From: Asterochloris sp. CNOR1 | Taxonomy: Eukaryota; Chlorophyta; Trebouxiophyceae; Trebouxiales; Trebouxiaceae | DNA: 64,000 nt | Direction: 5' to 3' | Assembly: GCA_963969365.1 (NCBI GenBank) | Contig: OZ017749.1 | Span: 868,001-932,000, forward strand | Part shown: positions 1 to 64,000 of the stretch, in pieces | Position numbering within the stretch: the first letter of the stretch is position 1 | Layout: every line of letters starts with the position of its first letter | Program-made: the position numbers and the translations under genes | Notes under the pieces: generated by a model | Told to the model about the DNA's origin: nothing | The model's input: only the letters and a program-made list of their open reading frames with translations | Databases searched by the model: none

Positions 1-453
1 CAGTTCATGGGGTGATGCACAGCGAGTCGGCACCAGCCATGGGTGCAACAGCTGGAGCTGCAGTGGTGGCCTTCCATTTGCACCTGGCGCCTGATGAGAG
101 ACCCTCTGGTGTGTGCCTGCAATGCTCTTCCCCCCTCAAGCCAGTGCATTGCTGCAAGATCTGTAGCTGTGTCGCAGGCCCCACAACCCCTGCAAGCGTC
201 TCGTATCTGACCCATATGCATGCTACGACCCTTCGCTTGTTCCCGGCAACCCGCCTGCCCCACACACTGTCTCCCATGGCTGAATTCAGGCAGGGTCCAA
301 CAACCTGTGTGCTGTCCTGGAGGTCCCTGCAGCCTTTGTGACTTGCATGGTGCAATTCCTGACATGATGTCCATTGCCATGCAGGCCCCAGGTCGCTGCA
401 GCAACCCCGCGTGAGTGCCTGCTGCAGCTGCTGACGGTGTAGCTGCCCTGCAG
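1..453. other. Unassigned sequence at window start
   Basis: No exon can be supported here. The reading frames on both strands look like the ordinary open stretches of GC-rich DNA and match no family I recognise. The BAG-domain gene that follows begins on an internal exon, so this stretch is probably its upstream intron(s), with 5' exons here or outside the window. Confidence 0.4.
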
Positions 454-1798
454 GTCCCAGGTCTGTGCAGCACTCGCACAGCCTGTCGCGGGCCGCATCT
501 GCCTCCCTGGCAACTGCAGCCGCCATCGCAACGGGGGCAGCAGTGGGCCCGCAGCTGCACCCCAAGCTGCTGGACACCGTCCTGGAGAAGCAGCTGCTGG
601 GGCTGAGCGAGCAGGGGATGCGCCTGGTGCTGAGCATGGACGAGGTGCAGGGGACAAGGGTCGAGGTGAGCCCTTTGGGCCTTAATTCAATAAACTTTCC
701 ACGTGACACACCTATAGAACTCTCCAACAAGTGCTTGGGGAAAGTGACAGGGGCGCTTGAGGGGTGGACAGCGCCTGCACTGGGCCTGCACCCTTGGGGG
801 GACTTGAGAGCCTGCAGCCAGCTGCATGTGGGGGGAGTCAGGCCAAGCACTGTTGACGTGGTGGGCACCAGAGCTGAGAGGGGCTTGTGAAACTGGTGGG
901 AGGCACCAATGAAGGGGTCACAGTCACATCGGGTTGGCTGCAAGCAAGCCTGGACAATATGCCAAGTCCTAAGGCTGTGGTGAGGCTTGTGGGTGCTCTG
1001 AAATGGCTGACAAGAGCTGCAGGGGCCCTGGGCATGCACACAGCGGTGTGTGCACCACCTGACTGGTAAGTGTATTTTCGCATCTTCTGCATCCTGCGCT
1101 TTCTGTCAGTACATGGTCAGGGGGTGGCCATGCCTATGTCGCAGGCACCTTCATTTCTCTTAGCTGCTGTGTAGCCTGCCAGCGGCTCAATGTGAATCAT
1201 GCCACCTGCCAACAACATGACACGTGGTGGGACACCAGTCGCAAGCTCGGGCTGCATACAGCGGGGTGTGAGCCACAAAGCTGGCTGGTACAACCCATGC
1301 AGAACTGAGGGCTGAGATATGTGGCCCAGCCTGTGGGGCAGACATCTGCCCCACATACTTGAGCAGTTCACCAGCCGGTAAGTGTCGAGCAAACCGCCTG
1401 CTGACAGTGTCTGTCTGGCTGTGCTGCAGGTGCGCGCCATCCGCAAGCGCCTGGTCCAGGGCGCCATGCAGCTGATCGAGGGGGTGGATGCCTGCAAGGA
1501 GCAGCTGCAGCACTGCATCCGCGCCCACCAGGACTCCTTTGCAGAGGGCCATGAGCTGGCACAGGGTGCGGACTCACAGGCAGATGGTCAGGCTGATGGC
1601 ATGCCGCCCACAGTGCCTGAGGAGCACGCCAGCTCTGAGGAGGAGGGCAGCCCCCGCGCGCCGAGCAAGGACCAGGTTGAGATGGGTGACAGTCAGCCAG
1701 GCCAAGACGCCAATCCCCTGGCCAGCAGCAGCGACCCTTATGTGTCTGCTGTCGTCAAGAACATCTTCGACAGCATTGTTCAAGTCCCCGCTGCATGA
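454..1798 (+). CDS. BAG-domain co-chaperone, 3' part
   Basis: Two exons are supported: about 454/471-665 and 1430-1798 (stop TGA at 1796), joined in phase 0 across a GT...GCAG intron. The join makes one helical block: the run LDTVLEKQLLGLSEQGMRLV comes first, then SMDEVQGTRVE, then VRAIRKRLVQGAMQLIEG, then VDACKEQL. This has the L..L..LD.v.G...R..RK.lv spacing of the BAG domain, which binds the ATPase domain of Hsp70 as a nucleotide-exchange factor. After the domain comes an acidic, Ser/Pro/Gly-rich tail of about 80 residues ending IVQVPAA. The first exon starts at a splice acceptor (GCAG at 450-453 or 467-470), so the N-terminus lies upstream and the partner domain (ubiquitin-like or IQ in plant BAGs) is unknown. 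The family call rests on motif similarity only. Confidence 0.6.
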
Positions 1799-2088
1799 TC
1801 CTGACTGCACAGAGTCATGGCCTATACCTGCCAGAACTTAAGCAATCATGTCTTGAATGAAAACGGCTGAAGTTCTTAATGAGTGCTAACGTTAGCAAAC
1901 TCAAGGCAACTCAATTGTCCTGCATTCATAATGTGATGCAGACAGAGCAGTTCTTCTCAGGATCAAGGTGTGGAGCATGCAAAACTGCTTGACGCTACAG
2001 CCAGCTGATTGCTGCCCCAGCCCCCTCAAGTTGTGGATACAAAGTGGGGCTGGGACCTCAACATCTACAAGGAGAAACATGAGCTAAT
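1799..2088. other. Convergent intergenic spacer
   Basis: About 290 bp, rather AT-rich for this window, between the stop codons of the BAG gene (+) and quinolinate synthase (-). It should hold the 3' UTRs of both. No clear polyadenylation motif or gene is visible. Confidence 0.5.
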
Positions 2089-5000
2089 TCAGTGCTGGCC
2101 TGCTCTACGCAAAATGTCTTGCACAAGCCCTTCAGGGATCTGCCCGCTCCTCTGGAAGTCACGCATGTGCAGGATAGGCTCACAGCCTGCGCTGGCCATG
2201 CTACGTCCGCCAATTGTCTCAGTGTAGGCCTGGGGCTTGTAAGCCTCCAGCATAAATTCTCCCGCTGTGCCGATGTAGTTGCACACAGTCAGCAGTGCAC
2301 TGCACGGCACAAGAGCAGCTGAGCACAGCAGGGAGCTTGCGAGCATGCGCATGGAACGGAGTGCACACTGCAGAGACAACTGACATCAACAGCGCCCAGC
2401 GTGATAATGCTCTGGTAGCTGGCACCACGGAGTGCTCAGCGGGTGAGAGACCATGGCAGCTCACCTGAGACTGTTCATCTTCATGTAAGGGCAGGAGGCG
2501 CAGCCACCCTCAGTTGAACAGCCCTCCCCTGACGCCGGCCCCGGGATGACAGACAGGCCGCCTGGCAGCATGACAGGGCCACTGCTGCCACTGCTGGGCG
2601 CCTGCAGTCACCACCCAAGACAGTGAGGCGACATGGCTGCCCCCATCTGACCTGGTGAGCAGCTTGGGCTTGAGGAGCTTCCATGACGCCATGCCATTGT
2701 GAGGATCAGTAACCTCAGACAAGACAGGGCTAGCCTTGCACTCAAGTCTCTCATGTCACCCACCTGGCCAGAAGTGGTTATGGCCTGAGAGGAGACAGGG
2801 AAGACAATCTCCACTTCCACGTCCTTGCGGCCGCTGTCGCGCAGCATCTGCTGCACCTTGCGCACAATGCTGGTGATCATGCCTGACTCAGTACCCAGCA
2901 CCACCTGAAGCAGAGGAAGCAATTCGGGTGCAATGCTGGCGGTCAGCATAGCCCACTAATGTCCAGCATTCCAATGCGCCTTGATCTGGGTGAGTGTAAA
3001 GCAGGACTGCCAAAGTGAATAACCTGGCCCAGCAGCGGACTGGTCTTGCTGCAGATGGACCTCCAGGCATGGCAGTTCAGCTGCATGCCAATCTGGCATA
3101 CTGCACAGGATGCAATGATGCCGGCCATGGAAAGAGCATGTCACTGCTCCCAGCTGCTTGGGTTTTGATCAAGCCCCTGCGCTTCAACAAAGCTCCCCAC
3201 CTGCACCTTTTTGGCAAGGGCTTCCCCGGTGCACCCTGCAGCTTGGCTCCTGTTGCGCATGATCTTTAGATCACCAGCTTTTCAGGAAACAGCTTTCCCA
3301 GTGCATCCTGCAGCTCTTGTAACAAGAAACTACTGACGACATGCTGCCCTTGTCACAGCATTTGCAGACCGGCAGGGGCCCACCTGCAGCCTCTCAGGGA
3401 AGGGCTTCCCCAGCGCATCCTGCAGCTTGGCTGCAATGAAGTCCAGGATGTTCTGGGTGCTGCCAACAACACCCCCGTCACGGGCAGCCCGCGCCTCCAT
3501 GGCCAGTGTGAACATCTCTCCTGGAACCTCGAAGTGCGCTGTCAACAGGGCATCATTGTACCTGCAGCAATGAGGTGAGGCTTCACCGGGCTGTGCTGCC
3601 AAGCAGAGTCAGCTTTCAAACTTACAGTCCTTGCAGTCCACCTTTCACCAACCATGTGGTGCGCAAAGCAGGTGGCCCCTTGACAGCAGCGCAACCAGGA
3701 CTTCAGGCTATTCAAGGGCCGACTCTGCCCAGGGCTGCCTGACGTATGGCCTTCCACAAGGCTGCCCACGCCAGGCAGCCCTCAGCAGCATATGCCACCC
3801 CCAGCAGGTTGACTCACCCCTTGCGCACGAGCTCGGTCACCTCCCCGCCGAACACGTGGTGCACGATGCAGGTGCCCTCCTCAAAGTAGTGGAGGCGGGG
3901 CAGCAGGGCGTGGATGGATGCCTGCGTGTGCCCGGGGTGCAGCCTGGCAACCTCCTCGTCTGGCTGATCGGCCAGGGTGCGGAAGAGCTGAGCCAGGTTG
4001 CGGCCCATGTAGGTGTCTGGGCCGTACCAGACCGTCAGGTTGGGCACCTGAGCAAAGGCCTGCAGGAGATGGCGCCCGTGAAGTGAGTGTGAACTGCCAG
4101 ACAGCGCCTCTCTGCAGGAAGGGCGGGTGGCAAGAGCCCCAGGTCAGCTGGCCCCGTGGGCAGGTGCCTGCTGATGGCTTGCTTGCACTTGAGCAGACAA
4201 GCACCATGTAGTGCAGCCAGGGCAGATGTGGAGGTGGGCTGGGTAGCCAATGGCCGGCAAATCAAGCTGTGCCACCTCAACTGTCTCCATCTTCATGAAA
4301 GGCCCGCGGCTGGAAACAGGGTGCACCCAGAACCCCTCTCAGCCTCCCATATGAGGATGCTGTGCAGGGGCCTGTGCACACACACACACACACACACACA
4401 ATGTGAGGGAGCGTCCACAACGGCACCCTGTGCAATCCAGGTGTGCAGGGGAGGGGCACATACAGCTTATCATGCAGCAGCACTGTGCCAGCCAAGTTGC
4501 CCCTAGTTAGTCAGAAGGCCCACCTGCAGGACCGTCTGCACCACATTGGAGGAGGTGCAGGTGATGGTGGGCACTTTGGCGTGGGACTGGGCCTTGGTGC
4601 GCAGGCTGGTGTTGATGTACACCACATGCAGCGCCGGGGCATCCACATTGGCTGCCTCTCCCAGGTAGTGGTGGTACTGGGCGCTCTCAGCAGCCTCGGC
4701 CAGGGAGCACCCGATCTGGGAGGGGTCCATGCGGTACACCTGCCGGCAAGGAAGAAAGCATTTGTGAGTGTCTCTGACTTGACTTTGCTTCTGTAGCCAT
4801 CAGCCTGGGGACTAGAGTAGACAATCTGTGCAGGGCGCATGCCACAGATGCATGACATCTTGCCAGCCCAGCACCCCGCCAGGGATGCATGATTTGGTGT
4901 ACACTCTTTGCCTCAATGATCCATGAAAGGTAAAAGGTCACATTATGCTGGTCCTCAGCAGGTGAATGCCAGCAACTGAGCCAGCACCCAACCCCTTGCC

Positions 5001-7844
5001 AAGACAGGCTCACTTGCCACGACATCACAGGTGCCCTGCATTGTCAAGGGTAATGATCCATGCCTCAGTGGCCCATAGCAGGTGAGAGGCAGACCCTTGC
5101 TCAGTCACCCCCGCACATGTCACTTACCACGTCATCATGACGCCCTGCCCTGTCCCAGTACGGCACAAACTATCTCCAGCCAGGCGCAGTGCCCTGCCAG
5201 AACAGAGGTCACTGATCACGCCATTATGCCCCCCCCCAACCCCCCCCCCCGCCTTGTCCAGGCATCCCCAACCTCTGTAAGCTGGTGACTCACCGTAACA
5301 TTGCGGTGCCCTGCCTCGTCCAGGATGGCCCGCACATTCTCAGACATGAAGTCCACGCCCAGCACGGCGATAGCGCGGCACCCTGCCTCGGCCATGCGCA
5401 CAGCCTTGTCGGCCATGACCAGGCTGTCAGATATGGCGATGTAGGGCCAGCACGCCCCCGCACTGGTGAGCACTCCCTGCACCTGGGGGTCCATGTAGAA
5501 GTGGGCCACGACCCCCACCCTCTTGGCCTCCAGCAGCTGCAAAGGCAGTGGCAGACAGGAGATACTGCAGCAAATGGCCTTCAACACAGGTAGCTGCAGG
5601 CAGTGTCATAATCCTGCAGAAGGCTTGATCCCAGCAGCTGCAAACAATGATTGAGGAGGCATGGGACTCTGCAATGATTTACAATGTGACAGCAGCACTT
5701 CAGCAATGGTGGCTAGTCCTGCATGGCCTCCACCAGTAGCAGGCAGTGGCCTCAAGGGAGACACCTGCAGCAGCATGCTTAAGGATGCCCCCCATCCCCC
5801 CCCCCCCCCCCCCCCGGCAGCCTTCGTGGCCTCCAGGGCGCAGGCAGGGGCAGCTGTGGACACCAGCACACACGTGTCCAGTGCGCCCAGACAGGATGGG
5901 TCAACATCCCTGCAAGCCCAGACTCCAGCAGAGCGCAGTCAGCAAGCAGCATGCCTGCAGCCATCCAGGCTCAGTGCTGGCAGGCATGCTTGCACGACAC
6001 AGGCCACCACAGCAACACAGCAGCAGCGCATCTCACGCCAGGAGCTAGTGACAACCCTGTCTTACCTGCACCAGCTGGTCCACCTGGGCCCGGTCAGGCT
6101 CCAGGAACTGGGCCTGGGCCTCAGCAAAGTCGCCCTGGGGCTCGATACTGTCAGCGCCGATGACCATGGAGGGGAAGCGCGGCAGCTGCTGCGTGAGCAT
6201 GAGCGTGCGCTTGCGCAAAGTCTCAAACATGGAGAGGAAGCCATTGGTGCGGGAGGAGGTCATCATGGCAGGTCCCAGGTTAAGGGCTGCCAGTGCTTTG
6301 GGCTGCACCTGCAATGGGAAGAGGTATACCTGGTGTCAGCAGCCATGGTCTCAGTGTGGGAGGGGGCTTTTGGCCCCGCCGTCCAGGCTGCTGCAGCGCT
6401 GCAGCAGGCCATGCCACGGCAGGGCAGCTTCTGCCAAAACCATACACGGTAATGCACCACAATGCTGACAACGATCGGCCTGGCGGGGGTACCCAGCAGG
6501 GCAGCTGCGGGAGCAAGGATCTCATTGCAGCAGCACAGGCGCCCCTGAGGCCACCAGCGCCCCCGCCTCCAGAGTCAGAATGGACACCGCCCGCACCAGC
6601 AGTGCGCACAAAGAAGCGCATATCCATACCGGTGCTCTTGTGCAATCACCCACAGCCCCTTTCTGATGTTGATCCGACTGCAGCAGCATGCACAGGCTGC
6701 TGCAGCACTGTGTGTGCTGCCCCGCATGCATGTGCAGGTCCCCCAGTGCTGTTGTGCAGTCACCTGCAGCCCCTCATCGTGAGGCAGCCCAGACACCAGC
6801 AGCCATGTGTACATGCACAGCCATGGTGTGCCACTGTGGCCTCACCTGCAGCACCTCCTCGGGAGTCAGCCCGGACAGCCCTTGGACCAGCAGCGCGCAC
6901 AGGCCGCGCGTCAGCTCACTGTCGCTGTCCCCACCAAACTGAACGCGCCCCTGAGGGTCCAGGGCTGCTGTGACCCACACCTGAGCAGTGCACCCCATCA
7001 CACGGTTGGCTGCCACCTTGTCCCCTTCAGGCAGGCGGGGTAGCTGCTGTGCCTTGCGCAGCAGAGCCTGCAGAGGGGGTCGAGGCATTGTCGGCAAGGA
7101 GGGTGTGAGACTTTGATTGGGCTTGCAGAGCATATGCTGGCATCAAACACAGCTGCAACCAGTTTGGGGCAGTCTTTGACTGTCAAGCATATCATAGCAG
7201 GAGAGCTGCACATTGTCAGAAGCAAAGACCTGCCACCGCGAACTACTGCAAGGGGTGGTACCAATACAACAGCCAGACCTGCATGCGCTGCTTGGGGTCC
7301 TGGATGGCCTGAAACTCTACAGCAATCTGCTGCAACATCTGCCCTGGAAGGGTGGCAGGAGCCTCAGCCACAGGGACCTGCAGAGACCAGTGTGGCTTGT
7401 CAAGATGCTGTCCGGCAAGATCGAGCGCGCACAATGCATGCATGGGCCAACACCCTAGCTTGCAGTATGCAGGCATGTGGCATGACCCTTCATACACACA
7501 GCCAGCGCTGGTGCCAGGGATTGTCTGAGACTGCCGTGACCATGTCTTGCACACTGGGCTTGCATGGGCAGGGCTGCTAACAAGTTCTCTTTGCCATGGC
7601 TGAGCAGTATGGTGAGCTGAAGCTCAGTGCAGCACACCTCGACTGCTGTGGCATTTAGCCTGCTCAGTGCGGGCTGCTGCCTCTTTCCGAGCAAAGCTGC
7701 CTTCCAGGCCAGGTCAGCATGTCTTGACAGAACTGCTGGCCTTACTGCCGGGGCCACCTTTACTGCCGTGGCCACTATACTTGTGCTGTTCTGCAAATGC
7801 CGCCTTGACAAAGGGGCCCTGCTTGGTAATTGGCTCTGCGCCAT
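2089..7844 (-). CDS. QS: Quinolinate synthase, SufE-NadA fusion, chloroplast
   Basis: Exons in transcript order: 7638-7844, 7279-7377, 6846-7067, 6066-6308, 5294-5536, 4524-4739, 3818-4059, 3384-3561, 2764-2904, 2465-2601, 2089-2299. They total 2139 nt (712 aa), close to plant QS length. The enzyme makes quinolinate from iminoaspartate and dihydroxyacetone phosphate in plastid NAD synthesis. Residues 1-69 are a basic, Ser/Ala-rich transit peptide. About 75-180 is a SufE domain with the catalytic Cys128 in VMGCTAQVWV, which would supply sulfur for the iron-sulfur cluster. NadA follows, with VVAHFYMDPQVQG, VLGVDFMSENVRA, YRMDPSQIGCSLAEA, CTSSNVVQT, WYGPDTYMG, GYNDALLTAHFEVPGEMF, the plant-type GCSTEGGCASCPYMKMNSL block (Cys625/631/634) and GCEPILHMRDFQ. 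Most introns are phase 0. The donor of the 7279-7377 exon (GTCTGG) is the weakest junction. Introns after the 6846, 5294 and 3384 exons hold decayed copies of those exon ends. Confidence 0.95.
3196..3325. repeat. Two decayed copies of a QS exon 3' edge
   Basis: About 3196-3254 and 3267-3325 both resemble the donor end of the exon at 3384-3561. Shared features on the + strand are CACCTGCA, AAGGGCTTCCCC or its variants, and GTGCA/GCATCCTGCAGCT. They lie inside the following intron and carry substitutions and small indels. Confidence 0.7.
4377..4401. repeat. CA dinucleotide microsatellite
   Basis: A run of about eleven CA units inside a quinolinate synthase intron. It has no coding role and is likely polymorphic. 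Confidence 0.9.
5005..5255. repeat. Decayed tandem copies of QS exon donor edge, with C-tracts
   Basis: Three stretches starting near 5010, 5121 and 5209 resemble the donor end of the exon at 5294-5536. On the + strand each has C-T-T/C-ACC-type donor sequence, then a CATnATG-like stretch, then GCCCTGC and a TGTCCAGG-like block. The third copy is interrupted by two C-tracts (5228-5252). Confidence 0.6.
5789..5816. repeat. Poly-C tract in intron
   Basis: A run of about 20 C residues (poly-G in the transcript) within the intron between the 6066-6308 and 5294-5536 exons of quinolinate synthase. The nearby copies at 5718-5755 and 5820-5858 resemble the acceptor edge of the 5294-5536 exon (TGGCCTCCAG, then GCAGG). 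Confidence 0.75.
6522..6805. repeat. Decayed copies of QS SufE-exon donor edge
   Basis: Stretches at about 6522-6612, 6644-6690 and 6760-6805 resemble the 3' edge of the SufE exon 6846-7067. The first keeps GAGTCAG, GGACA, and CACCAGCAG followed by GCGCAC. The third keeps TCACCTGCAGC, CCTC, TCGTGAG and GGCAGCCC. The open frame is lost in these copies. Confidence 0.65.
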
Positions 7845-8435
7845 CCTGCTGCTGAAAGGATACACACACTCCCTCACTGCTGTTGTGGTAAGCTGCTGCT
7901 GCTGTCTGCCTAAACTTACGATCTCTCAGAAGCTTTCACGGTGTGAGAGCTGTGAATTATGCCCAGCTGTCTTTCTGGGACACAGGGTACCTGCAAGCAA
8001 TGACTGCAATTGTCAGCAGCTGCCTGGCCTTGACACAGCTCCTTCTTATAGATATAGTGGCTGACGCAAGGCATACTGCTTTGAGCTCACTTCTTGTTGA
8101 ACAGCCACGTCCTCGTGCTCCTCTGCATCAGAGGTTTGCCTTCATTTGCAAAGGGTGAGGTGGCAGTAGCCAATGACGCAAGCGCTCAACGCTGATACAG
8201 ACTTTGCTGCTGAGGGTGCCTAGAGGCTTGCTTTTCCCTGGAGCTAAGGGAGTTGAGTGCTTCCGCTTTACAGAGACACGCTGGTGGGTAGCTGAATAAC
8301 CTGCATGCAAGAATGAAATAAAAGAATGCAATCAATGGTGTAAGCATATGATGTGAGGCACACTGGAAGCAGTGTTCTGAAGGGCAAACATTCCTGCTGT
8401 ACAGATCTGTTATTCATTCCAGCTCAGGCATAATC
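7845..8435. promoter_or_regulatory. Divergent promoter region, QS / dioxygenase
   Basis: 591 bp between the start codons of quinolinate synthase (-) and the LigB-type dioxygenase (+), so both 5' UTRs and promoters should be here. I cannot point to a TATA box or a specific regulatory motif. Confidence 0.5.
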
Positions 8436-10118
8436 ATGTCACCTGCAGCTGTAACTGCCGCCCGGTGAGGCATTGCTGCATCCAGCTGTGCCTCTCATTC
8501 CAACATGAGACGGCCAGGATGTCTTGCCCCTTCACAATAGACACAGTAATCCCCTGCTCCTACAGGATTGGCCCGCTGTTTGTGCCGCATGGTGGGGGCC
8601 CGATGCCCCTCACAGGCGATCCCAACCATGCACGTCTGACCAGCTGGCTCAAGAGGGCAGCAAACCTGCTGCCACAGAAGCCCACCAGCATACTTTGCAT
8701 CTCGGGCCATTGGGAGGAGAAACAGCCCACGCTGACTGCAGCTGAGCAGCCCGCGCTCTTGTTCGATTATTATGGCTTTCCTGAGGAGGTATGCCCTGCA
8801 AGAATGTGATTCTGCCATGCAGGTGCTGAGACAGCACCAGAGCAATACATGCAGTGCATTGCCATCTCTCCTTAGCCGGCCCTGGAGGTGGCCCCTGCCT
8901 GATATGCCATGAGCTAGGCCTACCAGCTGGTGACTTGCAGTGCAACCACTCTCTCTATGTCTTCGGCCTGTGCTGCTCCCCATCACGTTATCGTTGACAT
9001 GAGTCTCTTTATTACACACCTTGTTTGCTTGATCTTCTGCCTGCTTCTTTCTCACTGCCTCTGTGTTCCAGCAGCGCTTCAGCGCATGAAAGTGCTGCCT
9101 ATGTGTTCCGAGCCTGGCTTCAGCATGTCTCTGGGCCTGCAGACATACAAGTACAAGTACAATGCGCCAGGCTCGTCCCAGCTGGTGCAGCGGGTCTCTG
9201 AGCTGCTGAGCGCCAGCGGCCTGGCCTGCAAGCTGGACAAGCAGCGCGGCTTCGACCACGGAGTGTTTGTTCCCCTCTCGCTGCTGTACCCGCATGCAGA
9301 CGTGCCGGTTGTGGTGCTGTCGCTCCTCTCCAGCCTGGACCCTGCGGTAAGTGCCCGGGACTGTGTATGCGGGGTGGCTTTGAGTGTGTTCTGCAGTCTT
9401 TTGAGCGCAGTAGATGGGCTGTTGCCATCTGCAGAGTGGCTGCTGTTCTGCACTTCCTTGCCTCTAGTGCAGTCACTTTGACCAATGCAGCCTACTTGCT
9501 CATGCTGCAGCATGCATCAGGGCTTTGACAGCTTCCTAAGCTGCTGCCTGCAGGCACACATCAGGCTGGGAGAGGTGCTGGCTCCTCTGGCAGATGAGGG
9601 AGTGCTGGTGCTGGGCTCTGGCATGACCTATCACAACATGCGGGGCTTCAACTTCAGGGGACGAGGCGGGGGATCTGCAGCCGATGACAGCAAGGCGTGT
9701 GCCGCCATGCTGCCCTGCATCCTGCTTGCTGCTTTTGCCTAAGCACAGCTGGCCAAGACCACAAGACCTTGGCAAGTCCAGCCCTGTCTGCTGACACTGA
9801 ACTGTCTGTAGTTCGAAGAGCTGCCCTCCGCATTTGTTTGTGACCAAGTGCATATGAATGAAGCTGCCACTGCTGCCCATGCAGGCCTTTGACGACTTTC
9901 TGACCCAGGCTCTCACCGACCAGTCCCTCACCCCACAGCAGCGCAGAGACATGCTCACAAATTGGAAGAAGGCACCAAAGGCTCTTGAATGCCACCCCCG
10001 GGAGGAGCACCTGCTGCCTCTATTTGTTGCAGCTGGTGCTGCAGGCTTGAAGGCAGCCAAGCCTGTCTTTCAGGAGCAGCTGCTGGGTGTCCATGTGTCA
10101 GGATTCCAGTTCCAGTGA
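8436..10118 (+). CDS. Class III extradiol dioxygenase, LigB/DODA type
   Basis: Exons: 8436-8464, 8566-8788, 9143-9346, 9554-9694, 9885-10118 (831 nt, 276 aa, the usual family length). It belongs to the non-heme metal extradiol ring-opening dioxygenases, which in plants include 4,5-DOPA extradiol dioxygenase. Metal-site and core motifs are LFVPHGGGPM, ISGHWEE, YGFPEETYK, DHGVFVPLSLLYP and GSGMTYHNM. The start ATG (8436) gives a nine-codon first exon that splices in phase to a conserved Ile-Gly-Pro-Leu-Phe beginning. The alternative start at 8519 would read through the acceptor. The intron after 9694 has no in-phase GT donor and appears to begin AAG|GC. The substrate cannot be read from sequence: the family also cleaves caffeate, protocatechuate-like and other catechols. 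No targeting peptide is evident, so cytosolic. Confidence 0.88.
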
Positions 10119-10389
10119 GACCATGTTGAAGCCCCCTGTCCACCAGTGTGCTATCATTTGATGATTTGTTACTTCTGCTACAAGCAAGAATTGGGCCAGG
10201 CCTTTTCCATATGCACAGTTTGCTGCTTCTCTGTTCCATCAAATGAGAGTTGAAATGACGATAGCAATGAACTCAGATACTGTTCTAAAGGGGGGCCGCT
10301 TGCAATGCATGTCTCCATTGCAGCTCATGACATGATCTAGGCGATTGACTCGCTGGCTAGATGTTGGGCTTGCTGCAATCATGTGGCCA
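10119..10389. other. Convergent spacer after dioxygenase
   Basis: Holds the 3' UTR of the dioxygenase gene. Nothing else is recognised. Confidence 0.4.
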
Positions 10390-11318
10390 TCAGTCCACTG
10401 CCATCTGCAAGCGGGAGCGCTTTCTGCCAGGCATCAAGCAGTGCGGGTTGCCAGTCAGGCGGCCATCAATTCTGATGGGGAGCGACCTGTTATGTGGCAT
10501 GTTCTGGCGGGCGTCTGTAGGCTGCGCAAGGTCCTCTGGGGCGCAGTCCTGGAGGTCGGACACCCTCTGCACAGCAGACATGTGTGTGGTGGCCAGGGCA
10601 GCAGCTGTATGTGTCAGAGGCAGCAGCAATGTTGCACCGTGGCAGGCAGGAGGGTGGAGTGCCTAGACAGCAGCAGCATTCATTTTGCGCAGCATGCGCC
10701 CCTGAAGTCCAGCAGGACCTTGCACACCTGTCCCCCTCCAGGACCTGGTCAGCACAGAGGTGCTGGGGCTCACTTGGGCCGCTGACAGACACACATGTGC
10801 AAGTTTCTATTGTTGTTTCCTCACCTCCTTCAGGCAGGTCCTGTGAATATGACTGCTGCTGTGATGCGGGCTGTGCCTGGAGACACAGGACTCCTCCAGC
10901 TTCTCTGCCCATGTCACGCTGCCAGCTCGCACCATGCGCGGCGGGGCCTGAGGTGCACTGCCCACAGTCACCTGCACATGCAGTGCAGGTCGTCAGCTTA
11001 GTGTCCAGCAATCAAGCCAAGACTTGCTGGGCACAAGTAAGGGAATGGCAGTTGGGACCCAGCACAGCATTCGCAGGATGCAGGCCAGCAGCTTCACACC
11101 ATCTATCAGACGCCTCAGCTGGCAGACACTGCCAGGCAATACACAAATCTGCAGCAATGCCAGCCAGGCGGCAACCACGGTGACAACACAGGTGTCCACT
11201 GCCCATGATGGCGGCCTACCTGGTGGACAGTGGCTGGCAGTGGCCCAGGGCTGCCCCAGCTGCTGCCAGGAGTTGCAGAACCCACAGCTTCTGTTGCATA
11301 AAGTGCGCTCTGCAGCAT
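10390..11318 (-). CDS. Weak model, small protein of unknown function
   Basis: A possible four-exon gene: 11220-11318 (ATG), 11035-11148, 10825-10971, 10390-10566 (stop). All junctions are phase 0, total 537 nt, 178 aa. The third exon (GSVTWAEKLEE within it) has good acceptor and donor sites. The last ends in a basic, arginine-rich segment (GRKRSRLQMAVD). The second exon is hydrophobic (LLACILRMLCW) and uses a poor donor (GTGCCC). Other frames are also open across these exons, so exon choice is uncertain. No family recognised. It could be noncoding. Confidence 0.25.
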
Positions 11319-11820
11319 GGCTGTCAGTGAGGAGGTTCCCTTGAGCTCCTGCTGGTCTGAGTGCCAACAACTCGGCGGTTGGAAGCTGCAAGCTACTCCT
11401 TCGCTACAGATCAGATCTGTAGGTGGAATCCAAGCCGGGACAGAGGCATGGACAGCCATACAGTGTGAAGTGAACGGGACCAGTTTACGGCTGCCCATGT
11501 GGTCTTGTCAGGTCATTGAGGAATCTAACACTAGCTAGTCAGAGCTCCAGCCCGAGCTTGAACATCAAACTTCATCACGCGATACTGTGCTTATCGTGTG
11601 CACCACAGATGTGGTGAGAAGGTTGCCTCTTAACAAGAAGTGGGTTTTCAGGTGCTTGAAGTAAGTGTGAGAGGCTGTGGTTGAGGAGCCCAGATCTGGG
11701 TGACACACACCATGCGGCTGCTCTGTATGTGCTGGACTAGAACCACAACTCCCAAATGCTGTGCCAATCAGTGTGCAGCCCTTGCAAGTTGGCTCAATGA
11801 GCCATGCTGCTGCTCCCGAC
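11319..11820. other. Spacer between two minus-strand models
   Basis: About 500 bp with no exon I can support. It should contain the 3' UTR of the disordered-protein gene and the promoter of the weak model to its left. Confidence 0.4.
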
Positions 11821-14502
11821 CTAGGTGGTGGTCCATGCCTGATCCATGTCTGGCATTCCTTGGGCTCTCGCGCCAGCAGGTGCATGGTTGCTCTTGCCAA
11901 CAGAGGCGCTGTTTGGCCGCACCCGCAGACGGCCTCCTGGCACTGCTGCCTGCGGGAGGCAGGCAGGCTCCTCGATCAGGCTGGGTCTACCTGCAGCACA
12001 CCTTGCCAGTGTCAAAAGGTGTATGTGGTGCCTTACAGTGGTCAAAGACAGGGCTATCGCATGGACTGGCGCCGCCCCAAGCAGCAGCCAGCTGCATGCA
12101 GCAAGGGTTACCAGGCGACTCAACGCCCTCTCCTGCAGCAGCGCCTGCAGTGGCCGCCCTGCAAGCCAAGCTGGCAGGTGGGGCTGATCTGGGCCGGGCC
12201 CCTGCGCGTGGCGTCAGCTGCAACGCCACCTGGACCTGGCGCTGGACGTCCGGCCCCTGTCCCACATCATAGCATGTGAAGGCGTCTGCAGCCTGCTGCG
12301 CTTGGGATCCGGAGGGCATGCACTGCTGCATGATGCCAGCCAGCAGCCTGTTGGGCAATGTGTCAGCGGCCCGACCCTGCAGGCAGCCACTGCAGATGGA
12401 AGGCAATGGCTTCCAGTCAAAATCTGCATGCTCAACCAATGGCACGATGTGGGACTCTGATGCCCAATGGTGCTGTTCAGGCAGCAGCGCTGTGCAGCTA
12501 CAACATTGTAGATCTCAGCCGGGTGCTTAAAGACATGTGCACAGCCATCAATCAGAGTCAAGGGCCCTGGGCGGCACCCACGCACCGCTCGATCCTGCAG
12601 GTCTGCAATGGTCGGGGTGGCTGCCATGACTCGCGGCGTCTGCAGGGTGAGAGGGCCCTGGCGCAGAAAGCTGGTGGCCTTGGGGGAGGCAGGCATCACA
12701 GGCTGGCCCCTGGCAGAGTCCTGCCTCAACTGGCGGGCGCTGGGCGGGCGCTCTGCAGCATGACAGGGCCGTCACAGTGAAACAGCCGTTCTGCAATGCA
12801 TATACTGCTCTGCTGTGTTTTGGGGAGACATCAATAGTTTGAGCTGTCCTTGTCCGCACATGCAGCAGGCTCATGGGCTGCAAAGCGTGCTCATACTGCT
12901 GGGGCTGTTGAGTGAAGGGTGCATGCTTGCCTGGCACCGGATCCTCATTCTCCTGCTCTCGCGGTGTGGTGTGACCACCCAGGACTGTGAAGTCCAGCAA
13001 ACCACTCAGAGCCAAGGTGGGGCTGCGATGCCTCGCCGTGGCGCTGCCTACGCAGCACGACTACAGAGCAGTCAGCGACTCCCCTGAACAAAGCCACAAA
13101 ATTCCAGGCAGAACCGCAGCAAAGAGCAGGCCCCAGCAATCAGCAGGCAGGTTTACCTGTAGGCTTGGCAGGGACCCTGGCACGGGGGCTGGCAGACTGC
13201 GGCCGCACCCTCGACCCCCGCTTTGGCGTGGCCGCCAGCGCGGGGGTCCTGGGCGACTGCACGCCCTCAGTCCGGCTGGCCTCCGCATGGGGCTGCCAGG
13301 CCGCAGCAGCAGCTGCAGCGGGGCTCCTTGCTCCCTGCGACTCTGCGGCTGAGCGAGGCCTCTTCAGGCCGCGAATGATGAGGCTTGGCGAGGGCTGTTC
13401 GGCCCCAGGGGCCTGCCCTTTCCCCGACATGGCTGCCATAGGAGCTGCCAGCTTATATGCTGGCCGCTGCGAAGCCACCCTCCGCTCCACGTCACCATCT
13501 GCATTGCCTGTGTGCAAGCGCTGCCTTGCGGCAGTGCTGTGTGCATCCAGTGTGGCTGCATGCTGCTGGCAAGGGCTGGCCTGCATGACCAGAACGAAAG
13601 GTGAGCAGTGCAGGCACGACCAGGGAGACACGCTGAGCAGTGCCTACGCAGGACGACCGGAAGAATTTGTCCACCTTCTGCACTGATGCTGAGGCACGAG
13701 ATGACTGCTGCTGTTGCTGTGCACAATTTGCAAGGCCCTGCCTCGCTGCCTCGGCTCAGCGCGGGCTGCACACCTGATGTGGAGAACGCAGGACAGGCGT
13801 GCTGCCTGGGCGGGCAGGGGAGCGTCCTGCCGTGCTAGGACGCCGCTGCGGTGCTGGCCTGAATGTGACTGTAGCAGGGTAAGGGGAGCCGGTTGCCAGG
13901 GGGTCTGCTGCTGCTGTTGTGGGACCTGCTTGGGAGGCACCTGGTGTGCGACGGGATGCCAGGCGCTGCAGCATTTGCTGTGAGGCGGCTGACTGTGAAG
14001 CAGGAAAGACCTTCCGGATTGGCTCGCTCGCAATCCTAAAGCTTGGCTCAACTGCCCGCATCTGCAAGCAGAGGGAGCCTGAAACTCGCATGCATACATG
14101 GCAATGTGAATCGGGTGCTCTGGCAATTCAAGGCAGTCATACCTTGGCAGAGGGAACTGCCAGCCGCTCCTGCTGCCCATGAATCACCAGACTACTGCCT
14201 GCTGCCGCCGGCCATTGAGGCTCAGCAGTAGCCTCAAAGGAAGAGTATTCTGTCAGCAGAGATGGCCCAGAAGCTGCTGCCAATGACCGTGCCTCAACAG
14301 CAGCAGCATGTAAGGCTGCCAGGCGCCCAAGATACGCAGAGGAGGCTGGAACCCTGCAAGCAGGTCAGTTGAGCAGCCAATTTGCATCAGGACCAGAACT
14401 TGCCTTAGAGAGAGCATCCAAGAGTGGTTCTCACCCCTGACTGACCAAGCTGGAAGGGAAGTGAGTCCAATGCCCTGGTGCACAGCCTTCAGAAGCTGGC
14501 AT
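11821..14502 (-). CDS. Disordered basic Ser/Ala/Pro-rich protein, unknown
   Basis: Exons: 14435-14502, 14143-14353, 13774-14061, 13157-13580, 12931-12984, 12582-12752, 12112-12423, 11821-11990. They total 1698 nt, 565 aa, with all phases consistent. No family recognised. The middle (about residues 94-350) is low-complexity and basic, with several SP/TP sites (RSPARPGSTP, QSPRTPALAATPKRGSR, SASPRARVP), the kind of tail that cyclin-dependent kinases phosphorylate. An Ala run follows ARSP. A more ordered segment near 410-470 (HFDWKPLPSICSGC) has several Cys. The C-terminus is SNHAPAGARAQG, then MPDMDQAWTTT. The short exon 12931-12984 ends at a consensus GC donor (CCAG|GCAAGC). Composition suggests a nuclear or cytoskeleton-associated, lineage-specific protein (inference only). 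Confidence 0.6.
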
Positions 14503-14903
14503 GCTCGGGAAAAAAGGAGTCCCTCACATGGCCTCATGCCACTGCTGATGCTATGTGCCTGTAATGAATGAGCTGGGAGCCATCTTCTGTCCCTTCATGA
14601 TATATGATGCCAAGAACGGGAGTAAAACATGTGCTTGCTGTAATTACAGCTAGCTGTTGTGGGAGCAGCACAACGTGAGCACACCATTCCTTCGATTCTC
14701 ACAGCACGGCAGGTGCTAAGATTGCAGAGTGTCACTTCTGGCAAACAAGGCCAGCGAGAAAGCTGGGCATGCGGGTAAAGATGACACAGGTGTGCAAAAG
14801 CTAACTCATGGGAACCCACTGGTCTGTGGATCTCAGGCCGCTGCCAAGGTGGCAGTGAGGTACCGTCGCTGAGGCCAGTCTTGCACCCGGTCTGCTCAGC
14901 AGC
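14503..14903. promoter_or_regulatory. Divergent promoter region, disordered protein / PAM
   Basis: 401 bp between two start codons facing away from each other. It should contain both promoters and 5' UTRs. No specific motif identified. Confidence 0.45.
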
Positions 14904-17900
14904 ATGCGTCCAGCACTGCTGGCAGCCTGTGTGCTGTTTGGAGCTCTCCAAGGGCACGCTGAGGACCAAGCAGAGGCACCCGGTGCTCAGACACCAGAAG
15001 ACGCCTGTGAGTTTTTGCGTTCATGGCCCTATCCTGCTCGTCACCTGGCTCCCCACAGTTTAGGTATGCATCAGTCTTGCTTGACAGAAAGGGTGCCCTG
15101 CCTGCCTGCCACCGTTGCCCGTCAGGCTTCCGAGACATGCGCTTTGCTATTCCAAGGCACAGCCTCTGCTTCCTACTGCGTAACAGAATCCTTGCTTGGC
15201 ACTGTCGACCATCCAACACCAGTGACAGCAGTTTCTCCCTGTGGTCACCCTACCCCACTGGCACGGTGCTTTGCTCCTGCTACCTCACAGCAATCTGTGC
15301 CTAAGGCTGCAACTTGAGTGGACGCCACTTGCCTCAAGAAACGCGGAGTAAGAATGCAGGTCCAGTATAGTGCGTTGCTGCTGCTGCCTCACATTAGTTG
15401 CTGGCTGCTGCAGTAAGCTGGGTGGAGGCCACAGTGCCCAAGGACTATGCCGTGCGGGGTCAGGATCAGTACATCTGCTTCCCAGTGCCTCTACCAGACC
15501 ACCCCTCCAAAATTGTCTCTATCCAGCCCCTCTCTGAGCAGTCAGTGGTGCACCACATGCTGCTGTTTGGTAAGTGCCTGGGCCTCCTTGCAAGTCAGGT
15601 CCTGAGCAATGAGTGATAAACGTCTCTTGCACTCCACTACCGTTTTGCCGTGCACCATTGCCTGCTGCTATCAGTGCTGACACACCAGTGCTGCCTTATC
15701 AGGACTGCTGCACTGCAAACTACCAAGCTGCTGAGCTTGCTTGCGCGCAGCCCTGCAAACACACACTGAGGCACAGCTGCAAGCAGAGTCATCTGCTGCA
15801 GGTGTCAGCATCTTGCAGACCCAGCATGAACTGAGTCATCACTGAGCGAGCACCTGGCTGCAGGCTGCCAGCGTCCTGGCTCAGGAGACCCTGCCTTCAA
15901 CTGTCAGATGACTCGCCCCTGTGGGGGCGCCTTTGAGCGTGTCATGTATGGCTGGGGCAAGAATGCACCACTCATGCAGCTGCCTGAAGGTGTGGGCTAC
16001 TCAGTTGGTCCAGGGTCAGCAATCACCACTCTGGTCCTGCAGGTGGGCTCGGACTGCTTGCATGGTGCATCGCCAAATCTTGCTGGTGAAGATTGGCAGA
16101 AAAGGGACCATCGTGCGCCCTGGCAGCTGCAGCTGATGCATGCTGGGCATTGCTAGCCTGCCAGATGGCTCTTGGCGACCAGCTCCATTTGCCACTGCAT
16201 AAACTTGCAGGCCTGTCTCCAAGGCACTGCTCATAAACCCCCAAATGCCCCAGGCTGCACCCGTCCCTGCAGCAACAGCAGCCTCCCTGTGCGCCTGCTG
16301 CAGGTGCACTTCCTGCAGGAACGGCCAGCAGAAGACATGTCGGGCATTAGGCTGGGCGTGTCTCCCCAGCCCACCCCACTGGCTGCGGGCATGCTTGCCT
16401 TTGCCGTTGGCTTTGAGATCCCACCCAACCAGGAGTCCGTCATTGTTCCCAACGAGTGCTGTTACAGTGGCTTTGAGGACCTGACAGGCTTTGCCTTTCG
16501 GGTGCACACCCATGCAATGGGCAGGTGAGCCCCACCCTGTGCCTTCTGCCCACCTCAAGCCCCATCTGCGTACACCCTTCCCTGGTTTGTGGTGAAGTTG
16601 CTTCTGAGGCCTGCTCGCCAGCTCTTCATGCTTGCCTGCTGAGCTGGCCCTTGAGTTGTGCTGGCTGCTTCTGAAGGCAAGACACTTCTTTGTGCACAGT
16701 CGCTTACATTGCATTGAGCCGGACGCCAGGCGCCAGATCCCTGCTGGGCGCTCCTGGCAACACTGCACATGGTTGTATTCCCTGTTCTTGCAAGTCAGTG
16801 TCCCCATGTGGCTGCCCTATAAGTTGGCCTTCTAGCTGACTGCCTGTCCAAGCACCACCCAGTGGGCGCATTTGTTTTGTGCTCGCCCTGCACTCATCAC
16901 TGCTCATGTGTGATACTGTGTTCATGCGCAAACCAATGCCCTGTGTTTTCTGCATTGACATGGAATGTGCGAGCCTTTGACTCACTGAGGAACCTTCACC
17001 AGTGGCTCTGCAGGTCTGTCTACCTGGACAGGGTGGAGCATGGCGATGGGATGGACCCCCAGCGCTTGTGCGAGCATGACCCACAGCTGCCCCAAGGGTT
17101 CACGCCGCTGTCTGAGCCACTGAGGCAAGCATGTACTTCTTGCAAAGTGGCTGTCTCACCTGACCCCTCAAGAGCCTGTACCTCAACCTTGTACCAGGGC
17201 GGCCATGACACAGCTGTGCAGCAAGTGGTGTAGTGCCTGTTCCACCTTGATCCACGTCTGCCTCTCAGCACAGCAGCATTCCTCTGTGCAGGATTCGGCC
17301 AGGGGAGGCGCTGCGCGCCTCATGCGACTTCTCATCGGCAGCAACAAACCATGTCGTGCGCGCTGGGGCATCTCATCACGATGAAATGTGTAACCTGTAC
17401 ATGATGGTCTCCTCTGAGCTGCCCTACTTCATGAGCTGCAATGGGGGTGTGGCTGCGGTGTCGGGGCGTGGCGCGGGGGGCATCCCTGCTCCAGCTCACC
17501 TGGAGGCAGACAGGCATGCGGCCTGGCGACCCCCCCAGCAGGCAAGCGCACATGCCTCTGCAGGCATCAGAGGGTCCTGGGCTTCGGCAGGCACCTGGCG
17601 CCACGGTGTCATGGGAGGCAAGCCCTCATGCCCCTGGCATGTGTTGTGGCAGCCCCAGGTGCATCTGCAGGCAGGCGTCGTCACAGTTTGCTGCGAGGAC
17701 GTCGCTTGCATCCCTGGCCCAGCCCACCTAGAGGCAGACAGGCACCCAGCCTGGTGTGGTGCTGCAGTAGGCAAGCCTGCTCATCCCACAATGGTGGGAG
17801 CATAGGAGCTTAGAAGCATTGTTGAAATCAACAGCCACCTTGTGGGCGCGGCAGGCTCACAAGCGCCCCCTCTGCCTTGTGTGCTGCAGGCATCAGCCGC

Positions 17901-20900
17901 AACGGGGTCAGCAGGCTGCGCTGCCAGAGAGGCACTGCTGCTAGTTTTGCTGCTGTCTGCAGAACATGGTGGAGCATATGTGAAGGCACCGTATTGCACG
18001 GGAGCTTTGGCTGGCCGTCATGCTCAAGCAGACCTGAATGCGCTGCTCTCAATGGGTGGCAAGCCACAAGAGCAGCACAGCAGGCAGCAGCCAGACATGT
18101 TGCAGCCTCATGGTCCTGGCGGTGCCTTCGTCCAACAAGCTCTGCGGTGCTGCAGGGCACTGGCGAGCCAGAGTTTGTGAACCCAAGCGGAGCGCCGCAG
18201 GCAGCCGTTGGCCAGGTCTCAGCAGTGGCCCGTGGCTGGAACGGTACGCTTTGGATCTTCCACCGCGGTGAGCGCGTTTGGGACGAGGACTCCTTCAGCG
18301 CCGATGGGCGGCGCATCACCTACAACACCCCCATCGCAGCTGACACGGTGGTGCAGATCAACCAGGTGGGGCCCGCGTCTCAGTGTTGCAGCGCTGGGAC
18401 TAACAGGCTTGGCACTGGTGTTTGTTCCAGCCCCAAATGCTGCTGGTCTGTGCCTGCATGGCACTGGCACGATGATGTAGTCCTGGGACGCCAACCTGTG
18501 CTACAAGCCCCACAGCTGCAAACAGGGGAGCACCCACTGCATGCTTGAACAGCTGAGTGCTGCTTTTGCAGCCCACAAACTGCAAACTGGTGTCCTGTTC
18601 CTTGCTGTCCACTCTCTGCAGCCTGCTGCATTGTTGCTCGCGCAAAGGCGCTGATTGTCGACCTGTTGCTGCAGGACACAGGCGCAGTGCTGCAGTCCTG
18701 GGGTGCCAACCTCTTCTACATGCCCCACGGGCTGACGGTGGACCCTGAGGGCAACATCTGGGTGACCGATGTGGGCCTGCAGCAGGCTCTCAAGTTCTCG
18801 CCCAGTGGCAAGCTGCTGCAGAGCCTGGGGCAGCTGCTGGAGCCAGGGAGCACCGAGGACCAGTTCTGCAAGCCCACCCACGTGAGCGTTGAACTGGGCG
18901 GCTGGGCCGCTTTGATGTTGGCTGCCCTGAACCATCCATGGCACACATCTTGTGCCGCGCTCAACTGGCAGGCAGCCTGCAGGGAATGGGGCCGCCTCCT
19001 GCCTGACGTGCCGGTCCTCCTACCGCCTGCAGATACAGCACCAAGATGCAATGTGAGCCACCTGCATGCCACAAGGGCACCTGGGCACCTGACGGGCATG
19101 CAAGGCTCAGCGCAAGAGGCATGCTAGGCTCAGCGCAGCCGTCAGTCTGGGACAAGCATATAGCACACGTTTGCCCTTGCCTGCCTGCAGGTTGCGGTGA
19201 CCAATGATGGCACCATCTTCGTGGCTGACGGGTACTGCAACAGCAGAGTGGTCAGATTCAACCCCAACGGCACCTTCCACGGCCACTTTGAGCTGCCAGG
19301 CTCAGGTGCCCTGGCTGTCCCTCACTCCCTGGTGCTGGATGAGTGCCGCAACACTCTATATGTTGCTGACAGGGAGAGCAGCAAAGTGCACAGCTTCGAC
19401 CTGGGCAACCACCAGCTGACAGGTGTGGCCCCACAGAGCTAGTAAAAGCCATGTGGGTCTCGGTGTCAAGCAGGCAGCTCTTTAATCTGGCACCTGTTAT
19501 CGGCCTTGCCCTGTCCTGATTTCAGAGGGTGCCTGGCAGCATGGGCATGCAGGTGCTCGGCAGGTCCCTGCTGCCACTGCCTTCACCTTGCTGCAGCTGA
19601 GATTGCATCGACAAAGGGGTCTTCCGAATGCTGCTCAAGGCATCTGCAACTTGGAGACATGCATCCTGTCCCACATGGTCCTTCAAGTTTCAGATGCCTG
19701 GTCATGCAGGTTCTGACAGGCTTCCCAGCTGCTGCTGCAGGCACCTGGGACCTGGGCAAGGAGGGCTTCCCATACGCCATCACTATGGGCCCCTATGGGC
19801 AGATCCTGGCACTGTGCTGGCAGCGCGAAGCGCCAGGGCAGCCCACCAACATGGTGCTGCTGGCCGCGGGGCCGGGTGAGGCTTCTCAGGGCGACCCAGT
19901 AGCTGCACTGCCTGACTGACTGGGTGGTGTGCCCCTGTTGACGGCTGCCTCTTATGCGCACCTGGGCACAAGGCAGATCGCAAGACCTGGTGGGACCAAC
20001 CGGGTGACGCCTGGGGTGCAGCAGCCCGAGACTTGAGTGCTCAAGGCTGAAGTCGTGCTGATCCCAGCCTCTCACAAGCGTCCTATAGCAGGCGCCGGTT
20101 GGCTCAGTGTTCGCTCTAAGATTGAATCGGTGGTAACTCTGTGTCAATGCACACATTTCAGCCAGCTCAGGCAGTAGTGGCCCTCCCTGCACGCGGTCTT
20201 TGCAAGGATGCTTGGCAGCTGCTTACACATCGTGCCAATTGCCAATGCACATATCTCAGCCAGCATGCACAGTGTGTGACTTCCTTGCGGACAACTGCCC
20301 TGGTGCTCCTGCCCATGGGCAGCCTGAAGATCTCATTCACAACACCTCTCAACTCCCTTCAGGCACACCTCCTGAAGACATCTGGCGGGCAGATGGTGTG
20401 CAGACGCCCCACGACATTGCCCTCACGGCAGCCCCGACACCACACAAGGGCAATGGCGACCGCGCGGTGGCAGTGCTTATCGCAGAGACCAGGATGAGGG
20501 GCAGCAGTCTGCGCAAATTCATTCTGCTGCCAGAAGGTGGTTGTGGCAGCCTGAAGCCTGCTGCTGAGAAAATCTGCAAGTTTTTGGCAAGATGCTATGC
20601 TTGCTTCCTCTCTGCTGCTTCTGTGACCTGCTGTAGCTGCATCAGTGGCGTAGCCCAACTGGGTGCTGTGCAGCAGACATCATAATGCCTGCTGCACTTC
20701 CTCGAGTCAATGTCTGGTGTGTCATTTGAGCATGGAGCTCCTGCTGGCCAATATGCAGGCAGCAGCACAACAACAGGACTGCTGGCCATGCTCCAGGCTC
20801 ACGCTGCGGAATCAGCAAGTCAGCAGCATAGACATCAATGACATGCCAGCTGCAGGCCTCAGCATGGCCTGCAAGTCAGCAGCACAGATATAAGGTGATA

Positions 20901-21540
20901 GGGCTGTCTTTTCACCAACAGGCTGCTGCGTGCTGCAGGCATGAGCATGGAAGAAGTCATTGCAGACGGTATGGAGGGCTCAATAGACTCGGCAGTTGCT
21001 AGGCACGGTATCGAGTCTACCCTCAATGTCACCACCAGCAGCGCTGTCCATGTGCATCCGCATGAGCCCGAAGCAGACTCAGCCGTGGTTCCCCGTACAG
21101 TGGGACACCCAGCCAACGGATCCCAGCCACAGGAAAATCTCACGACCAAGCGTCAGCATGCCACAGCAGCAAGTGGAACCGTTACTGAGGAGCATGTTTC
21201 AATTGAAGAGGAGCCAGAGGCACAAGGCTCCATCGCTGGGCTGGCCCACATCTCTTTGCTTGGGGCGCCGTTTGCAGTCATCTTTGCCATAGCAGCCCTG
21301 GCTGTGTGGCACCACTTGGGTCAAGAGGAGAAGGCTGGTGAAGCGCGTGACAAGCGCGATAGCCCATCCAGCGCTGAGCGCGTGCACCTCGTTGTGCAGG
21401 ATACTGATGTGCAGCAGGCCGTAAGTACTGCTCCTGCACCGAGAAGTGCTCATCAACGATGAACAGCCTTTAAGCTTTATTGTCACTACTAATGCTGATT
21501 GATTTCTGCATTGCATCTGCATTCTCAGGAGGACCACTAG
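14904..21540 (+). CDS. PAM: Bifunctional peptidylglycine alpha-amidating monooxygenase
   Basis: Exons: 14904-15006, 15414-15569, 15864-16042, 16304-16524, 17014-17124, 17292-about 17448, 18156-18365, 18675-18881, 19191-19422, 19741-19875, 20363-20536, 20939-21420, 21529-21540 (2379 nt, 792 aa). PAM converts C-terminal glycine of peptides to an amide in the secretory pathway. A signal peptide (LLAACVLFGALQG) is followed by the copper/ascorbate PHM domain with HHMLLFG (CuH site), LQVHF, HTHAMG and HDEMCNLYMM (CuM Met, about 289). The PAL lyase domain (about 315-628) follows, with FHRGERVWDEDSF, LFYMPHGLTVD, VADGYCNSRVVRF, VPHSLVLDECRN and TPHDIALTAAP. A linker, a membrane helix (about 733-752) and a 40-residue cytosolic tail complete it. 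The intron after 17124 uses a GC donor. The end of the 17292 exon is uncertain by a few bases. Confidence 0.93.
17479..17795. repeat. Diverged direct repeat inside PAM intron
   Basis: About 17479-17560 and 17707-17790 share CATCCCTG, CAGC/CCACCT, GAGGCAGACAGGCA, GCCTGG and GGCAAGC in the same order, 228 bp apart. Both copies lie in the intron joining the PHM and PAL parts of the gene. Confidence 0.75.
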
Positions 21541-22710
21541 TGTCAAACCAAAAGTTGTGAATTGCTGCTGTATCCAAGATGTTTACTTAACCTCAAGCTC
21601 ATGGACAATGCATAAAACGATATTCAGCATGCTGTTGACCCCACCCTGCAATGCAGCAGCCCCAAAAATGGCATTACAGACCAGGCTAGCACCAACTGCT
21701 GGCAAAACTGGCTGCAATGAGCTAGCCAGGCAGCACCCAGGCAGCAGCCAGAAGTCCAAGGAGCCAACAGCAGCTGGATAGGTGGAGAGTTAGCTGTACA
21801 TGATGCTGTGGGCAGGCGTGAGCACGCTACACAGGCTCTTGGTGCTACAGCTGTTTGGCCTGGCCATACTCTGTTCTCCTTAGCCTCTGCCACGAAGCAC
21901 ATCAGGTGCTGCCTGCCCTGCTGCTTAGCTATTGTTGCTGCTCCTCGCTGGCAGCGAGGTCAAGGCACTGCTGGCAGCGATGCACATGCTGCTTCGACCA
22001 GCCAGGCTAGGCCCACAAATGCACAGGCTTCCTGCTTGTTTCGCAAATGGTGAAGCCAGGGAGGGGCACTCCTTGCAGGGTGCTCAGCCTTCTTGGAAGC
22101 ATACGTTTGCATGGGTGCATGCATTGCAAAGGCAGCAGCAAGTGAACCAGCCCAGATGAGCTGCAGGGGTCACCAATCGTTGTGCAAGGCAGCCAGACTT
22201 GTGCAATTGTTGCAGTAGGCTTGTGACTGACTTGAGAGGCCCATCTGCTGTTTGAGCATAGCACGTGACCATCACCACCACTATGTGCAGCAGCGCTGCA
22301 GCCACCGGCTCCTGGTAGACCTAGTGGATGCTCAATAGATGCGCAGCAGAAGCTACATAGCCACCGTCGGACATCAGCACAGAAGAATATGCAGAAAGAG
22401 CTCATAGTGCTCAGCCCTATCCACTCAGCCCCATCCTGCAGGTCAGACCCAGCCTGCTGCTTCCTTGCAGGCAGCCAGAGCCTGGACGTCGCTGCGACAA
22501 AATCTATGGAAAGCATCTCCTCAACTTCATTAATTGGGCTGAAGATGACACTGGTCGCCAATGGTGGGCACAGACAGAAGTTGGGAAGTGCACCAAAAGT
22601 GCCCAGAGATGATGACAGTGACCACTTCATGATTTACTTGCCAGATAGCAATGTGTTCTCAGTGGCTCATGACAATGATCAAATCAGAACTGGTGTCACA
22701 TGCCTACTTG
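21541..22710. other. Gene-free convergent spacer
   Basis: About 1.17 kb between the PAM stop and the stop of the tail-anchored gene on the other strand. The open stretches here lack splice-consistent or family-like features. I see only 3' UTR and spacer. Confidence 0.5.
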
Positions 22711-23136
22711 TCATACGCCAAAGAACACGAAACGCCACAAGGCCAGAGTGAGTCCCAAGATTAGAAGGCTTAAGATCGCAGCAGCCACACAGAGTATGTA
22801 TAGCTGAGTCTGTGGCAGACATTGCCACGCCTCTGTCCACTTCCTCTCAATGGCATCATAGCTGCCTGTGAAAGCCTCCAGAGCGCTGATGCGTGATCCA
22901 CGCCTGCCATCCTCTGTGATAGCCTGCCTGGCTACATTGCCAGCCTGCTGGACCACTATCTCATCCAGAGCCTTCATGTTGCTGGGTGCCAGCAGTTCCT
23001 GGAATGCTTGGGCCACTGCTGCATGAGCACCTGCCCTGGCATAGCTTTCCAGCTTCTCGTGCTCCGTCAAAACGTCTGCTTCGGCGGCATCAGCTGAGGG
23101 CAGGTGCCTGTGGGCGTGCTTCTTTCTGTGGAACAT
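22711..23136 (-). CDS. Tail-anchored small protein
   Basis: A single open exon from ATG 23136 to TGA 22711, 141 aa. The start is basic and His-rich (MFHRKKHAHRHLP). The body is acidic and probably helical, with Ala/Glu/Gln-rich segments (AVAQAFQELLAP, ALDEIVVQQAGNVARQ). The extreme C-terminus is one strong hydrophobic helix (LYILCVAAAILSLLILGL, then TLALW), ending FVFFGV. There is no signal peptide. This topology, cytosolic domain plus C-terminal anchor, is that of a tail-anchored membrane protein, similar in layout to SNARE-like or organelle-adaptor proteins. No family recognised. An upstream exon is possible, because a splice acceptor lies just 5' of the ATG in the same frame. It shares a 130-bp divergent promoter with the zinc-finger gene. 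Confidence 0.65.
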   Translation of the reverse strand: MFHRKKHAHRHLPSADAAEADVLTEHEKLESYARAGAHAAVAQAFQELLAPSNMKALDEIVVQQAGNVARQAITEDGRRGSRISALEAFTGSYDAIERKWTEAWQCLPQTQLYILCVAAAILSLLILGLTLALWRFVFFGV

Positions 23137-23266
23137 GAGTCTCCCCAGGAGTGCAGACTGAAACACACAGCGTTGCCAGAAGTCATTCAGAAGTCAGGCA
23201 TTTAGGATAAATGACCGACAATTGTTGACCGGATATGCCAGGGTCTCTTTTGCCAGCTCCTGATCG

Positions 23267-25451
23267 ATGCACTCAGCTGGCTCTTCTGTCGCTGCCAGCA
23301 TATGTCTAGTGCTGGCAGCCTTGAGCCACTCTGTGCAAGCAGCAAACTTCAGCACATGTAGCAGGCAAGACTGCAGGGCACCCAGAAACGTAGTGCATCA
23401 GGTGATCTCGGTGATGCTGTCCACCACTTTGACACAGCAGTGAATACAGGTGACCGAAGCCCTGCTGTCCTGCATACAGTACATCTTGTCCAAGGTGAAT
23501 CAGCTGGCCTACCGTTTCCCTCATGGGTGCCCCCTGGATCCCCAGGATGACATGTAAGTCACAAAGGGATCTGCAGCTTGCACAATGGCACCATTGCCGC
23601 ATGGCGCCCATGTTACGGCCTTCCTGCAGCTATGACCTGCACGAAGAGGCCCGGGAGGTGCAGAGGGTGGGGCAGGTGAAGTGCCGGCTGTGTGGGAAGG
23701 TGTTCCGTTCTGGCGAGTTCTTGGATCAGCACCTGGACAACAGACACGCCAACCACACCCATCAGGTGAGCTCCTCATGGCAGTGACCACTGGTGCTCTT
23801 CGTGCACTGCAAGCCTGTCCATGCATGCAGATGTCCATGCCTGCACACAGCAAGTCTTTGCCCCACGAAGTCTGCAGAGCGTCACCACTCCCAAGGCGGG
23901 CGTGCTGTGCTTTGCTGCGCGCATGCAGGGCCCCATCTTCAGGGCCCTGCATCTGCCCAGCAGTGTTGATGTTCTTTTGCTGCAGACTGTTGGGGGCCAG
24001 GTACGAGATTTAGGCAGGCAAGACATCCCCCCAAGCTGCTTCATGGCTGCTGGGCACCGGGCCCTGCCAGATCTGCAAGACCTGCTGCACACTCAGCCCT
24101 TTGACAGCGCAGTCAGCAGCGTCTCAACGGCCAGCACCCACATGCACAACTGCTGCTCTGCACTGGAGAGCAGCAATGCCTATCATCAACTGTCTGGAGA
24201 TCAGTGCTGTTGCACGCCTGATCCTGCAGGGCGCCAGCACCTGCCTGGCTGACCTGCGGGACCTGCTGCACACACAGCACCTGGCCAGCGCGGGCAGCGG
24301 CGTCTCGCCAGCTGTTCTGCGCAGGACACCCTGCAAGCCATCCGGCGCCAAGAGGCTGCGGGCGCAGTGCGAGGTCAGGCAAGTTCCTCATGGCCAGTCA
24401 TGCTTGTGTTCATCCAGGAACAAACCACGACTCAGGTCTGCACCAATCAGCCATCACACGGCCTGGCATTTCGCTCTCTTATGGTCTCTTATGGTTCACT
24501 ACCTTGCCACATCATGCTTCTTTGCATGCCTCACCTCCCCAGCCAGCGGCCAACCTGCCTTTCCAAAGCCACACCCTCTGCCGGGCGCACCACCGCAGCT
24601 CAATGCAGCTGTGGCCCAACCCTGCTTTGCGCAGCCCATTGCCATGTTGTCGCATTGGTTGGGGTTGAGAGGCTGATGGGCCAGACAGGCAGTCTGCAGG
24701 ACAGGCCCAAGACTGTGTTCCAATTCTCAGCAACCTATGAGGCACCCTGGCATACCACCTCCGCAGTCATGCAGGAAGTGAGCCAGAAGTGCTTTCCGGC
24801 AGACGCAGGGCGCAAGCCTCGACTCCTTCACGGTGCGAGGCACATGCAATCATGCTGTAGCTCTTTGCCTGCAAGAGCATGCTGGGGAACAGGCAGATAC
24901 ATGCTGCCCATGTGCCCAAGCCGTCTGCATGGCTCATGTGGCCCAAGCCTTTGAAAGGATGTCGAAAGTGGCTTGGCTGATGTGCAGACTACTTCAGGCA
25001 GCACTTCTGTGGCGCTCACACATGTGACTTGAAGCAGAAAGAGCTGCTGCTTAACACCATCATCAAGGTGAGACTCCAGCTGCCCCCTGCCGGCATCTAG
25101 GGTGGTTTCAGCAGCCAGACTCAGGTGGCTGCAGCAGGGCAGTCCTCAACAATGCATGCTGGCTGCAGGCTGAAAAGAGTCAGCGGGTTTGGGGCCGCAG
25201 GATCCTTGCAGGTTTCCTGATGGTGGTGCTGGCCATCTTCTATGTGACAGTGTGGCTCTGGTGGAACACACATGGGTGAGGGGCTGCAACTGCAGCCTTG
25301 CTGGTTTGCTTTGCACAGAGCTCTTTGGGCTGAGAAAGTTCTTCATCACCGTAAGTCTACTGCCTGTAGGGGAGCTGATGTGCTGAGGGATATCAGGCAC
25401 ATCAAGCAGCCAGTCTGGTGGCAATTCAGGCGGAAGGCAAAGGCATACTGA
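23267..25451 (+). CDS. Secretory-pathway C2H2 zinc-finger membrane protein
   Basis: Exons: 23267-23401, 23480-23553, 23630-23765, 24230-24373, 24775-24832, 24988-25067, 25169-25275, 25319-25451 (867 nt, 288 aa). The N-terminus is a signal peptide (SICLVLAALSHSVQA). Then come LSKVNQLAYRFPHGCPLD and a C2H2 finger, VKCRLCGKVF followed by FLDQHLDNRH. Cys-rich segments follow (TCLADLRDLLH, CKPSGAKRLRAQCE, KCFPADAG, HDYFRQHFCGAHTC). A transmembrane helix (ILAGFLMVVLAIFYVTVWLW) and a short basic tail end the protein. I recognise this order of blocks as a conserved but poorly characterised plant and algal family. The signal peptide and anchor argue against a role as a transcription factor. A start of exon 2 at 23450 would leave only a 48-bp intron, so 23480 is preferred. 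The last exon contains a competing GTAAGT donor. Confidence 0.75.
24045..24125 (+). repeat. Decayed copy of zinc-finger gene exon 4
   Basis: This stretch resembles the exon at 24230-24373, 181 bp downstream: GACCTGCTGCACAC, GCGCAG/GCGCGG and CAGC-GCGTCTC are shared. Even the peptide is similar (LQDLLHTQ versus LRDLLHTQ), but the splice acceptor AG is changed (CTGCTG for CTGCAG) and the first Cys is lost. Probably a relic of a tandem duplication; use as an alternative exon is possible. Confidence 0.65.
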
Positions 25452-25567
25452 TCGGGCTGAGGGTCGACAGAGATGTACATCAAAAATGAATTGGATCATA
25501 GCCATTGGAATGCCCAACATGCTCATGACTATAAAAGCTACAGTCGAAAGGGTGACAGCTTGAATGA

Positions 25568-28500
25568 TCACTGCCTGCTGGTCGCTACTTCATTGTTGGC
25601 TTTTGATACCGCACCATTGCCGTTTGAGGCAGCATTGCTGTTCTGGTCTTGTCCTGCACGTGCCTGAAGGCGCTCCTTACGGCCTCGCTCAGTCACTGCC
25701 TGCACAAGATAGGCAGACTGCTCAGCTGGACTCATCTTACTCAGCAGACAGGGAAAGTGCAGCAACTGACTCACGCAGCATGCTGCTCCACACAGCATGA
25801 AGCCCTCCTTGTTTACACGTGAGGATGCCATTGCGGTGCTGCTGTGACAACAATGCCATTGGGGGCGCAGAAGCACTGCTGTGCAGCACCACAAGGAGTC
25901 CACCAGAACATCTCATCAGCCACATCACAGCCAGATGGGAGCAGCCACAGCACTTCACCAATGCACAGGCCAACATGCAGCACAAAGTGGTTTCTGACCC
26001 ACCTGGACGCGGTCATCTGCCAGAATTTCTTTCAGGCGCTCCTCGGACGGAGGCGCTGGCGGTGGTGCAGGCTTGGGCAGTGGCCTTAAACCCACTGTGG
26101 CCCGCCTGCGGTCCTCCACGGCAGCGTAGAACATCCGACGCAATTGCTGTGGGGTGGTGGCCTTGCCCTTGGCGTCAGCAGCCTCACTTCGGCGCACCTC
26201 CAAAGTCTTGCCTGCAGGGGTGTGTAAAGAATTTGTCGCACATCAGGTGTTGCAAGAGTGTTTTGGCAACCGCCCCACCACCCATGCATGCTCCCTGCAG
26301 GGTGAGAGAATTGTTGTGTGTATACTTGCGACAGGGTGAGAGGCTTGATCTGACAATGAGAGCTCTGCCAGACACTGGGTTAAAGCAAAGGGCAGACTGT
26401 AAAACACCTGCAAGCAAGTAGTGGCGCTGTGTCCCGGGGGGAACTGCTTCACTGCCTTTGCAGGGTGTCATGGTATGCATTGGTGCACATTGCAGCAAGC
26501 TGCACACGCAATGCAGCCCTTGCCTGCGGCTGCGGGCATCTCCAGCGCCTGAGATATGACTTGGGCAACCTCTGCACGAGAGATCTTTCCGGAGATGGAG
26601 TCGCCTTGATCAGCCTCAATGATGTGAGGCATGTCCTCCTCCTCAGTGGTGAGGCCTGCAGAGCAGGGCACCCACAAATATAACATCAACACCTCAAGCA
26701 CCGAGGCAAGCACCGAGACAAAAAAGCCCCAGATCCTCCTTACACCCAAAGGCATTCTGAGAATTTGCTGCCAGCCGATTGGTCCACCCACAGCACATGA
26801 ACACGTAGACCAGCCTGGCTGGCTGTTTTCCAAGCAACTTTGTGCCAGCACAGTAGTCAGCAAGGCTCAAACCTGCCACTTGCTGGATCATTGCAGGGGA
26901 GCCCTGCTATCCTCAAGTGCCTTGCTATCCTCAGGTGCCTGCCAGACTTGCAGCTGCAGCCTGCTGGGGCTCTCCAAACAGGGTTGGAGGCGTTCCAATG
27001 TATCACAGTGACCAGCATAGCTGGCTGGTGGCTTGAAGGGCGGCCCAGCTGGGCTGACAGGTCTGCAACCAAGTTAAGAGGGGCAGCCTCGGCCCACTGG
27101 ATGGCCAGCCAAGCTCACCAGTGGCTCTAATGATGCTGTAGGGCAGCCCAGCTGCTCGCAGTGCATTCTCGCCCTCGTACTTCCAGTTGAGGGTGGAGCC
27201 CGGGTTGAGCTGGACGATGGGGATGTCCCGCTTCCTGGCCTCAGCATCGTCCCCAATGATTGCATTTCTCTCCACCGCTGCTGATGACAGCATGACCACT
27301 GCCGGCTTCACATCGCTGAATGCACGGATGCCGCCGTCAATCTGCAGCAGCAGGTAAGTTGCGTCAGAGGGGAGGTGGTGGCCACATGCCCATGGCTGCA
27401 TGAGCTTGTGTGGCCTAAGACATGCTCTGGTTGCAAGCGACACAGTGCACAATACTGTGACTGGTGTGGGGCCAGGCAGGTGCAGCAAAGCTTATGGCCA
27501 CCCGAGAGCGCAGATGGGCCCTACACAACTTGATGCTGGCTGCGGGCTGCAGAGAAGCCAGGCAGCAGCCCACAGGTGGCTAGCTGCAAGCAAAGCTCTG
27601 CCTGTGGCTGCATGGGCGTACTGGGCAGCAGGCAGTTCGGCACTGCACAATGTGAGCACCCTGACCTGAAGCTTGAAGTTGCCAGGCGTGAAGCGCTGGT
27701 TGGGCAGGCCGTTGTACTCAAATCTGGACAGCACCAGGCCCAGGCCAATCACTTTAGCTGGTTCCAGGGGCTCTGCTGCGGGGTCGTATTGAGCCCGTTT
27801 CACTGGCACAAACTCATGCCATGGCATGTATACGGTGCTCCACTCCCTGGGCAGCGTCTCGAATTGAGCCTGAAGCCCACACAGGGTGTCAGGGACAACT
27901 GTTCTCCCACTGTGGCATCGGGAGAGAGCCTTATCAGCAACATTATGTTGGCTGGGCACAGGCCTGCTGGCATGTAAAACCAGCACACTCATATACGGAA
28001 GCAACTGCAGCAGGAGCTGAGGTGCTGCACTGCTTTGCTGCTGAGAAAAGCAGCAGCCCACCTGATAGGTGCTCTCAGGGATGTCACGATTTGTCTCTGT
28101 CTTGAGATTGACTTTGAAGGTGCTGGCATTGTCATCTCCCCGTACCCTTAGGCACAGACCATCAAATCTTTCAAGTCCCAGCCGCACGTCCTGCAAATCG
28201 TCATCCAGGCTCCCAACAGTTCAATAGCACTGCCAGTCAGCTGCACATCAGGCAGTTTCATTCAGGATTGGCATGTTGACGTCCCCAGATGCAGGCAATG
28301 CAGCTGGCAGAGTTGGCATGCAGGTTTGCGCCAACAGCCCAGCCCCAGCGTTCCTGTAAAACAGAATGTGCTGCCTTCTACCCTCTCAACCTACCAATGA
28401 AGGCCAACATGCAGAAAGCATCCAAGTTATCATAGTCATCAGGTGCAAAGGCCCCACCTTTTCTTTGAGGGTACGTGTCCCACAGAAGCCACCCCCTTCC

Positions 28501-30122
28501 ACGACCACCTGCCCACGCCAAAGAGCTCCCTGGTAGCCGCCTGCTTCAGCCGTGCTGGTGCCGTTGCCATTGGCACTGTTGCTGGCGTCCCCAGCAGCCT
28601 GCAGCCTGCTGCCGGACTGGCCGCCTGCAGCAGAGCACACCCCAGTCAGCCTTCAAGTTTCAGGTCAGGCGGCAGTCATTGAGTGATGGGCCGCTGGACG
28701 CTTTGCTCACCTGGGCTGCACAGGTGTGCGGCATGCAGGCTGTGCCAAGGCTACTCGTGCTGTACGATGCACACCAGGTTGCCGATTTGCCTGACAGCAA
28801 GTGCCTGGCACGGTAAAAACAGGTTGGCGCAAAGGCCTGCTGTCACCCTGCCTGCTTTCCTGCTTCTTGCATGTCATTTCAAAACGCTCGTCAAGCTGAA
28901 GGAAGCACAGTAAACATAAGCAAGGCCCCACAGCAAACGCTTTGGCACAGCAAATGCGTTCACCCATACATAATGCTTCAGTGCCACACCAGTTGGCTCA
29001 GGGCATGCAGCAACAAGGGGCCAGAGCCCAGCAGAAGCTCACCCATAATAGGGTCATCAAGCTGCTGCCACTGCTGGAGGTCAGCAGTGGTCCTCATGGG
29101 CAGAACCTCAAAGGACTCTCGCCGCGTCTTGAATTTGAGGTGCTGCTTGGCAGCCTGTGCAATGTTTTGCACCCCCTGCTTGTCGACCCGCTCTGAGGTC
29201 ATGCCATCAAGATACCTGGTAGTCAGGTGAGCACCATGTGCTGCCTCAGCTGCTGTCAGCTGGGCAGAAGGGGAGCAGCCCATGCTCTGGTTCAGTGGTG
29301 GAACATGCAACCCTAAGCTCAACAGGCCCCGAGCAGTGCAGGTGGATGCATTCTCATTTGCTCCGACTTTGCAAGAAGCGATCATGCACTGGGTGCTCAC
29401 CCCATACTGCCGTCAGTCTTTCTCCCAAAAAGGGGCCCCACAGCGACGGCTACCTGGCTGACACCTTGCCAGAGCTCCGGCCGTTCAAGTGCAGCAGTGT
29501 CTGTGATGTCTGCATTTCCCTCTGCAAAGAGAGCGCCACTGCCGCCTTCCTGAAGCCCCAGCTGCAGGCCTGCCTGGGACAGCCCTGCTGGCAGCCCGTC
29601 AGAGCCACGTGTGGCAGCCACCACATGCCTGCCAGCACTTAAAAGCTGCAGGTAGCAGGGAAGGACAAGAACTCAATCAGCTGCTCAGCAAGCACTAGCA
29701 GAAGGCAGCAGTCCCTCACCTCTGCCACAATCTTGCGGCCCACCTTGCCGCCAGATCCAAATACCAGGATTGCATTTTGCCTGGGCAGCGGCTGTCCAGC
29801 AGTCTCCTGCTCTGCGTGCTGCTGCGGTTGGTGCTGCTCGACGCCCTGGTTCTGCATGGCTTGCTGAATCAGGACACCAGCAGCTCCTATGACTGCAACG
29901 GTGCATCAAAGCGTGTCAGACAGTGATGCCGCATGGTGCCAGCAGCAATCAGGCGGTACCTGTGACTGTTGCCACCCCCAGTAACCCCAGTTGTTGAGGG
30001 GTGATTGTCAGTGCCTCAGCGCGAACGGATCTGTGGTGCCTTACAGACAATCTGGGTGCAGTGAGGTGTTTCTGTGCGGTACTAGATGGTGCTGGGCAAG
30101 GAGGAGGTCGCAAAGAGTGCAT
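25568..30122 (-). CDS. Plastid NAD(P)-binding/CIA30 protein, HCF173-like
   Basis: Exons: 29960-30122, 29720-29886, 29401-29645, 29043-29215, 28458-28624, 28062-28190, 27666-27869, 27119-27341, 26524-26655, 26003-26211, 25568-25735 (1980 nt, 659 aa). An N-terminal transit-like peptide and short hydrophobic helix precede a Rossmann-type nucleotide-binding site (ILVFGSGGKVGRKIV, then VVAATRG). A CIA30 domain is inserted in the fold: DDPIMGGQSGSRL, WRGQVVVEGGGFCGTR, FDGLCLRVRGDD, WSTVYMPWHEFVPVKRAQ, GLGLVLSRFEYNGLPN. The Rossmann part then resumes (VVMLSSAAVERNAIIGDD, KYEGENALRAAGLPYSIIRA, GDSISGKISRAEVAQVI). In plants this architecture includes HCF173, which activates psbA translation, and a related paralogue; which one this is cannot be decided here. 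The intron after 26524 starts with a GC donor (GCAG|GCAAGG). The protein ends in an Asn/Ala-rich tail. Confidence 0.88.
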
Positions 30123-30188
30123 CGGTGGCACTTGTGTGACTTTTCAGAGCCTTACAATACAGAAATGTAGCTAGATGACAATAACTTA
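30123..30188. promoter_or_regulatory. 66-bp divergent start region
   Basis: Only 66 bp separate the ATG of the CIA30 gene (-) and the proposed ATG of the CHY-finger gene (+). Both promoters must overlap coding or 5' UTR sequence of the neighbour, unless the CHY gene starts at a downstream ATG (30272 or later). Confidence 0.5.
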
Positions 30189-33100
30189 ATGACAGCCAAA
30201 CAGCCTATTGATCTGCAGGAGCTGCAGGTAAGTCGACACTGATGCAACATGTCTGCATGCATGAGACTTGAATGCACATGCATTACATGCAGGCACAGCT
30301 GCTGGCACTGAAGACAGCCTATGGCCCAGCTGTCCACCTCAAGAAGGCAACCAGCAGTTCCAGCCTCCTGGCCACAGCAACATTCACGGTGTCATTGCCG
30401 CCAGCTGCTGCCCCATACGACGTCCATGCTGTCAAGGTGCACCTTGTTTCAGAATTGCTGCCAGTGCCAACGAGCTTCAGACAGACACACTCAACAGTAA
30501 CATGCTGATGGCCCTGCAGCTCAAGCTGCACCTGGCGCCAGAGGTGCTGCGGTGTTCAGGGGAAGGCCTAGAGGTAGAGGTCCTGGGGGATGAGCTGCCC
30601 CAGCAGCTGCGAAGCCACATAGCAGAGCAGCTGCTGCGGGAGTGGACAGAGCAACTGCCAGGCAAGCTGGGTGCCTCACAGATTGAGTGTGGCTAGCTTG
30701 AGCGACCCCTCGTGCTGCGCCCAACCTTTCTAAGCCGTCGCATCTGATGCGTTGCTCGTGGTCATGAGGTGGCACTTTGGGCAGAGCTGCATGCACAGGC
30801 TCAGACAGCAAGATTGGAAATGGCGACCCACCAGTACTTAGCCCGATAAGTCTCAGACACTGATGCACCTATCAACACAGGCTTGAAAAGCAGCACGTTG
30901 CAGTTTCTCAACCCTCGACACCAACGGCTTTCCTGTCTGTTGCAGGTGGGCCAGGCCTGCAGCTGGGCGCCCCCTTGCACTTCCTGGAGCAGAACTTTCT
31001 GGCGCTGCTGACCGGCCTGCCTCACCTGGTGGAGCCCTATGAGGCCACAAATGCAGCGGGTGCCACAATCAGGCGCTTTGCACTGATTGATGAGGAGCAA
31101 TGCCTGGAGCTGGAGCCCGCCTCAGTGCCCAAAAGGGCACAAAAGCAGGCAGTGACAGCCCGGGAGCTCAGCACAGCCACTGCTGGCGGACAGCAGCTGC
31201 CTTCTACCGCCGACGCTGGTGGAGCAGCTGCTGGGCGCAGTGCTGGAGGGAGCCAGGCAGCTGCTGAGCAGGCTGAGCTGCCTGAGGAGGCTCAGCAGGA
31301 GCTCAGGTACACACCAGGTGCCCCTGCTCTGCCGAGCTGGCGGGTTGAAGGCACAAAGCGGACTGCACATGAGGTCCCCCTCCAGGCATGCACACCCCTT
31401 AGGCCCTACTGCTCATCAGCTCTGCCACATGCAGGTATCTGCAGCGACGCTACGGCACCCGCCTGGCGAGCCTTCCACCCAGCAGCGCCGAGGCACAAAA
31501 GGTGTGGGGCGCCTGGCACGCCGCCAGCAGGCAGCACCATAACGTTGACTCCGTCAGCGGCGGTCGAGCTTCACCTCCTGCGAAGGGCGGTGCCTGGCAT
31601 GCCTTCCTGCTGGACCTGGAGCCCACAGACCCTGAGTGGGATGCCCGCCAGCAGGGGAGCCTCCTGCTGCAGGGGCTGCTGACCAGCAGGTACCCTGCTC
31701 CTGGCTCCTTCGGCCTGCTGCCTGTGGCTGCCTCCTCTGAAGACGGGCCGGCAGCTGCAGGTGGTCCTGCTTCTGGCAGCCAAGGGGCAGGGGCCCCCGC
31801 CTCTGGGGCTGAAGGTGACCCAGCGGCAGCTCCAGAGCGTGCAACCCCGCCGCCGCTGTCAGGGACGGCTGTCGGCAGCTCCAGCCTGGCCGGTCCTCAG
31901 GCCCAGCTGCAGCCCCCACCTGACCTCAGCGGGCAGGATGCTCCCGCAGGAGAGCCTGCTGCGCGTGCCAAGGCGGGCCCCACAGCTGCCACGCTGCCGC
32001 CAGACGTGGCGGTGGTGCTGGGCCGACTGCTGATGGCAGAGGCTGGTGCACTAGCGGGACGCAGTGCTGCTCTGCGTCTGCTGGCCAAGCATGTGGAGAA
32101 TCGTGGGGCTGCATTGGTACACCAGGCAGAGGACCTTGCTCTGGAGGTGCAGCGCCGGTGGCCGGTGAGCATGCGACAAGGGGTGCATTGATTGCTCTTC
32201 CAGAGCTGGTGCCCACGGCTGGTTGGCTGGCCGGCAGCTGCTGCAGCCTCTGCATAGAGACGTGACGCCACAGCAAGCAGCGCTGGTGGCTCGGCGTGCA
32301 CAAATGGCTTTGATGTGCCCCCAGGTCCAGGCAGATTGTGCTATGCTGGTGCATGCACGAGAGAGATGTGCTCTGGATGTGCAGCGCCAGCGACAGCGGA
32401 CAGGTGAGTACGTGCTGCATGACTTCCGCGGCTGGCTGCTTTGTGTAGAAGGGGCCTGCCCTTCTGCTCAGTGTGACAACGCCGCGAGATCTGTCTGGTC
32501 TGCAGGGGCGCCATCAGAGTGGAGCGCAGGCAGACAGCACTGCTGTTGGCACTGAGCAGCGGCTGGGACCACACACAGCCTCATTTCAGGATGGCCCAGC
32601 AGCAGCAGGGCACAGCCGCCAGCAGCACCAAAGCCATGCCCCCGACTCTGCCACAGACGCCAGCCGCGACCACTCGGGCACAGAGACCTGGAGCGGGTCC
32701 AGCAGCTACAGCGAGGCTGGCAGCCAGGGCAACAGCTACAGTGACAGAGGCGAGGACAGCGGTGAGGAGGAGGGCGCTGGCAGGTCCAGGTCGGAGGAGG
32801 GGGCAGAGCGGGGCCTGGTGGGGGCTCTGGCTGGTGCTGGCAGGCAGCAGGGCGCCTCGGCTGGGAGGCGTGCCCTGCAGCTGCGCCTGCAGGGCCTGGC
32901 CCTGGACAACGTGGATGCGGTGGAGCCCATGAAGCTCATGCTGCAGGTGGGCTGCAGTGAGGAACAGACGCTGGCTAACAAATAATAACAGGAGGGGGAC
33001 GACATGCATCTGCGAGAGCTCATGAAGCTGGTGGTAGCCCCCAAGTGGGGGAGCTGGTGTGGCGGGTGAGCTGCTGAGGTGCCTGCTGTGCACGTGGGCT

Positions 33101-35884
33101 GCACCAGTGAGCAGGTGCTGGCTGTGGAGGTCTTGAACATGTGTGGCTGGGCTGGCAGCCAGTGAGCTTGTGCTGCAGGTAGGTGCTGTCCATATGCTCG
33201 GCATGCAAGCTGTGGTGAGGGAGCGGTCATCGCGGCTCCTGGGAGGTGTGACCGTCATGAAGCCCCGTACAGCTGTTATTGCAGGCAGGCGTGGGCGTTG
33301 TCGCTGTGATTGTGGGTTGATGTTATCAAGAGAAAGCAGCTGCCAGGAGCAGCAGGTAGGTGCATCTGCCCGGCCTCCAGGCCGCCTTTCCTCGACCAAC
33401 TGGTGCATTGGGTTGGGCAAGGAGGCGGCGACTGGCCGGGCATGTGGTGGAGCAACAGCTGGACCGTGTGCTTGTGCCTGTCCTGCAGGTGGCCTGCGCT
33501 CGGTGCAGCACCTCGTCAGAAGTTTCCCTGGCATCGGACGCAGTCTCTGCTGGCTCCCAGCAGGGCCAGGCAGGCAGCATCCAGGGTGGAGGGGCCTGCA
33601 GCAAGTGCCATCAGGCAAGCTGAGGCATGCACAGACCTGTTTGGAGCCTAGAGATCACCTGCATGCGCAATGTTGGTGAAGCCGCCATGTGCCTCAGGCA
33701 CTGGTGTCTCATGGACACATGCATCCCAGGCGGTGGCCTGTGGAGGCTGTCGAGCTGCGCAGCTGTGTCAGCCCTTCTCCGCAAGATGGTATCAGCACTT
33801 ACTCGTGCCTTTGCAAGACTGGCCAGGTGTCCCACCTGAGCTGCTGTCTGCACCTTGCTGCAACTGCTGCCCACAACATAGCTTTTTCTTTGGGGGGGCC
33901 CTGCAGGACTGGTTGCTCAGCTTGGTGCCTCACCTGGTCCATGCTGCCAGCAACATTCTGGCAGATGTGACAGCAACTGGCTGCCATCCACGTGACCTGC
34001 TGCCCAGCATGCTGGCAGGTCAGTGCGGAGGCTGCAGTGCTGCAGCTGTGTTCAGGTGGGGCCACGCCAAGGTAGCAGTGACTCCGACTGCCCTGCTGCA
34101 GTCATGGTGTCTACCCACACACCTAGCACAGCCTCAGCCTTCAGTGTCTGAGTGCTGGGGGGCCATCAAGCTCCTTGCCTGTGTCGTGCAGTTGCTTGTG
34201 TGCCAGCTGCAGCAGGGCTGGCCAGCCCCTGTCAGCTGCGGATGCCTGCGTCAGTGCATGCTCTGCACTGCAGACAGCTGCGGCTCACTGCCTCAGAGCA
34301 TGCTGTGCACTGCAGGCAGCTGCGGCTCCCTGCCTCAGCGTATGCTCTGCACTGCAGGCAGCTGCAGGTGGGCCAGGCTGCCCGGCGAGCCTGCAGCCAG
34401 TGCCACTCTCAGATGAGCATTCAGTTCCAGGCAGCCAGCTTTGAGGCGCAGCACAGCCCCGGCGGGCAGCCTCAGGCCAGCTCCCGCGGAGCACATCGTG
34501 GCGGCGTCAGCCGCAGGCGTGCAACAGCAGACCCCCGGGGCCCTCCCACCGCAGGGCAGCCCCTGCCAGACCTGGGGACCTGCAGGCACTACCGGCACTC
34601 CCACAGGTGTGGCAGGCTGGTTGTGCTGGTCGTACACTCACCTGCTTGCCCCCACTCGCCTTCCAGTACCATTTGCTTGTAGGCTGGTGACAGCTTCTAC
34701 TGAGGCAGAGTAAAGAACTTCACCCTCTCTCAGACTTTGAGTACACCTCCAAGGTTCCCTTGAAGCAAAGATTGGGCTCCAACGCCTTCTTGGGCTGCGG
34801 GCATGTGCTCATTGCCTTTGCAGAATGGTCAACGAGCTAGTTGGCCTGACGTGTTGCCACCACAACGACGTGCAGCAACAATGAAGCTCTTGCTGCTCAT
34901 CGAAATGCTCAACTCCTCAGGTGGCCACCACGCCAGGCGGTGCAACTCCTGCAGGTGGCTGCGCTTCCCCTGCTGCGGGCAGCGCTTCCCTTGCGACCTG
35001 TGCCATGAGGAGGCGACGGACGGGCATGAAATGAAATGGGCTCACCGTATGGTGCGCTTGCTGGGCGCTGCTGGGCTGAGGGTCACTGCAGGGAGATACA
35101 CAGAGGATATCAGGCCGGGTCTGGTATGTGCTGTGCATTGGCCTTGCAAAGATGGTGGCGGGCATAGCCATCTACCACTCGCCCAGTGCAGCTCTGAGAC
35201 TGGTTACTGAGGGCCTGCCTGCTGTGTTGCAGGTGTGTGGGTATTGCTCTACGGAGCAGAAGCTAGGAGAGCGGTGTCAGAATTGCGACAAGCGGATCGC
35301 CCGCAACGCAGTCGGCTCTCTGGGCGCCCCAAGCCGGCACTGGGAGGTTGGTCAAAGCCCATCAAAGGGTTCCCTTCTTGAATTCCGACGGGCATGTCAC
35401 ACTGGGCAGCGCATGCTTGGGTGTCTAACTGACACCTGCATGTCAAGTGGCTTTTCAATCGCTTTGAGAAATTACTCAAGGAGCAGCCTCTAGGCTTCAT
35501 GGCTGGTCGGCCTTGCTGTGCAGCGCCAGCTGCAGGTTCCTGTCAAATGCCATGACAGCTGGTAGGGGCATCAATCCAGAGCTGTGCTGCATCCCTGCTG
35601 GCTAGTGCATGGTTGGGCTTGACATGCTTTCTGTAGCACACATGTGACCCACCTTACAGTGTACACCTACAGGGAGGCTCTGGCTGCCGGGATAAGAAAC
35701 GCTTGGACAGGAGGTGAGGGCGCCCGACTGTGGTCTCAGCCAGGCTGAGGTGATGCTCAGGGGGCAGGAGCTGAACAGCACTCTCTGCTGCAGGGATGCT
35801 GCAAAGTACAGGAACTCTAAGGCCAAAACAGTGTCCAAGAAGGCACATAGGATCGGCAAGGTGGGTGCACAGTCTAGCAAGTGA
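30189..35884 (+). CDS. CHY-type zinc-finger protein with RWD-like N-terminus
   Basis: Exons: 30189-30227, 30293-about 30436, about 30481-30688, 30946-31306, 31435-32164, 32325-32403, 32579-32946, 33489-33614, 33907-34055, 34358-34606, 34955-35051, 35233-35346, 35673-35713, 35794-35884 (2796 nt, 931 aa, in frame). The start (LQAQLLALKTAYGPAVHL, then TFTVSLPPAA) looks like an RWD fold. The centre is disordered, Ala/Pro/Ser-rich and acidic. The C-terminal third has paired Cys motifs: CARCST, CSKCHQ, CGGCS and CSQCH. The CHY finger follows: CRHYRHSHR, then WLRFPCCGQRFPCDLCHEE, GHEMKWAHRM, CGYCSTEQ and CQNCDKR. The RHWEGGSGCRDKKRL tail is typical of the large fungal/algal CHY proteins. Function in this group is unknown. 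Boundaries of exons 2/3, 6/7 and the 34358 exon are uncertain. The intron after 33614 has a GC donor (CAG|GCAAGC). Confidence 0.8.
32947..33130. repeat. Decayed copy of CHY exon donor edge
   Basis: The sequence after the donor at 32946 (GTGGGCTGCA, then AACAGACGCTGGCT) recurs at 33101-33125 (GTGGGCTGCACCAGTGAGCA, then GGTGCTGGCTG). The preceding exon end (ATGAAGCTCATGCTGCAG) is echoed near 33000-33040 (CTCATGAAGCTGGTGGTAG). This is a diverged tandem duplication across the splice site. Confidence 0.6.
34243..34367 (+). repeat. 42-bp tandem repeat carrying 3' splice sites
   Basis: Units at 34243-34288 (46 bp), 34289-34330 (42 bp) and 34331-34367 (partial) each contain CTGCACTGCAG followed by ACAGCTGC or GCAGCTGC. 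The last one is the likely acceptor of the 34358 exon. Because the complete unit is a multiple of three, an upstream acceptor would add 14-residue repeats (QLRLPASAYALHCR-like) in frame to the CHY protein. Confidence 0.8.
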
Positions 35885-36368
35885 ACCAGTAATGCAAGCA
35901 TTGCAACCGTGAACAGAATGCAGCGTGCTGTTCTCACCTGCATGAAACACCATTTTGACATACATGAAGCTTAGAGTGTGAACATGCCCCAGTGCTGCAA
36001 AGCTTTTGCAACTTGACCAGTACATATTGGCAAGAATGTATGAGCTGAAAGGTTACACGTCACAGGCTCACTATGATCTGAACAGACTGCCAATAGCGCT
36101 ATCAAGAATCAAGCTGCCCACAGGACTTTCAAAAGCACAAAAGCTGTTCAAACAGGACTTCAAACAACACAGCAGATGGACATTATTGGCATGTGCTGGA
36201 ATCCTCCTGGAGAACAGGCTGGGGCTTGTGGTGCCAATGGCCAGCTGGGGAAAAAGACATGACTGACTGACTGGGCTAGACAGCTAGTAATTGCTACACA
36301 GAGTCAGACCCAGGTGAAATGCTGCCACTACGTGAGTGCAAAGACACAGTAAGACCATGGGGTGACGA
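35885..36368. other. Convergent spacer
   Basis: 3' flank of the CHY gene and of the RRM gene on the other strand. AT-richer than the coding areas; no gene seen. Confidence 0.45.
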
Positions 36369-39300
36369 CTACTGTAATCCCCTAGTTATGGTGTGCCTCT
36401 GATTGCAGCCCTGACATGGGCAGCGGTTTTTCTGTACCAACAACATGCCAAGTCTAGTGAATGCTAAGGACTGTTCTGCGGAAGAGCAGTGATGGCAGAG
36501 CTGTTGCTTGTGACAGAAGCAGCTGCAGAAAACGGCTGTGACAAGACTGAATTTTCTGACAGATGGTAGGCTCTGAGGCTGCCCTGCAGCCGCAGCTCTG
36601 ATGCCCAGGCTTGGAGGCAAGCCAACTCCAGGCTGCTGCAGAACGGGACCTGTCATTCTTGCCAACTGCGCCCGTGGCGGCCAAGTGTGCCCTGGCAGGC
36701 GGGTGCTGCAGTGGGCCTGTGGCCTACCAACAGACGCTGTCGGTGCGCCTATGAAGTAAGAGCGTGTGGGTGTTTCAGAGCAGTTCTGAACCAAACACTG
36801 CGGCGGTAGGTGTGCGGGGTAGACGATTCTCCAGACAGATGGTGGGGTCGGCTGTGCAGTTGGCGGCTGGGAGGCCTGCTGCCAGCTGAGTGCTCGCGAA
36901 CTGGGGCCCCGGTACGCAGGCCCAAAGGCACTGAGAGCACTCTGCTGACAGACCAGAGTGAGGCCCCCCTCAGGCGGCGCCTGTCTGAGGATTTTGGCTG
37001 AGGGCGCGGCCTCACCACTGGTGCTGCAGTGGGCCGGGCGCAGAGTCTTGCGGTGACCCCGAGTGCTGCCCAAAGCCCGCGCCCAGAACCTGCAGGCAGG
37101 AAGAGGAGCAGCGCTGAGAGCCAGAGTGGGCTTGGAGACTGTGGTCTGCAGGTCAGGTGGTGGGCATGGCAGTCTACTAGGGTGTGGGCGCCAAGCTCCT
37201 ACGACTTGAGCCCAATGAGGGTGAGCACGAAGGGTCAAACTGCAGTCGCGAGGCGAGCAGCATAGAGTGTGTGGCAGGCAGCTGCTGCAGTGGGCAACAT
37301 GCCTCCCATGTGGCAATGAGGGAATGGCATGCCAAAGTGATGCCCCCACAAGCCCTTCAGCAGCCGTGGCAGACGCTCCGCGCCAGCCACATTGACATGA
37401 GCATCCCTCGGGCAGCCTGTATCAAGCAGAGCTCCCCCAAAGTCTGGCCACGCTCTCTTCACCGTCTTCCAGCAATGGCCATTGCACCATGAGTTCAGCC
37501 CTCCCCCAGCGAGACAATGCACAGCATGCTCAGCAGGCTCCCGCAGCATGCGACATGCTTACACAGCCCCACCTGATTCAGCCTGTCGCTCAGCATGGCC
37601 TCTGCATCCAGGGGCCCACTGCTGTACGGCTGCTGTGGCAGTTGATGGTTCTGCTGTGGCGGCTGGTCCCGGGGGGGCAGGGTCTGAGCCGGCGTCTCAG
37701 CAGCGCTGGGCTCACGTACTGCACAGGATGGGTGCATGCCGGTCAGCTCACAGCAAGCTGTGGCACACACTGCACAGCAGATGCAAAGAAGCAGCATGCC
37801 AGGCCAGCACACGGGCCAGCCAGGACAGCGGTGGAAAGCATGGCTGGTCATGGCTGTGTGTGTGTGCCTTCCGCGGCCGCTGCTGTGCCCCGACCCCAGG
37901 GCCGCCACCCTGCGCAGGGCCCGGCAGCCCTCACCTGAAGTGTTGCCGTGGCCAGCCCCTGCACGGGGCTGGCTGATGGTGTGCGGCGCCGAGCTGCTGA
38001 GCTGAGGCTGCCCCTTGGCACGGAAGATGTCAGCGTACACCCGCGGCGCGCCAGCGTGTCCCAAGGCAGCCCCACCACGCCCAAGGGCAGGGGGGAAGCT
38101 TGCAGGGGAGCCCTGCTGCTGGCGCTGGCCCTCGTTGCTGAAGGCAGCCCCCAGGTGGCTCTGCAGCCCTGCCGCAGACCCACCACCTCCGGCCGCGCTG
38201 CCGGGGGGCAGCTGCTGTGGGGCCTGCCCCAGAGCGCCGCTGGCGGTAGGCAGCTGCACGCAGACAACCGGTCGCTGTCAGAGAAGTTGCTGGGCACCCA
38301 AGCAGGGCTAAGTCGGGCTGCCAGCAGTGGGGCAAGGAGGGCGCAGGCCATGGCGGGGCCTGCTGCCGCGAGCAGGTGCAGCACGTGATGCCATTGCGGT
38401 GGGCAGGTCTGATGCTTGAGAAGAGGCGCATGCGGGGAGCCTGAGGAGGTCAGGGTGCAGCACTGTGCACATGCCGCAGGGCCATCACCGCCGACACACA
38501 GCAGAGCGGTGCAGCACCAGCTGCCACACACTGCCAGCAGCCATGGTGTGTGCCGTGCCAGGTGGGTCCTGGGTGGGCACGTTGCCACGCAGTGTTGAGC
38601 ACCAAACCGCCAGAGGTGATGCAGGCGGGCATGCAATTGCAAACATCCTCCAGCATGCAGATGCTGTCCCTGGTGGTACCTGCGGGGTCAGGCTGCCTCC
38701 ACCGGTCAGCTTGTCCCTGATGCCCTCCTGGCCGAGGCCCTGCGGCAGGCTCTGCCCCCGGCCGCTCTGCACCGACAGGGCGCCTGAGGCGTTGCTGGGC
38801 AGGCTGCTGGCAGAGCCGAAATCGGAGTCCGTGCGGACTGCAGTGTAGCCCTGCCTGGCCTGCCCCAGGCCCATCTCCTGCTGTCCCTGGTGCTGCCTGG
38901 CGCCTTCCGTGCCATCAGCCCCACCCATCTGCCGGCCCTGCAGGCCATAGGCGTGGGGTCAGGACCAGCGCCCAGCACAGCAGGGGTACGCAGAGGCCCT
39001 TGCATGGCGGGTTGTGCCCCTGCACTCGGCCCCGGCAGTTGGAGCGCTACACCCAAGCATTGCCCCAGTGAGACGGGGCTGATCTGAATGCAGGCTGTTC
39101 CTGCACAGATTGCTGATGCTGGCAGCAGGAGCCGCAGCTGTGCCCCAGCATGCAGGCTCCACCTGCGCACGGCGTCCCAGCCAGTGCAGCCACGGCACCA
39201 GCTTGCCTGGAGTGCACCACACGCGATGCAGGAGCCTGGCAAACATAGGGGCCAGCCTTGTCCCTGTAGACACCACACGTGATGCAGGAGCCTGGCAAAC

Positions 39301-42300
39301 GCAGGGGCCAGCCTTCTCCCCTCCCGCCTAAAGACACCACACGCGATGCAGGAGCCTGGCAAACGCTGAGGCCAGCCTTCTCCCTTCCCGCCTACAGAAC
39401 AGCAGACAGAGTGCGTTACCTGCTGGGCACCAGCCATGACCATTTGATGCGCCAGGTGCTGCTGCCTGAGCAGCAGCATCTCCTGCTGTGCCTGCTGCTG
39501 GTGCAGCAGATCCATGTGGCCACCCTGGTGGGGCAGCCCAGGAACATGGGGCTGCTGATTAGCCAGCATCTGCCCCGCCGGCCCCCCAGCCCCCTGCATC
39601 TGCAGCATGCTGTTGAGACCCATCTGCATGGCCAGCTGCTGCTGGGAGGCCTGCTGCTGGGAGGCCTGTGGGCCCAAGCTCAAGCCGCCCATCTGCACCC
39701 CCTGCAGATCACAGCAGGGTGCAGCATGTCAGGCCGCTGTGCATTGGGAGCAACAAGCCTACAAGCCCCATGCAGAACAATTCAGCCAGAAGGCAGGGGA
39801 GCAGATGACGAAGCAGGTAGAAGTGCAGCACCCCCAGGGGGCTGGCAGCTGGTCAACAATGCAGGCAGCACAGGCAAAGATGGTAGGCTGCTGCATCTGT
39901 GAGATGGTGCAGTAGTTTTCAAGGTGAAGTGCTGTCTGATGTCCCCTTGCAGGGGGCAACCTGTTGAGCCTGCCTGGGACCCGCTGGCTGCTTTGGACAA
40001 GCAGCACACATCAGCAAGCTCTGGGAGCAAGCCCTGCTTGCCTGCATCCCTGGCCCCATCTGCTGCAGGGTGGCCAGCTGGCTGACCATGCCAGGAGCCA
40101 GACCCAGATGATCCAGCTGGGCTCCATAAGTGCCGTAGTGGCCAGCGCCCGCAGCAGGGCCATAGCCTGCCTGGCTGTAGAAGTGGGACTGCGGGTCCAT
40201 GCCCGTGCTCTGCAGCATCACTGGGGTAAGGCTCAGCAGCAACTTGCTGAACCCTGGCTAAGACAGACAGACTGGCGATGCAGAGATGCTCAGCAGCCAT
40301 GCATGCCACAGCTCTGACGCGACTGCAGAGAGCACTGCCTGTAGCTGGGCGACAGCTACCCGGACAAGAGTGGGACTAGGGGGCTCATGCCTCTGCAATG
40401 ACACTGAGGCACAGCTGGGTATGCAAGACTGCTTCGGGCTGCAACTGGTTTGTCCAAAAGCAGGCGCACTGACACTCACAGGCAGGAGAGCCAGCACTCA
40501 CAACCAGCCCAACATGCTGGAAGCCCTACAGGCCAGGCTGAAGGCTTATGCACCCCTGCAGGTGGCAGCTGCATGACGGCAGGGCAGCCCCAGAGCAAGG
40601 AAACCTCTGCCTGATCCATGGCCCGCAGAGATGCTGCGCACACCCCTCAAGAGCATTGCTGCAGGGTTCATTGCATTGCCAGACTGCCATCTAGTGCTTC
40701 CAACATCAAGCACTCATATAGTGACAGACAGGCCCCCTGCAATGACGACGCCGGGATGGTGCAAGCCACAGGTTGTAAAAATCCCACTCCGAGTCATGGT
40801 GACCACACGTGTGCTATGCTATGAAATCCAACAGATTCTTCTGCATCTCATCCACTCAGGAAGTTCCTGCTTAAGCAGCCATCACCCCCTGCTGTCCCTG
40901 TGAAGGTCACTTGGTGCGCTCTACAGAGAAAGGCTGTCCTCTGCCAGCACGTCGGCCGCTTGGTGCCCAGTCACACGGTGCCCCTGGAAGGCTGCAGCAG
41001 AGCCCACCTGTATGCCCCTGCCAGGCATGAAGCCCCGGCCACCCCCAGCACCCCAACCCCCACGCCCCCTGCCTCCCTCACTGCCTGGCGGCATCTGATC
41101 CCGCGGAACTGCCCTTTTTATCTCTATCTGTTTGTCGTGCAGCTGCTGCATGATGCCGCTGCGGAAGACCTGCAGGGCGGTCGGGGGATCTTGCTGAGCT
41201 TCAGCAGTCAGGTGCAGTCAGTTCATGTGAGCGAGCATCAAGTCTGCCTAAGCACTGACAAATTTCCTGGGTTGTGTGCAGCTACAAGGCCTGCAGTGGA
41301 GCAGATTGTGCCTGTCAGCATCATGCCACAAGGCTTCATGCTGGACATGCTTCTGTTCGGAATTGTCGGCAGCACTGATTGTCACGATTGTTGTGGAACC
41401 TACTATGGGGACGTCATCCACCGTGCCAAAGAGATCATCCCAAAGGGTAGGGCAGAATCATTATCTGCGCCATCATGTGCAGCAGCTCACCTTATCCACG
41501 GACTCCTCAGCGAAAAAGCTGATGAACCCAAAGCCTCGGGGCCTCTTGTTGTCATGGTCATACATCACCACTGCCTCCTCCACCGCTCCAAACTGTTCAA
41601 AGTACTTCCTGCAGCAGGGCATGGTCCACAATCTTGTCGCACCCAAGAAACATGCCAGGCCCCAAGGTCCCATGTGTGAGGTCTAAAGGGGCACCGGGAC
41701 GGCGGCAGGAGAGGCTGCGTGCAGCCCTCTGTTCCAAGGTGCCAGCCCACCTGAACGCTGTCTCATCAACTGAGGGTGGCAGGCCCCCAACGAACACCTT
41801 CCGTGTGCGGGTTGTGTTGCCAGAGAGCTGCCTCATGCGCTCTGCCTCCTCACTCTTAGGGACAGCCTTCTTGGCTTCCACCTCTGCAAGGCAGGGGGGC
41901 ACTGTGTGCACCCAGGTGGGGAACCGCGGTTCTGGTCACTTGGCTGCTGTGCCCCACTGCTGCTGGTGCAGCGTGTCTGACAGCCTGGCTGGCGCTGGTG
42001 CCTCCCCTGCAGGTGCCTGCTGCCATGACCCCTGGCAGCTGGCCTCCAGTGGCAGACTGGCTGTGCGCCTGCAGATGGGCATCTTCCGGATGACGCTGCA
42101 CTCGCGGCTGCTGCGCTGTGTGTGGCTGGCTGGCGCCCGTCAGTGGGTGACGGGTGCTGGGCCCCTTCCTCCTGCCAAGCCTGCCTTTCAGCCTAGCCTG
42201 GCTGATGTGTTTGGTGCCCGCCGGCTCAGACACACCGTGACTACCAGCGCAGGCGCCCTCATGTAAGCCAAAAGTGCACGGATGGTAATGCCAGGCAAAG

Positions 42301-43390
42301 CGACAGGCCATACCTGCACCAGGCCAGCAGCCAGCTGCAGAGCCCAGACCCCAACCGACAGCAGTCAGGGACCCTGTGAGCCACAGACAGAGGCAGATGT
42401 GTGCAAGCTGCTCAGAGTATGGCCCACAGGCAGATGCCTCTGCAGCTGGAATGCAGCTGGCTGGCCGTGGCAGCTGCGCTGATGCAGCGAGCGGTGCAAT
42501 CGCCCAGCAGCCAACACCTTGGCAGCAAGCTGCTTCACGTCAGGCCTGTGGTGGACAATATCTGGTGCAGGATATTGCACGCCCAGCCTCATTCTTGCAT
42601 CCCTGGCAGGGCCGGCCCAGCAGCTGCTGTTGGTGGGCTGTGAAGTGCCCCTGGGCCCTTTCTGGAAGGTCAGACAAAAGTACAAGTTCATTTGCGCACC
42701 TCTCCTATCCAAAGTGTGAGGGCTCTGCTGGCACACTCTGGTGGCCACCTCAGGGTCGTCAAAGACCACAAAGCCAAACCCCCGTGGCCTGCCAGTGTGC
42801 CTGTAGAAGTCAGTGAACCTCAGAAACAGTTCAAACTGCGCGCGTGCTGTCCTCGAAAGCTCTGGTGAAATTGCTTCTGGTAGAGGCATGCGCACCTGTC
42901 ATAGCTCACAAATGCCTCAGAGACACTGCCTGCAACACAGCATTGAGCCCGTTATCCAGCGCCCCACATGGTGTGCATGACCCTGCTGTGCAGCCAAAGC
43001 AGCAACTGCCCACATGATGCCTGCACGCTGGTGCACAACTGTGCCCTGAGCTGCTCATCAGACCTTGGCAAAAAGCCCGATACTTACCGAAGTTCTCGAA
43101 GAACGCCCTCAATTTGCTGTCAGTGGTCTCCCTGCAGTGCAAGGTGTGCAGGACTGGCATGAAGGTGCGTGGTAGGAGGCATGGTGCAGGCCGGAAAGTC
43201 GAGCGGGCCCCCCCTCCCCCCACTCTCCAAACCGCCTGCCCCAATCAAGCACAGGCCTAAGGCAGCAAGCAGGCTGACGCGGTGAGCAGGCTGCCACAGA
43301 CGAGCTCAGAAGTCATGACAGGAGCGCAGTCAGCAATACTCACCAACTAAGACCACCTATGAAGACCTTAGAGTCCTGCCTGCTGCCCAT
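36369..43390 (-). CDS. Musashi/hnRNP-like RNA-binding protein, two RRMs, Gln-rich tail
   Basis: Supported exons: 43344-43390, 43088-43131, 42896-42929, 42700-42800, 41751-41883, 41491-41608, 41008-41169, 40042-40209, 39420-39701, 38680-38937, 37935-38253, 37573-37718 (604 codons, in frame). A further exon at 37016-37089 is likely. The stop lies somewhere in 36369-37118 but is not resolved. RRM1 has RNP2 KVFIGGLSW and RNP1 RGFGFVVF. RRM2 has KVFVGGLPPS and RGFGFISFF. The linker DRREVEAKKAVPK is typical of the two-RRM hnRNP A/Musashi/DAZAP group. A short RGG-like segment follows (GGRGRGGWGAGGGRGF). Then come a Tyr/Gly segment and long Gln/Met/Leu-rich stretches (ASQQQASQQQLAMQMG), as in proteins that assemble into RNA granules. 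Role: binding mRNA in cytoplasm or nucleus to control translation or stability (family knowledge). The intron after 40042 has a GC donor (CAG|GCAAGC). Confidence 0.85.
39215..39398. repeat. Intronic minisatellite, three 56-64 bp units
   Basis: Units start at 39215, 39271 and 39335, each beginning CACCACACG(C/T)GATGCAGGAG and containing CCTGGCAAAC, GGCCAGCCTT and a CCTGTAG or CCTA-AG ending. They lie in an intron of the RRM gene on the opposite strand. Confidence 0.9.
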
Positions 43391-45576
43391 CAGGAGCTAA
43401 GCATGTCTGAACAGATAGAAGAGAAGAAATTGTTGACTTCCTACGGTTAAGCCTTTGAAATTACAGCCGCTGCATTGCAATCGCATAGTCATATCCAGGA
43501 TTGTTGTGCAAAAGGGAAAGCAGCATTCTTCGTGCTTGGAATGCGCTGCAGTTCTTTGGACCACATTCCACCATGATGACCAGGCAGGGTCGGGAACTGA
43601 TGTGGCTACAGTCTGTGTTCTTTGGCAGAAGAGAGACACAAGGCAGACTGCACCAAACAGGCCACTGTATTCATCTCTTGTTTCGAACAGAAACATGGAG
43701 TAGTGCCGGGGCACAAGTGAGTGTGCTATCTGGAGTGACGACTGTCCTTTGTCAGCATGGCCATGCTGATTGTCAGGACGCGGAGCCCACATGACTGTCT
43801 GGCACAGGAGGGACACCTTCAGCACAGCAGGCTCTGCCTGAGACAGCATACCTGCAGGACAAGGGCCTAGATCGTCAAGACCTTCTAGGACTCGCACATG
43901 TCTGACGCTGTATGGGTAGCAGCGGGGAAAGAGGTGGAGCACTGCTCCTGGAGGGCTTGGATGTGCTTGAGTGGCCATGGCCGTCAGAATGAATGGTCAG
44001 CAAAGGCGCTTGGTACCTGCAGCCCCTGCTGCAGGCATGGCGAGGTGCCATTAGATGAGCAGCAGTTGCATATTGCAGTGCAGGCACCAGGTTCTGGCAG
44101 AGCATCCTTAGGAGGATTGCTGCTTTATGCAGCATGCAACACTGCTGGGCTGGACCCATCCTAGCCCGACATGTGCTTCATTGCTGCTTGCACTTGATGT
44201 GTTTTAGTGGACACAGGGAGAGCGAAGCTACCCATAAGCTTCATGTCCTTGATGGCCACACCCTTCAGACATTTGCTTGTGCAATCAGCAGGGTCTGCCA
44301 ATCCCATCGTGTCAAATCCTGGCAGGACCCTAGCGCAAGACAGCAATCCCAAGCAGGCATTGAGACGCCCCAGCAGGCTGACAGCACGCCTTGTAGAGCT
44401 AGAAACTACACCTGGCAGACACTTTGCAAGAGTGCAGCACACTGGGCGTCACACAAGACCTATGCGCCGTCAGGTGCCTTCTGGGCTCTCCGAGACCGCA
44501 AGCAATCAATCAGTTACAAGCAGCAAAGCACACTGCATCTGCAGCTTCAGCAAGAAGACTCATCAACTGTACAACAAAGTTGAAGGCTGTTTGGATGTCT
44601 CTTGTCTTAAAGCAGATGGCCACAGGCATGTGGCATGCATGCTGCAGGCCAGGGCTCCGGCGAATGTGGGAGCGGCAGGCTGCCTGAGAGTGCTCCCATG
44701 GTCTTTGCCTGCGTGGACTAGGTCGGCAGCAGGCAGGCCATGCGCAATGACAGCATGCGGACAATGCTTTACAGTCACTGCATGTGACTGCCAGTGCCAA
44801 TGTCCAAACAAGATCGGGGCAGCGGCCTTATGCAGTCCTGATGCCAGGCGTTGTGAGGCGGCCTTTTTCAGATGTTCAGGTGATGCCTTGACGGCTAAGG
44901 AGGGGCAGCCCATGCAGCCACCCTCTTGACTGAGCAAGGCAGCTGCTTGGCAGGTGAGCTGACCGTGCTAGCTGTTGTCTACTTGCAGATATCAGACTTC
45001 AGATCATCCAGACATGTTACACAACTGGATGAAGGTGCAGCCCACAAAAGACTGGTCATGTTCAGCTGCAGATGGAGTGGTGGTTGCGAGTGCAGGTGGC
45101 TGTCCTACAGATGGGCTCTATGCTTTCACACTGCTCATCAGCAATTGTATGCACACAGGCAGGCCCCCTTCTGTCAGCTCCGTCATGTTTTTCACGGGCT
45201 GCATGAATGCTTGAAGCTACCAGACACAAGGGGCAGTCAGCTCACTGGGAGCTCTATGCTGCCAGATGAGCTTAAATGGCTTGAAAGCACAAGGGGCGCT
45301 TGGAGACACGAGCTAAGAGTAGCTGATGTTGAGATTGGCCAACATTCCTGATGTGGCAGCAAGCATACTGAACTAGCCATTGACCAGCTGCACCAGCATG
45401 ATCCCATGCGACGCACTTTTACCAAGCCTGCATTACTGGAATTCCTTAGGAGCTGGCTGCAGCTGCCAGTCAATGGGATTTTTCTGTGAAGGTATCGTGG
45501 CACCGGAGGAATAATAATAAAGCATTGCAAGTCCTGTGGTTTTTAGATCTGGGCTTTCTCAAGCCGCTCGGACAAG
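43391..45576. promoter_or_regulatory. 2.2-kb gene-free divergent region
   Basis: Between the start codons of the RRM gene (-) and the PPR gene (+). Open stretches exist on both strands (for example 44207-44929 + and 43397-43978 -), but they lack a recognisable domain and consistent splice structure. Probably long 5' UTRs and promoters, the longest spacer in the window. A noncoding RNA cannot be excluded. Confidence 0.45.
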
Positions 45577-48500
45577 ATGGCGCGGCTACTGCTCAATCAT
45601 CTGAGCAGTTCTGGCCTGTCCGGTCAGGCGGCGATTTCGCAGCAGCAGACACATAGCCTCAGAGCCAGCATCGCTGGAGCCCAGGCAAAGACAGTCCGGT
45701 CTGGCACCGCTCAGCAACGCTCCAGTACCACGAGCCGCAATGCGGCGCTCGAGGCTGCCTTCAGCAGGCCAGGAGTTGCGAGACAGCCAGCTCTCGTCCC
45801 AGACTACCTCCTGGTGAGCATCACAACGCCCCTGTTGGTTGCGCTGCGGCCATGCCCTCTTGTGCCCAGAGTGGGCGCTGTGGCAGAGCAGGGAGCCACA
45901 CCCTGCAAATTTCTCGCGCCAGGCCTGGTATCAGCCTCATGTTGCCATGCCTGAGGGTCTCAACCACATGCCTGTAGGGCCCTCTCCCGCAGCTGCAAGC
46001 ACAGCCCCAGCACCCTCACCAGCACAGCCAGCAGCAGGGGCGCCTTCCACCATTGTTCTACCAATTGCTGGACCCTGCAGCTGAGGTTGAGCTGCCGCCC
46101 TATCATGAGGTGGAACACCGGTCCCTTGACAATAGGTGAGGCTCGTGCCAGGCACAGCAGCATTCACAATCACTGGCTTGCAGCTTGCACCTGCTGGGGA
46201 GGCAGGCACACGCAGCGCTGGCTTCCGGGTGGGCTGGCATATTGTGCCATGCCCAATCCACCCTGCACCAATGGCAGCTGGATCTTTGTGCATGAATTTA
46301 CCCTGGACCTGCGTGTAGGGAACTGGACAAGCTGGTGGCAGCCCTGGGCCGCAACAAGTCTACCTGGCGTCGGGCCTTGACCCTGCACCAGTGGCTGTTG
46401 ACTAAAGGGCATGCCCCAGATGACCGGCTGTGCACCACGCTCATCCGCGTCTGCTCCCAGCACAGCCAGGCGCAGACAGCCCTGGAGCTGTATGAGTGGA
46501 TGAGGGCTGCCAAGGCCCGGGGCGGGGCTGGGCAGACGCCCACAGTTTTCACCTACACTGCTGCCATGCGGGCAGCGCTCACTGGGAATCTGGTGGACAG
46601 GGCCCTCAAGGTGAGGCTCAGGGCTGCAGTCCTGATGGTGTCTGTGCTGCCAAAGCTCAGCTATCTGCATGGCCAATGGTGGCAAACCGCTCTGTCTGCT
46701 CTGGCACCTCGCTGCCAGACTTTGTACCAACTTGAGTGGAGCACCTGTCACTGCTAGGCCCCAGCCTCCTGCAGCCAGCAAGTTGCATTTCTGCGGGTCA
46801 CCTAATGCCTACAATATACTCAGGCCTTGCTCCGCCTCACCTCTTAGAGATCATTTGTGCACCACTTAAAATCCACCCCACCCACCCTTCAGGTGTGGGA
46901 TGATGCCATGGCAGCGAACTGCCAGACCGACTGCCGCATGAGCACCACCCTGATCGAGGTGTGCGCCCGCAAGGGCGACACGCTGCGTGCTCTGCGCATG
47001 TATGACCAGATGAGGCAGGCTCCTGCAGACTCCCGCATGGCTCCCTCAGTGCATGCCTACACGGCGGCCATGAGGGCAGCAGCTGAGGGTGGTGCCTGGG
47101 AGGCTGCTCTGTCCATCTGGGATGACATGAAACGTGCCAACTGCCGTCCCACAGGTCAGCACTTAAATTCAAGTTCTGCTGATAGCTTCACAGGCTAAGC
47201 ATGCTGCTATTCCGGCATGGCTGTCTCTTCAGCAGCTGAGGGTTCAGCTTATGCAATTCCCTTGAGCAGTCAATGGCAGAGCTTTGCCTGCACCTGCATG
47301 TCCATGTCTCAGCTGTCCTGGAAACATACCAGTCAAGCTTGCAGGGCTGCTGCAATGCATGAGTTCTGAGGGTGCTCTGCATACCCTGCAGGCCATGCCT
47401 ATGCTGCCGTCATCAGCGCCTGTGCAGCTGGCGGGGATTGGCAGCGCGCAGTGTCCCTGTTTGACGAGATGCTGTCCTGGCAGATTAAACCCGATGTGGT
47501 GTCCTGTACCGCCCTAATCACTGCTTTGGGCGCGGATGCTCAGTGGCAAAGGGCTGAGCAGGTGGTGGATTGGATGCACAGGTGGGCACTCGTGCTCTTG
47601 CTACAGCAGTCTCAAGCTGCCCTTGCTGTCCCATGCCGCACTGCGTGCTGGCCTGGCAGCGTTGCTCAGTGTTGTGCACAGTGAGGTCTGGCCTCGCTGT
47701 GAGGCTGCATGCTTTGCAAATGCCGCATTGCCCTGCCTCCCAGCGTGTGCTGCCAAGTTGGCAGCACTAACATCTTGGTTTCTATCGGCAGGTCTGGTGT
47801 GAAGCCCAATGTGCGCACCTACACAGCGCTGGTCACAGCTCTGGGCAATGCTCAGCAGTGGGACCGTGCTCTCAAGCTGCTTCGGGGCATGAAGCAGCCC
47901 CACGGCAGCAGCATTGAGCCCAATGCATACACCTACAGCGCACTCATCAAGGCTCTGGGCGAGCAGGTAGGTGGCTGCCTTCTGTACATAGCCTGCTTTA
48001 CCTGACATGCTTATAGAGGCGCCTGATGATCAGGACAGAGTGGTGTAGCTCTCTGCTCTGCTCTGGTTGATGTGCATGCTTGCAAATTTGCCGACATTGT
48101 TGGCTCCTCCCGCGCCGCTCAACAAACATATGCTCATGCTCAAACCTGAGCTGGGCAGTCACCTGCAGGACACCCAACATTACATTGTTTCTACCTTGAG
48201 CGTCAAGGCGCCTTGCAGTTACCCAGGCCAGGATGGTGCTGGTCCAGCCTTGCTCTTGTAGCATGTGGCTCACTGCGTCAATGCTGTTGCTGCAGGGCGA
48301 GTGGCAGCTGGCAGAGCAGTTGTTCCAAGAGCTGGAGGGCGACTCAGGGAGCCCGGGCCCCTCAGAGCCAGCCACCCCCTCAGCAGCAGCTGCCGCCTCC
48401 CCAGCGGCAGCCATGTCCCAGGCAGACTGGGGCAGCCCCTCAGCCGAGGGCAGCAACATCTGGGGGCAGGAGCAGCAGCCGGCAGGCACCCCCAGCGGGC

Positions 48501-50792
48501 TCCAGCCCCTGGCCATCCCCTCCGCCGGGCGTGCAGGCGAGATGTCCTTTGCTGGGGCTGGCGCGCGGCACAGCATGGACCAGCGCATGAGCTCGGACAG
48601 CTTTGGGGAGATGCCCAAGCACATGGCTGAGCAGGTGGGCTGGTCACTGAACCTGGTCACTGCAATACATGTCTGCGAGCCCTGCAAGCACAAGACTATT
48701 GCTTTGCTTTAGATGGCAGTGCTGGTCTTCTCAAGTGCCTCTCCTGGCCTGGCTTGCTTGGGCCCCGTGGCCTCACCAAGCATGTAGGGGTTGTTGAGGC
48801 CCTTCGTGCACACTGAGGCCTGCATCTCGTAGCCAGCTCTAGTGACACTGACTACCTTCAAGTTTGATGCATGCACCTCCCTCACCTTAGTGGTTGCCAC
48901 AGCAGCAGTAAAGAATGCATGACCTGTGACTGATCAGTGCCTGGCCCCCCTTGCTGCAGGTTCTTGACAGCCCGACAGGTGCCTCTGCCCTGGCTGCCAG
49001 CGGACCCGCCAGCATCAGGGGCCTGCCAGATGACCTGCCAGGGCAATCCAACGCGTCCTCTCCATCCACCTTCTCCCTCTTCTCTGTTGGTGGTGCCTCC
49101 ACCCCCAGTCCAGTATCCCCCCAGCCGGCAGCCTTTGCCACTGCCTCTCCCACCTCGTTCGAGAGCTGGCAGAGCAGCACAGTTGCCAGGTGTGGCGACA
49201 AGTCAGTCTCGGCTTCTTGGTGCTTGCAACTGCACTGTGCACCCAGCATCTGAGAGCTGGCGCTGCTGCACCAGTCATTTGGCCTTGTCAGTTGTTACCT
49301 GGGGCCTCAGGGAGGAACAGATGACCTTGCTGTTTGCTGCTGTCAAAGCAGTAAAATTTTGTTTGCGACAGGTCAGGATGATTCAGGTTGATCATCCCCT
49401 TATGAGACTTCTGGTCGCAGCATTCTCAACTCCAGTCTTTTGCTGTGCAGGCCTGCAGCAGGGCAGCAGTGGTCTCAGGCGCAGGCCAGGCAAACCCAGC
49501 GGCCCCTGCGCGGCTGCATGAATGAGGTGGTCTGCGGGGCCATGATGATGGCCTATGAACGCAGCGGGCAGTTTGACAGGGTGGGCAGACATGGCATCAT
49601 AAATGCGTGGCTGCTTGTGTCTGCATAAATGGGGCAGTGTTTCTGGTTGTCTGAGCTGCTCAAGCTGTGCACAGGTATCGGGTCCGCTTGCTGGGCTGGC
49701 AGTGCTGTTGGGGAACAGGCCATTGCTTCCATTTACTGCTGGGCCATCTTCCCCTGCACAAGCTGCACTGTGGCCAGTCTTTAATGGCAGGATGGAATTT
49801 ACAGTGATTGTCAGCCCTGCCTGACTGAGCCTTACGCATACAGTCTGCAGCACATTCGCTCCATCCCTGGGTCATCAGGTACCCATCCTAGCTACAGCGC
49901 ACACTCATGGCTGCCTTGAGGTTCAGCCCCTCTCTGCGTGCAGGTCGTGCAGCTGCTGGAGCGCACCCCACGCCTGGGCGTCACCCCCAACCTCATCAAC
50001 TACAACATTGCGCTGTCAGCCCTGGGCAAGAATGGGGCCTGGCAAGCGGCAGAGCAGCTGTTCAATGCCATGCCCGAGCACGACGCAGTGACCCACGAGA
50101 CGCTGACTGCTGCCTACGGCATGGCTGGGCAGGCCAGGAAGGCTGAGCAGGCCTTTAAAGCCCTGCTGGAGGCTGGGCACCACCCCCGCGACTACGCCTT
50201 CACTGGCCTCATCGCAGCGCACAGGTAGGAGCACCGGCAAGGGTGTTGCAGGGATCCCACCAGGGCTTGTGCAGCTGCTTGGCTGCCTGCATCTGGTTCA
50301 GGCTGTACCCTGCTGAGGACAATGCCTGCGCTGTGCGCCTTGCTCTGGCAGTTTCTGCCTTGTTGCTGCATCACATGTTCGCTGCGTCACATGCATGCTG
50401 ACTGGCTCTTTACCTGTTGTTGTCCTGCCAGGGCTGGTTCCCTCAGCACCTGAGCTGCCTTTATTGCCCTGTCCTGCAGCTTGGCAGGTGACTTCAACAG
50501 CGCCCTTCAAGTGCGCCAGCGCATGAGGCAGCTGCAGGTCACCCCCAGCGTGCATGTCTTCAATGCTCTGATCGCCGCCTGCGAGCGGGCAGGGCACTAT
50601 GAGATGGGCCTCCAGCTCAGAAAGGAGATGCTGGACGCGGGGCAGGCCCCCAACACCACCACCATGCAGCTCATGCATCAGATCGGTGACAAGGGCATTG
50701 CTCACATTGAGCGCCAGCAGACAGCAATGGCGGCCCTATCGGCTGCCGTGGCAGCAGCTGGTGCCTACATGGTCCGAACCGGCCTCTTCTAG
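45577..50792 (+). CDS. Pentatricopeptide repeat (PPR) protein, organelle-targeted
   Basis: Exons: 45577-45813, 45993-46135, 46319-46610, 46893-47154, 47392-47581, 47792-47966, 48296-48634, 48960-49189, 49451-49580, 49944-50224, 50480-50792 (2592 nt, 863 aa). PPR proteins bind single-stranded organellar RNA, one base per helical-pair repeat, and act in processing, stability or translation. The N-terminus (MARLLLNHLSSSGLSGQAA) is an Arg/Ser/Ala-rich transit peptide. Two repeat blocks are visible. The first, about residues 130-390, has units such as TYTALVTALGNAQQWDRALK and DVVSCTALITALGADAQWQR. The second, about 640-850, has NLINYNIALSALGKNGAWQA and HVFNALIAACERAGHYEMGL. Between them lies a disordered Ser/Ala/Pro-rich insert of about 200 residues. 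It is P-class: no E/DYW editing domain and no SMR domain. The C-terminus is a short hydrophobic stretch (AALSAAVAAAGAYMV). Confidence 0.92.
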
Positions 50793-51382
50793 TGTCCTCC
50801 TCATTGCAGCAGCTGGCCCGCAGCTCCATTGGCTGTGGTGGCCGCTGCCAGCACTTTCATGAGTAGATCAGGCCTCATCTATATTTTTGCCACTGGTCTT
50901 GGACATTCGCAGTGCCGAGAGCAGTATATTCTGACGCTATCTGATCTGCTTGCTAGCCAATTGCTTGGACGCCTGTCCTTCCCACCTTTGCCCACCATTC
51001 CGTTTCGCATGCCCTGCTCTGCGTTTCCCTCAAGAGTCTTTTTTTGCACTGTGTAATTGTATAGGCAGGTGACCTCTCTGACTGGCTGACATGCTGGGGA
51101 CATAAGCATTCCATGTAGGCTTGCACTGTACATTCAGCAGGGATGGCTTGTACACCGCGTGAATAGTGCTCAGAGTGCCACAGAGCCTTGCCAAAGTCTG
51201 AGGGCCATCTAAGGAGCTATGCTCTCGGCGCACCAGTCAACAACCCTTGCAGCACTGATCATCCTGTTCTCCACATTGCAAAGTGCAACTGGCCTGCTGC
51301 CTTCAAGCTTCGATTTGGTGAGGCATAGGCAAAACTCCAATGATTTGGGGAGACTTGGCATTCTTCAAGACGGGTTCTTGAA
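50793..51382. other. Spacer between PPR and RTF2 genes
   Basis: 590 bp holding the PPR 3' UTR and the RTF2 promoter/5' UTR. A TGTAA, the polyadenylation signal used by many green algae, occurs near 51052. No gene seen. Confidence 0.45.
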
Positions 51383-53654
51383 ATGCAGGTGCTAGCCAAG
51401 TTTGGAGGCACCATCGGCTGCGTGTGCGTGCCTGCCAGCCCCTGTGACAGCTTCGGGGATCTCAGAAGGCAGCTCAGCCGCCGCCTCGGGGAAGCAGCAC
51501 CAGCTGAAGCTGACATGGTGAGGCCCTGACTGCTGCCTGCGGCTGCCAGCTGCTGCAGCTTGAGCTGCAGAAGCTCTTCAAATTGCCTTGCCTGACAAAC
51601 TATTCTGTGAGCTTCAGCTGCTCCTCCTCCTGACTGATCTCACTGCACCATTGTTGCTGCAGTGGCTGGAGCACAGGGGGCGCAGCTGGGGCGACAACAT
51701 AACCCTTGCGCAGGCTGGCATCTCCAGCTTCACACCTGTGACAGTGCACCTGCGTCTGCGTGGTGGTGGAGGTGATGGAGGCTCCACTGGTGCAGAGTCA
51801 CGCAGCAGCTACCTTGAGATGTACGCCAAGAAGAAGGCAGATAAGGTCAGCTTTGCCATGGAGTCACGCACTGAGCCAGCTTGCCTCCATTACTGCTGGC
51901 CATGCAGCATCCAGCTGTTGTGAACATGCTGGCTCCTGCTCTGGCACATCAACACGCAGCACTTGCAGAGTACTGTACGACGTCTCACTCACAGGTGTTG
52001 AACCCCCCTCGGGGGTGCATGAAGCACCTGCATTTAACCGGCGTCTACATCAAGCACTGGATCAAAAGGACAGAGGGTGATAGACTCCGTGAGCCCCCTG
52101 TTTACCGCGGTCCAGACATCCCCCCTACACAACCGTAACTACCCTGCGACAGTCATTCAAGTTGCACCCGCCTGAGATCTGCTGAGTGCTGGCTGTACCG
52201 CAGCGTATCCCTGAGCCATGATTGCTGCTTGAGGTACACATCCTGTCCGGGCCACACTTGGTGCAGCCGCACAGCCAAGCTACATTTCTGGATGCATTTT
52301 CTAGATCAGGTTCACCCAGCCTCAAGGCACCCAAGCTGCTTGTACACTTCACCTGACATCCTACCCCTCGCCCTTGTTTTCTCTCGTCAGGCTGAGGCGC
52401 TCCCTGCCGCCGCCTGCAGGTGAACCCTGCAGAGGCTAAGCTGGCCCAGTGGACACGCTGCACCCTCTCAGGCGAGGTGCTCCAGGCCCCAGTGGTGGCA
52501 GATGAGCTGGGCAGCCTGTACAACAAAGATGCGGTTGTGCAAGCGCTGCTGACCAAGTCACTGCCAGCCTCCCTGTCACACATCTCCAGCCTGAAGCACT
52601 TGATCAACCTCATATTGGAGCCCAACAGCGCAGCTGGCAGGAGCGTGGCAGATGCTCGCAGCTTCCAGCCGGGGAACGACGCTCCCTTTGTGTGCCCTGT
52701 CTCTGGAGCGCCCCTCAACGGGCGCTTCAGGTTCGTGGTGCTGCGCAAGACGGGGCACGTTGTGAGTGAGAAGGCCCTTAAGCAGGTGAGGCGAGGTGCT
52801 GGCCTCGCATCCCTGCGTGTTGCACCAGAATGTGTAGCCCGCTGCAGCCATTGAGTGGGCATGGAGGGCTGCTGAGGCCTGCTTGCACCTGCACATTGTG
52901 TCAGGCAGGTGCTGCCTCCTGCCAGCAAGCTGGTGGCACTGCCAGCAGGCACTGCAGCAGTGTTCCTCTGCCCTGCTCCGCGCTATAAGATGGGGTGCAG
53001 CATTCTTGGCGAAAGTCAGCCAGCCCAGGTCACCCAGTACAAACACTGCCGGGACTCTATGCTGTGCCAGATGTGTGAAGCTCAGGACTGCCCCTTCACC
53101 TTGGTTGCGCCTGCCGTGCATGCTACCAGTGAGGTGGCAGAGCCAACAACCCTGCACTGCAGGCAGCTTCAGCTGTGAAGGACCTGGTGGGCAGTTTTTC
53201 TCAGGAAGATGTGATGCCCATCAATGGCACAGAGGAGGAGGTGTTTGTCCTAAGGCAGGCCATGCTGACCAAGCGTGCAGCTGCCAAGGGCAAGAAGCTG
53301 CAGAAGCAGGCTACCAAGGGGCCAGCTGCCATCACGCAGAGTGTTGCAGAGCAGGATGCCCTCAGGCTGCAGGCAGCAGCCAATGCTGCTGAGGCCTGCA
53401 CCATTGTGACTTCCGGCATCGTGGCCCAGGAGCTGGCGGCTGCGCTGAAAGGGCCTCAATCGGGCAGGAAGCGCGATGCTGAGGGTTTGCCAGCTGCAAA
53501 GCAGCCCGTTTTGAAGCGGTCAAAGCCCCCAAAGGTGCCCCAGGGCGCCAGTTCCAATGTTTACAGCAGCATCTTCCTCAGCAGTCGGCCTGCCCCCGAG
53601 AAGGAAACTTACATGTGCAGATCAACCTCAGCCAGAGGCATGAACATGACTTGA
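51383..53654 (+). CDS. RTF2: Replication termination factor 2 with ubiquitin-like N-terminus
   Basis: Exons: 51383-51517, 51663-51845, 52420-52785, 53163-53654 (1176 nt, 391 aa), all phase 0. Rtf2 proteins are nuclear, linked to stalled replication forks and to splicing. Residues 1-90 form a ubiquitin-like domain starting MQVLAKFGG and ending VHLRLRGGGGDGG, with a ubiquitin-style LRLRGG. The Rtf2 core follows: ESRSSYLEMYAKKKADKV, WTRCTLSGEVLQAPVVADEL, GSLYNKDAVVQALL, LSHISSLKHL, FVCPVSGAPLNGRFRFVVL, GHVVSEKALKQ, DVMPINGTEEEV. A Lys/Ala-rich helical part and the conserved end VYSSIFLSS, then KETYMCRS, complete it. The last zinc-binding CxxC pair that normally follows SEKALK is absent: the joined exon reads AASAVKDL. 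A start at the preceding Met is not available, so ATG 51383 is chosen because it gives the UBL beta-1 strand. Confidence 0.9.
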
Positions 53655-54081
53655 TTCATACTTGTTCAGCTCAGTCTGCCGCTGATGTTATCCTGCATCA
53701 AGTGCTCCTGTGCAGGCAGCATCCTGCTTGCATGAATACCATCATGATGTACTTGCTATGCTCTGTCTGTATGTAATCCTATGTTGCTGAAGTCATTGCC
53801 AAGATATGGCATGCTGCCTGTCACACATCTGACATTGGTACTCGCCGCTTAAGCTGTTTAACCTACAGCCTGCATGCTGCTGCGCCCGAAGATTGTCCAG
53901 CGGCTCCAGCCCTGCTATTGCCACATCTGTCCAGCTACCTCTGCCAAGAAATCCACTGTTCCTCAAAACGCCACTGTGCTCTGCAGCAGCTCTGCCCTCA
54001 TGCTTTCCCTGTCAACTGGCTTGTCCTTGATGATGCTTGCAGCTGCGCCTGGGTCACATCTTGATCATCTGCAGTGCCTTT
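53655..54081. other. Convergent spacer
   Basis: 3' flanks of RTF2 (+) and the CIPK gene (-). A TGTAA near 53773 lies about 115 bp after the RTF2 stop and may be its polyadenylation signal. Confidence 0.4.
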
Positions 54082-57000
54082 CTAAGAGCGCTGCTGCCTG
54101 AGCTCTCCTGCGGCTTGGTGGCACTCATGGTCTCTCTGTCTGGGGCGCTGCCATTGCAGCAGATGGCAGAGCATTGCGAGCAACAAGGTCCTGCACAGAC
54201 AGTGTATGGAGTTGCACCACTTGAGAATGTGGACTCCAGCAGCCTCAGTTGAATCGCTGGCTGCAAGAGCATAGGCACTTGCATCAGCGCAGATACCCAC
54301 CAGAGGCTGTCCCCTAGCCTTGTGAAGGCCTGAAGGCTGCTGCTGAGCAAAGGCATGTTTGAGGCTGCTGGCTGGCATTTCAGGTGCAAGCAAGCCCTGC
54401 AGTCATCCACACTGGCTACACGACGCAGAAGAGTGGGAGTGCGCCCCTCCCTTGACCACTATCTTGTGGGTCTCTGCATGCAGGTCTGGTCAACATGCCA
54501 GACACCCACCTGCAGCTGATCTGTCAGCTGGCTGTAGAAGGCATAAAAGTCTGGAGATGCCCCCTTGCCCTTGACCACCTCTACCATGTAGATCCCCTGT
54601 AACACGTCCAGCACCTCAACCCCTATGCTGAGGGGGCCCGTCTGTCCGGGGGCATGCAGCCGCAGCCTGCAGCAGGGGATCAGCATGGACACCGTGGGTC
54701 AAGGGAGGGCGTTACTAGGTTCTCAGTCACACTGCAAGCATAGCCTGCAACGGGCTGCAGCAAGGGGGTCAAGCGCTCAGTTGCCTGCATGAGGCCTGCT
54801 GATGGTGCCAGGGATTGAAAGGTGCAGCTAGTTGACACAGCTGCAAGGAGGCTTTGCACATTGCACCCCACAGCGCCGCCTGCAGCCAGATCCAGCAGTC
54901 TGTTTGATGGTGCCTTTACACAACAGTGCACACTTGCAGGGAGCACGGTGCTGGCTGCTCACCTGTTGTGCCCTTGCCGCTTGCTGGCAACCCCGCGTGC
55001 CCAGCAGCTGCCTTGTACGGCCCTTTGAACAATCTCAGGCATGCTGGCAGCATAAAAACAACAGTCATGTTGACATAGGGAAGGCGGGCAAGGCCCTGTG
55101 CACTTGCCAAATGTAAGCATCCCAAGTGGAGTCCCAGCTATATCATTGGCACGAATAGCGAACGGTGGGCTTGCCTGTTGTGGCCCCGACGCTTGCTGGC
55201 AGCCCCCAGGCGTCCAGCTGCTGCCTCAATGCCCTTCAATATGGCTGATGGCTCGGCGCGGCTGGTGAAGCGAGTGTGTCTGGCGATAGTGTCCTCTCGG
55301 GCCGCAAAGAGGGCACTGATGTCCAGTGCTGCATTGATCAGCTGCAGGCAGCAAGTGCCGCTGTGCTCAGCGCGTTGGCGCTCTGCTCAATGATGCTTTG
55401 CATCGCCTTCATGCATGACTGTCCTGTGTTGCTTAGCTTTACGACGCTACTGGCAGCAGCCACGGTGCGCATCTGATTGCACTCAGAAGCGGGTTTGCTG
55501 CACACAGCCACTGTCGGCGGCCAAGGCACTGCACAAACGATATGCTCACAGAGGTGGTGGGTGCAGGCATGATGTGGAGGAATGCAATACACCACAAGAT
55601 GACAAAGCCACTGCGCTTCCCAGCCAGGCAGCTACAGCTGCACAAAGTGCTCATAGGCAACACAGCGTTGACCAGCCGCTGACATGGTAGACATGCCTGG
55701 ATCACGAAAGGCACATGCAGACCATCATGGAATTGCCAGCAGCAGGTCCCCATACACTGTCAGGCTGAGTCGACATCTACAGGTAAGCCTGTTGGTGGCC
55801 TGTATGAGTTGAGCTTCACACAGTCTGAGGGACATCTGCAGGTGGTGCACACCTCAAAGGCGTTCATCTTCTTGAGCTGCTTCCCTGATACCAATGTGCC
55901 TGAGGCCTGCCTGCTGATTGAGGCCTGCAGAACAGTGGGGAGCAGGCTACCACGCGTGTTCAGAAATTTGTTGCTGTAGGAGTGCCGCATGCAGCAACAC
56001 GCAGCTGCCCTTCATTGAATCACTGCCTTGCTGAACAACAACAAAGCGGCACAGGTAAGGGCGGCTAAGGGCGCCTGTGAATGTGCAGGATCTGGGCGAG
56101 CAGCTTGGGACACGCTGTGCACACCACCACATCAACAGCATGGCCCTGAGCCTTCCATAAACAGAAGCCTTGCCCACCATGCCTCATCCAGGACTTGTGG
56201 CTCCATGGTCTTGTCGAACATGTGGGCATGCACTCCAGCAACCCAAGCTGCTGCTACGGACCTGCTGAGCGTTGGGTCAGCAAACATGCATTGGCCTCGG
56301 CATGCAGGCCTTTCACTGCCTTACCTCGTCAAGGTACTGAGGCTCCACAGTGTCATCAAACATGTGGTCATCGCTGCCGTCAGAGTCCCCAGAGGACCGC
56401 GGCGACAGCCCCCTGGCTGGGTGGTACCCCTGTTGCACCCAAGGCATGCCTCTCAGCTCTGCAATTGTTGCCCTGCAGGCCATCAATTTAATCCTTCAGC
56501 TTTGCAGGTACAGCGCCTGCTCGGCAACGGCGGGGCACAGGCCAAGTATGCAGCACTTGCTGCAGACATGGACTGCGGCCTCTCCTGCACCCAAGGCAAG
56601 CTCTGCAATCCTACAAGGTTTGCCCTGCACCAACACAACCCTTGTCACGTTGGGAGATGGCACTCAAGGCCTGCTTTCTGGGTCACTGCACTGCAGGGCT
56701 TTTATGTGCAACAGGTGCACAGCTTCTGCATGTCTGTGTCAGGCCCCTCCGCTGAGACTCAGAAGATGCTCTGCAAGTCTGCAAGCATCTCGCCCAAGCA
56801 TGGCAGGCGCAGTCAGTGGTGAGGGCTGCTTCCAGGGCATTCACTCACCCCTCAACATGGGACGCAAAGCTCCGTGCTGCAGTGTACTTGCTCCCTGCGG
56901 CGATGAAGACGCACAGCCACAGCATCACTTGTCGTGAGTCTGGCAGCAGGCACAGACGGTTGCTGCTGCAAACCCCCCTCCTCTCCCCAGCCTGGAGCTG

Positions 57001-59727
57001 CCCCTCATTGGCAGCCTAGATCACTCTCTTGCCCCAGGGTGCTGGCTGTCACCTCGCACCTGGTCTTCATCTTGGGGCACAGCATGCGTTTCAGCACCTC
57101 GCACAGCCCTGACGAGAACCAGGGGGGCTCGGGATAGTCGCCTGCGGAGATCTTGCGGAAGAGGGTGGGCAGGGTAGGCTCGTCAAAGGGCAAGTAGCCA
57201 GCCACCACTGTGTACAGGCAGCAGCCTGCACAATCAGGATGAGTCTGGTGTGCCCTGTATGACAAGGATGGGTGCAGCCTGCAGTGCATTAGGGTGTGAA
57301 TGGCGACATATAGGCTGCTGCTGCAGGGAGGGGAGGCAGTAGCCAACAATGAAGGTGAGGTGCATCTGGATCTGCAACAACAGCGCTTGCTGCTTGTTGA
57401 GGGGGTGTCCTTGATAGAAGTAACAGAAGATAGAAGATGGCTCCCCAAAGAAAGAAGGCCATCTCTGCAATCAGCACCTATCATTGTCAGGGCCCCAACT
57501 CTTGGCCTTGTCAGAGCAAGTGTGGCTACATGTCTTGCTCAGGGACAAAGTGTTGGCACGCCGTCTCTGGTCAGCATGCAGGCGCCCATCAAACCAGTCG
57601 ACCCAATCTGGTCAGGCAAGGCAGTTGCCTTCACACCCAGGGACCAGATGCTGACACGCGTGCCTTCGTACAACATTCATTCAGACAGCACCTGGATTCT
57701 CAGGGCCCCGGGCCTTCATATGTTATGAGGCAAGTCAGGCTTTTGATGTGCCCCGAAGCCGGATGCGCGTGGGCCTCATCGTCAGCATGAACACCCCTGC
57801 AGTGAACCAGGCAAAGGGGGATGCATCGCCTACCCAGGGACCAGATGTCGGCTGGCCCGCCCTGGTACCCCCTGCGCATGAGCACCTCGGGGGCGACATA
57901 GTTGGGCGTCCCGCAAGTGGTCTGCAGCATATTGTCGTTCAGGGCTGCAGCGGCCAGGTGGCCCAGGCCAAAGTCCGACAACTTGATGGTGCCATCAGCA
58001 GCCAGGAGCACGTTCTCAGGCTTGAGGTCCCTGCAGCAATGATGCTGGCTCAGAGGGCCCTCACACGCATGAACGACCAGCGGAAGGCTGGGGCTTTGTG
58101 CTTGACAGAGGCACCAGCATGGGACTTTGCACAGACCGCAGCGATGCGTGGGGTCAGTGATGCCCACTCAGCATTGTGCAGAGATGCTGAGGCTGCAAGC
58201 AGCATGATGCAGAGCCAGCTCAGCAAGAGCACAGCGGAGGAACACAGCCTGTGGCATGCAGGGCGCACACCGGCAGGACCTTGGAAGAACCGATGGTGCA
58301 GCACTCACCGGTGGAACACGCCCTGCTTGTGGCAGTACTCCAGGGCGTCCAGCAGCTGCTGCAGGACCTTGCGGGCCTCTGTTTCCTGCAGGCAGGCCCG
58401 TACTGGTTGACAGCTGACAGGCAGCACATCGTCAGGAGCCCCAGCCATGACTGCTAGCATGCTGATCGCTGCAGGCGCTCAGTGCGTGGCGCTCTGCTGT
58501 TTGGAGACCAGCAGACAGCCTGCAGTGCTGCTCCAAGGGGAAACAGCATCCAAATGTTGGACCTTTGCTGGCCAACACTCTGCAGCACAACTGGATTACA
58601 TCTGGCACCTCCCACGGAAGTGCGCCATGTAGACACAGGCCAGCCCCTCAGTCACGGCATGGGCCCATTGCTATATCCCCTCAGCCAAAAAGCTGAGCCC
58701 CGGCCACAAACTGTTGAGTAGCTACAGCACAGGCCCGTGAGTTAGGCTGCCCACCCCCTTGACCCACTGACCGGCATGGGCCCGTCGCCCACCACCTTGT
58801 CAAACAGCTCCCCCCCGGCCACCAGTTCCATGACCATATAGATCTTGGTCTTGGAGGCCATGACCTGCTTCAGGTCCACCACATTGGGATGGCGCAGGTG
58901 CTTCAGGATGCGAATCTCACGTTTGATCTGCACACGCAGAGGCAAGTGTCAACGAGCTACATGGGCATCACAAACTGGCGCAGGCTTCTTCAAGCATGCA
59001 GGCAGGAGGTGCACTTGCTGTGTAGCTTGATCTACAGGCAGTGTGTGGGAGACTGCAGCTCCAGGGGTGGGCTGCACAGCGTGCAACACGATCTCCCGCT
59101 TGATCTACTCAAAAAGAGGGCAGCGTTTGCATAGCCCTGCACGTCACATGCTTTCATTGCAGATGGCTCTGATGTTTGCTCGGGCTGGCTGGTCCGGCCT
59201 CTGAAAACGTGTGAACACAGCAATGCCCCTTTGCTGCACTGTGCTGTGCGGTGCCTCTACGCATTGAGCATGTCACCTGGGCCACCATGTTGTTGCGAAT
59301 CAGGTTGTCCTTGTCCATGACCTGCATACCAATCCAGGGCTCTCTCAGACTATGCCAAGCACCTCGAGCATGCGTACGTAAGCCAACTGGAAACCTGTCA
59401 GCTTTACATCAGGCTGCCTCATAATGCCTGCACATGCTGAAAGTCAGACAGAGCCTGCAATGACAAGATGTTGATCTCCCCTGACCTTGATTGCCACAGC
59501 CTCTCCAGTGTCCCTGTGCTCTCCATATTTTACCTTGGCATATGTGCCCTGCATCCAAGCTGAAAGTGTACAAGCGGCTCATGACAGAGGGCCAAGCTCT
59601 GTGTGGGGCAGGAAAGTCTTGGCCTTACCTCTCCAAGCGTGCGGCCAATGTCATAGTCCCCGACACGCTTCTTGAGCACATCTCGCATGCCTTTAGCTCT
59701 GGGTGCTGTGCGCCCTCTGGAGTGCAT
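54082..59727 (-). CDS. CIPK: CBL-interacting protein kinase (CIPK/SnRK3)
   Basis: Exons: 59629-59727, 59486-59548, 59277-59321, 58772-58927, 58309-58385, 57834-58030, 57060-57225, 56325-56472, 55853-55924, 55175-55341, 54510-54666, 54082-54396 (1662 nt, 553 aa). Ser/Thr kinase of the SnRK3 family, activated by calcium-sensing CBL proteins. Kinase motifs: [20 protein letters not shown], catalytic Lys in AVAIK (about 54), [61 protein letters not shown] and MPWVQQGY. The regulatory half has [12 protein letters not shown] and the NAF/FISL motif ([19 protein letters not shown], residues about 335-352). A phosphatase-interaction/KA1-like segment follows ([20 protein letters not shown], then [20 protein letters not shown]). 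The last 104 residues are an unusual tail with a Cys-rich hydrophobic patch. The intron after 55175 has a GC donor (AACAG|GCAAGC). Confidence 0.92.
54962..55018. repeat. Decayed copy of CIPK NAF-exon donor edge
   Basis: About 57 bp resembling the + strand sequence at 55173-55229, which is the 3' edge of the NAF exon. CCTGTTGTG, CGCTTGCTGGCA, CCCC, CCAGC and GCTGCCT are conserved in order. It lies 212 bp away inside the following intron. Confidence 0.65.
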
Positions 59728-59873
59728 AGAAGGAGAGTACCGTAGGTCAGCTGCCGGGCCAGGCCAGTGTCTGCTGAGCAGGCTTCAGGCAGTTGCAGAG
59801 CTAGCAAATATGCCGCAGGAGTGGCTACACTGATCTGAGCAAAGTCAGCCGTCCAACTCAGCAACTTGCAGGA
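59728..59873. promoter_or_regulatory. 146-bp divergent promoter, CIPK / TSR1
   Basis: The start codons of the kinase (-) and TSR1 (+) face away from each other across 146 bp, implying a shared or overlapping promoter. No specific motif identified. Confidence 0.45.
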
Positions 59874-62800
59874 ATGGCCGGGCCCAGTGCTCATGGGCAG
59901 AAGAACAAGGTTATTGCAGTCTTGCGACATCCTGGACAGAGGCAGATCTGTCCCAGCCCACGACGCATTCACAGTGTTGATTTTGTTGAAAGCCCGTTGC
60001 GAGGCAAACACCTCCAGATCCTGGACTGTGTTGCCTGCAGCCTCACAAGCCTGGGCGGCACGCAGGTGCAAGTGCCCGCTCTAAGCACCAGGCTGCCAAG
60101 TCGGGGGGCCACCGCCAGTCCATCAAGGCTTCCTCCCAGCCGACACACAGCAAGCAGCAGCGGCAACAGGTGGCAGCTGCCCGCAGGTGGGCAGGCATGC
60201 ACCGTTTAGAAGCAGCAGCAGTGCTGATAGGCTTTGTTACCTGAACATCATCAAACCTGTTGTGGCTGGGCAACGCAGACCAGCGGGGCCATTGGCGCTC
60301 AGCTGCACTACACTATGGCGGTGCTGGCAGTGGCTGACTGCATGTCAGAAAAGCAGGGGCTGTTCAGGCTCAGCTGCACCACACTCACCCCTGCTGTCTT
60401 GCTTACAACTCTGCGGGCCCACAACTACAAGGCCACCATTGCTTCCTCTCCTTGCACACTGCGGCTGCAGGGAACCTCACAGCAATGCTCTGCTGCTGCC
60501 TGCGGGGCCAGAAGCGCAATGGGGTGCAGAGCCTGTATGGAGGACGGTGCCTGTGCCTGCAGGCCCCACAAGATGCAAAGAGATGCAGACAGTTTCTGAG
60601 CTGCACCACACTCTACACCCGTGGAGGCACCATATTGTACCTTGGCCACCTTGTGGGAAGTTGCTTGATCAACCCCGTCCACAGCTAGGCACCTCATGCT
60701 GTGCAGGGGAGACAAGGAGGTTGCTGGACAGCAGCGCTTCCCTGCATGTACACACTCACATTGCTGTGTGCGGCGCAGCTGCGCGACATCGTTCACACCA
60801 AGCTACTCACTGGGCCCTGCACCTCCCCATGCAGTATCAAGACAGCTTTTTCTGGAGGTGCTTAGCCTCTGAAGGTGCCCAACCTCTGCAAGGCAAAGCT
60901 CTGTATGGAAGAGGCTGTGCCCACAGGGGCCAGGAGGTCATGAGCTGCTCCACACCCTGCACATGGCCGCCGTGCAGCGCAGCGGCATCGTCAGAGCTCT
61001 GATAACTCAGTCACGCATGCCGCGCAGGGCCCAGAAGCGAGAGGAGGTGCTCAGCCAGCGGCGCAACCCAGGGGCCCCCCTGACAGTGTGCCTGCTGCCC
61101 CTCTCCGGCGATGTGGACCTGCCCCGCCTGTGGGGGGACCTGGTGGGCGCCTGCCGACCAGAGGGGGCGCAGCCGCCAGCCACGCCTCGGGCAGACAGGC
61201 CGCAGGGCATGGAGCTGGAAGAGGAGCACCTGCCCGCACGTGAGCAGGGCCCTGTGCCAGTCATCAGGAACGGGAAGGAACCACACAGACATGGCCTGCC
61301 CATCTGGCCAGGTGCCGTGCTGCACCCTTGGCCTTGATAGCACCCATTTTTGGGTACTGAGGTGACAGTCCTGCTGTTTAACAGCGAGGGCGAGGTGTGC
61401 TGAAAAGGGGGGGTTGCAGACGGAAACAGAAGGGATATCGCAGATCAGAGATGGGAAGTGGAGGGAAGGCAGTCCGATAGTGCACTGGGAGCAGGAAAGC
61501 ATCAGCAGAGTGCTGGTTCCTTAATGATCTAGTGCCTCGTCACAGCGTCCTCAGGCGCACTTGCGAGCTGCAGAGAGAGGCTCCAAGCTGGCCCCGGCTG
61601 ATGCGTGCAGGGCTGCAGCCCTGCACACTTGCTGCGCCTGGTCAGACACGGCAGCTGAGGCTGCTGCCACCACCCACAGACCGCAGCAACCCTCTTGACT
61701 TGGTAGCAGTCGCTTCGACTGCTGAGGTGAGCGCTTGGTCATGTCAATAGAGGTTGGGCATGTCCTGTGAGCTGTGACCAATATGTGCAGAACATATTAG
61801 TATCAGTGCAAAACAGGGCATTGGTTGTCAAGTTCCACATGCAACTGGTAGGCAAGCTTCCACTGCTGCGTGCACACCTCACCCACCCTGCCCTGATCCT
61901 GCTGCGTTCCTGGCAGCCCACCCCATTGAGATCTGCACAGAGCAGATGCACCTTCAGCTTCTCCTGCATGGCTTTGGCATGCTGCACCCACAGACTGGCC
62001 TTGCTCTTCCAGCATTGTGACAAGCAGACCAACTATCCCGCTCTCAGACCGGCTTGAACTGCAGGTTGTGCTCTTGGTGCTGCCCGTCAAGAAGGGAGCT
62101 GTGCTGCTGGACACCGCTGGTGAGGCAGCTCTGGCAGTGTTGCGCACTATGGGCCTGCCCGGGCTGATGGCAGCAGTGCAGGGCAGCAGCGAGGCCAGCC
62201 TCAAGGAGCGGGCGGCAGCCAAGAAACTGGGCGAGGCAGCTGTCTCATCACAGGTGGGCAGCGCGGGCCACCGCCTCTTTGACTGAGGTATGCCTCTGGC
62301 GTGGCAACTGCTGCCCAGACGCGCAGCTGGACCCGCTGATACACACAAGCCTCCTGCACCAACAACTGCACTGCTTATGGCAAGCAATGCACTGTCTGAG
62401 TCAGCATGCATCTCAATGGAGCCCTGCTGCCAGTTCCCTGGGCTCGATGTGGCCTCTGCAAAGTGCACAGTAATGCCCTCAAGAGTGCCAGGTGCTGCAG
62501 CACCTTGCAGATGCTAAAGTCGCCGTTGCTTGCACTGCGCCCTGCAGATCCCTTGCGAGCATAGTGTGTAGCTGCCAAAGCGTTCAGAGAGGGCCAGCAA
62601 GTGCCAGCGCACCTGGCAGAGGAGCAAAGTCACTGTTGCTGCTCTGCATTCTGCAGATCCCGGGTGAGCACAGGGTGCTGGCAGCCAACTCCCCCAAGGA
62701 CGCGCAGCAGGTGCTGCGGCACCTGGCAGACTTCCACCCCAGCCTGCCTTTGTGGCGCCAGCAAAGGCCGTTGGTGTCCATTGATGAGGCAGAGGCAGCC

Positions 62801-64000
62801 TTTGACACTTCAGATGCTGCGGCGAAGGGTACCGTCATTGTCAGGTGCAGCTGAGAGAGATCTGTGCCTGAGGCAATTTGGCAGCCCAGGAGCTCCCTGC
62901 ATGGCCTTTGGGTGGGCACTGCTTTGCAGTGTTGCACCCTGGGCATATTTCTGCAAGACACGCATGTTGATGGTGGTCTGTGCCCCTGTTAGCTGGGCAT
63001 GTTGTCTCTGCAGAGCTGAGTGTGTGCCTGTACATGCTGCAGAGGGTTCGTAAGGGGTCTTGGGCTCTCAGTGAACCAGGCAGTACACATCCAGGGCTGC
63101 AACGACTTCCTGCTGCAGCAGGCTGCAGTGCTGCCCGTGCCAGATCCCGATGTGTCCCCCACTGGTGCCAAAAGGAAGCATGCTGGTGTCAAGGCAGACT
63201 CATCAGATGCTCACATGTCAAGTGAGTCAAGCACTGGGCCTGCCCTGATGCACCAAGCGCTGCATCACGTGCTGCTGGAGAGGCACGCCACAGACCAGCA
63301 TGCCTCTGTGGCCTCTGCATTGCTGCCTGGATGAGAAAGCCTGCAGCAAGTGTGCCTCAGGACATGGGACTGAAAGCATCCTTCCTGCTCATTCTTGCTG
63401 TCAGAGGCACCGATCTCATGGGCACTGCTTTGGTGCTCGATGATGGCTTCTGCCAGGGAGCTGCAAACAGTGCCTGCCTGACCGCCATGCACTGGGCCTG
63501 CAGGTGTGCTGGTGCCAGATCCAACCTTGCAGGACTCCCTGCAGCGCTTGAATGAGGCTGGCCCCCTGCAAGGAGAGCAGACATGGCCCACTGCTCAGGT
63601 GAGACAGGGCCTGCCAAGCTGCCTTGCTCCACAGTGTTGTTCACGGCCAAGCAGAGGGCTTCAGTCTGGGCTTCCTTTGCAGCTCCTCTGCTTAGCGAAG
63701 ATGCCCGGAACATCTGGGCACAGCACACATGAGCCTGGGGGATCAGGCCTTGAGGCGTTGACGCGTCTGCTGCTTGACGCTTGCTGGTTGACTTCAGCTG
63801 CAGGTGCTTCCAGATGCCTTGCTGCTACCTTGTGGCAATACAACCTGCAACGCTCTCACTTGCTCGTGCAGCAACAGAGCTGCACAGATGCCTCACAGCT
63901 GCTCAGCACCCCTTGTTACCTGGCTGTGGGTGCATTAATGCATGCATTGCTACCCATGCTCTGCAGGGGCTGGCAGGTGCCCCTTGGCCAGATATTGTGA
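59874..64000 (+). CDS. TSR1: TSR1 ribosome-biogenesis factor, cut at window end
   Basis: Exons: 59874-59909, 60086-60186, 61028-61239, 61611-61726, 62065-62253, 62657-62844, 63043-63221, 63504-63598, continuing past 64000. Tsr1 is a catalytically dead BMS1-like GTPase homologue that acts in late 40S assembly. The start (MAGPSAHGQKNKHQAAKSGG) is the basic N-terminus of the family. Then come RRAQKREEVLSQRRNPG, LDLVAVASTAEVVLLVLPVK, LAVLRTMGLPGLMAAVQG, LPLWRQQRPLVSIDEAE, the conserved RGLGLSVNQAVHIQGCNDF and VLVPDP, and GEQTWPTAQ. Junction phases agree throughout. The acceptors at 60086 and 61611 are the least certain. A following exon near 63690 is possible (KMPGTS resembles the family's LPRGTS). 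The C-terminal half, including the EF-Tu-like domains, lies outside. Confidence 0.85.
62475..62730 (+). repeat. 109-bp tandem triplication ending in a TSR1 exon
   Basis: Copies end at about 62511, 62620 and 62730, spaced 109 and 110 bp. All contain CAGCA/CAGG-GTGC and CACCT(G/T)GCAGA. The last two also share the acceptor CTGCAG|ATCCC, then GAGCA, starting at 62548 and 62657. Only the last copy is exonic; the middle one has an in-frame TAG. Confidence 0.85.

Follow-up and report, generated by a model that had tools for sequence, protein, structure and literature searches.

Decayed copies of exon edges in introns of the alga Asterochloris and their probable origin in short-range duplication

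Introns of the alga Asterochloris sp. CNOR1 hold copies of neighbouring exon edges, splice sites included. These ghost copies are local and direct, occur above chance, are frame-broken and decay neutrally. The simplest explanation is ordinary short-range DNA duplication that introns can tolerate, in preference to a new splicing or intron-making system. We consider it probable that such duplication, of the repair type, lengthens introns while the exon keeps one of the two copies recognisable.

Local direct copies across 284 kb

We analysed 284 kb of assembly GCA_963969365.1: an 84-kb block, consisting of the window (the whole stretch of 64,000 nucleotides at positions 868,001-932,000 of the forward strand of contig OZ017749.1) and its flanks, and two unrelated 100-kb blocks from other contigs. 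Exons and introns are predictions of a home-made gene finder. Exon edges were compared with 412 of the 666 predicted introns, after removal of introns shorter than 60 bp or with flanking exons shorter than 40 bp. Gap costs were lenient in the first edge test and in the test of places cited earlier, both with matched controls, and the edge test was redone with strict costs.

The earlier note on this DNA had allowed for the opposite outcome, that introns match their flanking exons no better than unrelated ones; over the 284 kb, exon edges match their own introns far better than length-matched unrelated introns. An edge scored above all 100 length-matched unrelated introns in 58 of the 412 introns (about 1 in 7), compared with about 8 by chance. 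Scores of at least 100 against the own intron were reached by 13 of 412 donor edges and 12 of 412 acceptor edges, versus 0.06 and 0.05 in other introns. Likewise, edges scoring at least 90 numbered 18 of 345 and 17 of 345 in the own intron, versus 0 and 0 in distant introns of the same gene. The signal belongs to a minority of introns, the excess being confined to the top tenth of ranks; once edges scoring at least 75 were removed, direct and reverse-complement scores did not differ significantly (p=0.22 donor, p=0.086 acceptor).

Tests that ignore gene models gave the same picture. When 150-bp chunks were aligned to the following 500 bp, a score of at least 180 was reached in 12 of 845, versus 0 of 845 in each of the reverse-complement, far, far reverse-complement and dinucleotide-shuffle controls. 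With low-complexity seeds removed, here and in the catalogues below, near direct repeats numbered 158, versus 5 when as many far offsets were scanned. At scores of at least 140 and distances of 100-300 bp there were 27 direct repeats and 1 inverted, so that inverted repeats show no near-range excess comparable to that of direct ones in this range. An initial gapped catalogue, built with lenient costs, was dropped because its far controls scored almost as well (257 near versus 145 far pairs at a score of at least 130); it was replaced by a stricter one, which holds 99 near pairs versus 5 far (80 versus 0 at a score of at least 110); about 5 of the 99 are expected from chance. The window block contributes 33 pairs and the other two blocks 26 and 40, and the pattern extends beyond the window. 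One dispersed family, as expected of introner elements, is not seen: beyond 5 kb, within each of the three blocks, direct repeats do not outnumber inverted repeats (42 versus 48 at a score of at least 140).

Duplication is not specific to exon edges, which are mildly favoured. When pairs were labelled, leaving out exons shorter than 25 bp, 30 crossed an edge, compared with 16.9 from chance placement (1.8-fold, p=0.001), and 35 lay entirely within introns, compared with 32.4. Exon-intron pairs taken together show a weak excess (47 versus 38.7, p=0.066), and intergenic pairs are too few (1 versus 5.7 expected, p=0.04). The edge excess arises, likely, because coding selection holds one copy, which stays recognisable longer. 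Exactly one splice dinucleotide is included in 42 of the 47 exon-intron pairs, evenly split between 21 donors and 21 acceptors. In one pair, C2 47944, the copy of an acceptor edge sits on the unexpected side.

Ghost edges in individual genes

Exon-edge copies had been reported in introns of at least five unrelated genes in the window. We aligned each exon edge to its own intron, with 200 random-intron controls apiece. The claim stood at five of the seven cited places (0/200 controls), was borderline at one (2/200) and failed at one, which is at chance level (14/200). Pfam firmly supports the identity of three of the five genes: quinolinate synthase (NadA), CIPK and TSR1.

The NadA gene, on the minus strand, encodes a SufE-NadA fusion in which both Pfam domains were matched. 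The donor edge of its exon 3384-3561 (gene model; Pfam SufE and NadA) has two ghosts and 0/200 controls: one at about 3275-3316, identified from sequence, alignment and gene model, and one at 3196-3248 that keeps the donor GT (85% identity, score 177). The gene finder took part of the first, 3275-3307, as an in-frame, open mini-exon of 33 bp. The NadA Pfam score is 98.7 bits with this mini-exon and 99.6 bits without it, a difference that does not decide its exon status; ghost copies can mislead gene finders, as may have happened here. The donor edge of exon 6846-7067 (gene model; Pfam) is the borderline case; the stricter catalogue has its ghosts at 6746-6795 (78% identity, score 140) and, farther off, at 6541-6610 (72%, score 146), both with GT kept. 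The copies claimed after exon 5294-5536 are those at chance level, and they are missing from the stricter catalogue. Acceptor edges of exons 3384-3561 and 5294-5536 did not match their own introns significantly (118/200 and 29/200 controls).

The remaining four cited places were upheld. In the putative zinc-finger gene (plus strand; gene model), the acceptor edge of exon 24230-24373 recurs at 24047-24125 with its AG changed to TG (75% identity, score 189, 0/200). In the CHY-type zinc-finger gene (plus strand; gene model, with a zf-CHY match below the Pfam cut-off), the donor edge of exon 32893-32946 (0/200) has its best short ghost, CTGCAG/GTAGG, at 33129-33189 (45/63 identical), mostly outside the 32947-33130 given before. 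A longer query, 32506-32966, also gave 0/200, and in it 32765-32958 aligns with 32990-33189, spanning most of that range. Two weaker candidate ghosts inside the range score 103 and 91; the stricter catalogue holds no CHY pairs.

In CIPK (minus strand; Pkinase and NAF domains), the donor edge of exon 55175-55341 has a ghost at 54957-55013 (78% identity, score 147, 0/200), with GT at the site where the predicted live donor is GC. In TSR1 (plus strand; gene model, with a weak alignment to human TSR1 here), the acceptor edge of exon 62657-62839 aligns with ghosts within 62476-62620, at about 62476-62511 and 62527-62620 (0/200). These two lie about 106-110 bp apart, and the second keeps its AG. The corresponding catalogue pair joins 62482-62578 to 62588-62688 (73%, score 176).

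The window holds further ghosts that had gone uncited. On the plus strand, acceptor edges of exons 18675-18770 and 15414-15569 recur, with AG lost, at 18448-18513 (77% identity, score 180) and 15266-15328 (70%, score 125), and the donor edge of exon 50480-50771 recurs at 50820-50881, with GT lost (66%, score 100, at threshold). CIPK exon 56325-56472, on the minus strand, has copies of both edges, the donor at 56167-56229 with GT turned to GC (70%, score 117) and the acceptor at 56579-56629 with AG kept (71%, score 105). The interior of NadA exon 3818-4059 is copied at 3648-3707 on the minus strand, across no junction (67%, score 100, at threshold).

Spacing, form and decay of the copies

Spacings of about 70-230 bp had been given for the copies, which is about right: 83 of the 99 catalogue pairs, all direct, are spaced 30-218 bp. 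In a first self-BLAST, spacings were crowded at about 140-230 bp with none below 100. A special 200-bp period was rejected, as an offset-by-offset scan gave many below 100 and the lower gap proved to be a BLAST artefact near the main diagonal. The fall-off past about 220 bp is roughly the limit set by exon and intron lengths. Beyond 225 bp there are 1 of 35 intron pairs (about 4.9 expected with uniform sizes) and, up to 600 bp, 9 of 46 exon-intron pairs (about 13.6 expected). An excess remains just under 225 bp, with 9 exon-intron pairs versus 3.6 at 200-225 bp and 6 intron pairs versus 1.6 at 175-200 bp. Since the upper cut-off approximates gene geometry, an explanation from nucleosome or Okazaki size is unneeded.

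Repeated short tandem duplication had been proposed as the process, and this fits only part of the data. We compared the aligned block with the spacing, removing pairs spaced 300 bp or more. Intron pairs of at least 0.8 identity, which are mostly close, have a median ratio of 0.80 (n=13), which is near-complete head-to-tail structure. In contrast, the 41 of 47 exon-intron pairs kept have a median of 0.40, and those of at least 0.8 identity a ratio of 0.30 (n=8). Simulated tandem duplicates gave 0.89-0.93 when all indels were small and 0.61-0.64 when large ones were frequent, and simulated non-tandem copies, with a block fraction preset at 0.3-0.7, gave 0.47-0.51, all simulations being of donor-side duplications. 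The wider pairs look like partial copies. A difference between exon-intron and intron pairs as classes was not upheld; at spacings of 80-220 bp and all identities it was gone (0.45 versus 0.51, p=0.24). Similarity past the aligned block was not above control, and simulated tandem copies were equally low, so that this result does not decide. Break ends, inspected by eye in a few young pairs, gave no clear pattern of microhomology.

A repair polymerase might instead copy a block of about 60 bp from within 200 bp and paste it nearby, leaving an unrelated spacer, a reading that we regard as possible if doubtful. The exon-intron median lies nearer to the simulated non-tandem copies than to the tandem ones, and such events are among the rice data summarised in PMC7407515. 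However, young intron pairs are close to head-to-tail, a tandem copy trimmed by later deletions would look like a partial paste, and the simulated range carries its preset block fraction and donor-side restriction. It seems unlikely to us that introns grow largely by repeated templated pasting of this kind, in which blocks of some 60 bp come from no more than about 200 bp away and often comprise an exon edge and its splice site, with no head-to-tail repeat. If they did, each ghost would be a neutral clock beside a living reference, with size spectrum, rate and decay readable genome-wide.

The ghosts behave as junk. The frame had been described as usually broken in the copy, and among pairs with indels the length is no multiple of 3 in 27 of 28 indels of the exon part. 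At codon positions 1, 2 and 3 the mismatch rates are 0.228, 0.212 and 0.300, the third being higher (p=7e-5), as expected if the exon drifts mostly silently and the ghost everywhere. Splice dinucleotides are kept in 26 of 42 cases, where the overall identity predicts about 23 (p=0.44), and so decay neutrally. Within aligned blocks, identity is nearly equal in the exonic and intronic parts (0.753 versus 0.739), where intronic sequence had been predicted to diverge faster; alignment trimming may mask a difference.

These data also bear on whether the ghosts are decayed or living alternative exons, from tandem exon duplication or as mutually exclusive exons. The frequent retention of a splice site and the open frame of the NadA mini-exon speak for this reading, which is nevertheless very unlikely. 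The ghosts are partial, with 0 of 47 exon-intron pairs including both junctions of one exon. In pairs with indels, nearly all of these shift the frame, and the NadA Pfam match is no better with the mini-exon, though this is not decisive.

Origin and relation to known duplications

Ordinary short-range duplication could produce these features as follows. We infer that staggered or nicked breaks, filled in and then rejoined, would give frequent direct duplications in this genome, with blocks mostly of 30-110 bp and mostly 30-220 bp apart. Such events would strike throughout genes. Where one crosses a splice junction but falls short of duplicating an entire exon, splicing would continue at whichever site keeps the exon as it was, and the extra copy of the edge, with its splice site, would become intron. 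This intronic copy would decay neutrally, and selection would hold the exon copy; edge copies would therefore stay recognisable longer than purely intronic ones. Recognisable exon edges may thus partly be a visibility effect. Of the proposed intron growth by tandem duplication across junctions, the part that stands is that local direct copies often span one splice site and lengthen introns; the tandem form is clear just for pairs that are young and closely spaced.

In the Rogers/Hellsten model, introns are born when an exon segment with AGGT is duplicated in tandem, so that both splice sites stem from one duplicated site. This origin was rejected for the bulk of introns and is highly improbable as the general explanation. 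The donor CAG/GTGAGC overlaps the acceptor CTGCAG/G in sequence, and one site could serve as both. In 363 introns, kept after removal of those shorter than 120 bp, the flanks of the 5' and 3' sites showed no in-register similarity on average, the mean being that of mispaired controls (26.15 versus 25.95 matches). In most bins the tails exceed the control a little: at least 20 matches on the right side in 16 of 363 versus 8.45, at least 38 on both sides in 7 versus 3.55, and local alignments of at least 70 in 14 versus 8.44. Yet the left side reached 20 matches in 9 versus 11.57, and local alignments of at least 80 number 2 versus 1.14. A few introns may have been born in this way. Chance or shared composition, with a reader picking look-alikes among CTGCAG-rich words common to exons and introns, might account for the chance-level and borderline cases among the seven cited, but is hardly credible as a whole and is refuted for the population, though not for each single weak pair, as the scores are not reproduced by length-matched unrelated introns, distant introns of the same gene, reverse complements or far offsets.

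Arguments on how introns grow usually draw on transposons or on the few intron gains that are recent. Ghost edges, with the live exon as reference, could show within a single genome how large local duplications are, which way they run and how they decay neutrally. A weak search, over titles and the beginnings of abstracts outside subscription papers, found no study that surveys algal introns for decayed copies of exon edges.

Among short insertions in human, small tandem duplications rank first (PMC8355091, on Pol alpha-primase fill-in). In rice, some insertions of 10-1000 bp are tandem copies, others partly tandem or non-tandem, and the non-tandem ones stem from sequence within 200 bp of a break (Vaughn and Bennetzen 2014, via PMC7407515). 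The algal copies share with these break-repair duplications direct orientation, short range (about 200 bp) and an apparent mixture of tandem and partly tandem forms. In contrast, the algal events are read from sequence, are mostly old and diverged and have mostly lost their breakpoints. In a potato RdRp duplication (PMC4974935) the segment likewise spans one intron-exon boundary and formerly exonic sequence becomes intronic; there a new intron and a new donor arose, whereas in the alga an existing intron seems simply to lengthen, with the ghost decaying inside it. AGGT-duplication intron gain (PMC3443670) also involves tandem duplication with AG/GT sequence, but requires the in-register splice-site similarity that the bulk of algal introns lack. 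Animal tandem exon duplication (PMC9013439) likewise places exon-like sequence within adjacent introns, whereas the algal copies, read from the genome only, are partial edges with a broken frame. About 0.29% of predicted exonic nucleotides (259/89,093) match a local intron at 80% identity or more; the shares in PMC9013439, which are 0.06-0.08% for worm and fly but about 2% for human, are a rough yardstick for this figure, as method and search span differ.

Short-range direct repeats and exon edges

The analysis covered 284 kb, ~0.5% of the source genome (56.4 Mb, 21 contigs): the window, a 10-kb flank on either side of it and, from other contigs, two blocks of 100 kb. Exons, introns and intergenic stretches are all predictions of a simple gene finder trained on the same 284 kb, from which 412 introns were retained (median 251 bp), each of at least 60 bp with flanking exons of at least 40 bp. 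When window chunks were compared in direct orientation with the next 500 bp, 12/845 scored at least 180, against 0/845 in each of four controls. An ungapped scan of the 284 kb found 158 close repeats versus 5 at equally many far offsets, and a gapped search returned 99 near versus 5 far pairs, or 80 versus 0 at a stricter score. Inverted repeats showed no excess at these short distances in the 284 kb. The earlier note had found it striking to meet so many cases in one 64-kb stretch. Repeat density is similar outside it, with 33 gapped-search pairs in the 84-kb block formed by window and flanks and 26 and 40 in the two 100-kb blocks, indicating that the repeats are not peculiar to the window. 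Two fairly young intronic tandem arrays, at 39215-39390 (spacing 56-64 bp, 91-92% identity) and 34233-34365 (42-84 bp, 84-88%), are fresher cases of the same duplication process.

Each exon edge was scored against its own intron and against 100 unrelated introns of equal length, the comparison by which the earlier note had proposed that its claim could fail. All 100 controls were beaten by 31/412 donor edges and 29/412 acceptor edges (4.1 expected each), and 58 of the 412 introns had at least one such edge. Edges thus match their own introns far better than unrelated ones, as had been proposed; of the seven edges for which decayed intronic copies ("ghosts") had been reported, five are clear, one is borderline and one is at chance. 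No distant intron of the same gene reached the score attained by 18/345 and 17/345 own introns. The effect is limited to about one tenth of edges, and after removal of edges at 75 or above, direct and reverse-complement scores did not differ significantly (p=0.22 and 0.086).

The preference for exon edges is mild. Edge-crossing pairs numbered 30 versus 16.9 from placement (1.8-fold, p=0.001), and pairs wholly within introns 35 versus 32.4; pairs of a mainly exonic and an intronic copy showed no excess over placement (17 versus 21.8 expected). Wholly intergenic short-range pairs numbered 1 versus 5.7 from placement (p=0.04), the intergenic calls being those of our home-made gene finder. Together the results show that the footprint of short-range duplication in introns is real and quantifiable, and it is well explained by known processes. 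As a rough yardstick, 0.29% of predicted exonic bases in the 284 kb have a local intronic match of at least 80% identity, exceeding the 0.06-0.08% given for worm and fly and lying under the 2% given for human by a study whose methods differ from ours (PMC9013439).

Decay of the copies

The 47 exon-intron pairs are split 11, 18 and 18 over the three blocks. Exactly one splice dinucleotide lies in 42 of them (21 donors, 21 acceptors), and both lie in none of the 47. The frame is usually broken in the copies, as the earlier note described, with 27/28 indels in the exon-derived part being frame-breaking. Mismatch rates between exon and ghost at codon positions 1, 2 and 3 are 0.228, 0.212 and 0.300, a pattern that fits one copy drifting and the exon changing mainly at silent sites. 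Likewise, splice dinucleotides are retained in 26/42 ghosts, which is the neutral expectation. Ghosts evolve as junk. Identities range over 0.64-0.94, and nothing in them points to one burst. Ghost-bearing introns are longer (median 384 versus 232.5 bp, uncorrected for detectability).

Mode of duplication and visibility of exon edges

Local direct duplication is clear. The strict head-to-tail arrangement implied by tandem duplication across junctions is clear only in high-identity intron pairs, mostly close-spaced, which are near-complete tandem copies. Over 41 exon-intron pairs the median ratio of matching block to spacing was 0.40. In simulations, tandem duplicates gave 0.89-0.93 when all indels were small and 0.61-0.64 when large ones were frequent; partial pastes, whose block size we fixed ourselves, gave 0.47-0.51. 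The low ratio therefore reflects either heavy erosion of units by deletion or many partial, non-tandem copies. Among the insertions described in rice are tandem copies as well as non-tandem ones whose source lies no more than 200 bp from a break (PMC7407515). Small tandem duplications are reported to be the most frequent kind of short insertion in human and to come from fill-in at 3'-protruding breaks (PMC8355091). Intron birth by tandem duplication is unsupported for the bulk of introns: its classical signature, between 5' and 3' splice-site flanks, is absent in the mean, with tails slightly above control.

Exon edges may stand out through visibility. A duplication wholly within an exon would mostly be removed by selection and one doubling an entire exon would add one extra exon, whereas one across a single junction could be absorbed by the intron. 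In an exon-intron pair only the intronic copy would drift freely, and such a pair should therefore stay alignable longer than one with both copies intronic. This argument predicts an exon-intron share rising with age, and raw counts of exon-intron versus intron pairs lean that way (3 versus 6 at identity of at least 0.85; 26 versus 16 below 0.75). It further predicts that intronic parts are lost more quickly; no such difference is seen in the aligned blocks (identity 0.753 in exonic parts, 0.739 in intronic parts).

Splice sites and gene models

The predicted consensus in the 284 kb is CAG|GTGAGC at donors and CTGCAG|G at acceptors, where TGCAG is very strong. The two overlap, and therefore CTGCAGGTGAGC could serve as either. 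Pfam searches with four predicted proteins gave three firm matches, SufE-NadA, a NAF-domain kinase (CIPK) and TSR1; the CHY zinc finger fell under the cut-off. Predicted TSR1 also matches the human and yeast TSR1 structures; in the stretch that contains the copied edge, its alignment to human TSR1 is weak (16.4 bits). The contigs of the two 100-kb blocks start with long arrays of CCCTAAA, the plant-type telomere, which suggests a near-chromosomal assembly.

The in-frame 33-bp NadA ghost at 3275-3307 was called an exon by the gene finder, and a short motif would therefore occur twice, in nearly the same form, in the predicted protein. The Pfam scores with and without this mini-exon (98.7 versus 99.6 bits) favour neither form. 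In CIPK the predicted donor (55173-55174) is GC and its ghost counterpart in the same intron (54961-54962) is GT, which may be the stronger site.
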